Below the pieces are notes generated by a model. The model had not been told where the DNA came from and searched no databases. It worked only from the letters and a program-made list of their open reading frames with translations. From contig JAPNXP010000002.1 of assembly GCA_028753945.1 (NCBI GenBank), positions 124,001-188,000 on the forward strand: a stretch of DNA of 64,000 nucleotides, read 5' to 3'. The position numbers and the translations under genes are program-made. This DNA is from Hexactinellida sp. DTS-2022 (Eukaryota > Porifera > Hexactinellida). Positions 1-64,000 of the stretch are shown one piece after another. Position 1 is the first letter of the stretch. Each line of letters starts with the position of its first letter.

Positions 1-2649
1 ACAAACCCCTCTAGGATCATGCTGATGTTAACGGGCACATACTTACCGAAGAGGTGTGAGAGGACAGACCGGTCCTCCTTGCCGGAGCGGGCATTGACCC
101 ACTTCTGCCAGAAGGGGAGGTACCCTAGGTCCTTGGGGTCCACGTACACCATGCCACACCTCGAGACGGTGGAGGGAGAGGCATACTGGAGGTCAAACAC
201 CTCCATTAATAGGGCGCAGTGCTTCTGTAGGATTATCCTCTCTCCGTTGGCTAGCGTCAACAGTTTGTTGTCGTCCATAACAGAATTCATATTCTCGATC
301 CACAGCGAATCCACGTCTCCATCGAACACGATGTATCGCCGCTCCTGTTTTTCTGTCGGGTGATTAATCTCCCGGAATATGTTGGACAGGAGTCCGTCCG
401 TCCAATCCCTCGTGATCGGATCCAATACCCCGTACAGTTCTATAACGCTACAGGCCTTGGGGTTCAGTATGTACAGTTTTGTGGTTAGGCCCAGCTTGGT
501 TTGCGCGCGCGCCAAGGTGTTGATAACGACACTTTTCCCTCCACCCGTGGGCCCCACGACCATAGTGGTGTGTCGCGTGAGCATGGTCTCGTACAGCTGC
601 ACCACTTTATCCGCTTGCTTTTCCAGCAGAATATACTTGTTGTCCTCCAAGCATGCTTCTACGGCATCGTTAAAGTTGGGGTACCTCATCCTAGGACAGT
701 CCAGCCCTGGAAACAGGTCCGCTATGAGCCCTAAGAAGAGAGGAACGTCCTCGAATATGAACTTAGGAAGATTCATGTCCCTTAGGGCCCGCATTAACAC
801 CACATCTTCATCCAGATCAAGGGCACCTCGCTTGAGCTCTCCGGCCATCACCAAGACGGCTTTAAGGGCACGCAGACCGAAGTCGTAGTGGTATTGTCGG
901 GACAGCTGTCCCTGCGATAGCTTGTACAGAACTGTCATTTTCTTAGCCAGGACCTTGGCTAGCATAAACCCTTCTGAGAACAACATTATCTCGCATATCT
1001 GCATCATATCGGGGACAATAACGACAACCGGACGGAATAAAGCCTTCACACTTTCGGGAAGTTCGGTTCTACCGGCATAGCCCGGATTCATAGTTATGAA
1101 TATTCCCATTCTGTCGTCCAAAGCGATGTCTATTCCTTCGAACTGAAATCTCTCCAGGCCCATCAACAGCGCGTTCTGAATCGTCTTAATCTGCGTGGAT
1201 ATAACGGACAGAACTGAAATATCGATTCTGTTAAACTCATCGAAACAGCCCCAGGCCCCGCACTGGGCCAACCCAGAAAACAGTTTCCCGACTGCCTTAT
1301 AGTCCATGCCCTCTCCGCAGTTGGTGACCACACAGAATATGCCCATGGCCTTCGCCAGGTCCTTAACGGTCTCAGTTTTACCGGTACCGGCCGGTCCCGC
1401 CGGGGCCCCTCCCAACCTAGCCGAGAGGGCCTGTGTCATGGTCAGATATATCCGGTCCGTGAGAGGTGTTATAACCAGGCGTCCGTTGAGCCCCATGTAC
1501 TCATATCCGTACCCAAAGGTACCTGTGCACTGCTTAACAAGGAGGTTATCCACTGTTTGCTCCCAGTAGAATCTGAGTTGGGATTCCCATTCGAATTCAC
1601 GAGCGTCCATTATAGAATCCCTTACAAACCTGTCGGTTATATCCCTATTGTGCACGTCTACTATTAACATGGCATTGAATTTCTTCCTATCGTTCTTACT
1701 GAGTTGGGACCGTATTTGCACCACGAGGTCATCAATCTGTGTATGCAACTTCTTGCTGTACTGCTTTAGTCCCATTTTGTCGCCCTTTTTAATCTTGTTG
1801 AACACGTCCTCAACTTCCCAGCTCCACCACACTTGGTTGGCAGCCAGGACCACCATTCCCTGGTAGCTTTCTGCCCAGGTTACCCGGGACTTCCCTTCAT
1901 GTCCGTAGAAGAAAATAGCCTCCTTTGTAATACCCCTGTTAGTCCTACGCATCTCGGAGAGAACCTGAGTCATCCAATGCTCAACTTTCCCCTCGGGACG
2001 AATGGCCGTTTTAAAGTCCATTTCCTCGCCCTCTGATGATATCATGCCCATTGCGATAGGCTCACCATTAGAACCTGTTTGAAACTTTAGCTTGGCGATG
2101 TTGTCAAACATTTTAATCATGTGCTCTTGTACAGCTGTACACTCGTGTGACCCGAGAATCGAAAGCAACTCTTCGTCAGAAATAAAGAAAAATCTGGGGA
2201 AGGCATTTCGCTTGGAGTCCAGGTAATCATTCAAACTCTTCTGGCACTTTTCCATGCCACTTAACACCATTTGCAAATCCTGTAGTCTGCCATCTTGATG
2301 GCACGCTTCTACCACTTTCGGATTCTTAAAAGTGTCGACCATAACTTTCCTAAATATCTTATCCAAACTATCAAACTTCTTAGCCTCCTCCGGGAGTTGT
2401 GTCCGTATGTCTCCACCAATGAATATCGACTCTAGGTACATCCACTTCCGCTGCACGGACATCCACACCTCGACCACTTCGCTGACGTGTGACAGCGACT
2501 TCTCCCACCTCTGGACCCGATCGAAGAAGGGCATCACATACCGCGAGGCCGCCATGCTCTGGAGGTTCATAGCGTTATCATCTAGAGCCTGGAGGATGTC
2601 GTCTATAGCCCCCAGGATTACCCCACGTTCCTCTGTGCCCTTCATGTAT
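1..2649 (-). CDS. DNAH10: DNAH10 exon 17 (linker end, AAA1, AAA2; cut by window edge)
   Basis: This 2.6-kb open exon encodes residues 1541-2423 and then leaves the window. The linker part holds RKWMYLESIFIGGDIRTQLP and LNDYLDSKRNAFPRFFFIS. It is followed by CTGTFGYGYEYMGLNGRLVI, the usual entry to AAA1. AAA1 Walker A (GPAGTGKT) is at 1374-1397 and Walker B (CFDEFNR) at 1227-1247; both catalytic acidic residues are present. AAA2 Walker A (GPTGGGKS) is at 531-554, and its Walker B (VFDGDVD) at 309-329 has D where the catalytic glutamate would be. AAA1 is the main hydrolysis site of dynein and AAA2 is normally structural. Motor sequence conservation is very high throughout. Confidence 0.96.
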
Positions 2650-5600
2650 CTAGGGAGAGAGCAGAGTAATACGGGCAACTAGAGACATGTAGTATGATAC
2701 TATTTTGGTGCCTCAAATACTTATTGACAAATTAGGAGGCATTAAACAAAGTCCGAAAATCCCCAAAATTTTTTTTGGCCATTTTGTAATACAAAAGGAT
2801 GGTCTTTCACACATTAGTTAACCCCCCTTGAAAGCGTTACATAACGTTTGAATGAAGGCCCTTAATATGCACTCCGGATAAGGGCCCTATTAACGGGACA
2901 CACACAGCACTCACTTGTAGGTTGTGAACTTGAGGTCTCGCCAAATCTCCTCAACCTCTGTCAGGCCCTTCTCAATGCTCAGTTCCTTCGTGGCAGAGGT
3001 GACGATGTCCTCTATCACCTCTTGGTACCTGTGCAGCTCCATTGAGAACAGATTAGCCAGTGTGAAGGTGTCAGGACTCATGTCGAACGACTTTCCTGTT
3101 TCCGTCATAAGTCTCTCCCAATGGCGATCCCGCATCCCGTCGTTCTTAAGGTTCCCGATTAGGGGAAGGGAGTTCTTAAACTCTTTCATTTTCTCGTCCA
3201 GTGTCTGGCATACCAGCATGGCCTTAATTTCCTTAGGGAACTTCCGTAGCTTCTTACTGTACTCATCTATTCCATCAGAGAGCGTCTTCATGTTAAGATT
3301 GGCCCACAGGGTGTTGGCCCAATCCTCCCGTGTTCTCTTTTGTTCTTCGTAGAGAGAATAGATTTGATCCAAAGCCTTTATCTCCCTATCAAGTTCTAGT
3401 AGTTCCGGAAACGAAGTTATCTGTAGATCGAATAGCTTTTCAGCTTTCGCTAGCTCGACCCGTTGGGCTTCCATCTGAATTTGCTGGATTTTGTAGGACT
3501 TTAGGATGGACAGCCCTTCGTCCAAATCTGCACCCACCGAACTGGGTCCCTCCTCCTTGAATTTCTTGTAGAAATCAGATGCCACATTCGTGAAATCTGT
3601 CACCTGTTTGAAAGTTATCTTCGTGAACTGTTTCTTAACCGGAACTAGAGATCTGTCAGTTCCCTTTGTCTTCCTTAGCAGTTCCAGCCACTGCTCCTCT
3701 AGGTTGTCACAAGTGGACTGCTCCTCTGGAGACACCTCTATCTGGTACATTCCAAGTGTACGGTACCGTTCCTAGGGTAGCTACCCATCAAATAACAGCC
3801 AATACTGTGGTTTCGCCTAACAGCAAATACAGTAGAACCTCGTTAGTAGAACACAGCAAATACGAACACTATTTCAGTCCCTCAAAGCCTTTCCAATACA
3901 AATGATATTGTTAATACAAATTACGGATAAGGCGAACGCATTTTGACGATCCCCTGGTGTTCAAACTAACGAGGCTCTATTTTCAGTCCTCAAGCGAGCA
4001 TTTAACGCTAATTATCTTCCTCTAATACAGTAGATGTCGGATATAAGCACACCGGTTATAAGAACATATCGGATATAAGCACACTATGTTGGAAAACGGT
4101 TGCAATATACCCTGTATAATTTATGCCGGTTATAAGCACATTAAGTGCTGTTCCCGACGATGTGCTTATAACCGGCATCCACTAATAGCAAGTTCGCCTA
4201 TTAGCAAGCAATATGATATGCTATATATCCCAAATACGACTTGCTAGATAGCACTCTACCAACACAGCACTCCCCGATACAAACCTGTATGTCTCTGTAC
4301 TGTATCTCCACCTCTACGGAGATGTCCTTAATGTCTGATATCTTCTGCAACACAAACTTTAGCAGCTCCAGGGTGTCAGGAGGCTTGTCCAGGTCCTCTG
4401 AGAGGAGAGTCAGCTCTCCCGACAGACGTAGCAACGCTTCCTTAGCCGCGGTATTCAGAAGCCCGCCTATAAGGTGTTATAAACTGGAACTAACTACAGT
4501 ACACTCTCGTTAAGGAGTCTACTGTATTAGTTAAGAAGTACAGTTTTGAAATCGGATTATTTTGTCATCGGATTTTGCATGGATATCCCACCGGGTTTGT
4601 TTGTCTTATTGGATTATTTTGTCGAATTATCCATGAAAAGAATTGGACAAAATAATCCGATTTCGACTGTACATCAGTGCTCGACAAAATAAAATTTTGA
4701 TGGTGGTTAATTAAGCCACCACCTCACTTTTTCTGGTGGCTAAAGAATAAACAACGGCCGGTTTAGCAAACCACTGATGGCTTAACAAAGTTTTGATGCC
4801 GTAAAACAACACTATGTTAATAACAAATGATGCAACGAAACATATAATGTACATAAAGTCAATAATCCACAATAAATGGTAGTTTAGTTAAGCCACCAAA
4901 GGCTAAATTTGGTAGCTTAAATCAGATTTTTGGTGGCTAGCGCCACCAAACCACCAGATTTGTCGAGCACTGCTGTACATGGTTTAATTCCCCTAGCCTA
5001 TACAAATGCATGCAAGTGACTCCGGTTAATACGACATATTAAGACGGTCCCCTGGTGTTCCTATAACAGAGTCTACTGCATAGTTCCAATAGGAACTAAC
5101 CTAGGGACTTGACCCAGTTCTGAATGTATGTTTGCACCGAGTTGGCCAGAGAGCCCAGGTTGAGCTGAATGCACCTAATGCGCTGGAACCCTGGCGACTG
5201 ATTGGCTGCCTCCAACCAGCGAACAGCTGATTGCAGCCTGTAGTCGAACTGAATAACAGACAGTTTCTTCTGAGCTATTTTCTCTATGTCCTTTTGTTGT
5301 TGCCAGAGGTGTCGGTACCTATAAATAGACAGTTTCAGTTCCATAAGCTCCCAAACATATCTCCTTCCCCCTAGCTACCTCATCTTCCACTTGGAATGCA
5401 GATACTGCTCTATATCCACTCTGGATTCCTGACAGCTCCTAATAACGCTCCCAACTAACTCCGCTAGATCGGTGTTGTTCTGGATGTCCTGGAAGAATGA
5501 GTACACGTACGGTTCGTCCTGTCCCTCCACTGGCTGGGGGGGCGCCTCCTTGCAGGTCCCATGCAGCCATCGGACAAACACCTTCGTGCCCTCCACAAAG

Positions 5601-8600
5601 GAACGCACCTACACACAACATCATATTATATACCGGATTCCAGCCTTCTACATACAGTAGAACCTCGTTAATACGAACACCAACGGACGGTAAAAATTTG
5701 TTCGCTTTAACCAGAATTCGTATTAACCGGATAATACCCATTTAATAGCCACTGTAGGGACCTGATTTTGTGGAACTATTTGTTCGTCATTTCCGGAGAT
5801 TCGTATTAACCGTGTTAAAAACGTGTTCGTACTAACGAGGTTCTACATAGGTGTCAATATGATTTATAAGGAAATGGTTCGACTACTTTAGTGTTGTTAT
5901 AGCATGGATAAGAGTTCATAATGATGAGAAAAACATGGCCCAATAATACTAGTCAGTCCAATTACAGTAGACTCGTTAATAGGAACACCAGGGGACCGTA
6001 TAAATATGTTCGTATTAACCGTAGCACTTGCATTTCTATAGACTAGTGGAATTAACCTTGTACTCCTTAACCGATATTTCCCTTATCCGTGTCCCTACTA
6101 ACAGAGTCTACTATATTCCCATATGGTTAGTATAGCCATTAGCATTAGCCTTGGATGAGTACCGTGTTTGTGTACATCTTGTATATCTCAGGTCCGGGCG
6201 GATGTATGACTATTTCCGGAACAGACAGGATTGAGTCTATCGAGAAGAGAGGGTCCCCCGATTCGCTCTCAATGGCCCGGTACAGGTTAGCCAGGTTATC
6301 GCACAGCATGGTTAGTACTGCTGTGTAGATGTGCCGCTCCCAGTGAGTGTAGTAGTGAGCCATCTTAGGCGAACAACCTATGTATATAGGGGGTGAAAAT
6401 GCCACTAGCGACACAATTAAGAGATACTAGCGACACTTAAACCACTAGTGGCACAACAAAGAGAGAGAGAGAAATAGTGGTACAATTAAGAGCAACTTTG
6501 TGACATAATTAGTGTTTTTTAAGTTGAGTCAATAAAGGAGAAAAATCTAAAATTACACCTGTGCCGACAGCATGTTCTTTTGGAGGCACTACATTTTGTT
6601 GGTTAGTTGGTTGGTTGATTGGTAGTGCCTCCATAAGAAAATGATGTCTGCACAGGTGTAATTTTAGATTTTACGTCATGTCATCATCATCAAAAAGGGG
6701 TTAAACCATTTCCCAAAGGTGTTTCAGAATGTAAGATCCTTCGTAGTTTAGGAAGTTAACAGTCGGCATAATTAATTAAGAGCCATTTAGTAGAGCGCCA
6801 CTTAGTGACAATTAAGAGCCACTAGCGACACATTAGAGCCACAAGTGGCACAATTAGAGCTCCTAGCGACACTTACCGGTGCTCGTCCGGAAGACGGTCC
6901 CCTCCAGCTTGGTGAGGATGGGTCCGATGGCCCTGTACTTCCGGGCCAGCTGACACATGGTGTCGCCCCTGTGTGTCTCCAGCTGATCGAAGAATGACTT
7001 CGCGTCCGGCGGGCTGCCATCCAGCTGAGGGGGCGCCGACACAAACAGGACACATTCCGAGATCGTCCGAACGCGCATCCCAATCTCGTCCGAACTCTTC
7101 ATGACCTAACCGCACATAGTTACCTGTTGCCATGGAGATACAGAGAATGTGTGTATAACGGGACTGGAGAAAATGGCCGTTATAGCAGGTTCTACTATGT
7201 TACCATGGATATACAGTGGAACCTCGTTAATACGAACACCAACGAACGGTAAAATTTCGTTCGCTTTATCCGGAGTTTGTATTAACCGGAGTAATACCCA
7301 TTCAATAGGCATTATAGGGACTTGATTTTGTGGATCTGTTTGTTCGTCTGATCCGGAAATTCGTATTAAATGTGTTCGCACTAACGAGGTTCTACTGTAC
7401 CAAGAATGCGGTGCATACCTGAGTGACGAATGACTCGAATGTGCTCAGCGCCTCTTCACACCTGTTAATGTAGTCGGAAATAGCGAGACTGTTCCAGTTG
7501 TGCCGCTTGGCGCCCGGACGGATTGTCTTCTGCAGAATTCTGACTCTCTCCTCCAGCAGAACGAACTCGGGCTCCGGCAGCGAGTGGACCAGGGACTGGT
7601 ACCTCTTCACACTCCGCTCAAGGCCATCTCGGTACCTATTGGAACTGGAACTAACTACAGATCCCTAATAGGTGTTATAAAGTGGAACTAACTACATAAT
7701 ACCCCTATTAGGCGACATAACAACTTATATTCAGTTCCTTGATGTAGTCATATTAGGTGTTATAAAGTGGAACTATAAGTGGAACTAACTTGATGTAGCT
7801 GTCCTCTTGGAGCGCCACATTCCTGGCTAGTTCCGGTATGCTGTACCCCAGCTGTTCCAGGTACTTGGCCTCCTGAATTATGTCATTCAGTTCGCTCGCG
7901 AAATTAACTATAAACACCTCAGATGGCGCAAGTGGCACGAAACCACCCGCACACGATTGGTCAGCTGCCACCGAGTGGATCAAGCGATCCTCTCCATTCA
8001 TGTGACACGGTGACACGGTTAGTTCCGGTTTGTCAGGTGTTAGTTCCGATTCAGCTGTCCTCAGAATAGTTCTCTTTAGGTACGAAGCCAAGTGCAGCTC
8101 CTGATTGGCCACCCACTCCCCATACAAACTATCTTCGTATTCCCGCATAGAGCGCGCAACAACCAAATATCTATTTTTAGCAACTCGCCCGCGCTCGCTG
8201 TCGATCAGCTCCTTCATTCCCTACACAGGAAGGTGTTATAAACTGGAACTAAGTCCCCTTATGATGACATAGGTGTTCCATGATATTATAGGGACACCAG
8301 GGGACCGTAAAATGTGTTCGCCTTATCCGGAAAAAGTATAAACCAATATCATTTGTATTGAAAAGGCTTTGAAGGGACTGAAATAGTGTTCCTACTAACG
8401 AGGTCTACAGTATTCAGAAAATGTTGAAATCCCTGATAAACAGGAACTAACAAGTTAGTTCCAATTACCTGAAACTTGAGCACGGCGTGCTTTATCTTCT
8501 GAAACAGAGATCTGCTCCAATGAATAGCACCTGCCACTTTGGGAAAGCTCTTATAAATAGGCGGGCTTCCCTTCCTACTCACGAACAGCTGATTTATAGA

Positions 8601-11600
8601 ATCGAGTTCCTTCTCGAACTGGGACAGGATTTCTCCGAATTTCCGCATAAGCGTGTTCTTAATGGCCTCCCTAGACCCTATGGTTTGGTACTTCTGTAGC
8701 AGGTCAAACGCGCCCTCAGAGGACCGAAGCGCGCGAAACGATTCGTCGATAAACTGAATCGCTTGCTGCTCCATTTGGTCCACATTGTTCTGGAAAGACA
8801 CCATCAGAGTCTGCCAATCGGATTGCTTGCTAGGGTCGAATATGTCGAATCGGACAATTTCAAAAGGTGTCACTAGGTTTGTCACCTTTGTTCGCACTCT
8901 ATCGATACTCTTCGACTCTCCTAAAACAGAGGTGTCAAAATATGAATATAAAGGTGTTATAAACCAAGGAATTATCCAGCAGCGCGAGACCTTTTGGAGC
9001 ATGCATTTACAAAATTTGAATTTAGGAGTGCGAAAATTTGGAATCCTTTCCTATACCGTAACATTAATTTATGATTTAGGCGTATGAAAATAGGATCAGA
9101 CCATAATTAGGAGCGTATTTACAAATGCCTGTATAATACTATGATTAGGAGCGTATATAAAGGTGTTCTAAACTCATTAAACACCTGTGACAGCCTTCAG
9201 ATCGTCCCCGAATATGTTAAAGAAGTCCTCCATTGTCTGCGCCAGTGTATTTATGTCCTCGCAGATCCCAGACATGTAGTTGGTGACGCGGAAGAGCTTG
9301 TTCCTGTCGAACTCCCACCTCGCGTCCCGGCCCGAGCTCTCGATCTTAGCCCGCACCTCCGTATACGAGCCGAACCAGAGCTCCAGCGTCTGGCGAGCGT
9401 CCGTGGTCAGCTAGGACACAGGGTAAAGCGTGATTAATGATAAGGGTATAGTATAGTATACGTAGTTAATAAGCCATATATACGCAGAGGCGTGCTGGTG
9501 CAAGGGGCCCAGGCGGGATTTAGGCCTTACTACTACTCCGAATTTTTTCAGGGGCCCTACGGGCCCACGGTAAGCAACGTTTCATATGGTCCGGACGGAG
9601 GCCCCGGGCGAGATTCCCACCTGCCATGTATGGCCAGAACGCCCCTGGTCCTAGATATAGAAAGTATGAATGTTTCATTATGTTATTGGTTGATATAATG
9701 AATTTTGTATCCCAACGAAGGTCTACTGTATATAATGTGCTATATATTGTACTCAAAATGGGTACAATGTTATAAAGTGGATATATAAATTGTGAACTCC
9801 TTTGTAGAATGTCCTAGATACAGAAAGTATGATTGTTTCATTATGTTATGGTTGATATAATGAATTTCGAATCCCAACGAAGGTCTACTGTATATAATGT
9901 GCTGTATATTGTACTCAAAATGCGTACAATGTTATAAAGTGGATAGATAAATTGCGAATACTAACGAGGTTCTCCTTTGTAGAATGTCCTAGATATAGAA
10001 AGGATGATTGTCTCATTATGTTATGGTTGATATAATTAATTTCGGATCCCAACGAAGGTCTACTGTATATAATGTGCTGTATATTGTACGCAAAATGCGT
10101 ACAATGTTATAAAGTGGATATATAAATTGCGAATACTAACGAGGATCTCCTTTGTAGAATGTCCTAGATACAGAAAGTATGATTGTTTCATTATGTTATG
10201 GTTGATATAATGAATTTCGAATCCCAACGAAGGTCTACTGTATATAATGTGCTGTATATTGTACGCAAAATGCGTACAATGTTATAAAGTGGATATATAA
10301 ATTGCGAATACTAACGAGGTTCTCCTTTGTAGAATGTCCTAGATACAGAAAGTATGATTATTTCATTATGTTATGGTTGATATAATTAATTTCGAATCCC
10401 AACGAAGGTCTACTGTATATAATGTGCTGTATATTGTACTCAAAATGCGTACAATGTTATAAAGTGGATATATAAATTGCGAATACTAACGAGGTTCTCC
10501 TTTGTAGAATGTCCTAGATATAGAAAGGATGATTGTCTCATTATGTTATGGTTGATATAATTAATTTCGGATCCCAACGAAGGTCTACTGTATATAATGT
10601 GCTGTATATTGTACGCAAAATGCGTACAATGTTATAAAGTGGATATATAAATTGCGAATACTAACGAGGATCTCCTTTGTAGAATGTCCTAGATACAGAA
10701 AGTATGATTGTTTCATTATGTTATGGTTGATATAATGAATTTCGAATCCCAACGAAGGTCTACTGTATATAATGTGCTGTATATTGTACGCAAAATGCGT
10801 ACAATGTTATAAAGTGGATATATAAATTGCGAATACTAACGAGGATCTCCTTTGTAGAATGTCCTAGATACAGAAAGTATGATTGTTTCATTATGTTATG
10901 GTTGATATAATGAATTTCGAATCCCAACGCAGGTCTACTGTATACAATGTGCTGTATATTGTACTCAAAATGCGTACAATGTTATAAAGTGGATATATAA
11001 ATTGCGAATACTAACGAGGTTCTCCTTTGTAGAATGTCCTAGATATAGAAAGGATGATTGTTTCATAATGTTATTGGTTGATATAATGAATTTCGAATCC
11101 CAAAGAAGGTCTACTGCATATAATGTGCTATATATTGTACTCAAAATGCGCACAATGTTATAAAGTGGATATATAAATTGCGAATACTAACGAGGTTCTC
11201 CTTTGTAGAATGTCCTAGATACAGAAAGGATGATTGTTACATTATGTTATTGGTTGATATAATGAATTTCGAATCCCAACGCAGGTCTACTGTATACAAT
11301 GTGCTGTATATTGTACTCAAAATGCGTACAATGTTATAAAGTGGATATATAAATTGCGAATACTAACGAGGTTCTCCTTTGTAGAATGTCCTAGATACAG
11401 AAAGTATGATTATTTCATTATGTTATGGTTGATATAATTAATTTCGAATCCCAACGAAGGTCTACTGTATATAATGTGCTGTATATTGTACTCAAAATGC
11501 GTACAATGTTATAAAGTGGATATATAAATTGCGAAAACTAACGAGGTTCTCCTTTGTAGAATGTCCTAGATACAGAAAGCATGAATGTTTCATTATGTTA

Positions 11601-14600
11601 TGGTTGATAAAATGAATTTCGAATCCCAACGAAGGTCTACTGTATATAATGTGCTGTATATTGTACTCAAAATGCGTACAATGTTATAAAGTGGATAGAT
11701 AAATTGCGAATACTAACGAGGTTCTCCTTTGTAGAATGTCCTAGATATAGAAAGGATGATTGTCTCATTATGTTATGGTTGATATAATTAATTTCGGATC
11801 CCAACGAAGGTCTACTGTATATAATGTGCTGTATATTGTACGCAAAATGCGTACAATGTTATAAAGTGGATATATAAATTGCGAATACTAACGAGGATCT
11901 CCTTTGTAGAATGTCCTAGATACAGAAAGTATGATTGTTTCATTATGTTATGGTTGATATAATGAATTTCGAATCCCAACGCAGGTCTACTGTATACAAT
12001 GTGCTGTATATTGTACTCAAAATGCGTACAATGTTATAAAGTGGATAGATAAATTGCGAATACTAACGAGGTTCTCCTTTGTAGAATGTCCTAGATATAG
12101 AAAGGATGATTGTCTCATTATGTTATGGTTGATATAATTAATTTCGGATCCCAACGAAGGTCTACTGTATATAATGTGCTGTATATTGTACGCAAAATGC
12201 GTACAATGTTATAAAGTGGATATATAAATTGCGAATACTAACGAGGATCTCCTTTGTAGAATGTCCTAGATACAGAAAGCATGAATGTTTCATTATGTTA
12301 TGGTTGATATAATGAATTTCGAATCCCAACGAAGGTCTACTGTATATAATGTGCTGTATATTGTACTCAAAATGCGTACAATGTTATAAAGTGGATAGAT
12401 AAATTGCGAATACTAACGAGGTTCTCCTTTGTAGAATGTCCTAGATATAGAAAGGATGATTGTCTCATTATGTTATGGTTGATATAATTAATTTCGGATC
12501 CCAACGAAGGTCTACTGTATATAATGTGCTGTATATTGTACGCAAAATGCGTACAATGTTATAAAGTGGATATATAAATTGCGAATACTAACGAGGATCT
12601 CCTTTGTAGAATGTCCTAGATACAGAAAGTATGATTGTTTCATTATGTTATGGTTGATATAATGAATTTCGAATCCCAACGAAGGTCTACTGTATATAAT
12701 GTGCTGTATATTGTACGCAAAATGCGTACAATGTTATAAAGTGGATATATAAATTGCGAATACTAACGAGGATCTCCTTTGTAGAATGTCCTAGATACAG
12801 AAAGTATGATTGTTTCATTATGTTATGGTTGATATAATGAATTTCGAATCCCAACGCAGGTCTACTGTATACAATGTGCTGTATATTGTACTCAAAATGC
12901 GTACAATGTTATAAAGTGGATATATAAATTGCGAATACTAACGAGGTTCTCCTTTGTAGAATGTCCTAGATATAGAAAGGATGATTGTTTCATAATGTTA
13001 TTGGTTGATATAATGAATTTCGAATCCCAAAGAAGGTCTACTGCATATAATGTGCTATATATTGTACTCAAAATGCGCACAATGTTATAAAGTGGATATA
13101 TAAATTGCGAATACTAACGAGGTTCTCCTTTGTAGAATGTCCTAGATACAGAAAGGATGATTGTTACATTATGTTATTGGTTGATATAATGAATTTCGAA
13201 TCCCAACGCAGGTCTACTGTATACAATGTGCTGTATATTGTACTCAAAATGCGTACAATGTTATAAAGTGGATATATAAATTGCGAATACTAACGAGGTT
13301 CTCCTTTGTAGAATGTCCTAGATACAGAAAGTATGATTATTTCATTATGTTATGGTTGATATAATTAATTTCGGATCCCAACGAAGGTCTACTGTATATA
13401 ATGTGCTGTATATTGTACGCAAAATGCGTACAATGTTATAAAGTGGATATATAAATTGCGAATACTAACGAGGATCTCCTTTGTAGAATGTCCTAGATAC
13501 AGAAAGTATGATTGTTTCATTATGTTATGGTTGATATAATGAATTTCGAATCCCAACGAAGGTCTACTGTATATAATGTGCTGTATATTGTACGCAAAAT
13601 GCGTACAATGTTATAAAGTGGATATATAAATTGCGAATACTAACGAGGATCTCCTTTGTAGAATGTCCTAGATACAGAAAGTATGATTGTTTCATTATGT
13701 TATGGATAATATAATGAATTTCGAATCCCAACGAAGGTCTACTGTATATAATGTGCTGTATATTGTACGCAAAATGCGTACAATGTTATAAAGTGGATAT
13801 ATAAATTGCGAATACTAACGAGGATCTCCTTTGTAGAATGTCCTAGATACAGAAAGTATGATTGTTTCATTATGTTATGGTTGATATAATGAATTTCGAA
13901 TCCCAACGAAGGTCTACTGTATATAATGTGCTGTATATTGTACGCAAAATGCGTACAATGTTATAAAGTGGATATATAAATTGCGAATACTAACGAGGTT
14001 CTCCTTTGTAGAATGTCCTAGATACAGAAAGGATGATTGTTTCATAATGTTATTGGTTGATATAATGAATTTCGAGTCCCAACGAAGGTCTACTGTATAC
14101 AATGTGCTGTATATTGTACTCAAAATGCGTACAATGTTATAAAGTGGATATATAAATTGCGAATACTAACGAGGTTCTCCTTTGTAGAATGTCCTAGATA
14201 CAGAAAGTATGATTATTTCATTATGTTATGGTTGATATAATTAATTTCGAATCCCAACGAAGGTCTACTGTATATAATGTGCTGTATATTGTACTCAAAA
14301 TGCGTACAATGTTATAAAGTGGATAGATAAATTGCGAATACTAACGAGGTTCACCTTTGTAGAATGTCCTAGATATAGAAAGGATGATTGTCTCATTATG
14401 TTATGGTTGATATAATTAATTTCGGATCCCAACGAAGGTCTACTGTATATAATGTGCTGTATATTGTACGCAAAATGCGTACAATGTTATAAAGTGGATA
14501 TATAAATTGCGAATACTAACGAGGATCTCCTTTGTAGAATGTCCTAGATACAGAAAGTATGATTGTTTCATTATGTTATGGTTGATATAATGAATTTCGG

Positions 14601-17600
14601 ATCCCAACGAAGGTCTACTGTATATAATGTGCTGTATATTGTACGCAAAATGCGTACAATGTTATAAAGTGGATATATAAATTGCGAATACTAACGAGGT
14701 TCTCCTTTGTAGAATGTCCTAGATACAGAAAGTATGATTATTTCATTATGTTATGGTTGATATAATTAATTTCGAATCCCAACGAAGGTCTACTGTATAT
14801 AATGTGCTGTATATTGTACTCAAAATGCGTACAATGTTATAAAGTGGATATATAAATTGCGAATACTAACGAGGTTCTCCTTTGTAGAATGTCCTAGATA
14901 TAGAAAGGATGATTGTCTCATTATGTTATGGTTGATATAATTAATTTCGGATCCCAACGAAGGTCTACTGTATATAATGTGCTGTATATTGTACGCAAAA
15001 TGCGTACAATGTTATAAAGTGGATATATAAATTGCGAATACTAACGAGGATCTCCTTTGTAGAATGTCCTAGATACAGAAAGTATGATTGTTTCATTATG
15101 TTATGGTTGATATAATGAATTTCGAATCCCAACGAAGGTCTACTGTATATAATGTGCTGTATATTGTACGCAAAATGCGTACAATGTTATAAAGTGGATA
15201 TATAAATTGCGAATACTAACGAGGATCTCCTTTGTAGAATGTCCTAGATACAGAAAGTATGATTGTTTCATTATGTTATGGTTGATATAATGAATTTCGA
15301 ATCCCAACGCAGGTCTACTGTATACAATGTGCTGTATATTGTACTCAAAATGCGTACAATGTTATAAAGTGGATATATAAATTGCGAATACTAACGAGGT
15401 TCTCCTTTGTAGAATGTCCTAGATATAGAAAGGATGATTGTTTCATAATGTTATTGGTTGATATAATGAATTTCGAATCCCAAAGAAGGTCTACTGCATA
15501 TAATGTGCTATATATTGTACTCAAAATGCGCACAATGTTATAAAGTGGATATATAAATTGCGAATACTAACGAGGTTCTCCTTTGTAGAATGTCCTAGAT
15601 ACAGAAAGGATGATTGTTACATTATGTTATTGGTTGATATAATGAATTTCGAATCCCAACGCAGGTCTACTGTATACAATGTGCTGTATATTGTACTCAA
15701 AATGCGTACAATGTTATAAAGTGGATATATAAATTGCGAATACTAACGAGGTTCTCCTTTGTAGAATGTCCTAGATACAGAAAGTATGATTATTTCATTA
15801 TGTTATGGTTGATATAATTAATTTCGAATCCCAACGAAGTTCTACTGTATATAATGTGCTGTATATTGTACTCAAAATGCGTACAATGTTATAAAGTGGA
15901 TATATAAATTGCGAAAACTAACGAGGTTCTCCTTTGTAGAATGTCCTAGATACAGAAAGCATGAATGTTTCATTATGTTATGGTTGATAAAATGAATTTC
16001 GAATCCCAACGAAGGTCTACTGTATATAATGTGCTGTATATTGTACTCAAAATGCGTACAATGTTATAAAGTGGATAGATAAATTGCGAATACTAACGAG
16101 GTTCTCCTTTGTAGAATGTCCTAGATATAGAAAGTATGATTGTTTCATTATGTTATGGTTGATATAATGAATTTCGAATCCCAACGAAGGTCTACTGTAT
16201 ATAATGTGCTGTATATTGTACGCAAAATGCGTACAATGTTATAAAGTGGATATATAAATTGCGAATACTAACGAGGATCTCCTTTGTAGAATGTCCTAGA
16301 TACAGAAAGTATGATTGTTTCATTATGTTATGGTTGATATAATGAATTTCGAATCCCAACGCAGGTCTACTGTATACAATGTGCTGTATATTGTACTCAA
16401 AATGCGTACAATGTTATAAAGTGGATAGATAAATTGCGAATACTAACGAGGTTCTCCTTTGTAGAATGTCCTAGATATAGAAAGGATGATTGTCTCATTA
16501 TGTTATGGTTGATATAATTAATTTCGGATCCCAACGAAGGTCTACTGTATATAATGTGCTGTATATTGTACGCAAAATGCGTACAATGTTATAAAGTGGA
16601 TATATAAATTGCGAATACTAACGAGGATCTCCTTTGTAGAATGTCCTAGATACAGAAAGTATGATTGTTTCATTATGTTATGGTTGATATAATGAATTTC
16701 GAATCCCAACGAAGGTCTACTGTATATAATGTGCTGTATATTGTACGCAAAATGCGTACAATGTTATAAAGTGGATATATAAATTGCGAATACTAACGAG
16801 GTTCTCCTTTGTAGAATGTCCTAGATACAGAAAGTATGATTATTTCATTATGTTATGGTTGATATAATTAATTTCGGATCCCAACGAAGGTCTACTGTAT
16901 ATAATGTGCTGTATATTGTACGCAAAATGCGTACAATGTTATAAAGTGGATATATAAATTGCGAATACTAACGAGGATCTCCTTTGTAGAATGTCCTAGA
17001 TACAGAAAGTATGATTGTTTCATTATGTTATGGTTGATATAATGAATTTCGAATCCCAACGAAGGTCTACTGTATATAATGTGCTGTATATTGTACGCAA
17101 AATGCGTACAATGTTATAAAGTGGATATATAAATTGCGAATACTAACGAGGTTCTCCTTTGTAGAATGTCCTAGATACAGAAAGGATGATTGTTACATTA
17201 TGTTATTGGTTGATATAATGAATTTCGAATCCCAACGCAGGTCTACTGTATACAATGTGCTGTATATTGTACTCAAAATGCGTACAATGTTATAAAGTGG
17301 ATATATAAATTGCGAATACTAACGAGGTTCTCCTTTGTAGAATGTCCTAGATACAGAAAGTATGATTATTTCATTATGTTATGGTTGATATAATTAATTT
17401 CGAATCCCAACGAAGGTCTACTGTATATAATGTGCTGTATATTGTACTCAAAATGCGTACAATGTTATAAAGTGGATATATAAATTGCGAAAACTAACGA
17501 GGTTCTCCTTTGTAGAATGTCCTAGATACAGAAAGTATGATTATTTCATTATGTTATGGTTGATATAATTAATTTCGGATCCCAACGAAGGTCTACTGTA

Positions 17601-20600
17601 TATAATGTGCTGTATATTGTACGCAAAATGCGTACAATGTTATAAAGTGGATATATAAATTGCGAATACTAACGAGGATCTCCTTTGTAGAATGTCCTAG
17701 ATACAGAAAGTATGATTGTTTCATTATGTTATGGTTGATATAATGAATTTCGAATCCCAACGAAGGTCTACTGTATATAATGTGCTGTATATTGTACGCA
17801 AAATGCGTACAATGTTATAAAGTGGATATATAAATTGCGAATACTAACGAGGATCTCCTTTGTAGAATGTCCTAGATACAGAAAGTATGATTGTTTCATT
17901 ATGTTATGGTTGATATAATGAATTTCGAATCCCAACGAAGGTCTACTGTATATAATGTGCTGTATATTGTACGCAAAATGCGTACAATGTTATAAAGTGG
18001 ATATATAAATTGCGAATACTAACGAGGTTCTCCTTTGTAGAATGTCGTAGATTCAGAAAGGATGATTGTTACATTATGTTATTGGTTGATATAATGAATT
18101 TCGAATCCCAACGCAGGTCTACTGTATACAATGTGCTGTATATTGTACTCAAAATGCGTACAATGTTATAAAGTGGATATATAAATTGCGAATACTAACG
18201 AGGTTCTCCTTTGTAGAATGTCCTAGATACAGAAAGTATGATTATTTCATTATGTTATGGTTGATATAATTAATTTCGAATCCCAACGAAGGTCTACTGT
18301 ATATAATGTGCTGTATATTGTACTCAAAATGCGTACAATGTTATAAAGTGGATATATAAATTGCGAAAACTAACGAGGTTCTCCTTTGTAGAATGTCCTA
18401 GATACAGAAAGTATGATTATTTCATTATGTTATGGTTGATAGAATGAATTTCGAATCCCAACGAAGGTCTACTGTATACAATGTGCTGAATATTGTACTC
18501 AAAATGCGTACAATGTTATAAAGTGGATATATAAATTGCGAAAACTAACGAGGATCTCCTTTGTAGAATGTCCTAGATACAGAAAGTATGATTGTTTCAT
18601 TATGTTATTGGTTGATATAATGAATTTCGGATCCCAACGAAGGTCTACTGTATATAATGTGCTGTATATTGTACGCAAAATGCGTACAATGTTATAAAGT
18701 GGATATATAAATTGCGAAAACTAACGAGGTTCTCCTTTGTAGAATGTCCTGGATACAGAAAGCATGAATGTTTCATTATGTTATGGTTGATATAATGAAT
18801 TTCGGATCCCAACGAAGGTCTACTGTATATAATGTGCTGTATATTGTACGCAAAATGCGTACAATGTTATAAAGTGGATATATAAATTGCGAATACTAAC
18901 GAGGTTCTCCTTTGTAGAATGTCCTAGATACAGAAAGTATGATTATTTCATTATGTTATGGTTGATATAATTAATTTCGAATCCCAACGAAGGTCTACTG
19001 TATATAATGTGCTGTATATTGTACGCAAAATGCGTACAATGTTATAAAGTGGATACATAAATTGCGAATACTAACGAGGTTCTCCTTTGTAGAATGTCCT
19101 AGATACAGAAAGGATGATTGTTACATTATGTTATTGGTTGATATAATGAATTTCGAATCCCAACGCAGGTCTACTGTATACAATGTGCTGTATATTGTAC
19201 TCAAAATGCGTACAATGTTATAAAGTGGATATATAAATTGCGAATACTAACGAGGTTCTCCTTTGTAGAATGTCCTAGATACAGAAAGTATGATTATTTC
19301 ATTATGTTATGGTTGATATAATTAATTTCGAATCCCAACGAAGGTCTACTGTATATAATGTGCTGTATATTGTACTCAAAATGCGTACAATGTTATAAAG
19401 TGGATATATAAATTGCGAAAAGTAACGAGGATCTCCTTTGTAGAATGTCCTAGATACAGAAAGCATGAATGTTTCATTATGTTATGGTTGATATAATGAA
19501 TTTCGAATCCCAACGAAGGTCTACTGTATATAATGTGCTGTATATTGTACTCAAAATGCGTACAATGTTATAAAGTGGATAGATAAATTGCGAATACTAA
19601 CGAGGTTCTCCTTTGTAGAATGTCCTAGATATAGAAAGGATGATTGTCTCATTATGTTATGGTTGATATAATTAATTTCGGATCCCAACGAAGGTCTACT
19701 GTATATAATGTGCTGTATATTGTACGCAAAATGCGTACAATGTTATAAAGTGGATATATAAATTGCGAATACTAACGAGGATCTCCTTTGTAGAATGTCC
19801 TAGATACAGAAAGTATGATTGTTTCATTATGTTATGGTTGATATAATGAATTTCGAATCCCAACGCAGGTCTACTGTATACAATGTGCTGTATATTGTAC
19901 TCAAAATGCGTACAATGTTATAAAGTGGATAGATAAATTGCGAATACTAACGAGGTTCTCCTTTGTAGAATGTCCTAGATATAGAAAGGATGATTGTCTC
20001 ATTATGTTATGGTTGATATAATTAATTTCGGATCCCAACGAAGGTCTACTGTATATAATGTGCTGTATATTGTACGCAAAATGCGTACAATGTTATAAAG
20101 TGGATATATAAATTGCGAATACTAACGAGGATCTCCTTTGTAGAATGTCCTAGATACAGAAAGCATGAATGTTTCATTATGTTATGGTTGATATAATGAA
20201 TTTCGAATCCCAACGAAGGTCTACTGTATATAATGTGCTGTATATTGTACTCAAAATGCGTACAATGTTATAAAGTGGATAGATAAATTGCGAATACTAA
20301 CGAGGTTCTCCTTTGTAGAATGTCCTAGATATAGAAAGGATGATTGTCTCATTATGTTATGGCTGATATAATTAATTTCGGATCCCAACGAAGGTCTACT
20401 GTATATAATGTGCTGTATATTGTACGCAAAATGCGTACAATGTTATAAAGTGGATATATAAATTGCGAATACTAACGAGGATCTCCTTTGTAGAATGTCC
20501 TAGATACAGAAAGTATGATTGTTTCATTATGTTATGGTTGATATAATGAATTTCGAATCCCAACGAAGGTCTACTGTATATAATGTGCTGTATATTGTAC

Positions 20601-23600
20601 GCAAAATGCGTACAATGTTATAAAGTGGATATATAAATTGCGAATACTAACGAGGTTCTCCTTTGTAGAATGTCCTAGATACAGAAAGTATGATTATTTC
20701 ATTATGTTATGGTTGATATAATTAATTTCGGATCCCAACGAAGGTCTACTGTATATAATGTGCTGTATATTGTACGCAAAATGCGTACAATGTTATAAAG
20801 TGGATATATAAATTGCGAATACTAACGAGGATCTCCTTTGTAGAATGTCCTAGATACAGAAAGTATGATTGTTTCATTATGTTATGGTTGATATAATGAA
20901 TTTCGAATCCCAACGAAGGTCTACTGTATATAATGTGCTGTATATTGTACGCAAAATGCGTACAATGTTATAAAGTGGATATATAAATTGCGAATACTAA
21001 CGAGGTTCTCCTTTGTAGAATGTCCTAGATACAGAAAGGATGATTGTTACATTATGTTATTGGTTGATATAATGAATTTCGAATCCCAACGCAGGTCTAC
21101 TGTATACAATGTGCTGTATATTGTACTCAAAATGCGTACAATGTTATAAAGTGGATATATAAATTGCGAATACTAACGAGGTTCTCCTTTGTAGAATGTC
21201 CTAGATACAGAAAGTATGATTATTTCATTATGTTATGGTTGATATAATTAATTTCAAATCCCAACGAAGGTCTACTGTATATAATGTGCTGTATATTGTA
21301 CTCAAAATGCGTACAATGTTATAAAGTGGATATATAAATTGCGAAAACTAACGAGGGTCTCCTTTGTAGAATGTCCTAGATACAGAAAGCATGAATGTTT
21401 CATTATGTTATGGTTGATATAATGAATTTCGAATCCCAACGAAGGTCTACTGTATATAGTGTGCTGTATATTGTACTCAAAATGCGTACAATGTTATAAA
21501 GTGGATAGATAAATTGCGAATACTAACGAGGTTCTCCTTTGTAGAATGTCCTAGATATAGAAAGGATGATTGTCTCATTATGTTATGGTTGATATAATTA
21601 ATTTCGGATCCCAACGAAGGTCTACTGTATATAATGTGCTGTATATTGTACGCAAAATGCGTACAATGTTATAAAGTGGATATATAAATTGCGAATACTA
21701 ACGAGGATCTCCTTTGTAGAATGTCCTAGATACAGAAAGTATGATTGTTTCATTATGTTATGGTTGATATAATGAATTTCGAATCCCAACGAAGGTCTAC
21801 TGTATATAATGTGCTGTATATTGTACGCAAAATGCGTACAATGTTATAAAGTGGATATATAAATTGCGAATACTAACGAGGTTCTCCTTTGTAGAATGTC
21901 CTAGATACAGAAAGTATGATTATTTCATTATGTTATGGTTGATATAATTAATTTCGAATCCCAACGAAGGTCTACTGTATATAATGTGCTGTATATTGTA
22001 CTCAAAATGCGTACAATGTTATAAAGTGGATATATAAATTGCGAATACTAACGAGGTTCTCCTTCGTAGAATGTCCTAGATATAGAAAGGATGATTGTCT
22101 CATTATGTTATGGTTGATATAATTAATTTCGGATCCCAACGAAAGTCTACTGTATATAATGTGCTGTATATTGTACGCAAAATGCGTACAATGTTATAAA
22201 GTGGATATATAAATTGCGAATACTAACGAGGATCTCCTTTGTAGAATGTCCTAGATACAGAAAGTATGATTGTTTCATTATGTTATGGTTGATATAATGA
22301 ATTTCGAATCCCAACGAAGGTCTACTGTATATAATGTGCTGTATATTGTACGCAAAATGCGTACAATGTTATAAAGTGGATATATAAATTGCGAATACTA
22401 ACGAGGATCTCCTTTGTAGAATGTCCTAGATACAGAAAGCATGAATGTTTCATTATGTTATGGTTGATATAATGAATTTCGAATCCCAACGAAGGTCTAC
22501 TGTATATAATGTGCTGTATATTGTACTCAAAATGCGTACAATGTCATAAAGTGGATAGATAAATTGCGAATACTAACGAGGTTCTCCTTTGTAGAATGTC
22601 CTAGATATAGAAAGGATGATTGTCTCATTATGTTATGGTTGATATAATTAATTTCGGATCCCAACGAAGGTCTACTGTATATAATGTGCTGTATATTGTA
22701 CGCAAAATGCGTACAATGTTATAAAGTGGATATATAAATTGCGAATACTAACGAGGATCTCCTTTGTAGAATGTCCTAGATACAGAAAGTATGATTGTTT
22801 CATTATGTTATGGTTGATATAATGAATTTCGAATCCCAACGAAGGTCTACTGTATATAATGTGCTGTATATTGTACGCAAAATGCGTACAATGTTATAAA
22901 GTGGATATATAAATTGCGAATACTAACGAGGTTCTCCTTTGTAGAATGTCCTAGATACAGAAAGTATGATTATTTCATTATGTTATGGTTGATATAATTA
23001 ATTTCGGATCCCAACGAAGGTCTACTGTATATAATGTGCTGTATATTGTACGCAAAATGCGTACAATGTTATAAAGTGGATATATAAATTGCGAATACTA
23101 ACGAGGATCTCCTTTGTAGAATGTCCTAGATACAGAAAGTATGAATGTTTCATTATGTTATGGTTGATAGAATGAAATTCGAATCCCAACGAAGGTCTAC
23201 TGTATACAATGTGCTGTATATTGTACGCAAAATGCGTACAATGTTATAAAGTGGATATATAAATTGCGAATACTAACGAGGTTCTCCTTTGTAGAATGTC
23301 CTAGATACAGAAAGTATGATTATTTCATTATGTTATGGTTGATATAATTAATTTCGGATCCCAACGAAGGTCTACTGTATATAATGTGCTGTATATTGTA
23401 CTCAAAATGCGTACAATGTTATAAAGTGGATATATAAATTGCGAAAACTAACGAGGTTCTCCTTTGTAGAATGTCCTAGATACAGAAAGCATGAATGTTT
23501 CATTATGTTATGGATGATAAAATGAATTTCGAATCCCAACGAAGGTCTACTGTATATAATGTGCTGTATATTGTACTCAAAATGCGTACAATGTTATAAA

Positions 23601-26600
23601 GTGGATAGATAAATTGCGAATACTAACGAGGTTCTCCTTTGTAGAATGTCCTAGATTCAGAAAGTATGAATGTTTCATTATGTTATGGTTGATATAATTA
23701 ATTTCGGATCCTAACGAAGGTCTACTGTATACAATGTGCTGTATATTGTACTCAAAATGCGTACAATGTTATAAAGTGGATATATAAATTGCGAATACTA
23801 ACGAGGTTCTCATTTGTAGAATGTCCTAGATATAGAAAGGATGATTGTTTCATTATGTTATGGTTGATATAATGAATTTCGAATCCCAACGCAGGTCTAC
23901 TGTATACAATGTGCTGTATATTGTACTCAAAATGCGTACAATGTTATAAAGTGGATATATAAATTGCGAATACTAACGAGGTTCTCCTTTGCAGAATGTC
24001 CTAGATATAGAAAGGATGATTGTTTCATTATGTTATGGTTGATATAATGAATTTCGAATCCCAACGAAGGTCTACTGTATATAATGTGCTGTATATTGTA
24101 CTCAAAATGCGCACAATGTTATAAAGTGGATATATAAATTGCGAATACTAACGAGGTTCTCCTTTGTAGAATGTCCTAGATATAGAAAGGATGATTGTCT
24201 CATTATGTTATGGTTGATATAATGAATTTCGGATCTTAACGAAGGTCTACTGTATACAATGTGCTATATATTGTACTCAAAATGCGTACAATGTTATAAA
24301 GTGGATAGATAAATTGCGAATACTAACGAGGTTCTCCTTTGTAGAATGTCCTAGATATAGAAAGGATGATTGTCTCATTATGTTATGGTTGATATAATGA
24401 ATTTCGGATCTTAACGAAGGTCTACTGTATACAATGTGCTATATATTGTACTCAAAATGCGTACAATGTTATAAAGTGGATAGATAAATTGCGAATAGTA
24501 ACGAGGTTCTCCTTTGTAGAATGTCCTAGATATAGAAAGGATGATTGTCTCATTATGTTATGGTTGATATAATGAATTTCGGATCTTAACGAAGGTCTAC
24601 TGTATACAATGTGCTATATATTGTACTCAAAATGCGTACAATGTTATAAAGTAGATATCTAAATTGCGAATACTAACGAGGTTCTCATTTGTAGAATGTC
24701 CTAGATATATGAAAGGATGATTGTTTCATAATGTTATTGGTTGATACTTGATATAATGAATTTCGAATCTCAACGAAGGTCTACTGTATACAATGTGCTG
24801 CATATTGTACTCAAAATGCGTACAATGTTATAAAGTGGATATATAAATTGCGAATACAAACGAGGTTCTCCTTTGTAGAATGTCATAGATACAGAAAGTA
24901 TGAATGTTTCATTATGTTATGGTTGATATAATTAATTTCGGATCCTAACGAAGGTCTACTGTATACAATGTGCTGCATATTGTACTCAAAATGCGTACAA
25001 TGTTATAAAGTGGATATATAAATTGCGAATACTAACGATGTTCTCCTTTGTAGAATGTCCTAGATATAGAAAGGATGAATGTTTCATTATGTTATGGTTG
25101 ATATAATGAATTTCGAATCCCAAAGAAGGTCTACTGTATACAATGTGCTATATATTGTACTCAAAATGCGTACAATGTTATAAGGTAGATATATAAATTG
25201 CGAATACTAACGAGGTTCTCCTTTGTAGAATGTCCTAGATACAGAAAGTATGATTGTTTCATTATGTTATGGTTGATATAATGAATTTCGGATCCCAACG
25301 AAGGTCTACTGTATATAATGTGCTGTATATTGTACTCAAAATGCGTACAATGTTATAAAGTGGATATATAAATTGCGAATACTAACGAGGTTCTCCTTTG
25401 TAGAATGTCCTAGATACAGAAAGTATGATTGTTTCATAATGTTATTGGTTGATATAATGAATTTCGAATCTCAACGCAGGTCTACTGTATACAATGTGCT
25501 GTATATTGTACTCAAAATGCGTCCAATGTTATAAAGTGGATATATAAATTGCGAATACTAACGAGGTTCGCCTTTGTAGAATGTCCTAGATATAGAAAGG
25601 ATGATTGTTTCATTATGTTATGGTTGATATAATGAATTTCGAATCCCAACGAAGGTCCACTGTATATAATGTGCTATATATTGTACTCAAAATGCGTACA
25701 ATGTTATAAAGTGGATATATAAATTGCGAATACTAACGAGGTTCTCCTTTGTAGAATGTCCTAGATACAGAAAGGATGATTGTTACATTATGTTATTGGT
25801 TGATATAATGAATTTCGAATCCCAACGCAGGTCTACTGTATACAATGTGCTGTATATTGTACTCAAAATGCGTACAATGTTATAAAGTGGATATATAAAT
25901 TGCGAATACTAACGAGGTTCTCCTTTGTAGAATGTCCTAGATACAGAAAGTATGATTATTTCATTATGTTATGGTTGATATAATTAATTTCGAATCCCAA
26001 CGAAGGTCTACTGTATATAATGTGCTGTATATTGTACTCAAAATGCGTACAATGTTATAAAGTGGATATATAAATTGCGAAAACTAACGAGGTTCTCCTT
26101 TGTAGAATGTCCTAGATACAGAAAGCATGAATGTTTCATTATGTTATGGTTGATATAATGAATTTCGAATCCCAACGAAGGTCTACTGTATATAATGTGC
26201 GGTATATTGTACTCAAAATGCGTACAATGTTATAAAGTGGATAGATAAATTGCGAATACTAACGAGGTTCTCCTTTGTAGAATGTCCTAGATATAGAAAG
26301 GATGATTGTCTCATTATGTTATGGTTGATATAATTAATTTCGGATCCCAACGAAGGTCTACTGTATATAATGTGCTGTATATTGTACGCAAAATGCGTAC
26401 AATGTTATAAAGTGGATATATAAATTGCGAATACTAACGAGGATCTCCTTTGTAGAATGTCCTAGATACAGAAAGTATGATTGTTTCATTATGTTATGGT
26501 TGATATAATGAATTTCGAATCCCAACGAAGGTCTACTGTATATAATGTGCTGTATATTGTACGCAAAATGCGTACAATGTAATAAAGTGGATATATAAAT

Positions 26601-29600
26601 TGCGAATACTAACGAGGTTCTCCTTTGTAGAATGTCCTAGATACAGAAAGGATGATTGTTACATTATGTTATTGGTTGATATAATGAATTTCGAATCCCA
26701 ACGAAGGTCTACTGTATATAATGTGCTGTATATTGTACGCAAAATGCGTACAATGTTATAAAGTGGATATATAAATTGCGAATACTAACGAGGATCTCCT
26801 TTGTAGAATGTCCTAGATACAGAAAGTATGATTGTTTCATTATGTTATGGTTGATATAATGAATTTCGAATCCCAACGAAGGTCTACTGTATATAATGTG
26901 CTGTATATTGTACGCAAAATGCGTACAATGTTATAAAGTGGATATATAAATTGCGAATACTAACGAGGATCTCCTTTGTAGAATGTCCTAGATACAGAAA
27001 GTATGATTGTTTCATTATGTTATGGTTGATATAATGAATTTCGAATCCCAACGAAGGTCTACTGTATATAATGTGCTGTATATTGTACGCAAAATGCGTA
27101 CAATGTTATAAAGTGGATATATAAATTGCGAATACTAACGAGGTTCTCCTTTGTAGAATGTCCTAGATACAGAAAGTATGATTATTTCATTATGTTATGG
27201 TTGATATAATTAATTTCGGATCCCAACGAAGGTCTACTGTATATAATGTGCTGTATATTGTACGCAAAATGCGTACAATGTTATAAAGTGGATATATAAA
27301 TTGCGAATACTAACGAGGTTCTCCTTTGTAGAATGTCCTAGATACAGAAAGTATGATTATTTCATTATGTTATGGTTGATATAATTAATTTCGAATCCCA
27401 ACGAAGGTCTACTGTATATAATGTGCTGTATATTGTACTCAAAATGCGTACAATGTTATAAAGTGGATATATAAATTGCGAAAACTAACGAGGTTCTCCT
27501 TTGTAGAATGTCCTAGATACAGAAAGCATGAATGTTTCATTATGTTATGGTTGATATAATGAATTTCGAATCCCAACGAAGGTCTACTGTATATAATGTG
27601 CTGTATATTGTACTCAAAATGCGTACAATGTTATAAAGTGGATAGATAAATTGCGAATACTAACGAGGTTCTCCTTTGTAGAATGTCCTAGATATAGAAA
27701 GGATGATTGTCTCATTATGTTATGGTTGATATAATTAATTTCGGATCCCAACGAAGGTCTACTGTATATAATGTGCTGTATATTGTACGCAAAATGCGTA
27801 CAATGTTATAAAGTGGATATATAAATTGCGAATACTAACGAGGATCTCCTTTGTAGAATGTCCTAGATACAGAAAGTATGATTGTTTCATTATGTTATGG
27901 TTGATATAATGAATTTCGAATCCCAACGAAGGTCTACTGTATATAATGTGCTGTATATTGTACGCAAAATGCGTACAATGTTATAAAGTGGATATATAAA
28001 TTGCGAATACTAACGAGGTTCTCCTTTGTAGAATGTCCTAGATACAGAAAGTATGATTATTTCATTATGTTATGGTTGATATAATTAATTTCGGATCCCA
28101 ACGAAGGTCTACTGTATATAATGTGCTGTATATTGTACGCAAAATGCGTACAATGTTATAAAGTGGATATATAAATTGCGAATACTAACGAGGATCTCCT
28201 TTGTAGAATGTCCTAGATACAGAAAGTATGATTGTTTCATTATGTTATGGTTGATATAATGAATTTCGGATCCCAACGAAGGTCTACTGTATATAATGTG
28301 CTGTATATTGTACGCAAAATGCGTACAATGTTATAAAGTGGATATATAAATTGCGAATACTAACGAGGATCTCCTTTGTAGAATGTCCTAGATACAGAAA
28401 GTATGATTGTTTCATTATGTTATGGTTGATATAATGAATTTCGAATCCCAACGAAGGTCTACTGTATATAATGTGCTGTATATTGTACGCAAAATGCGTA
28501 CAATGTTATAAAGTGGATATATAAATTGCGAATACTAACGAGGTTCTCCTTTGTAGAATGTCCTAGATACAGAAAGTATGATTATTTCATTATGTTATGG
28601 TTGATATAATTAATTTCGGATCCCAACGAAGGTCTACTGTATATAATGTGCTGTATATTGTACGCAAAATGCGTACAATGTTATAAAGTGGATATATAAA
28701 TTGCGAATACTAACGAGGATCTCCTTTGTAGAATGTCCTAGATACAGAAAGTATGATTGTTTCATTATGTTATGGTTGATATAATGAATTTCGAATCCCA
28801 ACGAAGGTCTACTGTATATAATGTGCTGTATATTGTACGCAAAATGCGTACAATGTTATAAAGTGGATATATAAATTGCGAATACTAATGAGGTTCTCCT
28901 TTGTAGAATGTCCTAGATACAGAAAGTATGATTATTTCATTATGTTATGGTTGATATAATTAATTTCGGATCCCAACGAAGGTCTACTGTATATAATGTG
29001 CTGTATATTGTACGCAAAATGCGTACAATGTTATAAAGTGGATATATAAATTGCGAATACTAACGAGGATCTCCTTTGTAGAATGTCCTAGATACAGAAA
29101 GTATGATTGTTTCATTATGTTATGGTTGATATAATGAATTTCGAATCCCAACGAAGGTCTACTGTATATAATGTGCTGTATATTGTACGCAAAATGCGTA
29201 CAATGTTATAAAGTGGATATATAAATTGCGAATACTAACGAGGTTCTCCTTTGTAGAATGTCCTAGATACAGAAAGGATGATTGTTACATTATGTTACTG
29301 GTTGATATAATGAATTTCGAATCCCAACGCAGGTCTACTGTATACAATGTGCTGTATATTGTACTCAAAATGCGTACAATGTTATAAAGTGGATATATAA
29401 ATTGCGAATACTAACGAGGTTCTCCTTTGTAGAATGTCCTAGATACAGAAAGTATGATTATTTCATTATGTTATGGTTGATATAATTAATTTCGAAACCC
29501 AACGAAGGTCTACTGTATATAATGTGCTGTATATTGTACTCAAAATGCGTACAATGTTATAAAGTGGATATATAAATTGCGAAAACTAACGAGGTTCTCC

Positions 29601-32600
29601 TTTGTAGAATGTCCTAGATACAGAAAGTATGATTATTTCATTATGTTATGGTTGATATAATTAATTTCGAATCCCAACGAAGGTCTACTGTATATAATGT
29701 GCTGTATATTGTACTCAAAATGCGTACAATGTTATAAAGTGGATATATAAATTGCGAAAACTAACGAGGTTCTCCTTTGTAGAATGTCCTAGATACAGAA
29801 AGCATGAATGTTTCATTATGTTATGGTTGATATAATGAATTTCGGATCCCAACGAAGGTCTACTGTATATAATGTGCTGTATATTGTACGCAAAATGCGT
29901 ACAATGTTATAAAGTGGATATATAAATTGCGAATACTAACGAGGTTCTCCTTTGTAGAATGTCCTAGATACAGAAAGTATGATTATTTCATTATGTTATG
30001 GTTGATATAATTAATTTCGAATCCCAACGAAGGTCTACTGTATATAATGTGCTGTATATTGTACTCAAAATGCGTACAATGTTATAAAGTGGATATATAA
30101 ATTGCGAATACTAACGAGGTTCTCCTTTGTAGAATGTCCTAGATATAGAAAGGATGATTGTCTCATTATGTTATGGTTGATATAATTAATTTCGGATCCC
30201 AACGAAGGTCTACTGTATATAATGTGCTGTATATTGTACGCAAAATGCGTACAATGTTAAAAAGTGGATATATAAATTGCGAATACTAACGAGGATCTCC
30301 TTTGTAGAATGTCCTAGATACAGAAAGTATGATTGTTTCATTATGTTATGGTTGATATAATGAATTTCGAATCTCAACGAAGGTCTACTGTATATAATGT
30401 GCTGTATATTGTACGCAAAATGCGTACAATGTTATAAAGTGGATATATAAATTGCGAATACTAACGAGGATCTCCTTTGTAGAATGTCCTAGATACAGAA
30501 AGCATGAATGTTTCATTATGTTATGGTTGATATAATGAATTTCGAATCCCAACGAAGGTCTACTGTATATAATGTGCTGTATATTGTACTCAAAATGCGT
30601 ACAATGTTATAAAGTGGATAGATAAATTGCGAATACTAACGAGGTTCTCCTTTGTAGAATGTCCTAGATATAGAAAGGATGATTGTCTCATTATGTTATG
30701 GCTGATATAATTAATTTCGGATCCCAACGAAGGTCTACTGTATATAATGTGCTGTATATTGTACGCAAAATGCGTACAATGTTATAAAGTGGATATATAA
30801 ATTGCGAATACTAACGAGGATCTCCTTTGTAGAATGTCCTAGATACAGAAAGTATGATTGTTTCATTATGTTATGGTTGATATAATGAATTTCGAATCCC
30901 AACGAAGGTCTACTGTATATAATGTGCTGTATATTGTACGCAAAATGCGTACAATGTTATAAAGTGGATATATAAATTGCGAATACTAACGAGGTTCTCC
31001 TTTGTAGAATGTCCTAGATACAGAAAGTATGATTATTTCATTATGTTATGGTTGATATAATTAATTTCGGATCCCAACGAAGGTCTACTGTATATAATGT
31101 GCTGTATATTGTACGCAAAATGCGTACAATGTTATAAAGTGGATATATAAATTGCGAATACTAACGAGGTTCTCCTTTGTAGAATGTCCTAGATACAGAA
31201 AGTATGATTATTTCATTATGTTATGGTTGATATAATTAATTTCGGATCCCAACGAAGGTCTACTGTATATAATGTGCTGTATATTGTACGCAAAATGCGT
31301 ACAATGTTATAAAGTGGATATATAAATTGCGAATACTAACGAGGTTCTCCTTTGTAGAATGTCCTAGATACAGAAAGTATGATTATTTCATTATGTTATG
31401 ATTGATATAATTAATTTCGAATCCCAACGAAGGTCTACTGTATATAATGTGCTGTATATTGTACTCAAAATGCGTACAATGTTATAAAGTGGATATATAA
31501 ATTGCGAAAACTAACGAGGTTCTCCTTTGTAGAATGTCCTAGATACAGAAAGCATGAATGTTTCATTATGTTATGGTTGATATAATGAATTTCGAATCCC
31601 AACGAAGGTCTACTGTATATAATGTGCTGTATATTGTACTCAAAATGCGTACAATGTAATAAAGTGGATAGATAAATTGCGAATACTAACGAGGTTCTCC
31701 TTTGTAGAATGTCCTAGATATAGAAAGGATGATTGTCTCATTATGTTATGGTTGATATAATTAATTTCGGATCCCAACGAAGGTCTACTGTATATAATGT
31801 GCTGTATATTGTACGCAAAATGCGTACAATGTTATAAAGTGGATATATAAATTGCGAATACTAACGAGGATCTCCTTTGTAGAATGTCCTAGATACAGAA
31901 AGTATGATTGTTTCATTATGTTATGGTTGATATAATGAATTTCGAATCCCAACGAAGGTCTACTGTATATAATGTGCTGTATATTGTACGCAAAATGCGT
32001 ACAATGTTATAAAGTGGATATATAAATTGCGAATACTAATGAGGTTCTCCTTTGTAGAATGTCCTAGATACAGAAAGTATGATTATTTCATTATGTTATG
32101 GTTGATATAATTAATTTCGGATCCCAACGAAGGTCTACTGTATATAATGTGCTGTATATTGTACGCAAAATGCGTACAATGTTATAAAGTGGATATATAA
32201 ATTGCGAATACTAACGAGGATCTCCTTTGTAGAATGTCCTAGATACAGAAAGTATGATTGTTTCATTATGTTATGGTTGATATAATGAATTTCGAATCCC
32301 AACGAAGGTCTACTGTATATAATGTGCTGTATATTGTACGCAAAATGCGTACAATGTTATAAAGTGGATATATAAATTGCGAATACTAACGAGGTTCTCC
32401 TTTGTAGAATGTCCTAGATACAGAAAGGATGATTGTTACATTATGTTATTGGTTGATATAATGAATTTCGAATCCCAACGCAGGTCTACTGTATACAATG
32501 TGCTGTATATTGTACTCAAAATGCGTACAATGTTATAAAGTGGATATATAAATTGCGAATACTAACGAGGTTCTCCTTTGTAGAATGTCCTAGATACAGA

Positions 32601-35600
32601 AAGTATGATTATTTCATTATGTTATGGTTGATATAATTAATTTCGGATCCCAACGAAGGTCTACTGTATATAATGTGCTGTATATTGTACGCAAAATGCG
32701 TACAATGTTATAAAGTGGATATATAAATTGCGAATACTAACGAGGATCTCCTTTGTAGAATGTCCTAGATACAGAAAGTATGATTGTTTCATTATGTTAT
32801 GGTTGATATAATGAATTTCGAATCCCAACGAAGGTCTACTGTATATAATGTGCTGTATATTGTACGCAAAATGCGTACAATGTTATAAAGTGGATATATA
32901 AATTGCGAATACTAACGAGGTTCTCCTTTGTAGAATGTCCTAGATACAGAAAGGATGATTGTTACATTATGTTATTGGTTGATATAATGAATTTCGAATC
33001 CCAACGCAGGTCTACTGTATACAATGTGCTGTATATTGTACTCAAAATGCGTACAATGTTATAAAGTGGATATATAAATTGCGAATACTAACGAGGTTCT
33101 CCTTTGTAGAATGTCCTAGATACAGAAAGTATGATTATTTCATTATGTTATGGTTGATATAATTAATTTCGAAACCCAACGAAGGTCTACTGTATATAAT
33201 GTGCTGTATATTGTACTCAAAATGCGTACAATGTTATAAAGTGGATATATAAATTGCGAAAACTAACGAGGTTCTCCTTTGTAGAATGTCCTAGATACAG
33301 AAAGCATGAATGTTTCATTATGTTATGGTTGATATAATGAATTTCGGATCCCAACGAAGGTCTACTGTATATAATGTGCTGTATATTGTACGCAAAATGC
33401 GTACAATGTTATAAAGTGGATATATAAATTGCGAATACTAACGAGGTTCTCCTTTGTAGAATGTCCTAGATACAGAAAGTATGATTATTTCATTATGTTA
33501 TGGTTGATATAATTAATTTCGAATCCCAACGAAGGTCTACTGTATATAATGTGCTGTATATTGTACTCAAAATGCGTACAATGTTATAAAGTGGATATAT
33601 AAATTGCGAATACTAACGAGGTTCTCCTTTGTAGAATGTCCTAGATATAGAAAGGATGATTGTCTCATTATGTTATGGTTGATATAATTAATTTCGGATC
33701 CCAACGAAGGTCTACTGTATATAATGTGCTGTATATTGTACGCAAAATGCGTACAATGTTATAAAGTGGATATATAAATTGCGAATACTAACGAGGATCT
33801 CCTTTGTAGAATGTCCTAGATACAGAAAGTATGATTGTTTCATTATGTTATGGTTGATATAATGAATTTCGAATCCCAACGAAGGTCTACTGTATATAAT
33901 GTGCTGTATATTGTACGCAAAATGCGTACAATGTTATAAAGTGGATATATAAATTGCGAATACTAACGAGGATCTCCTTTGTAGAATGTCCTAGATACAG
34001 AAAGCATGAATGTTTCATTATGTTATGGTTGATATAATGAATTTCGAATCCCAACGAAGGTCTACTGTATACAATGTGCTGTATATTGTACTCAAAATGC
34101 GTACAATGTTATAAAGTGGATAGATAAATTGCGAATACTAACGAGGTTCTCCTTTGTAGAATGTCCTAGATATAGAAAGGATGATTGTCTCATTATGTTA
34201 TGGCTGATATAATTAATTTCGGATCCCAACGAAGGTCTACTGTATATAATGTGCTGTATATTGTACGCAAAATGCGTACAATGTTATAAAGTGGATATAT
34301 AAATTGCGAATACTAACGAGGATCTCCTTTGTAGAATGTCCTAGATACAGAAAGTATGATTGTTTCATTATGTTATGGTTGATATAATGAATTTCGAATC
34401 CCAACGAAGGTCTACTGTATATAATGTGCTGTATATTGTACTCAAAATGCGTACAATGTTATAAAGTGGATAGATAAATTGCGAATACTAACGAGGTTCT
34501 CCTTTGTAGAATGTCCTAGATATAGAAAGGATGATTGTCTCATTATGTTATGGCTGATATAATTAATTTCGGATCCCAACGAAGGTCTACTGTATATAAT
34601 GTGCTGTATATTGTACGCAAAATGCGTACAATGTTATAAAGTGGATATATAAATTGCGAATACTAACGAGGATCTCCTTTGTAGAATGTCCTAGATACAG
34701 AAAGTATGATTGTTTCATTATGTTATGGTTGATATAATGAATTTCGAATCCCAACGAAGGTCTACTGTATATAATGTGCTGTATATTGTACGCAAAATGC
34801 GTACAATGTTATAAAGTGGATATATAAATTGCGAATACTAACGAGGTTCTCCTTTGTAGAATGTCCTAGATACAGAAAGTATGATTATTTCATTATGTTA
34901 TGGTTGATATAATTAATTTCGGATCCCAACGAAGGTCTACTGTATATAATGTGCTGTATATTGTACGCAAAATGCGTACAATGTTATAAAGTGGATATAT
35001 AAATTGCGAATACTAACGAGGATCTCCTTTGTAGAATGTCCTAGATACAGAAAGTATGATTGTTTCATTATGTTATGGTTGATATAATGAATTTCGAATC
35101 CCAACGAAGGTCTACTGTATATAATGTGCTGTATATTGTACGCAAAATGCGTACAATGTTATAAAGTGGATATATAAATTGCGAATACTAACGAGGATCT
35201 CCTTTGTAGAATGTCCTAGATACAGAAAGTATGATTGTTTCATTATGTTATGGTTGATATAATGAATTTCGAATCCCAACGAAGGTCTACTGTATATAAT
35301 GTGCTATATATTGTACTCAAAATGCGTACAATGTTATAAAGTGGATATATAAATTGCGAAAACTAACGAGGTTCTCCTTTGTAGAATGTCCTAGATACAG
35401 AAAGCATGAATGTTTCATTATGTTATGGTTGATATAATGAATTTCGAATCCCAACGAAGGTCTACTGTATATAATGTGCTGTATATTGTACTCAAAATGC
35501 GTACAATGTCATAAAGTGGATAGATAAATTGCGAATACTAACGAGGTTCTCCTTTGTAGAATGTCCTAGATATAGAAAGGATGATTGTCTCATTATGTTA

Positions 35601-38600
35601 TGGTTGATATAATTAATTTCGGATCCCAACGAAGGTCTACTGTATATAATGTGCTGTATATTGTACGCAAAATGCGTACAATGTTATAAAGTGGATATAT
35701 AAATTGCGAATACTAACGAGGATCTCCTTTGTAGAATGTCCTAGATACAGAAAGTATGATTGTTTCATTATGTTATGGTTGATATAATGAATTTCGAATC
35801 CCAACGAAGGTCTACTGTATATAATGTGCTGTATATTGTACGCAAAATGCGTACAATGTTATAAAGTGGATATATAAATTGCGAATACTAACGAGGTTCT
35901 CCTTTGTAGAATGTCCTAGATACAGAAAGTATGATTATTTCATTATGTTATGGTTGATATAATTAATTTCGGATCCCAACGAAGGTCTACTGTATATAAT
36001 GTGCTGTATATTGTACGCAAAATGCGTACAATGTTATAAAGTGGATATATAAATTGCGAATACTAACGAGGATCTCCTTTGTAGAATGTCCTAGATACAG
36101 AAAGTATGAATGTTTCATTATGTTATGGTTGATAGAATGAATTTCGAATCCCAACGAAGGTCTACTGTATACAATGTGCTGTATATTGTACGCAAAATGC
36201 GTACAATGTTATAAAGTGGATATATAAATTGCGAATACTAACGAGGTTCTCCTTTGTAGAATGTCCTAGATACAGAAAGTATGATTATTTCATTATGTTA
36301 TGGTTGATATAATTAATTTCGGATCCCAACGAAGGTCTACTGTATATAATGTGCTGTATATTGTACGCAAAATGCGTACAATGTTATAAAGTGGATATAT
36401 AAATTGCGAATACTAACGAGGTTCTCCTTTGTAGAATGTCCTAGATACAGAAAGTATGATTATTTCATTATGTTATGGTTGATATAATTAATTTCGGATC
36501 CCAACGAAGGTCTACTGTATACAATGTGCTGTATATTGTACGCAAAATGCGTACAATGTTATAAAGTGGATATATAAATTGCGAATACTAACGAGGTTCT
36601 CCTTTGTAGAATGTCCTAGATACAGAAAGTATGATTATTTCATTATGTTATGGTTGATATAATTAATTTCGGATCCCAACGAAGGTCTACTGTATATAAT
36701 GTGCTGTATATTGTACTCAAAATGCGTACAATGTTATAAAGTGGATATATAAATTGCGAATACTAACGAGGATCTCCTTTGTAGAATGTCCTAGATACAG
36801 AAAGTATGATTGTTTCATTATGTTATGGTTGATATAATGAATTTCGAATCCCAACGAAGGTCTACTGTATATAATGTGCTGTATATTGTACGCAAAATGC
36901 GTACAATGTAATAAAGTGGATATATAAATTGCGAATACTAACGAGGTTCTCCTTTGTAGAATGTCCTAGATACAGAAAGTATGATTGTTTCATTATGTTA
37001 TGGTTGATATAATGAATTTCGAATCCCAACGAAGGTCTACTGTATATAATGTGCTGTATATTGTACGCAAAATGCGTACAATGTTATAAAGTGGATATAT
37101 AAATTGCGAATACTAACGAGGTTCTCCTTTGTAGAATGTCCTAGATACAGAAAGGATGATTGTTACATTATGTTATTGGTTGATATAATGAATTTCGAAT
37201 CCCAACGCAGGTCTACTGTATACAATGTGCTGTATATTGTACTCAAAATGCGTACAATGTTATAAAGTGGATATATAAATTGCGAATACTAACGAGGTTC
37301 TCCTTTGTAGAATGTCCTAGATACAGAAAGTATGATTATTTCATTATGTTATGGTTGATATAATTAATTTCGAATCCCAACGAAGGTCTACTGTATATAA
37401 TGTGCTGTATATTGTACTCAAAATGCGTACAATGTTATAAAGTGGATATATAAATTGCGAAAACTAACGAGGTTCTCCATTGTAGAATGTCCTAGATACA
37501 GAAAGCATGAATGTTTCATTATGTTATGGTTGATATAATGAATTTCGAATCCCAACGAAGGTCTACTGTATATAATGTGCTGTATATTGTACTCAAAATG
37601 CGTACAATGTTATAAAGTGGATAGATAAATTGCGAATACTAACGAGGTTCTCCTTTGTAGAATGTCCTAGATATAGAAAGGATGATTGTCTCATTATGTT
37701 ATGGTTGATATAATTAATTTCGGATCCCAACGAAGGTCTACTGTATATAATGTGCTGTATATTGTACGCAAAATGCGTACAATGTTATAAAGTGGATATA
37801 TAAATTGCGAATACTAACGAGGATCTCCTTTGTAGAATGTCCTAGATACAGAAAGTATGATTGTTTCATTATGTTATGGTTGATATAATGAATTTCGAAT
37901 CCCAACGCAGGTCTACTGTATACAATGTGCTGTATATTGTACTCAAAATGCGTACAATGTTATAAAGTGGATAGATAAATTGCGAATACTAACGAGGTTC
38001 TCCTTTGTAGAATGTCCTAGATATAGAAAGGATGATTGTCTCATTATGTTATGGTTGATATAATTAATTTCGGATCCCAACGAAGGTCTACTGTATATAA
38101 TGTGCTGTATATTGTACGCAAAATGCGTACAATGTTATAAAGTGGATATATAAATTGCGAATACTAACGAGGATCTCCTTTGTAGAATGTCCTAGATACA
38201 GAAAGCATGAATGTTTCATTATGTTATGGTTGATATAATTAATTTCGAATCCCAACGAAGGTCTACTGTATATAATGTGCTGTATATTGTACTCAAAATG
38301 CGTACAATGTTATAAAGTGGATAGATAAATTGCGAATACTAACGAGGTTCTCCTTTGTAGAATGTCCTAGATATAGAAAGGATGATTGTCTCATTATGTT
38401 ATGGTTGATATAATTAATTTCGGATCCCAACGAAGGTCTACTGTATATAATGTGCTGTATATTGTACGCAAAATGCGTACAATGTTATAAAGTGGATATA
38501 TAAATTGCGAATACTAACGAGGATCTCCTTTGTAGAATGTCCTAGATACAGAAAGTATGATTGTTTCATTATGTTATGGTTGATATAATGAATTTCGAAT

Positions 38601-41600
38601 CCCAACGCAGGTCTACTGTATACAATGTGCTGTATATTGTACTCAAAATGCGTACAATGTTATAAAGTGGATAGATAAATTGCGAATATAACGAGGTTCT
38701 CCTTTGTAGAATGTCCTAGATATAGAAAGGATGATTATTTCATTATGTTATGGTTGATATAATTAATTTCGGATCCCAACGAAGGTCTACTGTATATAAT
38801 GTGCTGTATATTGTACTCAAAATGCGTACAATGTTATAAAGTGGATAGATAAATTGCGAATACTAACGAGGTTCTCCTTTGTAGAATGTCCTAGATATAG
38901 AAAGGATGATTGTTTCATTATGTTATGGTTGATATAATGAATTTCGAATCCCAACGAAGGTCTACTGTATATAATGTGCTGTATATTGTACGCAAAATGC
39001 GTACAATGTTATAAAGTGGATATATAAATTGCGAATACTAACGAGGTTCTCCTTTGTAGAATGTCCTAGATACAGAAAGTATGATTGTTTCATTATGTTA
39101 TGGTTGATATAATGAATTTCGAATCCCAACGAAGGTCTACTGTATATAATGTGCTGTATATTGTACGCAAAATGCGTACAATGTTATAAAGTGGATATAT
39201 AAATTGCGAATACTAACGAGGTTCTCCTTTGTAGAATGTCCTAGATACAGAAAGTATGATTATTTCATTATGTTATGGTTGATATAATTAATTTCGAATC
39301 CCAACGAAGGTCTACTGTATATAATGTGCTGTATATTGTACTCAAAATGCGTACAATGTTATAAAGTGGATATATAAATTGCGAAAACTAACGAGGTTCT
39401 CCTTTGTAGAATGTCCTAGATACAGAAAGCATGAATGTTTCATTATGTTATGGTTGATATAATGAATTTCGAATCCCAACGAAGGTCTACTGTATATAAT
39501 GTGCTGTATATTGTACTCAAAATGCGTACAATGTTATAAAGTGGATAGATAAATTGCGAATACTAACGAGGTTCTCCTTTGTAGAATGTCCTAGATATAG
39601 AAAGGATGATTGTCTCATTATGTTATGGTTGATATAATGAATTTCGAATCCCAACGAAGGTCTACTGTATATAATGTGCTGTATATTGTACTCAAAATGC
39701 GTACAATGTTATAAAGTGGATAGATAAATTGCGAATACTAACGAGGTTCTCCTTTGTAGAATGTCCTAGATATAGAAAGGATGATTGTCTCATTATGTTA
39801 TGGTTGATATAATTAATTTCGGATCCCAACGAAGGTCTACTGTATATAATGTGCTGTATATTGTACGCAAAATGCGTACAATGTTATAAAGTGGATATAT
39901 AAATTGCGAAAACTAACGAGGTTCTCCATTGTAGAATGTCCTAGATACAGAAAGCATGAATGTTTCATTATGTTATGGTTGATATAATGAATTTCGAATC
40001 CCAACGAAGGTCTACTGTATATAATGTGCTGTATATTGTACTCAAAATGCGTACAATGTTATAAAGTGGATAGATAAATTGCGAATACTAACGAGGTTCT
40101 CCTTTGTAGAATGTCCTAGATATAGAAAGGATGATTGTCTCATTATGTTATGGTTGATATAATTAATTTCGGATCCCAACGAAGGTCTACTGTATATAAT
40201 GTGCTGTATATTGTACGCAAAATGCGTACAATGTTATAAAGTGGATATATAAATTGCGAATACTAACGAGGATCTCCTTTGTAGAATGTCCTAGATACAG
40301 AAAGTATGATTGTTTCATTATGTTATGGTTGATATAATGAATTTCGAATCCCAACGCAGGTCTACTGTATACAATGTGCTGTATATTGTACTCAAAATGC
40401 GTACAATGTTATAAAGTGGATAGATAAATTGCGAATACTAACGAGGTTCTCCTTTGTAGAATGTCCTAGATATAGAAAGGATGATTGTCTCATTATGTTA
40501 TGGTTGATATAATTAATTTCGGATCCCAACGAAGGTCTACTGTATATAATGTGCTGTATATTGTACGCAAAATGCGTACAATGTTATAAAGTGGATATAT
40601 AAATTGCGAATACTAACGAGGATCTCCTTTGTAGAATGTCCTAGATACAGAAAGCATGAATGTTTCATTATGTTATGGTTGATATAATGAATTTCGAATC
40701 CCAACGAAGGTCTACTGTATATAATGTGCTGTATATTGTACTCAAAATGCGTACAATGTTATAAAGTGGATAGATAAATTGCGAATACTAACGAGGTTCT
40801 CCTTTGTAGAATGTCCTAGATATAGAAAGGATGATTGTCTCATTATGTTATGGCTTATATAATTAATTTCGGATCCCAACGAAGGTCTACTGTATATAAT
40901 GTGCTGTATATTGTACGCAAAATGCGTACAATGTTATAAAGTGGATATATAAATTGCGAATACTAACGAGGATCTCCTTTGTAGAATGTCCTAGATACAG
41001 AAAGTATGATTGTTTCATTATGTTATGGTTGATATAATGAATTTCGAATCCCAACGAAGGTCTACTGTATATAATGTGCTGTATATTGTACGCAAAATGC
41101 GTACAATGTTATAAAGTGGATATATAAATTGCGAATACTAACGAGGTTCTCCTTTGTAGAATGTCCTAGATACAGAAAGGATGATTGTCTCATTATGTTA
41201 TGGTTGATATAATTAATTTCGGATCCCAACGAAGGTCTACTGTATATAATGTGCTGTATATTGTACGCAAAATGCGTACAATGTTATAAAGTGGATATAT
41301 AAATTGCGAATACTAACGAGGATCTCCTTTGTAGAATGTCCTAGATACAGAAAGTATGATTATTTCATTATGTTATGGTTGATATAATTAATTTCGGATC
41401 CCAACGAAGGTCTACTGTATATAATGTGCTGTATATTGTACGCAAAATGCGTACAATGTTATAAAGTGGATATATAAATTGCGAATACTAACGAGGATCT
41501 CCTTTGTAGAATGTCCTAGATACAGAAAGTATGATTGTTTCATTATGTTATGGTTGATATAATGAATTTCGAATCCCAACGAAGGTCTACTGTATATAAT

Positions 41601-44600
41601 GTGCTGTATATTGTACGCAAAATGCGTACAATGTTATAAAGTGGATATATAAATTGCGAATACTAACGAGGTTCTCCTTTGTAGAATGTCCTAGATACAG
41701 AAAGTATGATTATTTCATTATGTTATGGTTGATATAATTAATTTCGGATCCCAACGAAGGTCTACTGTATATAATGTGCTGTATATTGTACGCAAAATGC
41801 GTACAATGTTATAAAGTGGATATATAAATTGCGAATACTAACGAGGATCTCCTTTGTAGAATGTCCTAGATACAGAAAGTATGATTGTTTCATTATGTTA
41901 TGGTTGATATAATGAATTTCGAATCCCAACGAAGGTCTACTGTATATAATGTGCTGTATATTGTACGCAAAATGCGTACAATGTTATAAAGTGGATATAT
42001 AAATTGCGAATACTAACGAGGATCTCCTTTGTAGAATGTCCTAGATACAGAAAGTATGATTGTTTCATTATGTTATGGTTGATATAATGAATTTCGGATC
42101 CCAACGAAGGTCTACTGTATATAATGTGCTGTATATTGTACGCAAAATGCGTACAATGTTATAAAGTGGATATATAAATTGCGAATACTAACGAGGTTCT
42201 CCTTTGTAGAATGTCCTAGATACAGAAAGGATGATTGTTACATTATGTTATTGGTTGATATAATGAATTTCGAATCCCAACGCAGGTCTACTGTATACAA
42301 TGTGCTGTATATTGTACTCAAAATGCGTACAATGTTATAAAGTGGATATATAAATTGCGAATACTAACGAGGTTCTCCTTTGTAGAATGTCCTAGATATA
42401 GAAAGGATGATTGTCTCATTATGTTATGGTTGATATAATTAATTTCGGATCCCAACGAAGGTCTACTGTATATAATGTGCTGTATATTGTACGCAAAATG
42501 CGTACAATGTTATAAAGTGGATATATAAATTGCGAAAACTAACGAGGTTCTCCTCTGTAGAATGTCCTAGATACAGAAAGCATGAATGTTTCATTATGTT
42601 ATGGTTGATATAATGAATTTCGAATCCCAACGAAGGTCTACTGTATATAATGTGCTGTATATTGTACGCAAAATGCGTACAATGTTTTAAAGTGGATATA
42701 TAAATTGCGAATACTAACGAGGATCTCCTTTGTAGAAAGTCCTAGATACAGAAAGTATGATTGTTTCATTATGTTATTGGTTGATATAATGAATTTCGAA
42801 TCCCAACGAAGGTCTACTGTATATAATGTGCTGTATATTGTACTCAAAATGCGTACAATGTTATAAAGTGGATATATAAATTGCGAATACTAACGAGGTT
42901 CTCCTTTGTAGAATGTCCTAGATACAGAAAGTATGATTATTTCATTATGTTATGGTTGATATAATGAATTTCGAATCCCAACGAAGGTCTACTGTATATA
43001 ATGTGCTGTATATTGTACGCAAAATGCGTACAATGTTATAAAGTGGATAGATAAATTGCGAATATAACGAGGTTCTCCTTTGTAGAATGTCCTAGATATA
43101 GAAAGGATGATTGTCTCATTATGTTATGGTTAATATAATTAATTTCGGATCCCAACGAAGGTCTACTGTATATAATGTGCTGTATATTGTACGCAAAATG
43201 CGTACAATGTTATAAAGTGGATATATAAATTGCGAATACTAACGAGGATCTCCTTTGTAGAATGTCCTAGATACAGAAAGTATGATTGTTTCATTATGTT
43301 ATGGTTGATATAATGAATTTCGAATCCCAACGAAGGTCTACTGTATATAATGTGCTGTATATTGTACGCAAAATGCGTACAATGTTATAAAGTGGATATA
43401 TAAATTGCGAATACTAACGAGGTTCTCCTTTGTAGAATGTCCTAGATACAGAAAGGATGATTGTTACATTATGTTATTGGTTGATATAATGAATTTCGAA
43501 TCCCAACGCAGGTCTACTGTATACAATGTGCTGTATATTGTACGCAAAATGCGTACAATGTTATAAAGTGGAGATATAAATTGCGAATACTAACGAGGTT
43601 CTCCTTTGTAGAATGTCCTAGATACAGAAAGGATGATTGTTACATTATGTTATTGGTTGATATAATGAATTTCGAATCCCAACGCAGGTCTACTGTATAC
43701 AATGTGCTGTATATTGTACGCAAAATGCGTACAATGTTATAAAGTGGATAGATAAATTGCGAATACTAACGAGGTTCTCCTTTGTAGAATGTCCTAGATA
43801 CAGAAAGTATGATTATTTCATTATGTTATGGTTGATATAATTAATTTCGGATCCCAACGAAGGTCTACTGTATATAATGTGCTGTATATTGTACTCAAAA
43901 TGCGTACAATGTTATAAAGTGGATATATAAATTGCGAAAACTAACGAGGTTCTCCTTTGTAGAATGTCCTAGATACAGAAAGCATGAATGTTTCATTATG
44001 TTATGGTTGATATAATGAATTTCGAATCCCAACGAAGGTCTACTGTATATAATGTGCTGTATATTGTACTCAAAATGCGTACAATGTTATAAAGTGGATA
44101 TATAAATTGCGAAAACTAACGAGGTTCTCCTTTGTAGAATGTCCTAGATACAGAAAGCATGAATGTTTCATTATGTTATGGTTGATATAATGAATTTCGA
44201 ATCCCAACGAAGGTCTACTGTATATAATGTGCTGTATATTGTACTCAAAATGCGTACAATGTTATAAAGTGGATAGATAAATTGCGAATACTAACGAGGT
44301 TCTCCTTTGTAGAATGTCCTAGATATAGAAAGGATGATTGTCTCATTATGTTATGGTTGATATAATTAATTTCGGATCCCAACGAAGGTCTACTGTATAT
44401 AATGTGCTGTATATTGTACGCAAAATGCGTACAATGTTATAAAGTGGATATATAAATTGCGAATACTAACGAGGATCTCCTTTGTAGAATGTCCTAGATA
44501 CAGAAAGTATGATTGTTTCATTATGTTATGGTTGATATAATGAATTTCGAATCCCAACGAAGGTCTACTGTATATAATGTGCTGTATATTGTACGCAAAA

Positions 44601-47600
44601 TGCGTACAATGTTATAAAGTGGATATATAAATTGCGAATACTAACGAGGTTCTCCTTTGTAGAATGTCCTAGATACAGAAAGTATGATTATTTCATTATG
44701 TTATGGTTGATATAATTAATTTCGGATCCCAACGAAGGTCTACTGTATATAATGTGCTGTATATTGTACGCAAAATGCGTACAATGTTATAAAGTGGATA
44801 TATAAATTGCGAATACTAACGAGGATCTCCTTTGTAGAATGTCCTAGATACAGAAAGTATGATTGTTTCATTATGTTATGGTTGATATAATGAATTTCGA
44901 ATCCCAACGAAGGTCTACTGTATATAATGTGCTGTATATTGTACGCAAAATGCGTACAATGTTATAAAGTGGATATATAAATTGCGAATACTAACGAGGT
45001 TCTCCTTTGTAGAATGTCCTAGATACAGAAAGTATGATTATTTCATTATGTTATGGTTGATATAATTAATTTCGGATCCCAACGAAGGTCTACTGTATAT
45101 AATGTGCTGTATATTGTACGCAAAATGCGTACAATGTTATAAAGTGGATATATAAATTGCGAATACTAACGAGGATCTCCTTTGTAGAATGTCCTAGATA
45201 CAGAAAGTATGATTGTTTCATTATGTTATGGTTGATATAATGAATTTCGAATCCCAACGAAGGTCTACTGTATATAATGTGCTGTATATTGTACGCAAAA
45301 TGCGTACAATGTTATAAAGTGGATATATAAATTGCGAATACTAACGAGGATCTCCTTTGTAGAATGTCCTAGATACAGAAAGTATGATTGTTTCATTATG
45401 TTATGGTTGATATTATGAATTTCGGATCCCAACGAAGGTCTACTGTATATAATGTGCTGTATATTGTACGCAAAATGCGTACAATGTTATAAAGTGGATA
45501 TATAAATTGCGAATACTAACGAGGTTCTCCTTTGTAGAATGTCCTAGATACAGAAAGGATGATTGTTACATTATGTTATTGGTTGATATAATGAATTTCG
45601 AATCCCAACGCAGGTCTACTGTATACAATGTGCTGTATATTGTACTCAAAATGCGTACAATGTTATAAAGTGGATATATAAATTGCGAATACTAACGAGG
45701 TTCTCCTTTGTAGAATGTCCTAGATATAGAAAGGATGATTGTCTCATTATGTTATGGTTGATATAATTAATTTCGGATCCCAACGAAGGTCTACTGTATA
45801 TAATGTGCTGTATATTGTACGCAAAATGCGTACAATGTTATAAAGTGGATATATAAATTGCGAATACTAACGAGGATCTCCTATGTAGAATGTCCTAGAT
45901 ACAGAAAGTATGATTGTTTCATTATGTTATGGTTGATATAATGAATTTCGAATCCCAACGAAGGTCTACTGTATATAATGTGCTGTATATTGTACGCAAA
46001 ATGCGTACAATGTTATAAAGTGGATATATAAATTGCGAATACTAACGAGGATCTCCTTTGTAGAATGTCCTAGATACAGAAAGTATGATTGTTTCATTAT
46101 GTTATGGTTGATATAATTAATTTCGAATCCCAACGAAGGTCTACTGTATATAATGTGCTGTATATTGTACTCAAAATGCGTACAATGTTATAAAGTGGAT
46201 ATATAAATTGCGAAAACTAACGAGGTTCTCCTCTGTAGAATGTCCTAGATACAGAAAGCATGAATGTTTCATTATGTTATGGTTGATATAATGAATTTCG
46301 AATCCCAACGAAGGTCTACTGTATATAATGTGCTGTATATTGTACTCAAAATGCGTACAATGTAATAAAGTGGATAGATAAATTGCGAATACTAACGAGG
46401 TTCTCCTTTGTAGAATGTCCTAGATATAGAAAGGATGATTGTCTCATTATGTTATGGTTGATATAATTAATTTCGGATCCCAACGAAGGTCTACTGTATA
46501 TAATGTGCTGTATATTGTACGCAAAATGCGTACAATGTTATAAATGGATATATAAATTGCGAATACTAACGAGGATCTCCTTTGTAGAATGTCCTAGATA
46601 CAGAAAGTATGATTGTTTCATTATGTTATGGTTGATATAATGAATTTCGAATCCCAACGAAGGTCTACTGTATATAATGTGCTGTATATTGTACGCAAAA
46701 TGCGTACAATGTTATAAAGTGGATATATAAATTGCGAATACTAACGAGGTTCTCCTTTGTAGAATGTCCTAGATACAGAAAGTATGATTATTTCATTATG
46801 TTATGGTTGATATAATTAATTTCGGATCCCAACGAAGGTCTACTGTATATAATGTGCTGTATATTGTACGCAAAATGCGTACAATGTTATAAAGTGGATA
46901 TATAAATTGCGAATACTAACGAGGTTCTCCTTTGTAGAATGTCCTAGATACAGAAAGTATGATTATTTCATTATGTTATGGTTGATATAATTAATTTCGA
47001 ATCCCAACGAAGGTCTACTGTATATAATGTGCTGTATATTGTACGCAAAATGCGTACAATGTTATAAAGTGGATATATAAATTGCGAATACTAACGAGGT
47101 TCTCCTTTGTAGAATGTCCTAGATACAGAAAGTATGATTATTTCATTATGTTATGGTTGATATAATTAATTTCGGATCCCAACGAAGGTCCACTGTATAT
47201 AATGTGCTGTATATTGTACGCAAAATGCGTACAATGTTATAAAGTGGATATATAAATTGCGAATACTAACGAGGTTCTCCTTTGTAGAATGTCCTAGATA
47301 CAGAAAGCATGAATGTTTCATTATGTTATGGTTGATATAATGAATTTCGAATCCCAACGAAGGTCTACTGTATATAATGTGCTGTATATTGTACGCAAAA
47401 TGCGTACAATGTTATAAAGTGGATAGATAAATTGCGAATACTAACGAGGTTCTCCTTTGTAGAATGTCCTAGATATAGAAAGGATGATTGTCTCATTATG
47501 TTATGGTTGATATAATTAATTTCGGATCCCAACGAAGGTCTACTGTATATAATGTGCTGTATATTGTACGCAAAATGCGTACAATGTTATAAAGTGGATA

Positions 47601-50600
47601 TATAAATTGCGAATACTAACGAGGATCTCCTTTGTAGAATGTCCTAGATACAGAAAGTATGATTGTTTCATTATGTTATGGTTGATATAATGAATTTCGA
47701 ATCCCAACGAAGGTCTACTGTATATAATGTGCTGTATATTGTACGCAAAATGCGTACAATGTTATAAAGTGGATATATAAATTGCGAATACTAACGAGGT
47801 TCTCCTTTGTAGAATGTCCTAGATACAGAAAGTATGATTATTTCATTATGTTATGGTTGATATAATTAATTTCGAATCCCAACGAAAGTCTACTGTATAT
47901 AATGTGCTGTATATTGTACTCAAAATGCGTACAATGTTATAAAGTGGATATATAAATTGCGAATACTAACGAGGTTCTCCTTTGTAGAATGTCCTAGATA
48001 TAGAAAGGATGATTGTCTCATTATGTTATGGTTGATATAATTAATTTCGGATCCCAACGAAAGTCTACTGTATATAATGTGCTGTATATTGTACGCAAAA
48101 TGCGTACAATGTTATAAAGTGGATATATAAATTGCGAATACTAACGAGGATCTCCTTTGTAGAATGTCCTAGATACAGAAAGTATGAATGTTTCATTATG
48201 TTATGGTTGATATAATGAATTTCGAATCCCAACGAAGGTCTACTGTATATAATGTGCTGTATATTGTACGCAAAATGCGTACAATGTTATAAAGTGGATA
48301 TATAAATTGCGAATACTAACGAGGATCTCCTTTGTAGAATGTCCTAGATACAGAAAGTATGATTGTTTCATTATGTTATGGTTGATATAATGAATTTCGA
48401 ATCCCAACGAAGGTCTACTGTATATAATGTGCTATATATTGTACTCAAAATGCGTACAATGTTATAAAGTGGATATATAAATTGCGAAAACTAACGAGGT
48501 TCTCCTTTGTAGAATGTCCTAGATACAGAAAGCATGAATGTTTCATTATGTTATGGTTGATATAATGAATTTCGAATCCCAACGAAGGTCTACTGTATAT
48601 AATGTGCTGTATATTGTACTCAAAATGCGTACAATGTCATAAAGTGGATAGATAAATTGCGAATACTAACGAGGTTCTCCTTTGTAGAATGTCCTAGATA
48701 TAGAAAGGATGATTGTCTCATTATGTTATGGTTGATATAATTAATTTCGGATCCCAACGAAGGTCTACTGTATATAATGTGCTGTATATTGTACGCAAAA
48801 TGCGTACAATGTTATAAAGTGGATATATAAATTGCGAATACTAACGAGGATCTCCTATGTAGAATGTCCTAGATACAGAAAGTATGATTGTTTCATTATG
48901 TTATGGTTGATATAATGAATTTCGAATCCCAACGAAGGTCTACTGTATATAATGTGCTGTATATTGTACGCAAAATGCGTACAATGTTATAAAGTGGATA
49001 TATAAATTGCGAATACTAACGAGGATCTCCTTTGTAGAATGTCCTAGATACAGAAAGTATGATTGTTTCATTATGTTATGGTTGATATAATTAATTTCGA
49101 ATCCCAACGAAGGTCTACTGTATATAATGTGCTGTATATTGTACTCAAAATGCGTACAATGTTATAAAGTGGATATATAAATTGCGAAAACTAACGAGGT
49201 TCTCCTCTGTAGAATGTCCTAGATACAGAAAGCATGAATGTTTCATTATGTTATGGTTGATATAATGAATTTCGAATCCCAACGAAGGTCTACTGTATAT
49301 AATGTGCTGTATATTGTACTCAAAATGCGTACAATGTAATAAAGTGGATAGATAAATTGCGAATACTAACGAGGTTCTCCTTTGTAGAATGTCCTAGATA
49401 TAGAAAGGATGATTGTCTCATTATGTTATGGTTGATATAATTAATTTCGGATCCCAACGAAGGTCTACTGTATATAATGTGCTGTATATTGTACGCAAAA
49501 TGCGTACAATGTTATAAATGGATATATAAATTGCGAATACTAACGAGGATCTCCTTTGTAGAATGTCCTAGATACAGAAAGTATGATTGTTTCATTATGT
49601 TATGGTTGATATAATGAATTTCGAATCCCAACGAAGGTCTACTGTATATAATGTGCTGTATATTGTACGCAAAATGCGTACAATGTTATAAAGTGGATAT
49701 ATAAATTGCGAATACTAACGAGGTTCTCCTTTGTAGAATGTCCTAGATACAGAAAGTATGATTATTTCATTATGTTATGGTTGATATAATTAATTTCGGA
49801 TCCCAACGGAGGTCTACTGTATATAATGTGCTGTATATTGTACGCAAAATGCGTACAATGTTATAAAGTGGATATATAAATTGCGAATACTAACGAGGTT
49901 CTCCTTTGTAGAATGTCCTAGATACAGAAAGTATGATTATTTCATTATGTTATGGTTGATATAATTAATTTCGAATCCCAACGAAGGTCTACTGTATATA
50001 ATGTGCTGTATATTGTACGCAAAATGCGTACAATGTTATAAAGTGGATATATAAATTGCGAATACTAACGAGGTTCTCCTTTGTAGAATGTCCTAGATAC
50101 AGAAAGTATGATTATTTCATTATGTTATGGTTGATATAATTAATTTCGGATCCCAACGAAGGTCCACTGTATATAATGTGCTGTATATTGTACGCAAAAT
50201 GCGTACAATGTTATAAAGTGGATATATAAATTGCGAATACTAACGAGGTTCTCCTTTGTAGAATGTCCTAGATACAGAAAGCATGAATGTTTCATTATGT
50301 TATGGTTGATATAATGAATTTCGAATCCCAACGAAGGTCTACTGTATATAATGTGCTGTATATTGTACGCAAAATGCGTACAATGTTATAAAGTGGATAG
50401 ATAAATTGCGAATACTAACGAGGTTCTCCTTTGTAGAATGTCCTAGATATAGAAAGGATGATTGTCTCATTATGTTATGGTTGATATAATTAATTTCGGA
50501 TCCCAACGAAGGTCTACTGTATATAATGTGCTGTATATTGTACGCAAAATGCGTACAATGTTATAAAGTGGATATATAAATTGCGAATACTAACGAGGAT

Positions 50601-53600
50601 CTCCTTTGTAGAATGTCCTAGATACAGAAAGTATGATTGTTTCATTATGTTATGGTTGATATAATGAATTTCGAATCCCAACGAAGGTCTACTGTATATA
50701 ATGTGCTGTATATTGTACGCAAAATGCGTACAATGTTATAAAGTGGATATATAAATTGCGAATACTAACGAGGTTCTCCTTTGTAGAATGTCCTAGATAC
50801 AGAAAGTATGATTATTTCATTATGTTATGGTTGATATAATTAATTTCGAATCCCAACGAAAGTCTACTGTATATAATGTGCTGTATATTGTACTCAAAAT
50901 GCGTACAATGTTATAAAGTGGATATATAAATTGCGAATACTAACGAGGTTCTCCTTTGTAGAATGTCCTAGATATAGAAAGGATGATTGTCTCATTATGT
51001 TATGGTTGATATAATTAATTTCGGATCCCAACGAAAGTCTACTGTATATAATGTGCTGTATATTGTACGCAAAATGCGTACAATGTTATAAAGTGGATAT
51101 ATAAATTGCGAATACTAACGAGGATCTCCTTTGTAGAATGTCCTAGATACAGAAAGTATGAATGTTTCATTATGTTATGGTTGATATAATGAATTTCGAA
51201 TCCCAACGAAGGTCTACTGTATATAATGTGCTGTATATTGTACGCAAAATGCGTACAATGTTATAAAGTGGATATATAAATTGCGAATACTAACGAGGAT
51301 CTCCTTTGTAGAATGTCCTAGATACAGAAAGTATGATTGTTTCATTATGTTATGGTTGATATAATGAATTTCGAATCCCAACGAAGGTCTACTGTATATA
51401 ATGTGCTATATATTGTACTCAAAATGCGTACAATGTTATAAAGTGGATATATAAATTGCGAAAACTAACGAGGTTCTCCTTTGTAGAATGTCCTAGATAC
51501 AGAAAGCATGAATGTTTCATTATGTTATGGTTGATATAATGAATTTCGAATCCCAACGAAGGTCTACTGTATATAATGTGCTGTATATTGTACTCAAAAT
51601 GCGTACAATGTCATAAAGTGGATAGATAAATTGCGAATACTAACGAGGTTCTCCTTTGTAGAATGTCCTAGATATAGAAAGGATGATTGTCTCATTATGT
51701 TATGGTTGATATAATTAATTTCGGATCCCAACGAAGGTCTACTGTATATAATGTGCTGTATATTGTACGCAAAATGCGTACAATGTTATAAAGTGGATAT
51801 ATAAATTGCGAATACTAACGAGGATCTCCTTTGTAGAATGTCCTAGATACAGAAAGTATGATTGTTTCATTATGTTATGGTTGATATAATGAATTTCGAA
51901 TCCCAACGAAGGTCTACTGTATATAATGTGCTGTATATTGTACGCAAAATGCGTACAATGTTATAAAGTGGATATATAAATTGCGAATACTAACGAGGAT
52001 CTCCTTTGTAGAATGTCCTAGATACAGAAAGTATGATTGTTTCATTATGTTATGGTTGATATAATGAATTTCGAATCCCAACGAAGGTCTACTGTATATA
52101 ATGTGCTGTATATTGTACTCAAAATGCGTACAATGTTATAAAGTGGATAGATAAATTGCGAATACTAACGAGGTTCTCCTTTGTAGAATGTCCTAGATAT
52201 AGAAAGGATGATTGTCTCATTATGTTATGGTTGATATAATTAATTTCGGATCCCAACGAAGGTCTACTGTATATAATGTGCTGTATATTGTACGCAAAAT
52301 GCGTACAATGTTATAAAGTGGATATATAAATTGCGAATACTAACGAGGATCTCCTTTGTAGAATGTCCTAGATACAGAAAGTATGATTGTTTCATTATGT
52401 TATGGTTGATATAATGAATTTCGAATCCCAACGAAGGTCTACTGTATATAATGTGCTATATATTGTACTCAAAATGCGTACAATGTTATAAAGTGGATAT
52501 ATAAATTGCGAATACTAACGAGCTTCTCCTTTGTAGAATGTCCTAGATATAGAAAGGATGATTGTTTCATAATGTTATTGGTTGATATAATGAATTTCGA
52601 ATCTCAACGAAGGTCTACTGTATACAATGTGCTATATATTGTACTCAAAATGCGTACAATGTTATAAAGTAGATATATAAATTGCGAATACTAACGATCT
52701 TCTCCTTTGTAGAATGTCCTAGAGTCATAATGCGTTCATATTAATCGGAATTCGTATTAACCGGTTTTATTTGCATTGAAAAGGCTTTGAAAGGGACTGA
52801 AATAGTGTTCGTAATAACGAAGTTCAACTGTATAACTCGGTTATATCGAGTGTATAGTGGTGTTCGTTACTATAACAAGTAGAATTTTCACGAAATTTGC
52901 TTGCTAATAGGCGAACACCAGTATTAACTAACCGAGTTTATCATATATAGCAATATATACTGCTTATTAATTAAAACAAATAGTACTTACAACCCTGGTT
53001 ATACCCCAGTTTTACAGTACCAATACAACATTCCATACCTGCTTTACGGTTCCCAGGGTGTGTGGACTCCTGTTTTTGAAGAGGAACTTGATATTAAGAG
53101 TGGCCTGCACCTTTTGTGCCAGCTGCCACGCGATGCGCTCCATCAGAGGAACCATCTGATCGTCGCGGTTAAAGTGCCGCGATATTATCCACACCATCCT
53201 GAGGGCGTTCATCATTGGGGGGATCGAGTCCTTAATCAGGAGGAAGCTCTTGCCTAGAGGTGATAGTTCCGGTATATACACATGTTAGTACCGGTAAGGA
53301 TGTACAGTAGCTCTGTTAGTAGGAACACGAATAAGGAGTACAAGGTTTAATTCCCCTAGCCTATACAAATGAATGCAAGTGACTCCGGTTAATACGAATT
53401 CCGGTGAATACTAACATATTAATACGGTCCCCTGGTGTTCCTATTAACAGAGTCTACTGTATTAATACGGTCCCCTGGTGTTCCTATTAACAGAGTCTAC
53501 AGTAGGTGGTTAGTTCCAGTTCCGCATTATAGTTCCGATTGTCTTACCAGCTGTGATATTCTTGAAGTGTCTCTCCAGAGTCATAAGGAACCTAACATTG

Positions 53601-55606
53601 TCTTTAGCCTCCACGTACATCTTCCCGAGCTCCGATTTGTTGGAATCGAATCCGACCAACACACTCGAGTTAACCGAGCGGAGCAGGTCAAGACAAGCCT
53701 CCACCTAAACAACAACAACAACAACAAACAAACAGGTAAACAAACAGGTAAACAAACAGGTAAACAAACAAACAAACAAACAAACAGGTAAACAAACAAA
53801 CAACAAACAACAAACAACAAACAGATAAACAGATAAACAGATAAACAAACAAACAAACAACAACAAACAAACAAACAAACAACAACAAACAGACAAACAA
53901 CAGACTAGTATAACTTACTAACCTGGGTTAGCTTAATCTGCTCCCACATACTGCTAATTATTCCATTCCTTTCTTTCCAATAATCGATTTCCGCCAGCGG
54001 TCCCGAGCCCCCCCTCTCCTTATCCCTGCATGACAACACTACTGACTGAATGGAATGTGACCACGCTGCCACGCTCCCCTCCACCAGCTCGAGGGTGCGC
54101 GCGTCTCGAGGCATAGTTCCAGTTCCAATACTCGGAATGTTCGGTAGTTCCAGTTTGATTTCCCCCTCCACCTGTTGTATGGTCTGATTAATCTGAGAGA
54201 GGAACTTTCTCACGTTCACGACGAGATCGTCTCTAACCAGGCGACGAGATGGCCCTATGGAATGTACACTGTGTATACAACTGGAACTATACAATAGTTA
54301 GTCCCGGTTACTCGTGTATACAATCGGAACTATACAATAGTTAGTTCCGGTTACTCATGTATACAACCGGAACTATACAATGGTTAGTTCCGGGTACTGA
54401 CCTGAGACCATCTCAGTGGATATCTGAGGCTGCAGGGGATCAGCTGTTAAGCTGAGAATGGATATGGAACTAACAGCTCTAGAGGGCTGTTTGGAGGAAA
54501 CCAGGGCGCCATGCTCTCCCTGAGTAGCTAAACAACAAGTAAACAAGTAAACAAACAAATAAACAAACAAACAAAACTAACTAACTACAGTAAACTCCCG
54601 TTATAACGAAATCGGGTATTCCCCTAGAGCACTAAATGCATTAATTATTATCCTTATAATGAATATCCGGATTTACAGGTCCCAAGCACTTCGTTATAAC
54701 GAGAATAAATACTAAATGGATTTGCCTATAACTTATAAGTTAAGCCTTTCCCCCTAATACAGTAGGTATCTACCAGCTAGTGCCTAGGCATAACTACTGC
54801 CTACTGCCTACTGCCTAGTGCCCAACTAACCTGCGGCCCCTGCCTGGAAGAGAGGGAGGTACACATGTGCCAAGAGTCCCACCAGGGCCTTGAGACTGTT
54901 CCCAGGAATAGATCCGTACTCAAACAGCTCCCCCATCTGGAGCCTCGCTTCTGAGTGGCTGCCCACAAGTGGCACGGGTGTAGCCTGGTTAGGAATGAAG
55001 TATGCCACGTTTGCATACGTCAGGTCTTCCGAAATATCCTTTATGCACATATGTAGATCCACAGGGGTAGCTGCCACTAAACGAGTGCAGTTAAACATTA
55101 ATTGGAACTATAGTAGACTCTGTTAGTAGGAACACCAGGGGACCGTCTTAATATGTTCGTATTAATTAACCGGAGTCACTTGCATGCATTTGCATAGGCT
55201 AGGGGAATTAACCTTGTACTCCTTAACCGATATTCCCCTTATCCGTGTTCCTATATTAACAGAGTATACTGTACAGCAATAAATTCAATTTATATAACAC
55301 GTTGCCTAGCAACTGACCTAAGGGAGAATCACGCCCGTTTCCATTGGAATCCCCGCTCATTTGATTGTTCAGTTTTTCTTTATTCTGTTTGCAGGAATTC
55401 GCGTCGTAGAATAGAACTGCTGGCATTTCATTCAACATTCCGTTCTTGTTGTCGAGGTACTCCACCAAACTGGAACTAACACCTTTATGGGAGTCTAACA
55501 AGGCCTGGAATTCTGCGTCTCCATGGAAACCCAGGAGACATGATACCATCTGCTGGAACCACCAAACCCGGAGATCTGATTGGCAGACATCTGTGCTAGA
55601 TGGCAT
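1..55606 (-). CDS. DNAH10: DNAH10, axonemal inner-arm dynein heavy chain (5' part, 17 exons, runs off the left edge)
   Basis: This gene encodes the motor subunit of an inner dynein arm, which hydrolyses ATP to slide doublet microtubules in motile cilia and flagella. Exons in transcription order: 55606-55318, 55076-54831, 54527-54402, 54254-53923, 53704-53548, 53253-53039, 9410-9185, 8920-8469, 8220-7790, 7635-7419, 7105-6877, 6377-6163, 5608-5379, 5318-5101, 4466-4285, 3771-2915 and 2649-1. All junctions are GT-AG and every phase matches, giving 2,423 codons without a stop. The tail (DHC_N1) covers roughly residues 180-1190 and the linker (DHC_N2) roughly 1200-1800. AAA1 has Walker A GPAGTGKT at about residue 1959 and Walker B CFDEFN. 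AAA2 has GPTGGGKS at about residue 2240. The DNAH10 assignment rests on remembered similarity along the whole length, for example RVRYRDIQERYRT-like, NALRMVWIISRH and SLNDYLDSKRNAFPRFFFIS segments. AAA3-6, the stalk and the C-terminus lie outside the window. Confidence 0.93.
2650..2914 (-). other. DNAH10 intron 16, no repeat recognised
   Basis: 265-bp GT-AG intron with a GTGAGT donor and a CTCTCCCTAG acceptor. It contains an A/T run near 2768-2776 but no transposon or RNA signal that I can see. Confidence 0.85.
2915..3771 (-). CDS. DNAH10: DNAH10 exon 16 (linker, DHC_N2)
   Basis: Residues 1256-1540, an 857-bp exon. It contains AEKLFDLQITSFPELLELD, MKEFKNSLPLIGNLKNDGMR and SFDMSPDTFTLANLFSMEL, all characteristic of the dynein linker. 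The acceptor is TACCCTAG and the donor GTGAGT. The final lysine codon is split with exon 17. Confidence 0.95.
3830..3979. mobile_element. Pogo/Tigger-like MITE
   Basis: It begins TA-CAGTAGAACCTCGTTAG and ends CTAACGAGGCTCTA, giving imperfect terminal inverted repeats next to a TA. It has no coding capacity. It shares the internal CTTTGAAGGGACTGAAATAG-type segment (inverted here) with the copies at 8288 and 52735. It sits in intron 15 of DNAH10. Confidence 0.7.
4028..4184. mobile_element. MITE with TATAAGCACA inverted ends
   Basis: The left end CAGTAGATGTCGGATATAAG is mirrored by a right end TGTGCTTATAACCGGCATCC, and a TA precedes the element. The inner arms repeat TATAAGCACA several times, so the element could fold into a long hairpin. 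It is non-coding and shares intron 15 with the preceding MITE. Confidence 0.7.
4285..4466 (-). CDS. DNAH10: DNAH10 exon 15 (start of linker region)
   Basis: Residues 1195-1255, ending in EIQYRDIQ, which joins ERYRTL of exon 16. The acceptor CACCTTATAG directly follows a TTTATAAC branch-like site. The donor is GTTTGT in phase 0. Confidence 0.9.
4541..4669. mobile_element. 129-bp MITE with TA target duplication
   Basis: The ends CAGTTTTGAAATCGGATTAT and ATAATCCGATTTCGACTG are inverted repeats of about 26 bp. TA flanks both sides (4539-4540 and 4670-4671). The TA target and CAGT start suit the Tc1/mariner-pogo group. It lies in intron 14 of DNAH10. Confidence 0.8.
4675..4972. mobile_element. 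298-bp hAT-type MITE with 8-bp target duplication
   Basis: The ends CAGTGCTCGACAAA and TTTGTCGAGCACTG are perfect 14-bp inverted repeats. An 8-bp direct repeat CTGTACAT flanks the element (4667-4674 and 4973-4980), as expected for hAT transposition. The interior has further inverted GGTGGCTTAA-like stretches and no ORF. It landed at the end of the neighbouring MITE, so the insertions are nested. Confidence 0.85.
4981..5078. mobile_element. Fragment of a CAGTAGACTCTGTTA-type MITE
   Basis: The segment from GGTTTAATTCCCCTAGCC to ACAGAGTCTACTG matches the complete copy at 53305-53459 in the same orientation. Its left end is missing, and the hAT-type element abuts it. Confidence 0.65.
5101..5318 (-). 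CDS. DNAH10: DNAH10 exon 14 (tail)
   Basis: Residues 1122-1194: YRHLWQQQKDIEKIAQKK ... CIQLNLGSLANSVQ. The acceptor is TCTATTTATAG and the donor GTTAGT in phase 1. It joins in frame to exon 15 (SLG-GLLNTAAKEALLRL). Confidence 0.9.
5379..5608 (-). CDS. DNAH10: DNAH10 exon 13 (tail)
   Basis: Residues 1046-1121, including KVFVRWLHGTCKEAPP. The acceptor is TTGTGTGTAG and the donor GTAGCT in phase 2. The following intron is only 60 bp. Confidence 0.91.
5655..5846. mobile_element. Pogo/Tigger-like MITE, about 192 bp
   Basis: It has ends CAGTAGAACCTCGTTAATAC and GTACTAACGAGGTTCTA next to TA. It is closely similar over its full length to the copy at 7214-7397, sharing the interior TAATACCCATT and GGGAC-TGATTTTGTGGA. 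It lies in intron 12 of DNAH10. Confidence 0.8.
5965..6112. mobile_element. CAGTAGACTCTGTTA-type MITE, about 148 bp
   Basis: The ends CAGTAGACTCGTTAATAGG and CTACTAACAGAGTCTAC are inverted and flanked by TA. The interior GGAATTAACCTTGTACTCC is shared with the copies at 53305 and 55111. It is the second MITE in intron 12. Confidence 0.75.
6163..6377 (-). CDS. DNAH10: DNAH10 exon 12 (tail)
   Basis: Residues 974-1045: MAHYYTHWERHIYTAVLTML ... PEIVIHPPGPEIYKM. The HYYTHWE block and the PEI-HP block match DNAH10-type tails. The acceptor is TATATACATAG and the donor GTACTC. Confidence 0.9.
6405..6500. repeat. Degenerate CACTAGCGACAC short repeats
   Basis: Several imperfect copies of CCACTAGCGACACAATTAAG occur here and again at about 6767-6870 in the same intron. 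Similar GACAC / TAGTGGC words recur at 62480-62810. A short GAGAGA run sits at about 6459. Confidence 0.5.
6543..6671. mobile_element. Foldback element with about 50-bp arms
   Basis: The arms AAATCTAAAATTACACCTGT and ACAGGTGTAATTTTAGATTT continue inward to GGAGGCACTAC / GTAGTGCCTCC with only a few mismatches. They surround a loop of about 29 bases rich in GTTG. It is non-coding and lies in intron 11 of DNAH10. Confidence 0.7.
6877..7105 (-). CDS. DNAH10: DNAH10 exon 11 (tail)
   Basis: Residues 898-973, ending LARKYRAIGPILTKLEGTVF plus RTSTG. The acceptor is GTGCGGTTAG and the donor GTAAGT in phase 1. Confidence 0.9.
7214..7397. mobile_element. Pogo/Tigger-like MITE, 184 bp
   Basis: It begins CAGTGGAACCTCGTTAATAC and ends CACTAACGAGGTTCTACTG, with TA on both sides (7212-7213 and 7398-7399). 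It is the best preserved member of the family also seen at 5655. Its right end resembles the two terminal-repeat-like segments in each satellite monomer. It lies in intron 10 of DNAH10. Confidence 0.82.
7419..7635 (-). CDS. DNAH10: DNAH10 exon 10 (tail)
   Basis: Residues 825-897, with KRHNWNSLAISDYINRCEEA, a conserved tail motif. The single leading base completes the lysine codon from exon 9. The donor is GTATGC in phase 0. Confidence 0.92.
7790..8220 (-). CDS. DNAH10: DNAH10 exon 9 (tail)
   Basis: Residues 682-824, including EAKYLEQLGYSIPELARNVA, strongly conserved in axonemal dynein tails. The middle (about 60 residues rich in S, T and P) is variable. The acceptor lies 14 bases downstream of a TTTATAACACC motif. 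The donor is GTTAGT in phase 2. Confidence 0.92.
8288..8414. mobile_element. Partial pogo/Tigger-like MITE
   Basis: It keeps GGACACCAGGGGACCGTAAA, the internal GAAAAGGCTTTGAAGGGACT and the right end CTAACGAGGTCTACAG. The left end is decayed. It lies in intron 8 of DNAH10. Confidence 0.6.
8469..8920 (-). CDS. DNAH10: DNAH10 exon 8 (tail, DHC_N1)
   Basis: Residues 531-681, including ESFRALRSSEGAFDLLQKY and PPIYKSFPKVAGAIHWSRSL, the classic end of the DHC_N1 domain. The acceptor is CTCTGTTTTAG and the donor GTAATT. Confidence 0.94.
9185..9410 (-). CDS. DNAH10: DNAH10 exon 7 (first exon after the giant intron)
   Basis: Residues 456-530, from LTTDARQTLELW through KIESSGRDARWEFDRNKLF to FFNIFGDDLKAVT. 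In DNAH10 this block directly follows the exon 6 block, so the gene continues across the satellite array. The acceptor is CCCTGTGTCCTAG in phase 0. The donor GTGTTT is weak. Confidence 0.92.
9490..9647. other. GC-rich unidentified segment at the left edge of the satellite
   Basis: This stretch of about 160 bp is clearly richer in G+C than its AT-rich surroundings. It contains three GGGGCCC or GGGCCC-type palindromes. It has no convincing coding or RNA signal. It ends abruptly where the satellite begins at GTCCTAGATATAG, and may be a fragment of another repeat. Confidence 0.4.
23640..25740. repeat. Diverged island of monomers inside the satellite array
   Basis: About twelve consecutive monomers carry private changes, including ATCTTAACG, ATTCAG, CTCATTTGTAG, ATATATGAAAGG and an 8-base duplication giving TTGATACTTGATATAATG near 24740. 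Three successive copies between about 24.17 and 24.65 kb are nearly identical to each other. Outside the island the homogenised variant set resumes. Confidence 0.75.
45690..51637. repeat. Tandem pair of a 2,974-bp (17-monomer) higher-order unit
   Basis: Private variants recur at exactly 2,974 bp spacing: CTCTGTAG at 46231 and 49205, TGTAATAAAG at 46361 and 49335, TAAATGGATA (2-base deletion) at 46541 and 49515, AACGAAAGTC at 47881/50855 and 48056/51030, and TGTCATAAAG at 48635/51609. The similarity stops at about 45.67 kb on the left. On the right it fades where CTATGTAG at 48855 has CTTTGTAG in the third register. Confidence 0.9.
52735..52833. mobile_element. Half of a pogo/Tigger-like MITE adjoining the satellite
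   Basis: It contains ATTCGTATTAACCGG, the internal GAAAAGGCTTTGAAAGGGAC and a right end AATAACGAAGTTCAACTG. The left end is missing, and the satellite array stops about 12 bp before it. Confidence 0.6.
52834..52945. mobile_element. Possible MITE remnant with ACTCGGTTA ends
   Basis: TAACTCGGTTATA at the left and TAACTAACCGAGTTTA at the right form an imperfect inverted repeat about 105 bp apart. Nothing else identifies it. Confidence 0.4.
53039..53253 (-). CDS. DNAH10: DNAH10 exon 6 (last exon before the giant intron)
   Basis: Residues 384-455, including MMNALRMVWIISRHFNRDDQ and MVPLMERIAW, hallmark tail residues. It ends ...LGTVKQ in phase 0 at the donor GTATGG. This donor opens the 43.6-kb satellite intron. 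Confidence 0.93.
53305..53459. mobile_element. CAGTAGACTCTGTTA-type MITE, 155 bp
   Basis: The ends CAGTAGCTCTGTTAGTAGG and CCTATTAACAGAGTCTACTG are inverted and flanked by TA. The last 44 bp are repeated directly at 53461-53505, as if the end were duplicated. It lies in intron 5 of DNAH10. Confidence 0.75.
53548..53704 (-). CDS. DNAH10: DNAH10 exon 5 (tail, DHC_N1)
   Basis: Residues 332-383, including YVEAKDNVRFLMTLERHFKN, a conserved tail motif. The acceptor is TTGTTTAG and the donor GTAAGA. It starts in phase 0 and ends in phase 1. Confidence 0.92.
53708..53912. repeat. AAAC/AAC-rich microsatellite in DNAH10 intron 4
   Basis: Imperfect runs of AAC, AAAC, AAACAGGT and AAACAGAT fill nearly the whole intron. 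On the minus strand this gives pyrimidine-rich GTTTGTTTG, including the exon 5 acceptor tract. The low-complexity ORFs here (runs of V, C, L, F) are artefacts. Confidence 0.85.
53923..54254 (-). CDS. DNAH10: DNAH10 exon 4 (tail, DHC_N1)
   Basis: Residues 221-331. It contains QQVEGEIKLELPNIP and GPLAEIDYWKERN, both recognisable tail motifs of DNAH10-type dyneins. The acceptor is CATTCCATAG and the donor GTTAGT, in phase 0. Confidence 0.92.
54275..54390. repeat. Three-copy tandem repeat of about 42 bp in DNAH10 intron 3
   Basis: AACTATACAATAGTTAGTCC plus a GGTTACTCGTGTATACAA tail is repeated three times with small changes, ending one copy short of the exon 3 donor. Confidence 0.7.
54402..54527 (-). 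CDS. DNAH10: DNAH10 exon 3
   Basis: Residues 179-220, a short low-conservation stretch ending ADPLQPQISTEMVS. The acceptor is TTGTTTAG and the donor GTCAGT. Phases 1/1 agree with both neighbours. Confidence 0.83.
54588..54705. mobile_element. MITE remnant with CGTTATAACGA ends
   Basis: It starts TA-CAGTAAACTCCCGTTATAACG and ends TTCGTTATAACGAGAA. This is the CAGT start and TATAACGA core typical of pogo/Tigger-type ends. It lies in intron 2 of DNAH10. Confidence 0.55.
54831..55076 (-). CDS. DNAH10: DNAH10 exon 2
   Basis: Residues 97-178 (VAATPVDLHMCIKDISEDLT...). The acceptor follows a TTTAAC branch-like site and CTCGTTTAG. Only this acceptor restores the frame after exon 1, because nearer AGs lead to a stop. 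The exon ends in phase 1 at GTTAGT. Confidence 0.85.
55111..55271. mobile_element. CAGTAGACTCTGTTA-type MITE, about 160 bp
   Basis: The ends TAGTAGACTCTGTTAGTAGG and TATTAACAGAGTATACTG are inverted and followed by TA. The interior matches 53305-53459 in reverse orientation. It occupies most of DNAH10 intron 1. Confidence 0.75.
55318..55606 (-). CDS. DNAH10: DNAH10 exon 1 (proposed N-terminus)
   Basis: Residues 1-96, starting MPSSTDVCQSDLRVWW. An in-frame TAG lies 39 bases upstream of the ATG, which supports this start. However, an AG follows a TAATAAC-like sequence just before the ATG, so a further 5' exon is possible. The segment resembles the extreme N-terminal helical region of axonemal dynein tails. 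It ends in phase 1 before the donor GTCAGT. Confidence 0.75.
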
Positions 55607-55695
55607 AGTTCTACCTGTCGTTATTAATGTGGTTAAGTGGAACTAAGTGCATTCATGTGTGAATAATAGGGCCTATCTAGGTCCCAAGGTAATAG
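55607..55695 (-). promoter_or_regulatory. DNAH10: Short upstream region of DNAH10
   Basis: Only 89 bp separate the proposed DNAH10 start codon from the transposon-like inverted repeat at 55696. I see no TATA box or other specific promoter motif. Any promoter or 5' UTR must lie here, inside the repeat, or beyond an unseen 5' intron. Confidence 0.3.
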
Positions 55696-56192
55696 CAGTG
55701 TGATTCCATTTAGAGCCGGGCGGCCACTGTTCCGCCCCGGCATAAATTCGATTGAATTCGAGTGGAACCCAAAAATTTTGGTTTCGGCTGAACTAAAAAT
55801 TCTAAATCGATCCATATCATCTCTGTTCGAAAGGTAATTAATTAACATAAATTAGTGACAGTTGAAATTCATCCTGGGGAAAAGTCTTTTTGATCCTAGT
55901 TCAACACGAACCTATTTGATTCGGATGAACCTATTTAGTTCGTTGAAAACTAGACTAATTAAGTTTGTCCGCACTTAATTAGTCAAATTTTACCTCTTTC
56001 AAATAATGCCGCATCATTGAATAATGATCATATATTATTATGGCTAACACATTTAGGGTGCCGTGAAATTTACCTCCGTAATAAATTGCTGGCCAAACAA
56101 ATCCCAGATAAACCCATGATGATTATCCTAGTTACGACCCTTTCATAGAAATAGAATTATTAAGTTATGTTTAACTAATAACAAACAAACAG

Positions 56193-57428
56193 TTACTGAC
56201 AAGAAAATATTTGTAGTGAATAGTTAATATTACGGGACACAATTATTAATTTTAAGTTTTCAGTTATAACTATTCCTAGAAGGTTATCAAACATTCCTAC
56301 TTCATGTCCTAGTTCCCCTATAGTGTGGAGGTGTGTCCCTTCTTTAGAGAATATTCTAATTTGTGCATTGCTCCGATCACTCATCAGCAAATTCTGTTTT
56401 CTGTCCAAACAGAAGAACCAAGCATATCCTATCTGCATTCCTGTACCCTGTGTGATTAGGGAGCGTATCTTCTCTCCTGCGTGAGAGAACACGAGTATGC
56501 AGGGAGAGTCCAAACAGAGCACGTACACCTCATCTGGTGTCAGGTTAACGTCACACGGGAGTTTCAGTGTTTGATGCTTTATTGATCTTTGGAAGTGTAG
56601 GGAGTCATCTAGGACTTGGATTCTGTTGTTGTTAGAATCCGCTACGAACACATCTCCGTTGGTAGAGACGGTGAGTCCGCGAGGGTAATAAAACTGTCCC
56701 ACACCAGATCCCAAACTCCCTAGGCTAGCGACGAGACGCATGTCAGCCTCTATTTTGAATTGGAACACAGCGTGTACTCCTGTGTCCGTCACGTACAGGT
56801 TGTCTCGATGGATCGCTATACCCCATGGCACTCTCATGGCTTGGTTCGTGAAAGTATTTAGGAATTCGCCTGTCTCCGAAAAGATTGAGACTCTACAGGA
56901 ATCATTCCCTTCTGTGACATAAATCAGATTTGTGTTCCCATCGATAGCGACACCACAAGGACTCCAGAGCTCTCCAGGAGCTCGTCCTTTCTTCCCGACA
57001 GCTACAATCGGTCTCATTTCTTCGTATCGGGGTACAACGGGCACCTCCTCCTCGACTACCTCTCCCACACCTGCGATCACCTGCTCCAGGTGTCCACAGG
57101 TGCCTCGGAACACCACGCGTGTCTCGGGCTGGGGTACCCTCACCTCTGCTAGCGCTTGTTCTAGTTCCGCTAGGATTCGTTCCTGGGTCTCTCTCAGTTG
57201 GTTCATTTGGAGACTTTGTTCGGTTTGCGCTTTAAATGCCATTAGTTCTTGTTCTTTTCGGGCGCGCTCTATGGGCCTAGCGGCTATTTGGTCGCGTGTG
57301 TCGCGGTATGTGGTTATGAGTGCCACTCGTCGCTGCTGGACACACATAATTATGCGGTCGAATAGTTGGTGTATTTCCAACTCGACAGGGTCTACGGGGT
57401 GTATCGGGTCAGGGAATCGAACTGCCAT
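56193..57428 (-). CDS. Coiled-coil plus NHL-repeat protein (TRIM2/3/71-like without RING), intronless
   Basis: The gene is a single 411-codon open frame starting MAVRFPDPIHPVDPVELE. Residues 15-105 are a helical, charged region likely to form a coiled coil (QRRVALITTYRDTRDQIAAR and ERILAELEQALAEV). From about 150 to the end there are NHL-type beta-propeller blades: GVAIDGNTNLIYVTEG, GIAIHRDNLYVTD, GLTVSTNGDVFVADSNNNRI and FFCLDRKQNLLMSD. NHL propellers of TRIM/LIN-41 proteins bind RNA or protein partners, but here RING and B-box domains are absent, so ligase activity is not expected. No signal peptide or membrane segment is seen. The lack of introns contrasts with both neighbouring genes, and the gene lies between inverted repeats. 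Retrocopy origin or transposon cargo are possible. The specific function is unknown. Confidence 0.85.
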   Translation of the reverse strand: MAVRFPDPIHPVDPVELEIHQLFDRIIMCVQQRRVALITTYRDTRDQIAARPIERARKEQELMAFKAQTEQSLQMNQLRETQERILAELEQALAEVRVPQPETRVVFRGTCGHLEQVIAGVGEVVEEEVPVVPRYEEMRPIVAVGKKGRAPGELWSPCGVAIDGNTNLIYVTEGNDSCRVSIFSETGEFLNTFTNQAMRVPWGIAIHRDNLYVTDTGVHAVFQFKIEADMRLVASLGSLGSGVGQFYYPRGLTVSTNGDVFVADSNNNRIQVLDDSLHFQRSIKHQTLKLPCDVNLTPDEVYVLCLDSPCILVFSHAGEKIRSLITQGTGMQIGYAWFFCLDRKQNLLMSDRSNAQIRIFSKEGTHLHTIGELGHEVGMFDNLLGIVITENLKLIIVSRNINYSLQIFSCQ

Positions 57429-58924
57429 TTTGTTATTATTTACTAGTTAGCTAGTTATTTGCTATGGAAAGGAAAGTAGTTTGTTAGTAGAATGCTATAG
57501 AGAATGTGTCTCGTATCTTATAGCATAGCTAGGTGGTGGAACTGAGTGGAATGTGGCATCTGTTTGTGTGCCGCCTCTTTTGATGCACATGGTGACTCCA
57601 TCCAGTCAGGAATGTAGTGAAAGGAAATACTTTAGTTGTGAATAATTAGTTAATGCAGAGACACCTCCTACTAGGATACCAGATAGCTCAAATGGAATGT
57701 GGTACAACCCAGTGCGAAGTACAAAATTACTTTCTTAGCTTAGAATCAATTTCTTGCAATTCTTACAGAAATCTTTTTTCCAATAATAATAATCTTATGA
57801 ATAATTGATAGTTCCATTCTGCTATAATATATTCAGTCACAATTAGATGGTCTGCCACTATGCCACTATTATAGTGTTAGAAATGTGTCGTTTAGAGCCA
57901 CCAGAATGTGTCACACACCACATGAATATTGTTCTTGTTGTTATTTGGTTCCATTATTCAGTTTAGTTATTAGCTAAGAAATCGGATATTTAGAACAGAT
58001 ACAATTTAATTTTCCATTAATTAACTCCTTATCCATTCTGTGACACTTGATATGCCAATCGTATACTCCATTAATTTCCTGATTCCTATCTGTTTTGTTG
58101 TGTGTAGGGAATCGATTTCCAAACACCTAAATTAATTAAGTAGAACCTGCATAATCCGACCCCCCATTATGACCGGAATTCGCCTTAATCCGACACTACT
58201 GTACACATATTTGTGTCTTAGTTAATGTGTCCTCTTTAGTTGTTATTGTTGCTCTATATTTAGACATACGTACTTACTAACCAATTTATGCCACTTCTAA
58301 TTATTAGTTCCGTTCCTAATAGGTTCCAATAGGAACTATAGTTAGCTCCCATAAGGGGACAACTTTTCTAGGATTTTCTAGACCGGCACTTTATTATGGA
58401 AGTAATTTTTACGGCACCCTAAAGGTGTTAGCCATATTACATAATCGGTATAAATCAATGGAACGGCATTATTTGAAGAAAGTAAATATGTACTGTACCA
58501 AACAGGGATTTATCCAATAATTTCTGGGCCTGAAAACTTGTAAGAGACCTGGCACCAAATTAAGTGCAAACCCGGAACCTAAATGGAATCACACTGCAAG
58601 CACTTAGCACCTCAACCGAATAGCTTATTTATTTATATCTCCCTTTGTCACGCTTTTTAACCAATTTGTTTATCACACATTGGTTAACCAGGCGTTGACA
58701 AGACAACAAGTCCGTTAGGAATCAATTCTACTAAAATCGGTTGAACTCTATAGATGCCTGGCTGGCACCTAGATAAACCCCTGATTCCCATTCTTCCATT
58801 AATCAAAAGACAATAAAAATACATGTTTGTGTTTACTTTCTAATAAAATAAGAGATAAATAACAATAGTAAATAATTAAGTTGGGGGGGGAATACAAAAA
58901 TAACTATAAGGAATCAGGTTGCGA
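57429..58924. other. AT-rich intergenic region between the NHL and coiled-coil genes
   Basis: It holds the upstream region of the NHL gene, a short MITE (58139-58203), the right arm of the inverted repeat (58381-58596), and the presumed 3' UTR of the coiled-coil gene. A sense-strand AATAAATAA at about 58628-58637 could serve as a polyadenylation signal. I see no other gene. Confidence 0.5.
58139..58203. mobile_element. Very short TIR element, about 65 bp
   Basis: AGTAGAACCTGCATAATCCG at the left and TTAATCCGACACTACTGTA at the right form inverted ends around a C-rich centre. The element looks like an extreme internal deletion of a pogo/Tigger-like MITE. Confidence 0.5.
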
Positions 58925-61901
58925 TTAAGCCTCGACACCTTTGGTTGGTGCGCCACTAAAGTGCCACATTTTATGGCCACACTCCAAAGCCTCTTTATAC
59001 TTAATTTCCAAAAGAGCATTTTCCTTCTGCAACTTTCTAATGTTAAGGTCCCGCATTTTAATCGCAAGTTTGATTTCATTTAATTCCGATTCAAGTTCCG
59101 AATATTTAGCCAAAAGCTGCGACTTTTCCCGGAGAATTGATTGGTGCAACTCATCAGCTGTTTCGTTCCACTGACGCTCCTTATCCAGAGTGGTTTGGAG
59201 GTGTGAAATCTTGTCCTCGAGAGAGGAGACACTTTTCTCACACCTCCCCTTTTCCTTAGATATTTTCTCAAGCGATCCCTCAAGTTTCGAAATAGAACTT
59301 TTCTTCCTATCTTCCATTCGCTGATTTGAGGATTCAAGTTCCAATTCTGCGTTCGAAAGTTTGCCCAGCAAATTAACAATATCTCCATGCATTGTGTCAC
59401 AAGTGGTTTGTATGGTTCTATATTCAATCTGCCACTTTTTACACTTCTCATGCTCCCTAACTGTCTTCGCTCTCTCGGACTTAAGAGCTGTCTTAGCATC
59501 AGCTATGGACTGTTGGAATGTGGACATTTGTGTCAACTGTTGCTTGTCGTTTCCTTTAAAATGATCAAGCGATTCCCTAAGCATGCCACATTGCATTTTC
59601 AGCACCTTATTATCGATATCACTCTCTGTATATAACTTCTTGTATTCCTCGGATTGGTTATAGAAATCGATATCTTTCTCCCGTCGCCCTAATGCCACTG
59701 AGTGTGCCAACTCCAGTTGCTTATTACTCTCCGTTAAATCGCTTAGTTTCAGTTCCAATTGGAACTGTTTCTCATCCGACTTCTCCTTCTCGCGGACTAG
59801 AATAGAATGCGTCATCTTGAACTGGTCTAGTTCAAGTACCCTCTCGTTATGATGACGGCCCATTTCCGATAGTTCCATTTCTCGCTGGGACAAATCCTGA
59901 GTGGCCTCGTAAGCTGACTGCTTATAGCGACTCACTTCCGGCTGCAAGGTGTTTAGTTCCAGTTTAGCGTCCCTTAGTTCCAGTTCCAGTTGTGCGTGGG
60001 TTTGTATCAGGCGTCTGTGTTTCCGCTGTTCTGACTCCAAACCGGAACCTAGCTCGGTTAGTTTCAGTTTCAGTTTATCGTTGTCGCTTATAAGTCCCTT
60101 TAAGGCGCCAGTTTGATCCCCTGTGTCCCTTCTGAGAGCATCGATTTCTAAATTTAGAACCTCGACCTGGTTACTGAGAGCAGTCTTTGTCATTTCTATA
60201 AATTCTATAGTTTTCTTGTCCTCCGTTTTCGAGGTAATAAGTGCCGTTTCGAGTTTGTGGATTCTCTCCTCAGCCAATCGTCTTTCGTGCATCGCTTGTT
60301 CCTGCAGACTGTGCACATCCTCCGATTTGTCCGCTAATTTATGGGACAACTTTAGAACCTCTGTTGAGGTCAAGCGAGACTCCTGATTGGTGGAATCCAG
60401 TTTGGATTTCAGACCAATCAGCTCCCTCTCTGTCTGACTGTGTTTCTTGGAAAGAGATTCCAACTCTGCATTCTTATTGGCCAGCTGTGAGATAGTTAGT
60501 TCCAGTTCCGATTTCATTTTGCTGTTTACTTCCAGAATGTTGGCGTTTAGCCCGCCCTGCTCCTCGATCTCCTCCCTGACGAGTTCATTCTCGCTCTTAA
60601 CAGCTGACAGCTCCTCTCTCAGTTCCGATATCTTTAGTTCCAGTTCCATATTGCGGCGCCCGGACCTTCCCTTCTGCTGCCCGAGGTTCTCAGTCAGCTG
60701 TTTGTTCTCACATTCCATTTCCGACAGCCTTGACAACAGATCGCTGTTATACACCTCCACTTCGTCTCTCTCAGTTTGCACATTCTCAAGCGACACCATT
60801 AACTGGTTAGTGTCAGTTTCAGTTTGCTTTCTAACACCTTCCAGATCTCCCAATCGCCTCTTGAACGCTTCCGATTCCTCGTCCGAGTTTTTTATTATTT
60901 CTTCGTATTTATCGGTTAAATCCTGGATTTCAGAATTCAGTCGCTCTATTTCAGTTTCCAAACTGGATCTATCCACGGAACTAGAGGTGTTGGTTAGTTC
61001 CAGTTTGTCCTTAAGAGACTTAACTTCCTCCCGCGTGTGGCGCAGTGTCTGTTGCAGCGACACATTCAGGTCCTGAGCATTCATTAACACCTCTTCCTTG
61101 TGTGCCACTTGGTGTTTCAGTTTCTCAATCTCTATTTCGTACGTGCTAGTTTGTAGCTCATACTTCTGTTTACCTTTTTCCTCCGTCAAAGCAAACAGCT
61201 CTGACTGAGTACTGAGTCTCTTCTTGGCTTCCTGTAGAATCTCAATATCGCTATGCAGAGTGCTTAGTTCCAGTTTAAGTTCCCTAATCATATCATCTCT
61301 CCGCTTACAGCCCTCCTCCGCGCTCTTGAGTTGAATCTTAAGCTCCGTTTGGTGTTTGGAACTGGAACTAACTCGCGTCTTCTCCGAGTCTAATATAGCT
61401 TGGTTCCGGTTTGCCTCCTTGCTCAGTTCCAGTTTCAGATTCTGTAGAGTGGTCTCTAATTCTCCCTTCTCCCCCTTGGCACTCTCCAAACTATTCTTAA
61501 GCGCAGCTAGAGATTTAGCCACACTATCCCTCTCGGATTTCAGTTTCTTAATATTTCCCTCATGCGATACGTTAAGCGCTTCGGTTGAAGTTGATTGGTT
61601 CTTTAACGCTTGTCTCAGTCTATCGATCTCCTTCTCGAACTGTCCGCTCTGCACCGAGATCTGCTGTCTCAGCTTAAGCTTGTCCTCTTCACACCTCTCC
61701 TGTACCCCCTTTATACTCTCCCTGTGTGTCTCTTCTAACAGCTCCGGCCTGAGGTACCGCCTCCCGGTATTAACGGCGATACGCTCCGCCACGGTGCCGT
61801 AGTCGAGGCGCCGCTGTGAGATGGCCTCCTCGATAGAGAGCAGCTGTCCCTCCAGGTCCCGCCGCTTCGAGGAGGGAGAGTCCCGCTTCCGGAGCTCAAA
61901 C
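58925..61901 (-). CDS. Coiled-coil gene, terminal exon
   Basis: 2,977 bp, opening FELRKRDSPSSKRRD and closing with a stop at 58925. The ATG at 61924 lies inside the preceding intron and is not the true start, because the splice-joined frame enters at 61901. Confidence 0.85.
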
Positions 61902-62477
61902 CTAAGTGTTATACGGGAATACATACTTGTGTATAATAGAGTGGTGTAAACCCTAGTGTGTAATACGGGATTACATACTGCTTTATGAAAACCTAAGTGT
62001 GTAATACGTAAATATAGCCATTCTTACGGTATAGTACAATGATGTATAGCAAGTCGTGAAATATCGATTACAAATATCGGAAGAATCGGGAAATATGGAA
62101 GGAAATATCGGTTAAGGAGTACAAGGTTTAATCCCCTAGCCTATACAAATGCCTACAAATGACTCAGATTAATACGAACATATTAATACGGTCCCCTGGT
62201 GTCCTATTAACGAGGTTATACTATACGTATTATAACACGACCACATAACACAACACATACAGTACCTGGTCTGTTCTATCTCCTCCTCGAGACCGGTTGC
62301 CCTCCTCTCCTGCTTCGACACCTCGCCCTGCAGCCGCTGTCGCTCCTTCTGGAGGAACGCGACTATCTCCTGCACCCCTGCCCCCGAGAGGTGTTGGTGT
62401 CCCTCCGTCACCACCGACCTCCGCGCCGACCGCACGTCCTCATAGAGTGCGCCCTTCTCAGCCTCCAACTGCGACAC
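58925..62477 (-). CDS. Long coiled-coil protein, last two exons (5' end outside or unresolved)
   Basis: The exons are 62477-62266 and 61901-58925. The split AG|G arginine codon joins EEEIEQTR to FELRKRDSPSSK in frame, with donor GTACTG and acceptor TATAACACTTAG. The resolved part encodes 70 plus 991 residues. Nearly the whole protein is heptad-patterned and rich in E, K, L, Q and S, for example QTLRHTREEVKSLKDKLEL and KLEGSLEKISKEKGR. This predicts an extended rod-like dimer. There is no P-loop, kinase or other enzymatic motif. The C-terminus (ECGHKMWHFSGAPTKGVEA) is not coiled. Such proteins are often centrosomal, ciliary or Golgi-associated, but I cannot name the orthologue. The GC-rich first exon (62266-62477) has an acceptor CCCTTTGCAG, so more 5' exons must exist upstream. 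Confidence 0.85.
61902..62265 (-). other. Intron of the coiled-coil gene containing a MITE fragment
   Basis: 364-bp GT-AG intron. A MITE fragment at 62112-62222 carries AAGGAGTACAAGGTTTAAT and CCCCTGGTGTCCTATTAACG, matching the family at 53305. The acceptor end TATAACACTTAG resembles the branch-site and acceptor arrangement of several DNAH10 introns. Confidence 0.8.
62266..62477 (-). CDS. Coiled-coil gene, penultimate exon
   Basis: 212 bp, phase 0 to phase 2: VSQLEAEKGALYEDVRSARR ... RATGLEEEIEQTR. It is markedly richer in G+C than the next exon. Its acceptor sequence is duplicated 90 bp upstream in the intron. Confidence 0.8.
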
Positions 62478-62810
62478 CTGCAAAGGGAGCAGTTAGTATA
62501 GTGGATGTGACACTATTGTGACATTATTGTGACACCTCTAGTGGCATTATAAACTATTGCGACACCTGCAAAGGGAGCAGTTAGTATAGTTAATGTGACA
62601 CCTTTATGCCACTATTGTGACACATTTGTGACACCTCTAGTGGCATTATAAACTATTGTGACACCTGCAGAGGGTACATGATGACATATATAATACTCAC
62701 ATACTGTCACAGAAATATCTACAAAGGGAGTAGTAATTAGTTATGCAATTAATCTCATAGATGCGACACATTTATGCCACTATTGTGACACCTTCTAGTG
62801 GCATTAAGAT
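62474..62810. repeat. Degenerate 90-bp tandem repeat with GACACCT words
   Basis: GCGACACCTGCAAAGGGAGC followed by AGTTAGTATAG occurs at 62471 and again at 62560, with a decayed third copy at about 62653. Between them GTGACAC and TAGTGGCATTATAAAC recur. The first copy includes the 3' splice site of the coiled-coil gene. Confidence 0.75.
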
Positions 62811-63137
62811 CTTTAGATATGTTTGTTCACAGAATATTTGGTGCTTGATGTAGGAAGTTGAAAAAGGTTGGGAATTGCTGCCATAAATAATTTAATTTAT
62901 TGCTTTGTGAAAATAAATTATAATGTAGATAAATGTACAATATTTAATCCTTTTATTTAATTGAATATACGTATACTCTGAAAATGTCGCAATATACAGA
63001 GAATAACACCTGTTACTGCTATAATATAGTTACAGCAATAACATCTGCTATTCTTTACATAAAACATCTGCTATTCCTTCAAAACTACAGAGCACGAAAA
63101 GTATAAATAGAGACAAGTTGTGAGAACTTGAGATGCT
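62811..63137. other. AT-rich spacer before the 42-bp minisatellite
   Basis: No coding, RNA or repeat signal stands out beyond a weak doublet of CATCTGCTATTC near 63045-63075. Confidence 0.4.
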
Positions 63138-63955
63138 CTTATAGGAGCCACTGTCGCTCCTATAAGAGAATCGGATGTTCTTATAGGAGCGACAGTGGCT
63201 CCTATAAGAGAATCGGATGTTCTTATAGGAGCGACAGTGGCTCCTATAAGAGAATCGGATGTTCTTATAGGAGCCACTGTCGCTCCTATAAGAGAATCGG
63301 ATGTTCTTATAGGAGCGACAGTGGCTCCTATAAGAGAATCGGATGTTCTTATAGGAGCGACAGTGGCTCCTATAAGAGAATCGGATGTTCTTATAGGAGC
63401 GACAGTCGCTCCTATAAGAGCATCGAATGTTCTTATAGGAGCCACTGTCGCTCCTATAAGAGAATCGATAGTTCTTATTGGAGCCACTGTCGCTCCTATA
63501 AGAGCAACCGATGCTCTTATAGGAGCCACTGTCGCTCCTATAAGAGAATCGATAGTTCTTATTGGAGCCACTGTCGCTCCTATAAGAGCAACCGATGCTC
63601 TTATAGGAGCCACTGTCGCTCCTATAAGAGTATCGGAAGCTCTTATTGGAGCGACAGTAGCTCCGATAAGAACATTCGATGCTCTTATAGGAGCGACTGT
63701 CGCTCCTATAAGAGCAACCGATGCTCTTATAGGAGCCACTGTCGCTCCTATAAGAGTATCGGAAGCTCTTATTGGAGCGACAGTAGCTCCGATAAGAACA
63801 TTCGATGCTCTTATAGGAGCTACTGTCGCTCCTATAAGAGCAACCGATGCTCTTATAGGAGCCACTGTCGCTCCTATAAGAGTATCGGAAGCTCTTATTG
63901 GAGCGACAGTAGCTCCGATAAGAGCATCGGAAGCTCGTATAGGAGCGACAGATGA
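63138..63955. repeat. 42-bp palindromic minisatellite, about 19.5 units
   Basis: Units start at 63138 and every 42 bp after that up to 63936, with no length change in any unit. Each unit contains a near-palindrome of 29 bases, CTTATAGGAGCGAC-A-GTCGCTCCTATAAG in its best form, plus a 13-base variable linker such as AGAATCGGATGTT, AGCATCGAATGTT, AGCAACCGATGCT or AGTATCGGAAGCT. Units 13-15 and 16-18 form a repeated 126-bp trimer, and units 9-12 form alternating dimers. Since 42 is divisible by three, both strands have open frames. The minus-strand frame (63071-63985, 304 codons) reads repeated IGATVAPIRAS. The plus-strand frame (63128-63955, 275 codons) reads repeated CSYRSD-SYK. Neither is recognised as a protein family. 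Confidence 0.95.
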
Positions 63956-64000
63956 TATAAGTATGGTGTCACCAGTAGGTAGCATATTTCAAGGTATGAA

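Follow-up and report, generated by a model that had tools for sequence, protein, structure and literature searches.

A 43.6-kb intron in a sponge DNAH10 gene carries the local copy of a genome-wide satellite family

Introduction

The window analyzed here, a stretch of 64,000 nucleotides of the glass sponge Hexactinellida sp. DTS-2022 (assembly GCA_028753945.1, contig JAPNXP010000002.1, positions 124,001 to 188,000; chromosome C11), contains an axonemal dynein gene that is interrupted by a giant intron filled with satellite DNA. To our knowledge, the Drosophila class of Y-loop genes is restricted to Y-linked male-fertility genes. Two dynein heavy chain genes of Drosophila, kl-3 and kl-5, provide an obvious point of reference. 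Both are Y-linked and have giant introns filled with satellite made up of megabases of simple satellite repeats (Fingerhut et al., 2019, PMC6508621). This raises the question whether the sponge intron reflects a property of dynein genes or of a sex chromosome, or whether it is the local form of something more general.

Results and Discussion

Splicing of the 17 coding exons present in the window, whose borders were placed by hand from open frames (Table 1), yielded 2,423 amino acids without a stop codon. All 16 introns are of the GT-AG type, and the 15 introns other than intron 6 measure 60-634 bp, in agreement with the limit of 650 bp given in an initial annotation of this DNA. Its description of a 43.6-kb satellite intron splitting an intact axonemal dynein gene, with a phase-0 join of exons 6 and 7, also holds, since the junction falls in phase 0 between residues 455 and 456 at GT-AG splice sites, with frame and DNAH10 alignment unbroken across it. 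Spliced residues 1-681, compared with the DNAH10 chain of PDB 8j07, which we take to be human, gave one significant stretch (491.6 bits; query 102-681 to chain 142-708) that spans this junction, while residues 1-101 showed no significant match to that chain. Exon 17 by itself scored 1,530.9 bits against DNAH10 vs 852.5 bits against DNAH9, tail, AAA and C-terminal pieces of the gene each had DNAH10 as best match, and exons below the window carry DNAH10 on to chain residue 4434 of 4589. As read from its sequence, the gene is an ordinary axonemal dynein gene and a DNAH10 orthologue with an intact reading frame. That its two halves are instead transcribed independently and brought together by trans-splicing, or that the 5′ half is dead, is extremely improbable in view of 17 exons without stop or frame break, of GT-AG borders on both sides and of a genome search, with all 14 candidates scored, whose 13 matches included no second DNAH10 copy.

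Table 1. Positions of the gene, satellite and element features within the 64,000-nucleotide window.
Feature	Position	Strand	Remarks
DNAH10 coding exons 1-6	53039..55606	minus	from splicing, alignment and second-copy search
Exons 1-3	55606-55318, 55076-54831, 54527-54402	minus	start codon picked by eye
Exons 4-6	54254-53923, 53704-53548, 53253-53039	minus
DNAH10 intron 6	9411..53038	minus	43,628 bp, GT-AG, phase 0
DNAH10 coding exons 7-17	1..9410	minus	gene runs on below the window
Exons 7-10	9410-9185, 8920-8469, 8220-7790, 7635-7419	minus
Exons 11-14	7105-6877, 6377-6163, 5608-5379, 5318-5101	minus
Exons 15-17	4466-4285, 3771-2915, 2649-1	minus
Satellite array	9648..52723	+ (consensus orientation)	246 head-to-tail 175-bp monomer starts from 9797, plus a low-end partial monomer
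MITE-like element copy	5655..5846	.	intron between exons 12 and 13; read by eye, ends then located
Second MITE-like element copy	7214..7399	.	intron between exons 10 and 11
MITE-like element fragment	52733..52834	.	starts within about 10 bp of array edge

Tandem Repeats Finder reported the array at 9797-52723 (period 175, 245.1 copies, 96% matches, score 78,751), and a partial monomer matching at 94% over 149 bp stretches its low end to 9648. The earlier estimate of about 246 monomers was reproduced by an anchor count on the plus strand, the only strand scanned, which gave 246 monomer starts following one another without interruption. Their 245 spacings are 175 bp (215 cases), 176 bp (25), 174 bp (4) and 184 bp (1), and the 215 monomers of 175 bp diverge on average by 2.1% from their own consensus. 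A higher-order repeat was rejected for this array, as mean identity stayed flat at 0.965-0.972 over lags of 1-40 with no multimer period. Two poly(A) signal motifs were absent from the sense strand of the 43 kb and occurred five times on the opposite strand; since 73% of shuffled monomers likewise lack these motifs, no claim is made from this absence.

A search with a 30-base core of the unit, allowing at most 3 mismatches, produced 2,971 matches genome-wide vs none for the backward control. Large arrays of the family, spanning about 20-170 kb, were located on at least 10 of the 18 chromosomes (C1, C4, C6, C9, C10, C11, C12, C13, C16, and C18). Gapped and rare-variant patterns aimed at every array returned 0, 3, 6, and 3 matches, and in a search with a C13 sample C13 itself was not among the matches listed (best 14 of 681 candidates). 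Samples from C1, C4, C6, C9, C12, and C16 had mean identities of 82-95% to the C11 consensus, which, set against the 2.1% divergence inside the C11 array, identifies the arrays as local variants; unit lengths within the family are 175, about 155, and 88 bp. In 64 samples of 200 bp from the other eight chromosomes (C2, C3, C5, C7, C8, C14, C15, and C17), taken 95, 155, 205, and 265 kb inward from each chromosome end, the satellite was absent; the same grid would by its coordinates strike nine of the ten array-carrying chromosomes. A rule of one array per chromosome is weakened by these empty samples and by two array sites on C18, and a rule for the orientation of array relative to gene was rejected, C11 and C16 being opposite to C6. 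The satellite in DNAH10 is the C11 copy of a genome-wide family and not a dynein speciality.

Further arrays are associated with two conserved genes. On C16, an array at C16:148,423-168,551 lies inside a 20,936-bp GT-AG intron of eIF5B, whose joined exons aligned with eIF5B of PDB 7tql in one stretch (163/163 residues, 180 bits). On C6, Lon protease is a repeated gene (C6:73.5-166 kb) in which profile matches of two consecutive exons alternate, the protease exon (profile 674-736) and the preceding exon (586-687) occurring seven times each among the best 34 of 61 candidates. Samples of 300 bp between these matches contained the satellite at 85, 95, 105, and 135 kb and none at 115 and 125 kb. 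The C6 arrays are thus placed between consecutive predicted exons of putative Lon copies.

These locations bear directly on the suggestion in the initial annotation that the intron may point to a sex-linked or testis-expressed locus, or to a tolerance of ciliary dynein genes for such introns. A special link to dynein genes, sex linkage or testis expression is not supported, given the occurrence of the family in an eIF5B intron, between Lon exons and on at least 10 chromosomes, a distribution that one sex chromosome cannot explain. An arrangement confined to dyneins or to a sex chromosome, on the model of the Drosophila Y-loops and with the need for a special germline program, has in its favor that an axonemal dynein gene does carry a giant satellite-filled intron and that a precedent has been reported (PMC6508621). 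With the family so widespread and with unit and size both unlike the precedent, we regard such an arrangement as very unlikely.

Satellite arrays are a classic site of wrong assembly joins, and an array from elsewhere might have been joined into DNAH10. The exons flanking the array, however, follow the order of a single gene, the C11 array is distinct from the arrays sampled on six other chromosomes, and eIF5B displays the same architecture. The window contains no N. With exact repeats in the array no longer than 2,021 bp and 94 distinct sequences among 245 monomers, ordinary long reads could presumably order it. An assembly error is therefore highly improbable.

With regard to the origin of the unit, a small MITE-like element with the inverted ends CAGTAGAACCTCGTTA.../...TAACGAGGTTCTAC, which we liken to the pogo type from the look of these ends, is present in the window in two copies, and the right flank of the array matched these copies by blastn (best E 7e-8). 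Each 175-bp monomer consists of two diverged versions of an ~88-bp unit, and the starts of its halves resemble the ends of the dispersed element. With the split chosen by eye beforehand, the halves aligned at a score of 28.0 (best of 2,000 shuffles, 15.5), and for each half start, again in stretches first chosen by eye, 0 of 2,000 shuffles matched the element end equally well. In its sequence, the unit thus shows the resemblance to the ends of dispersed inverted-repeat elements that characterizes MITE-derived satellites. The left edge of the C16 array joins the element up to the last base (88% over 135 columns), and at the right edge of the C11 array an element lies within about 10 bp. These were the 2 of 11 array edges with an outer-side match at E ≤ 0.05; the other nine had none at this threshold, so that seeding by the element may not be general. 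Most likely, the family is a transposon-related satellite, the element having given rise to the satellite or the reverse, that is locally amplified and spliced out with the intron.

The family is possibly also the centromere DNA of these chromosomes. Under this reading, which we hold to be rather doubtful, the arrays would be the centromeres, or the core satellite, of an acrocentric karyotype, with that of C11 inside DNAH10 intron 6, that of C16 in eIF5B and that of C6 in Lon. It is consistent with a single array site seen on nine of the ten carriers at the positions read and with positions 74-323 kb from one chromosome end, the exceptions being the right-hand C18 array and the medial array of C1, which is what an end-to-end fusion would give. 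The local variants, the range of unit lengths and an inner palindrome of the unit, which occurs 240 times across the C11 array, also fit. Against it stand the two sites on C18 and the 64 samples without satellite on the other eight chromosomes, where it may occupy other positions. A CENP-B box was rejected as no better than chance: the first nine bases of the box occur in the unit, but the test of the motif gave 3 mismatches in 9 positions, which 752 of 1,000 shuffles equalled or beat; this motif is not required in the centromeres of all species. It is unlikely, too, that on several chromosomes the centromere is nested in a conserved, transcribed gene (DNAH10, eIF5B, Lon), with transcription and splicing running through it. 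In the literature searched, no paper on satellites or centromeres in sponges (Porifera) was found.

Taken together, we consider it likely that DNAH10 intron 6 harbors the C11 copy of a genome-wide satellite that was seeded by an element, amplified locally and is spliced out. An ~88-bp unit, starting like the end of a small transposon-like element, would have given rise to two diverged units and thereby to the 175-bp monomer. Such units may have been seeded in introns and elsewhere, at least sometimes beside dispersed elements, and each seed would then have been amplified and homogenized locally to a span of about 20-170 kb, mostly near one chromosome end. With a good donor on one side and a good acceptor on the other, the entire array would be transcribed and removed with intron 6, leaving the DNAH10 protein unaffected. 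Large, homogeneous satellite arrays are generally regarded as poorly compatible with transcription. Here, two genes presumed to be transcribed and spliced, among them that for the universal translation factor eIF5B, carry intronic arrays of 43 and 20 kb from one family. They thereby offer a natural opportunity to test how satellite DNA outside a sex chromosome is handled by polymerase and splicing, and whether a centromere can coexist with gene transcription at the same place. They also connect a satellite with local variants to a dispersed transposon-like element of the same genome.

Comparison With Known Systems

Alpha satellite and CENP-B have been linked with Tigger-like elements (PMC7325037). 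Alpha satellite shares with the C11 family a near-nucleosome unit, local variants and transposon-end-like sequence, whereas the C11 family lacks a CENP-B box, lies inside an intact gene and was absent from the positions sampled on 8 of the 18 chromosomes.

MITEs and other transposons are known to give rise to satellites (reviewed in PMC6947457). The present family is alike in that its unit resembles the ends of a small dispersed element and some arrays adjoin element copies; it differs in that its arrays are very large and nested within conserved genes.

The parallel to Drosophila drawn in the initial annotation stands in one respect, as in kl-3 and kl-5 and in DNAH10 alike a dynein heavy chain gene has an intron made up almost wholly of satellite. 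It does not extend to size or repeat unit, with megabases of simple repeats in Drosophila (PMC6508621) vs 43.6 kb of a 175-bp unit here, and unlike the kl-3/kl-5 class, the satellite family of DNAH10 is also found in eIF5B, between predicted Lon exons and on at least 10 chromosomes.

DNAH10 and its satellite-filled intron

The initial annotation described an intact dynein gene split by a giant intron of about 246 satellite monomers, all remaining introns being shorter than 650 bp, and each of these points was confirmed in the present assembly (18 contigs, 112.4 Mb), in which the window corresponds to C11:124,001–188,000. With exon borders placed manually from open frames and GT-AG ends at 16 of 16 introns, the 17 coding exons of DNAH10 splice into 2,423 codons without a stop. 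Fifteen introns measure 60–634 bp, and one measures 43,628 bp and contains 246 monomers of 175 bp that all point the same way. The spliced tail aligned to DNAH10 of PDB 8j07 in a single stretch spanning the exon junction over the array, tail exon matches flank the array on both sides of the same locus, and the later exons likewise match DNAH10. A genome search with the tail (13 matches in total, 14 of 14 candidates scored) yielded no second copy; beyond its own locus, the tail matched only one exon-1-like fragment and four paralogues of 18–29% identity. The frame is thus intact and the intron is real within this assembly. The window sequence contains no N, 94 of 245 monomers of the array are distinct, and exact repeats within it reach 2,021 bp at most.

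Additional features were recorded near the gene and elsewhere. The exon-1-like fragment mentioned above is a second copy of the first 50 residues of DNAH10 (94% identical), situated about 18 kb from exon 1. A dynein heavy chain paralogue on C1 (22% identity to the tail) sits in an apparently intronless open frame of 4,499 aa. The uninterrupted NHL-repeat gene in the window probably belongs to a large gene family (740 related proteins at E ≤ 0.001 in ENA contigs, top match 83% identical). Another open frame, of 989 aa, resembles a coiled coil by eye and had zero Pfam matches at E ≤ 0.001. An inverted repeat (CTCTTATAGGAGCGAC...GTCGCTCCTATAAGAG) makes up most of the unit of a minisatellite.

Positions of satellite arrays and other features (C1–C18, chromosomes of the assembly; G000, this genome)
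Feature	Location	Remarks
DNAH10 exons 1–17	window	minus strand; counted from presumed start codon
C1 array	9.878 to at least 10.013 Mb of 17.64 Mb	medial; 9.960 Mb sample non-satellite
C4 array	reaches 5.79 of 5.91 Mb	
C6 array	begins at 74 kb	88-bp form
C9 array	2.239–2.325 of 2.555 Mb	
C10 array	at least 196–257 kb, plus 261 kb	
C11 array	134–177 kb	
C12 array	6.262–6.338 of 6.572 Mb	
C13 array	at least 84–104 kb	
C16 array	148–169 kb	
C18 left array	155 to 323 kb	continuity between these points putative
C18 right array	6.53–6.60 of 6.62 Mb	
eIF5B exon ending ...LVQIKLELNTQ	C16, last base 168,617	above array
eIF5B exon starting GLNVALFWEKF	C16, first base 147,680	below array
Partly repeated Lon protease gene	G000:C6:72900-169000	
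DNAH10 start duplicate	G000:C11:198038-198187	opposite strand
Dynein heavy chain paralogue	G000:C1:1353398-1354747	
NHL-repeat protein gene	window 56196-57428	
989-aa open frame	window 58931-61897	
Minisatellite	window 63132-63949	42-bp unit, 19.5 copies

Distribution of the satellite family

Across the genome, 2,971 sites match a 30-base core of the monomer at up to three mismatches, versus 0 for the same stretch reversed, and the small samples read place arrays on 10 of 18 chromosomes. The C18 left array shows about 74% identity to its closest relative within the sampled set. Samples from C10, C13 and C18 right lacked the core and carried a second probe, while one from C18 left carried neither. 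For seven arrays, sampled densities multiplied by assumed lengths sum to about 2,372 core matches out of 2,971; the remainder may come from stretches of C1 and C6 between the samples or from undetected arrays. The satellite was absent from 64 samples of 200 bp taken on the other eight chromosomes, at distances of 95, 155, 205 and 265 kb from each end, a grid that would, by coordinates, strike the arrays of nine of the ten carriers and miss C1.

One possible reading is that the arrays are centromeres of acrocentric chromosomes, with C1 as a fusion. In line with it, satellite sites are mostly single and subterminal, variants are local, the unit is of near-nucleosome length, and the array of C1, the largest chromosome, is medial. 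However, a CENP-B box test of the unit was negative, C18 has two sites, and eight chromosomes gave no match in the samples; this explanation appears rather improbable. Tigger-like elements, whose ends may carry a CENP-B box, are linked to CENP-B and alpha satellite in the literature (PMC7325037). A search for centromeric satellites of sponges (Porifera) found no paper in the library covered, which says little.

Arrays in or beside other genes

On C16, the array lies inside an eIF5B intron of 20,936 bp with GT-AG ends, and the joined flanking exons aligned to eIF5B of PDB 7tql in one stretch that covers 163 of 163 residues. A Lon gene on C6 is partly repeated: among 34 of 61 candidates scored, its protease exon (profile positions 674–736) and the preceding one (586–687) alternate from 73.5 to 166 kb in at least seven copies each, and N-terminal matches occur once in the repeat region. 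Sampling of the intervals from one exon to the other gave satellite at 85, 95, 105 and 135 kb and non-satellite sequence at 115 and 125 kb. At the four positive positions the satellite lies between consecutive Lon exons; its placement within an intron and the intactness of any copy are putative. A second Lon gene lies outside the repeat region, at C6:5.22 Mb.

Three further arrays lie beside putative genes. About 300 bp separate the end of the C4 array from an open frame that looks by eye like the continuation of a cyclic nucleotide phosphodiesterase, the C9 array starts about 1.3 kb from an open frame in which, by eye, a kinase gene begins, and the C12 array is flanked on either side by exons of uncertain identity. 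At the C18 right-hand array, where satellite matches run in both orientations, a transporter sequence (Sugar_tr 36.1 bits, MFS_1 under cut-off) directly adjoins the satellite; perhaps another gene is repeated there jointly with it.

Origin of the repeat unit

The 175-bp unit consists of two diverged copies of a unit of about 88 bp (global alignment score of the halves 28.0 vs. at best 15.5 among 2,000 dinucleotide shuffles), a form present as such on C6. At least two DNAH10 introns contain a dispersed element with inverted ends (CAGTAGAACCTCGTTAATACGAACACC). Both halves start like the element end, a likeness equalled by 0 of 2,000 shuffles for either half, with split point and compared stretches picked by eye ahead of the shuffling. 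The C16 array begins at the cut edge of a copy of the element (88% over 135 columns), and an element fragment starts no more than about 10 bp from where the C11 array ends; the outer sides of the other nine of 11 edges read had no element match. Most likely, element ends gave rise to a short tandem unit, or were captured by one, which was then amplified and homogenised at each site. Intronic arrays would be removed by splicing and probably persist for this reason. Gene structure, satellite family and dimer are direct observations, and seeding by the element, amplification and splicing are inferred from them.

Comparison with Drosophila Y-loop genes

The giant satellite introns of Drosophila kl-3 and kl-5 had been proposed as a parallel. 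A restriction to dyneins, to one chromosome and to simple repeats was not borne out: the satellite family extends beyond dynein genes and beyond a single chromosome, and its units are not simple repeats. The resemblance of DNAH10 on C11 to the Y-loop genes is therefore one of architecture only.
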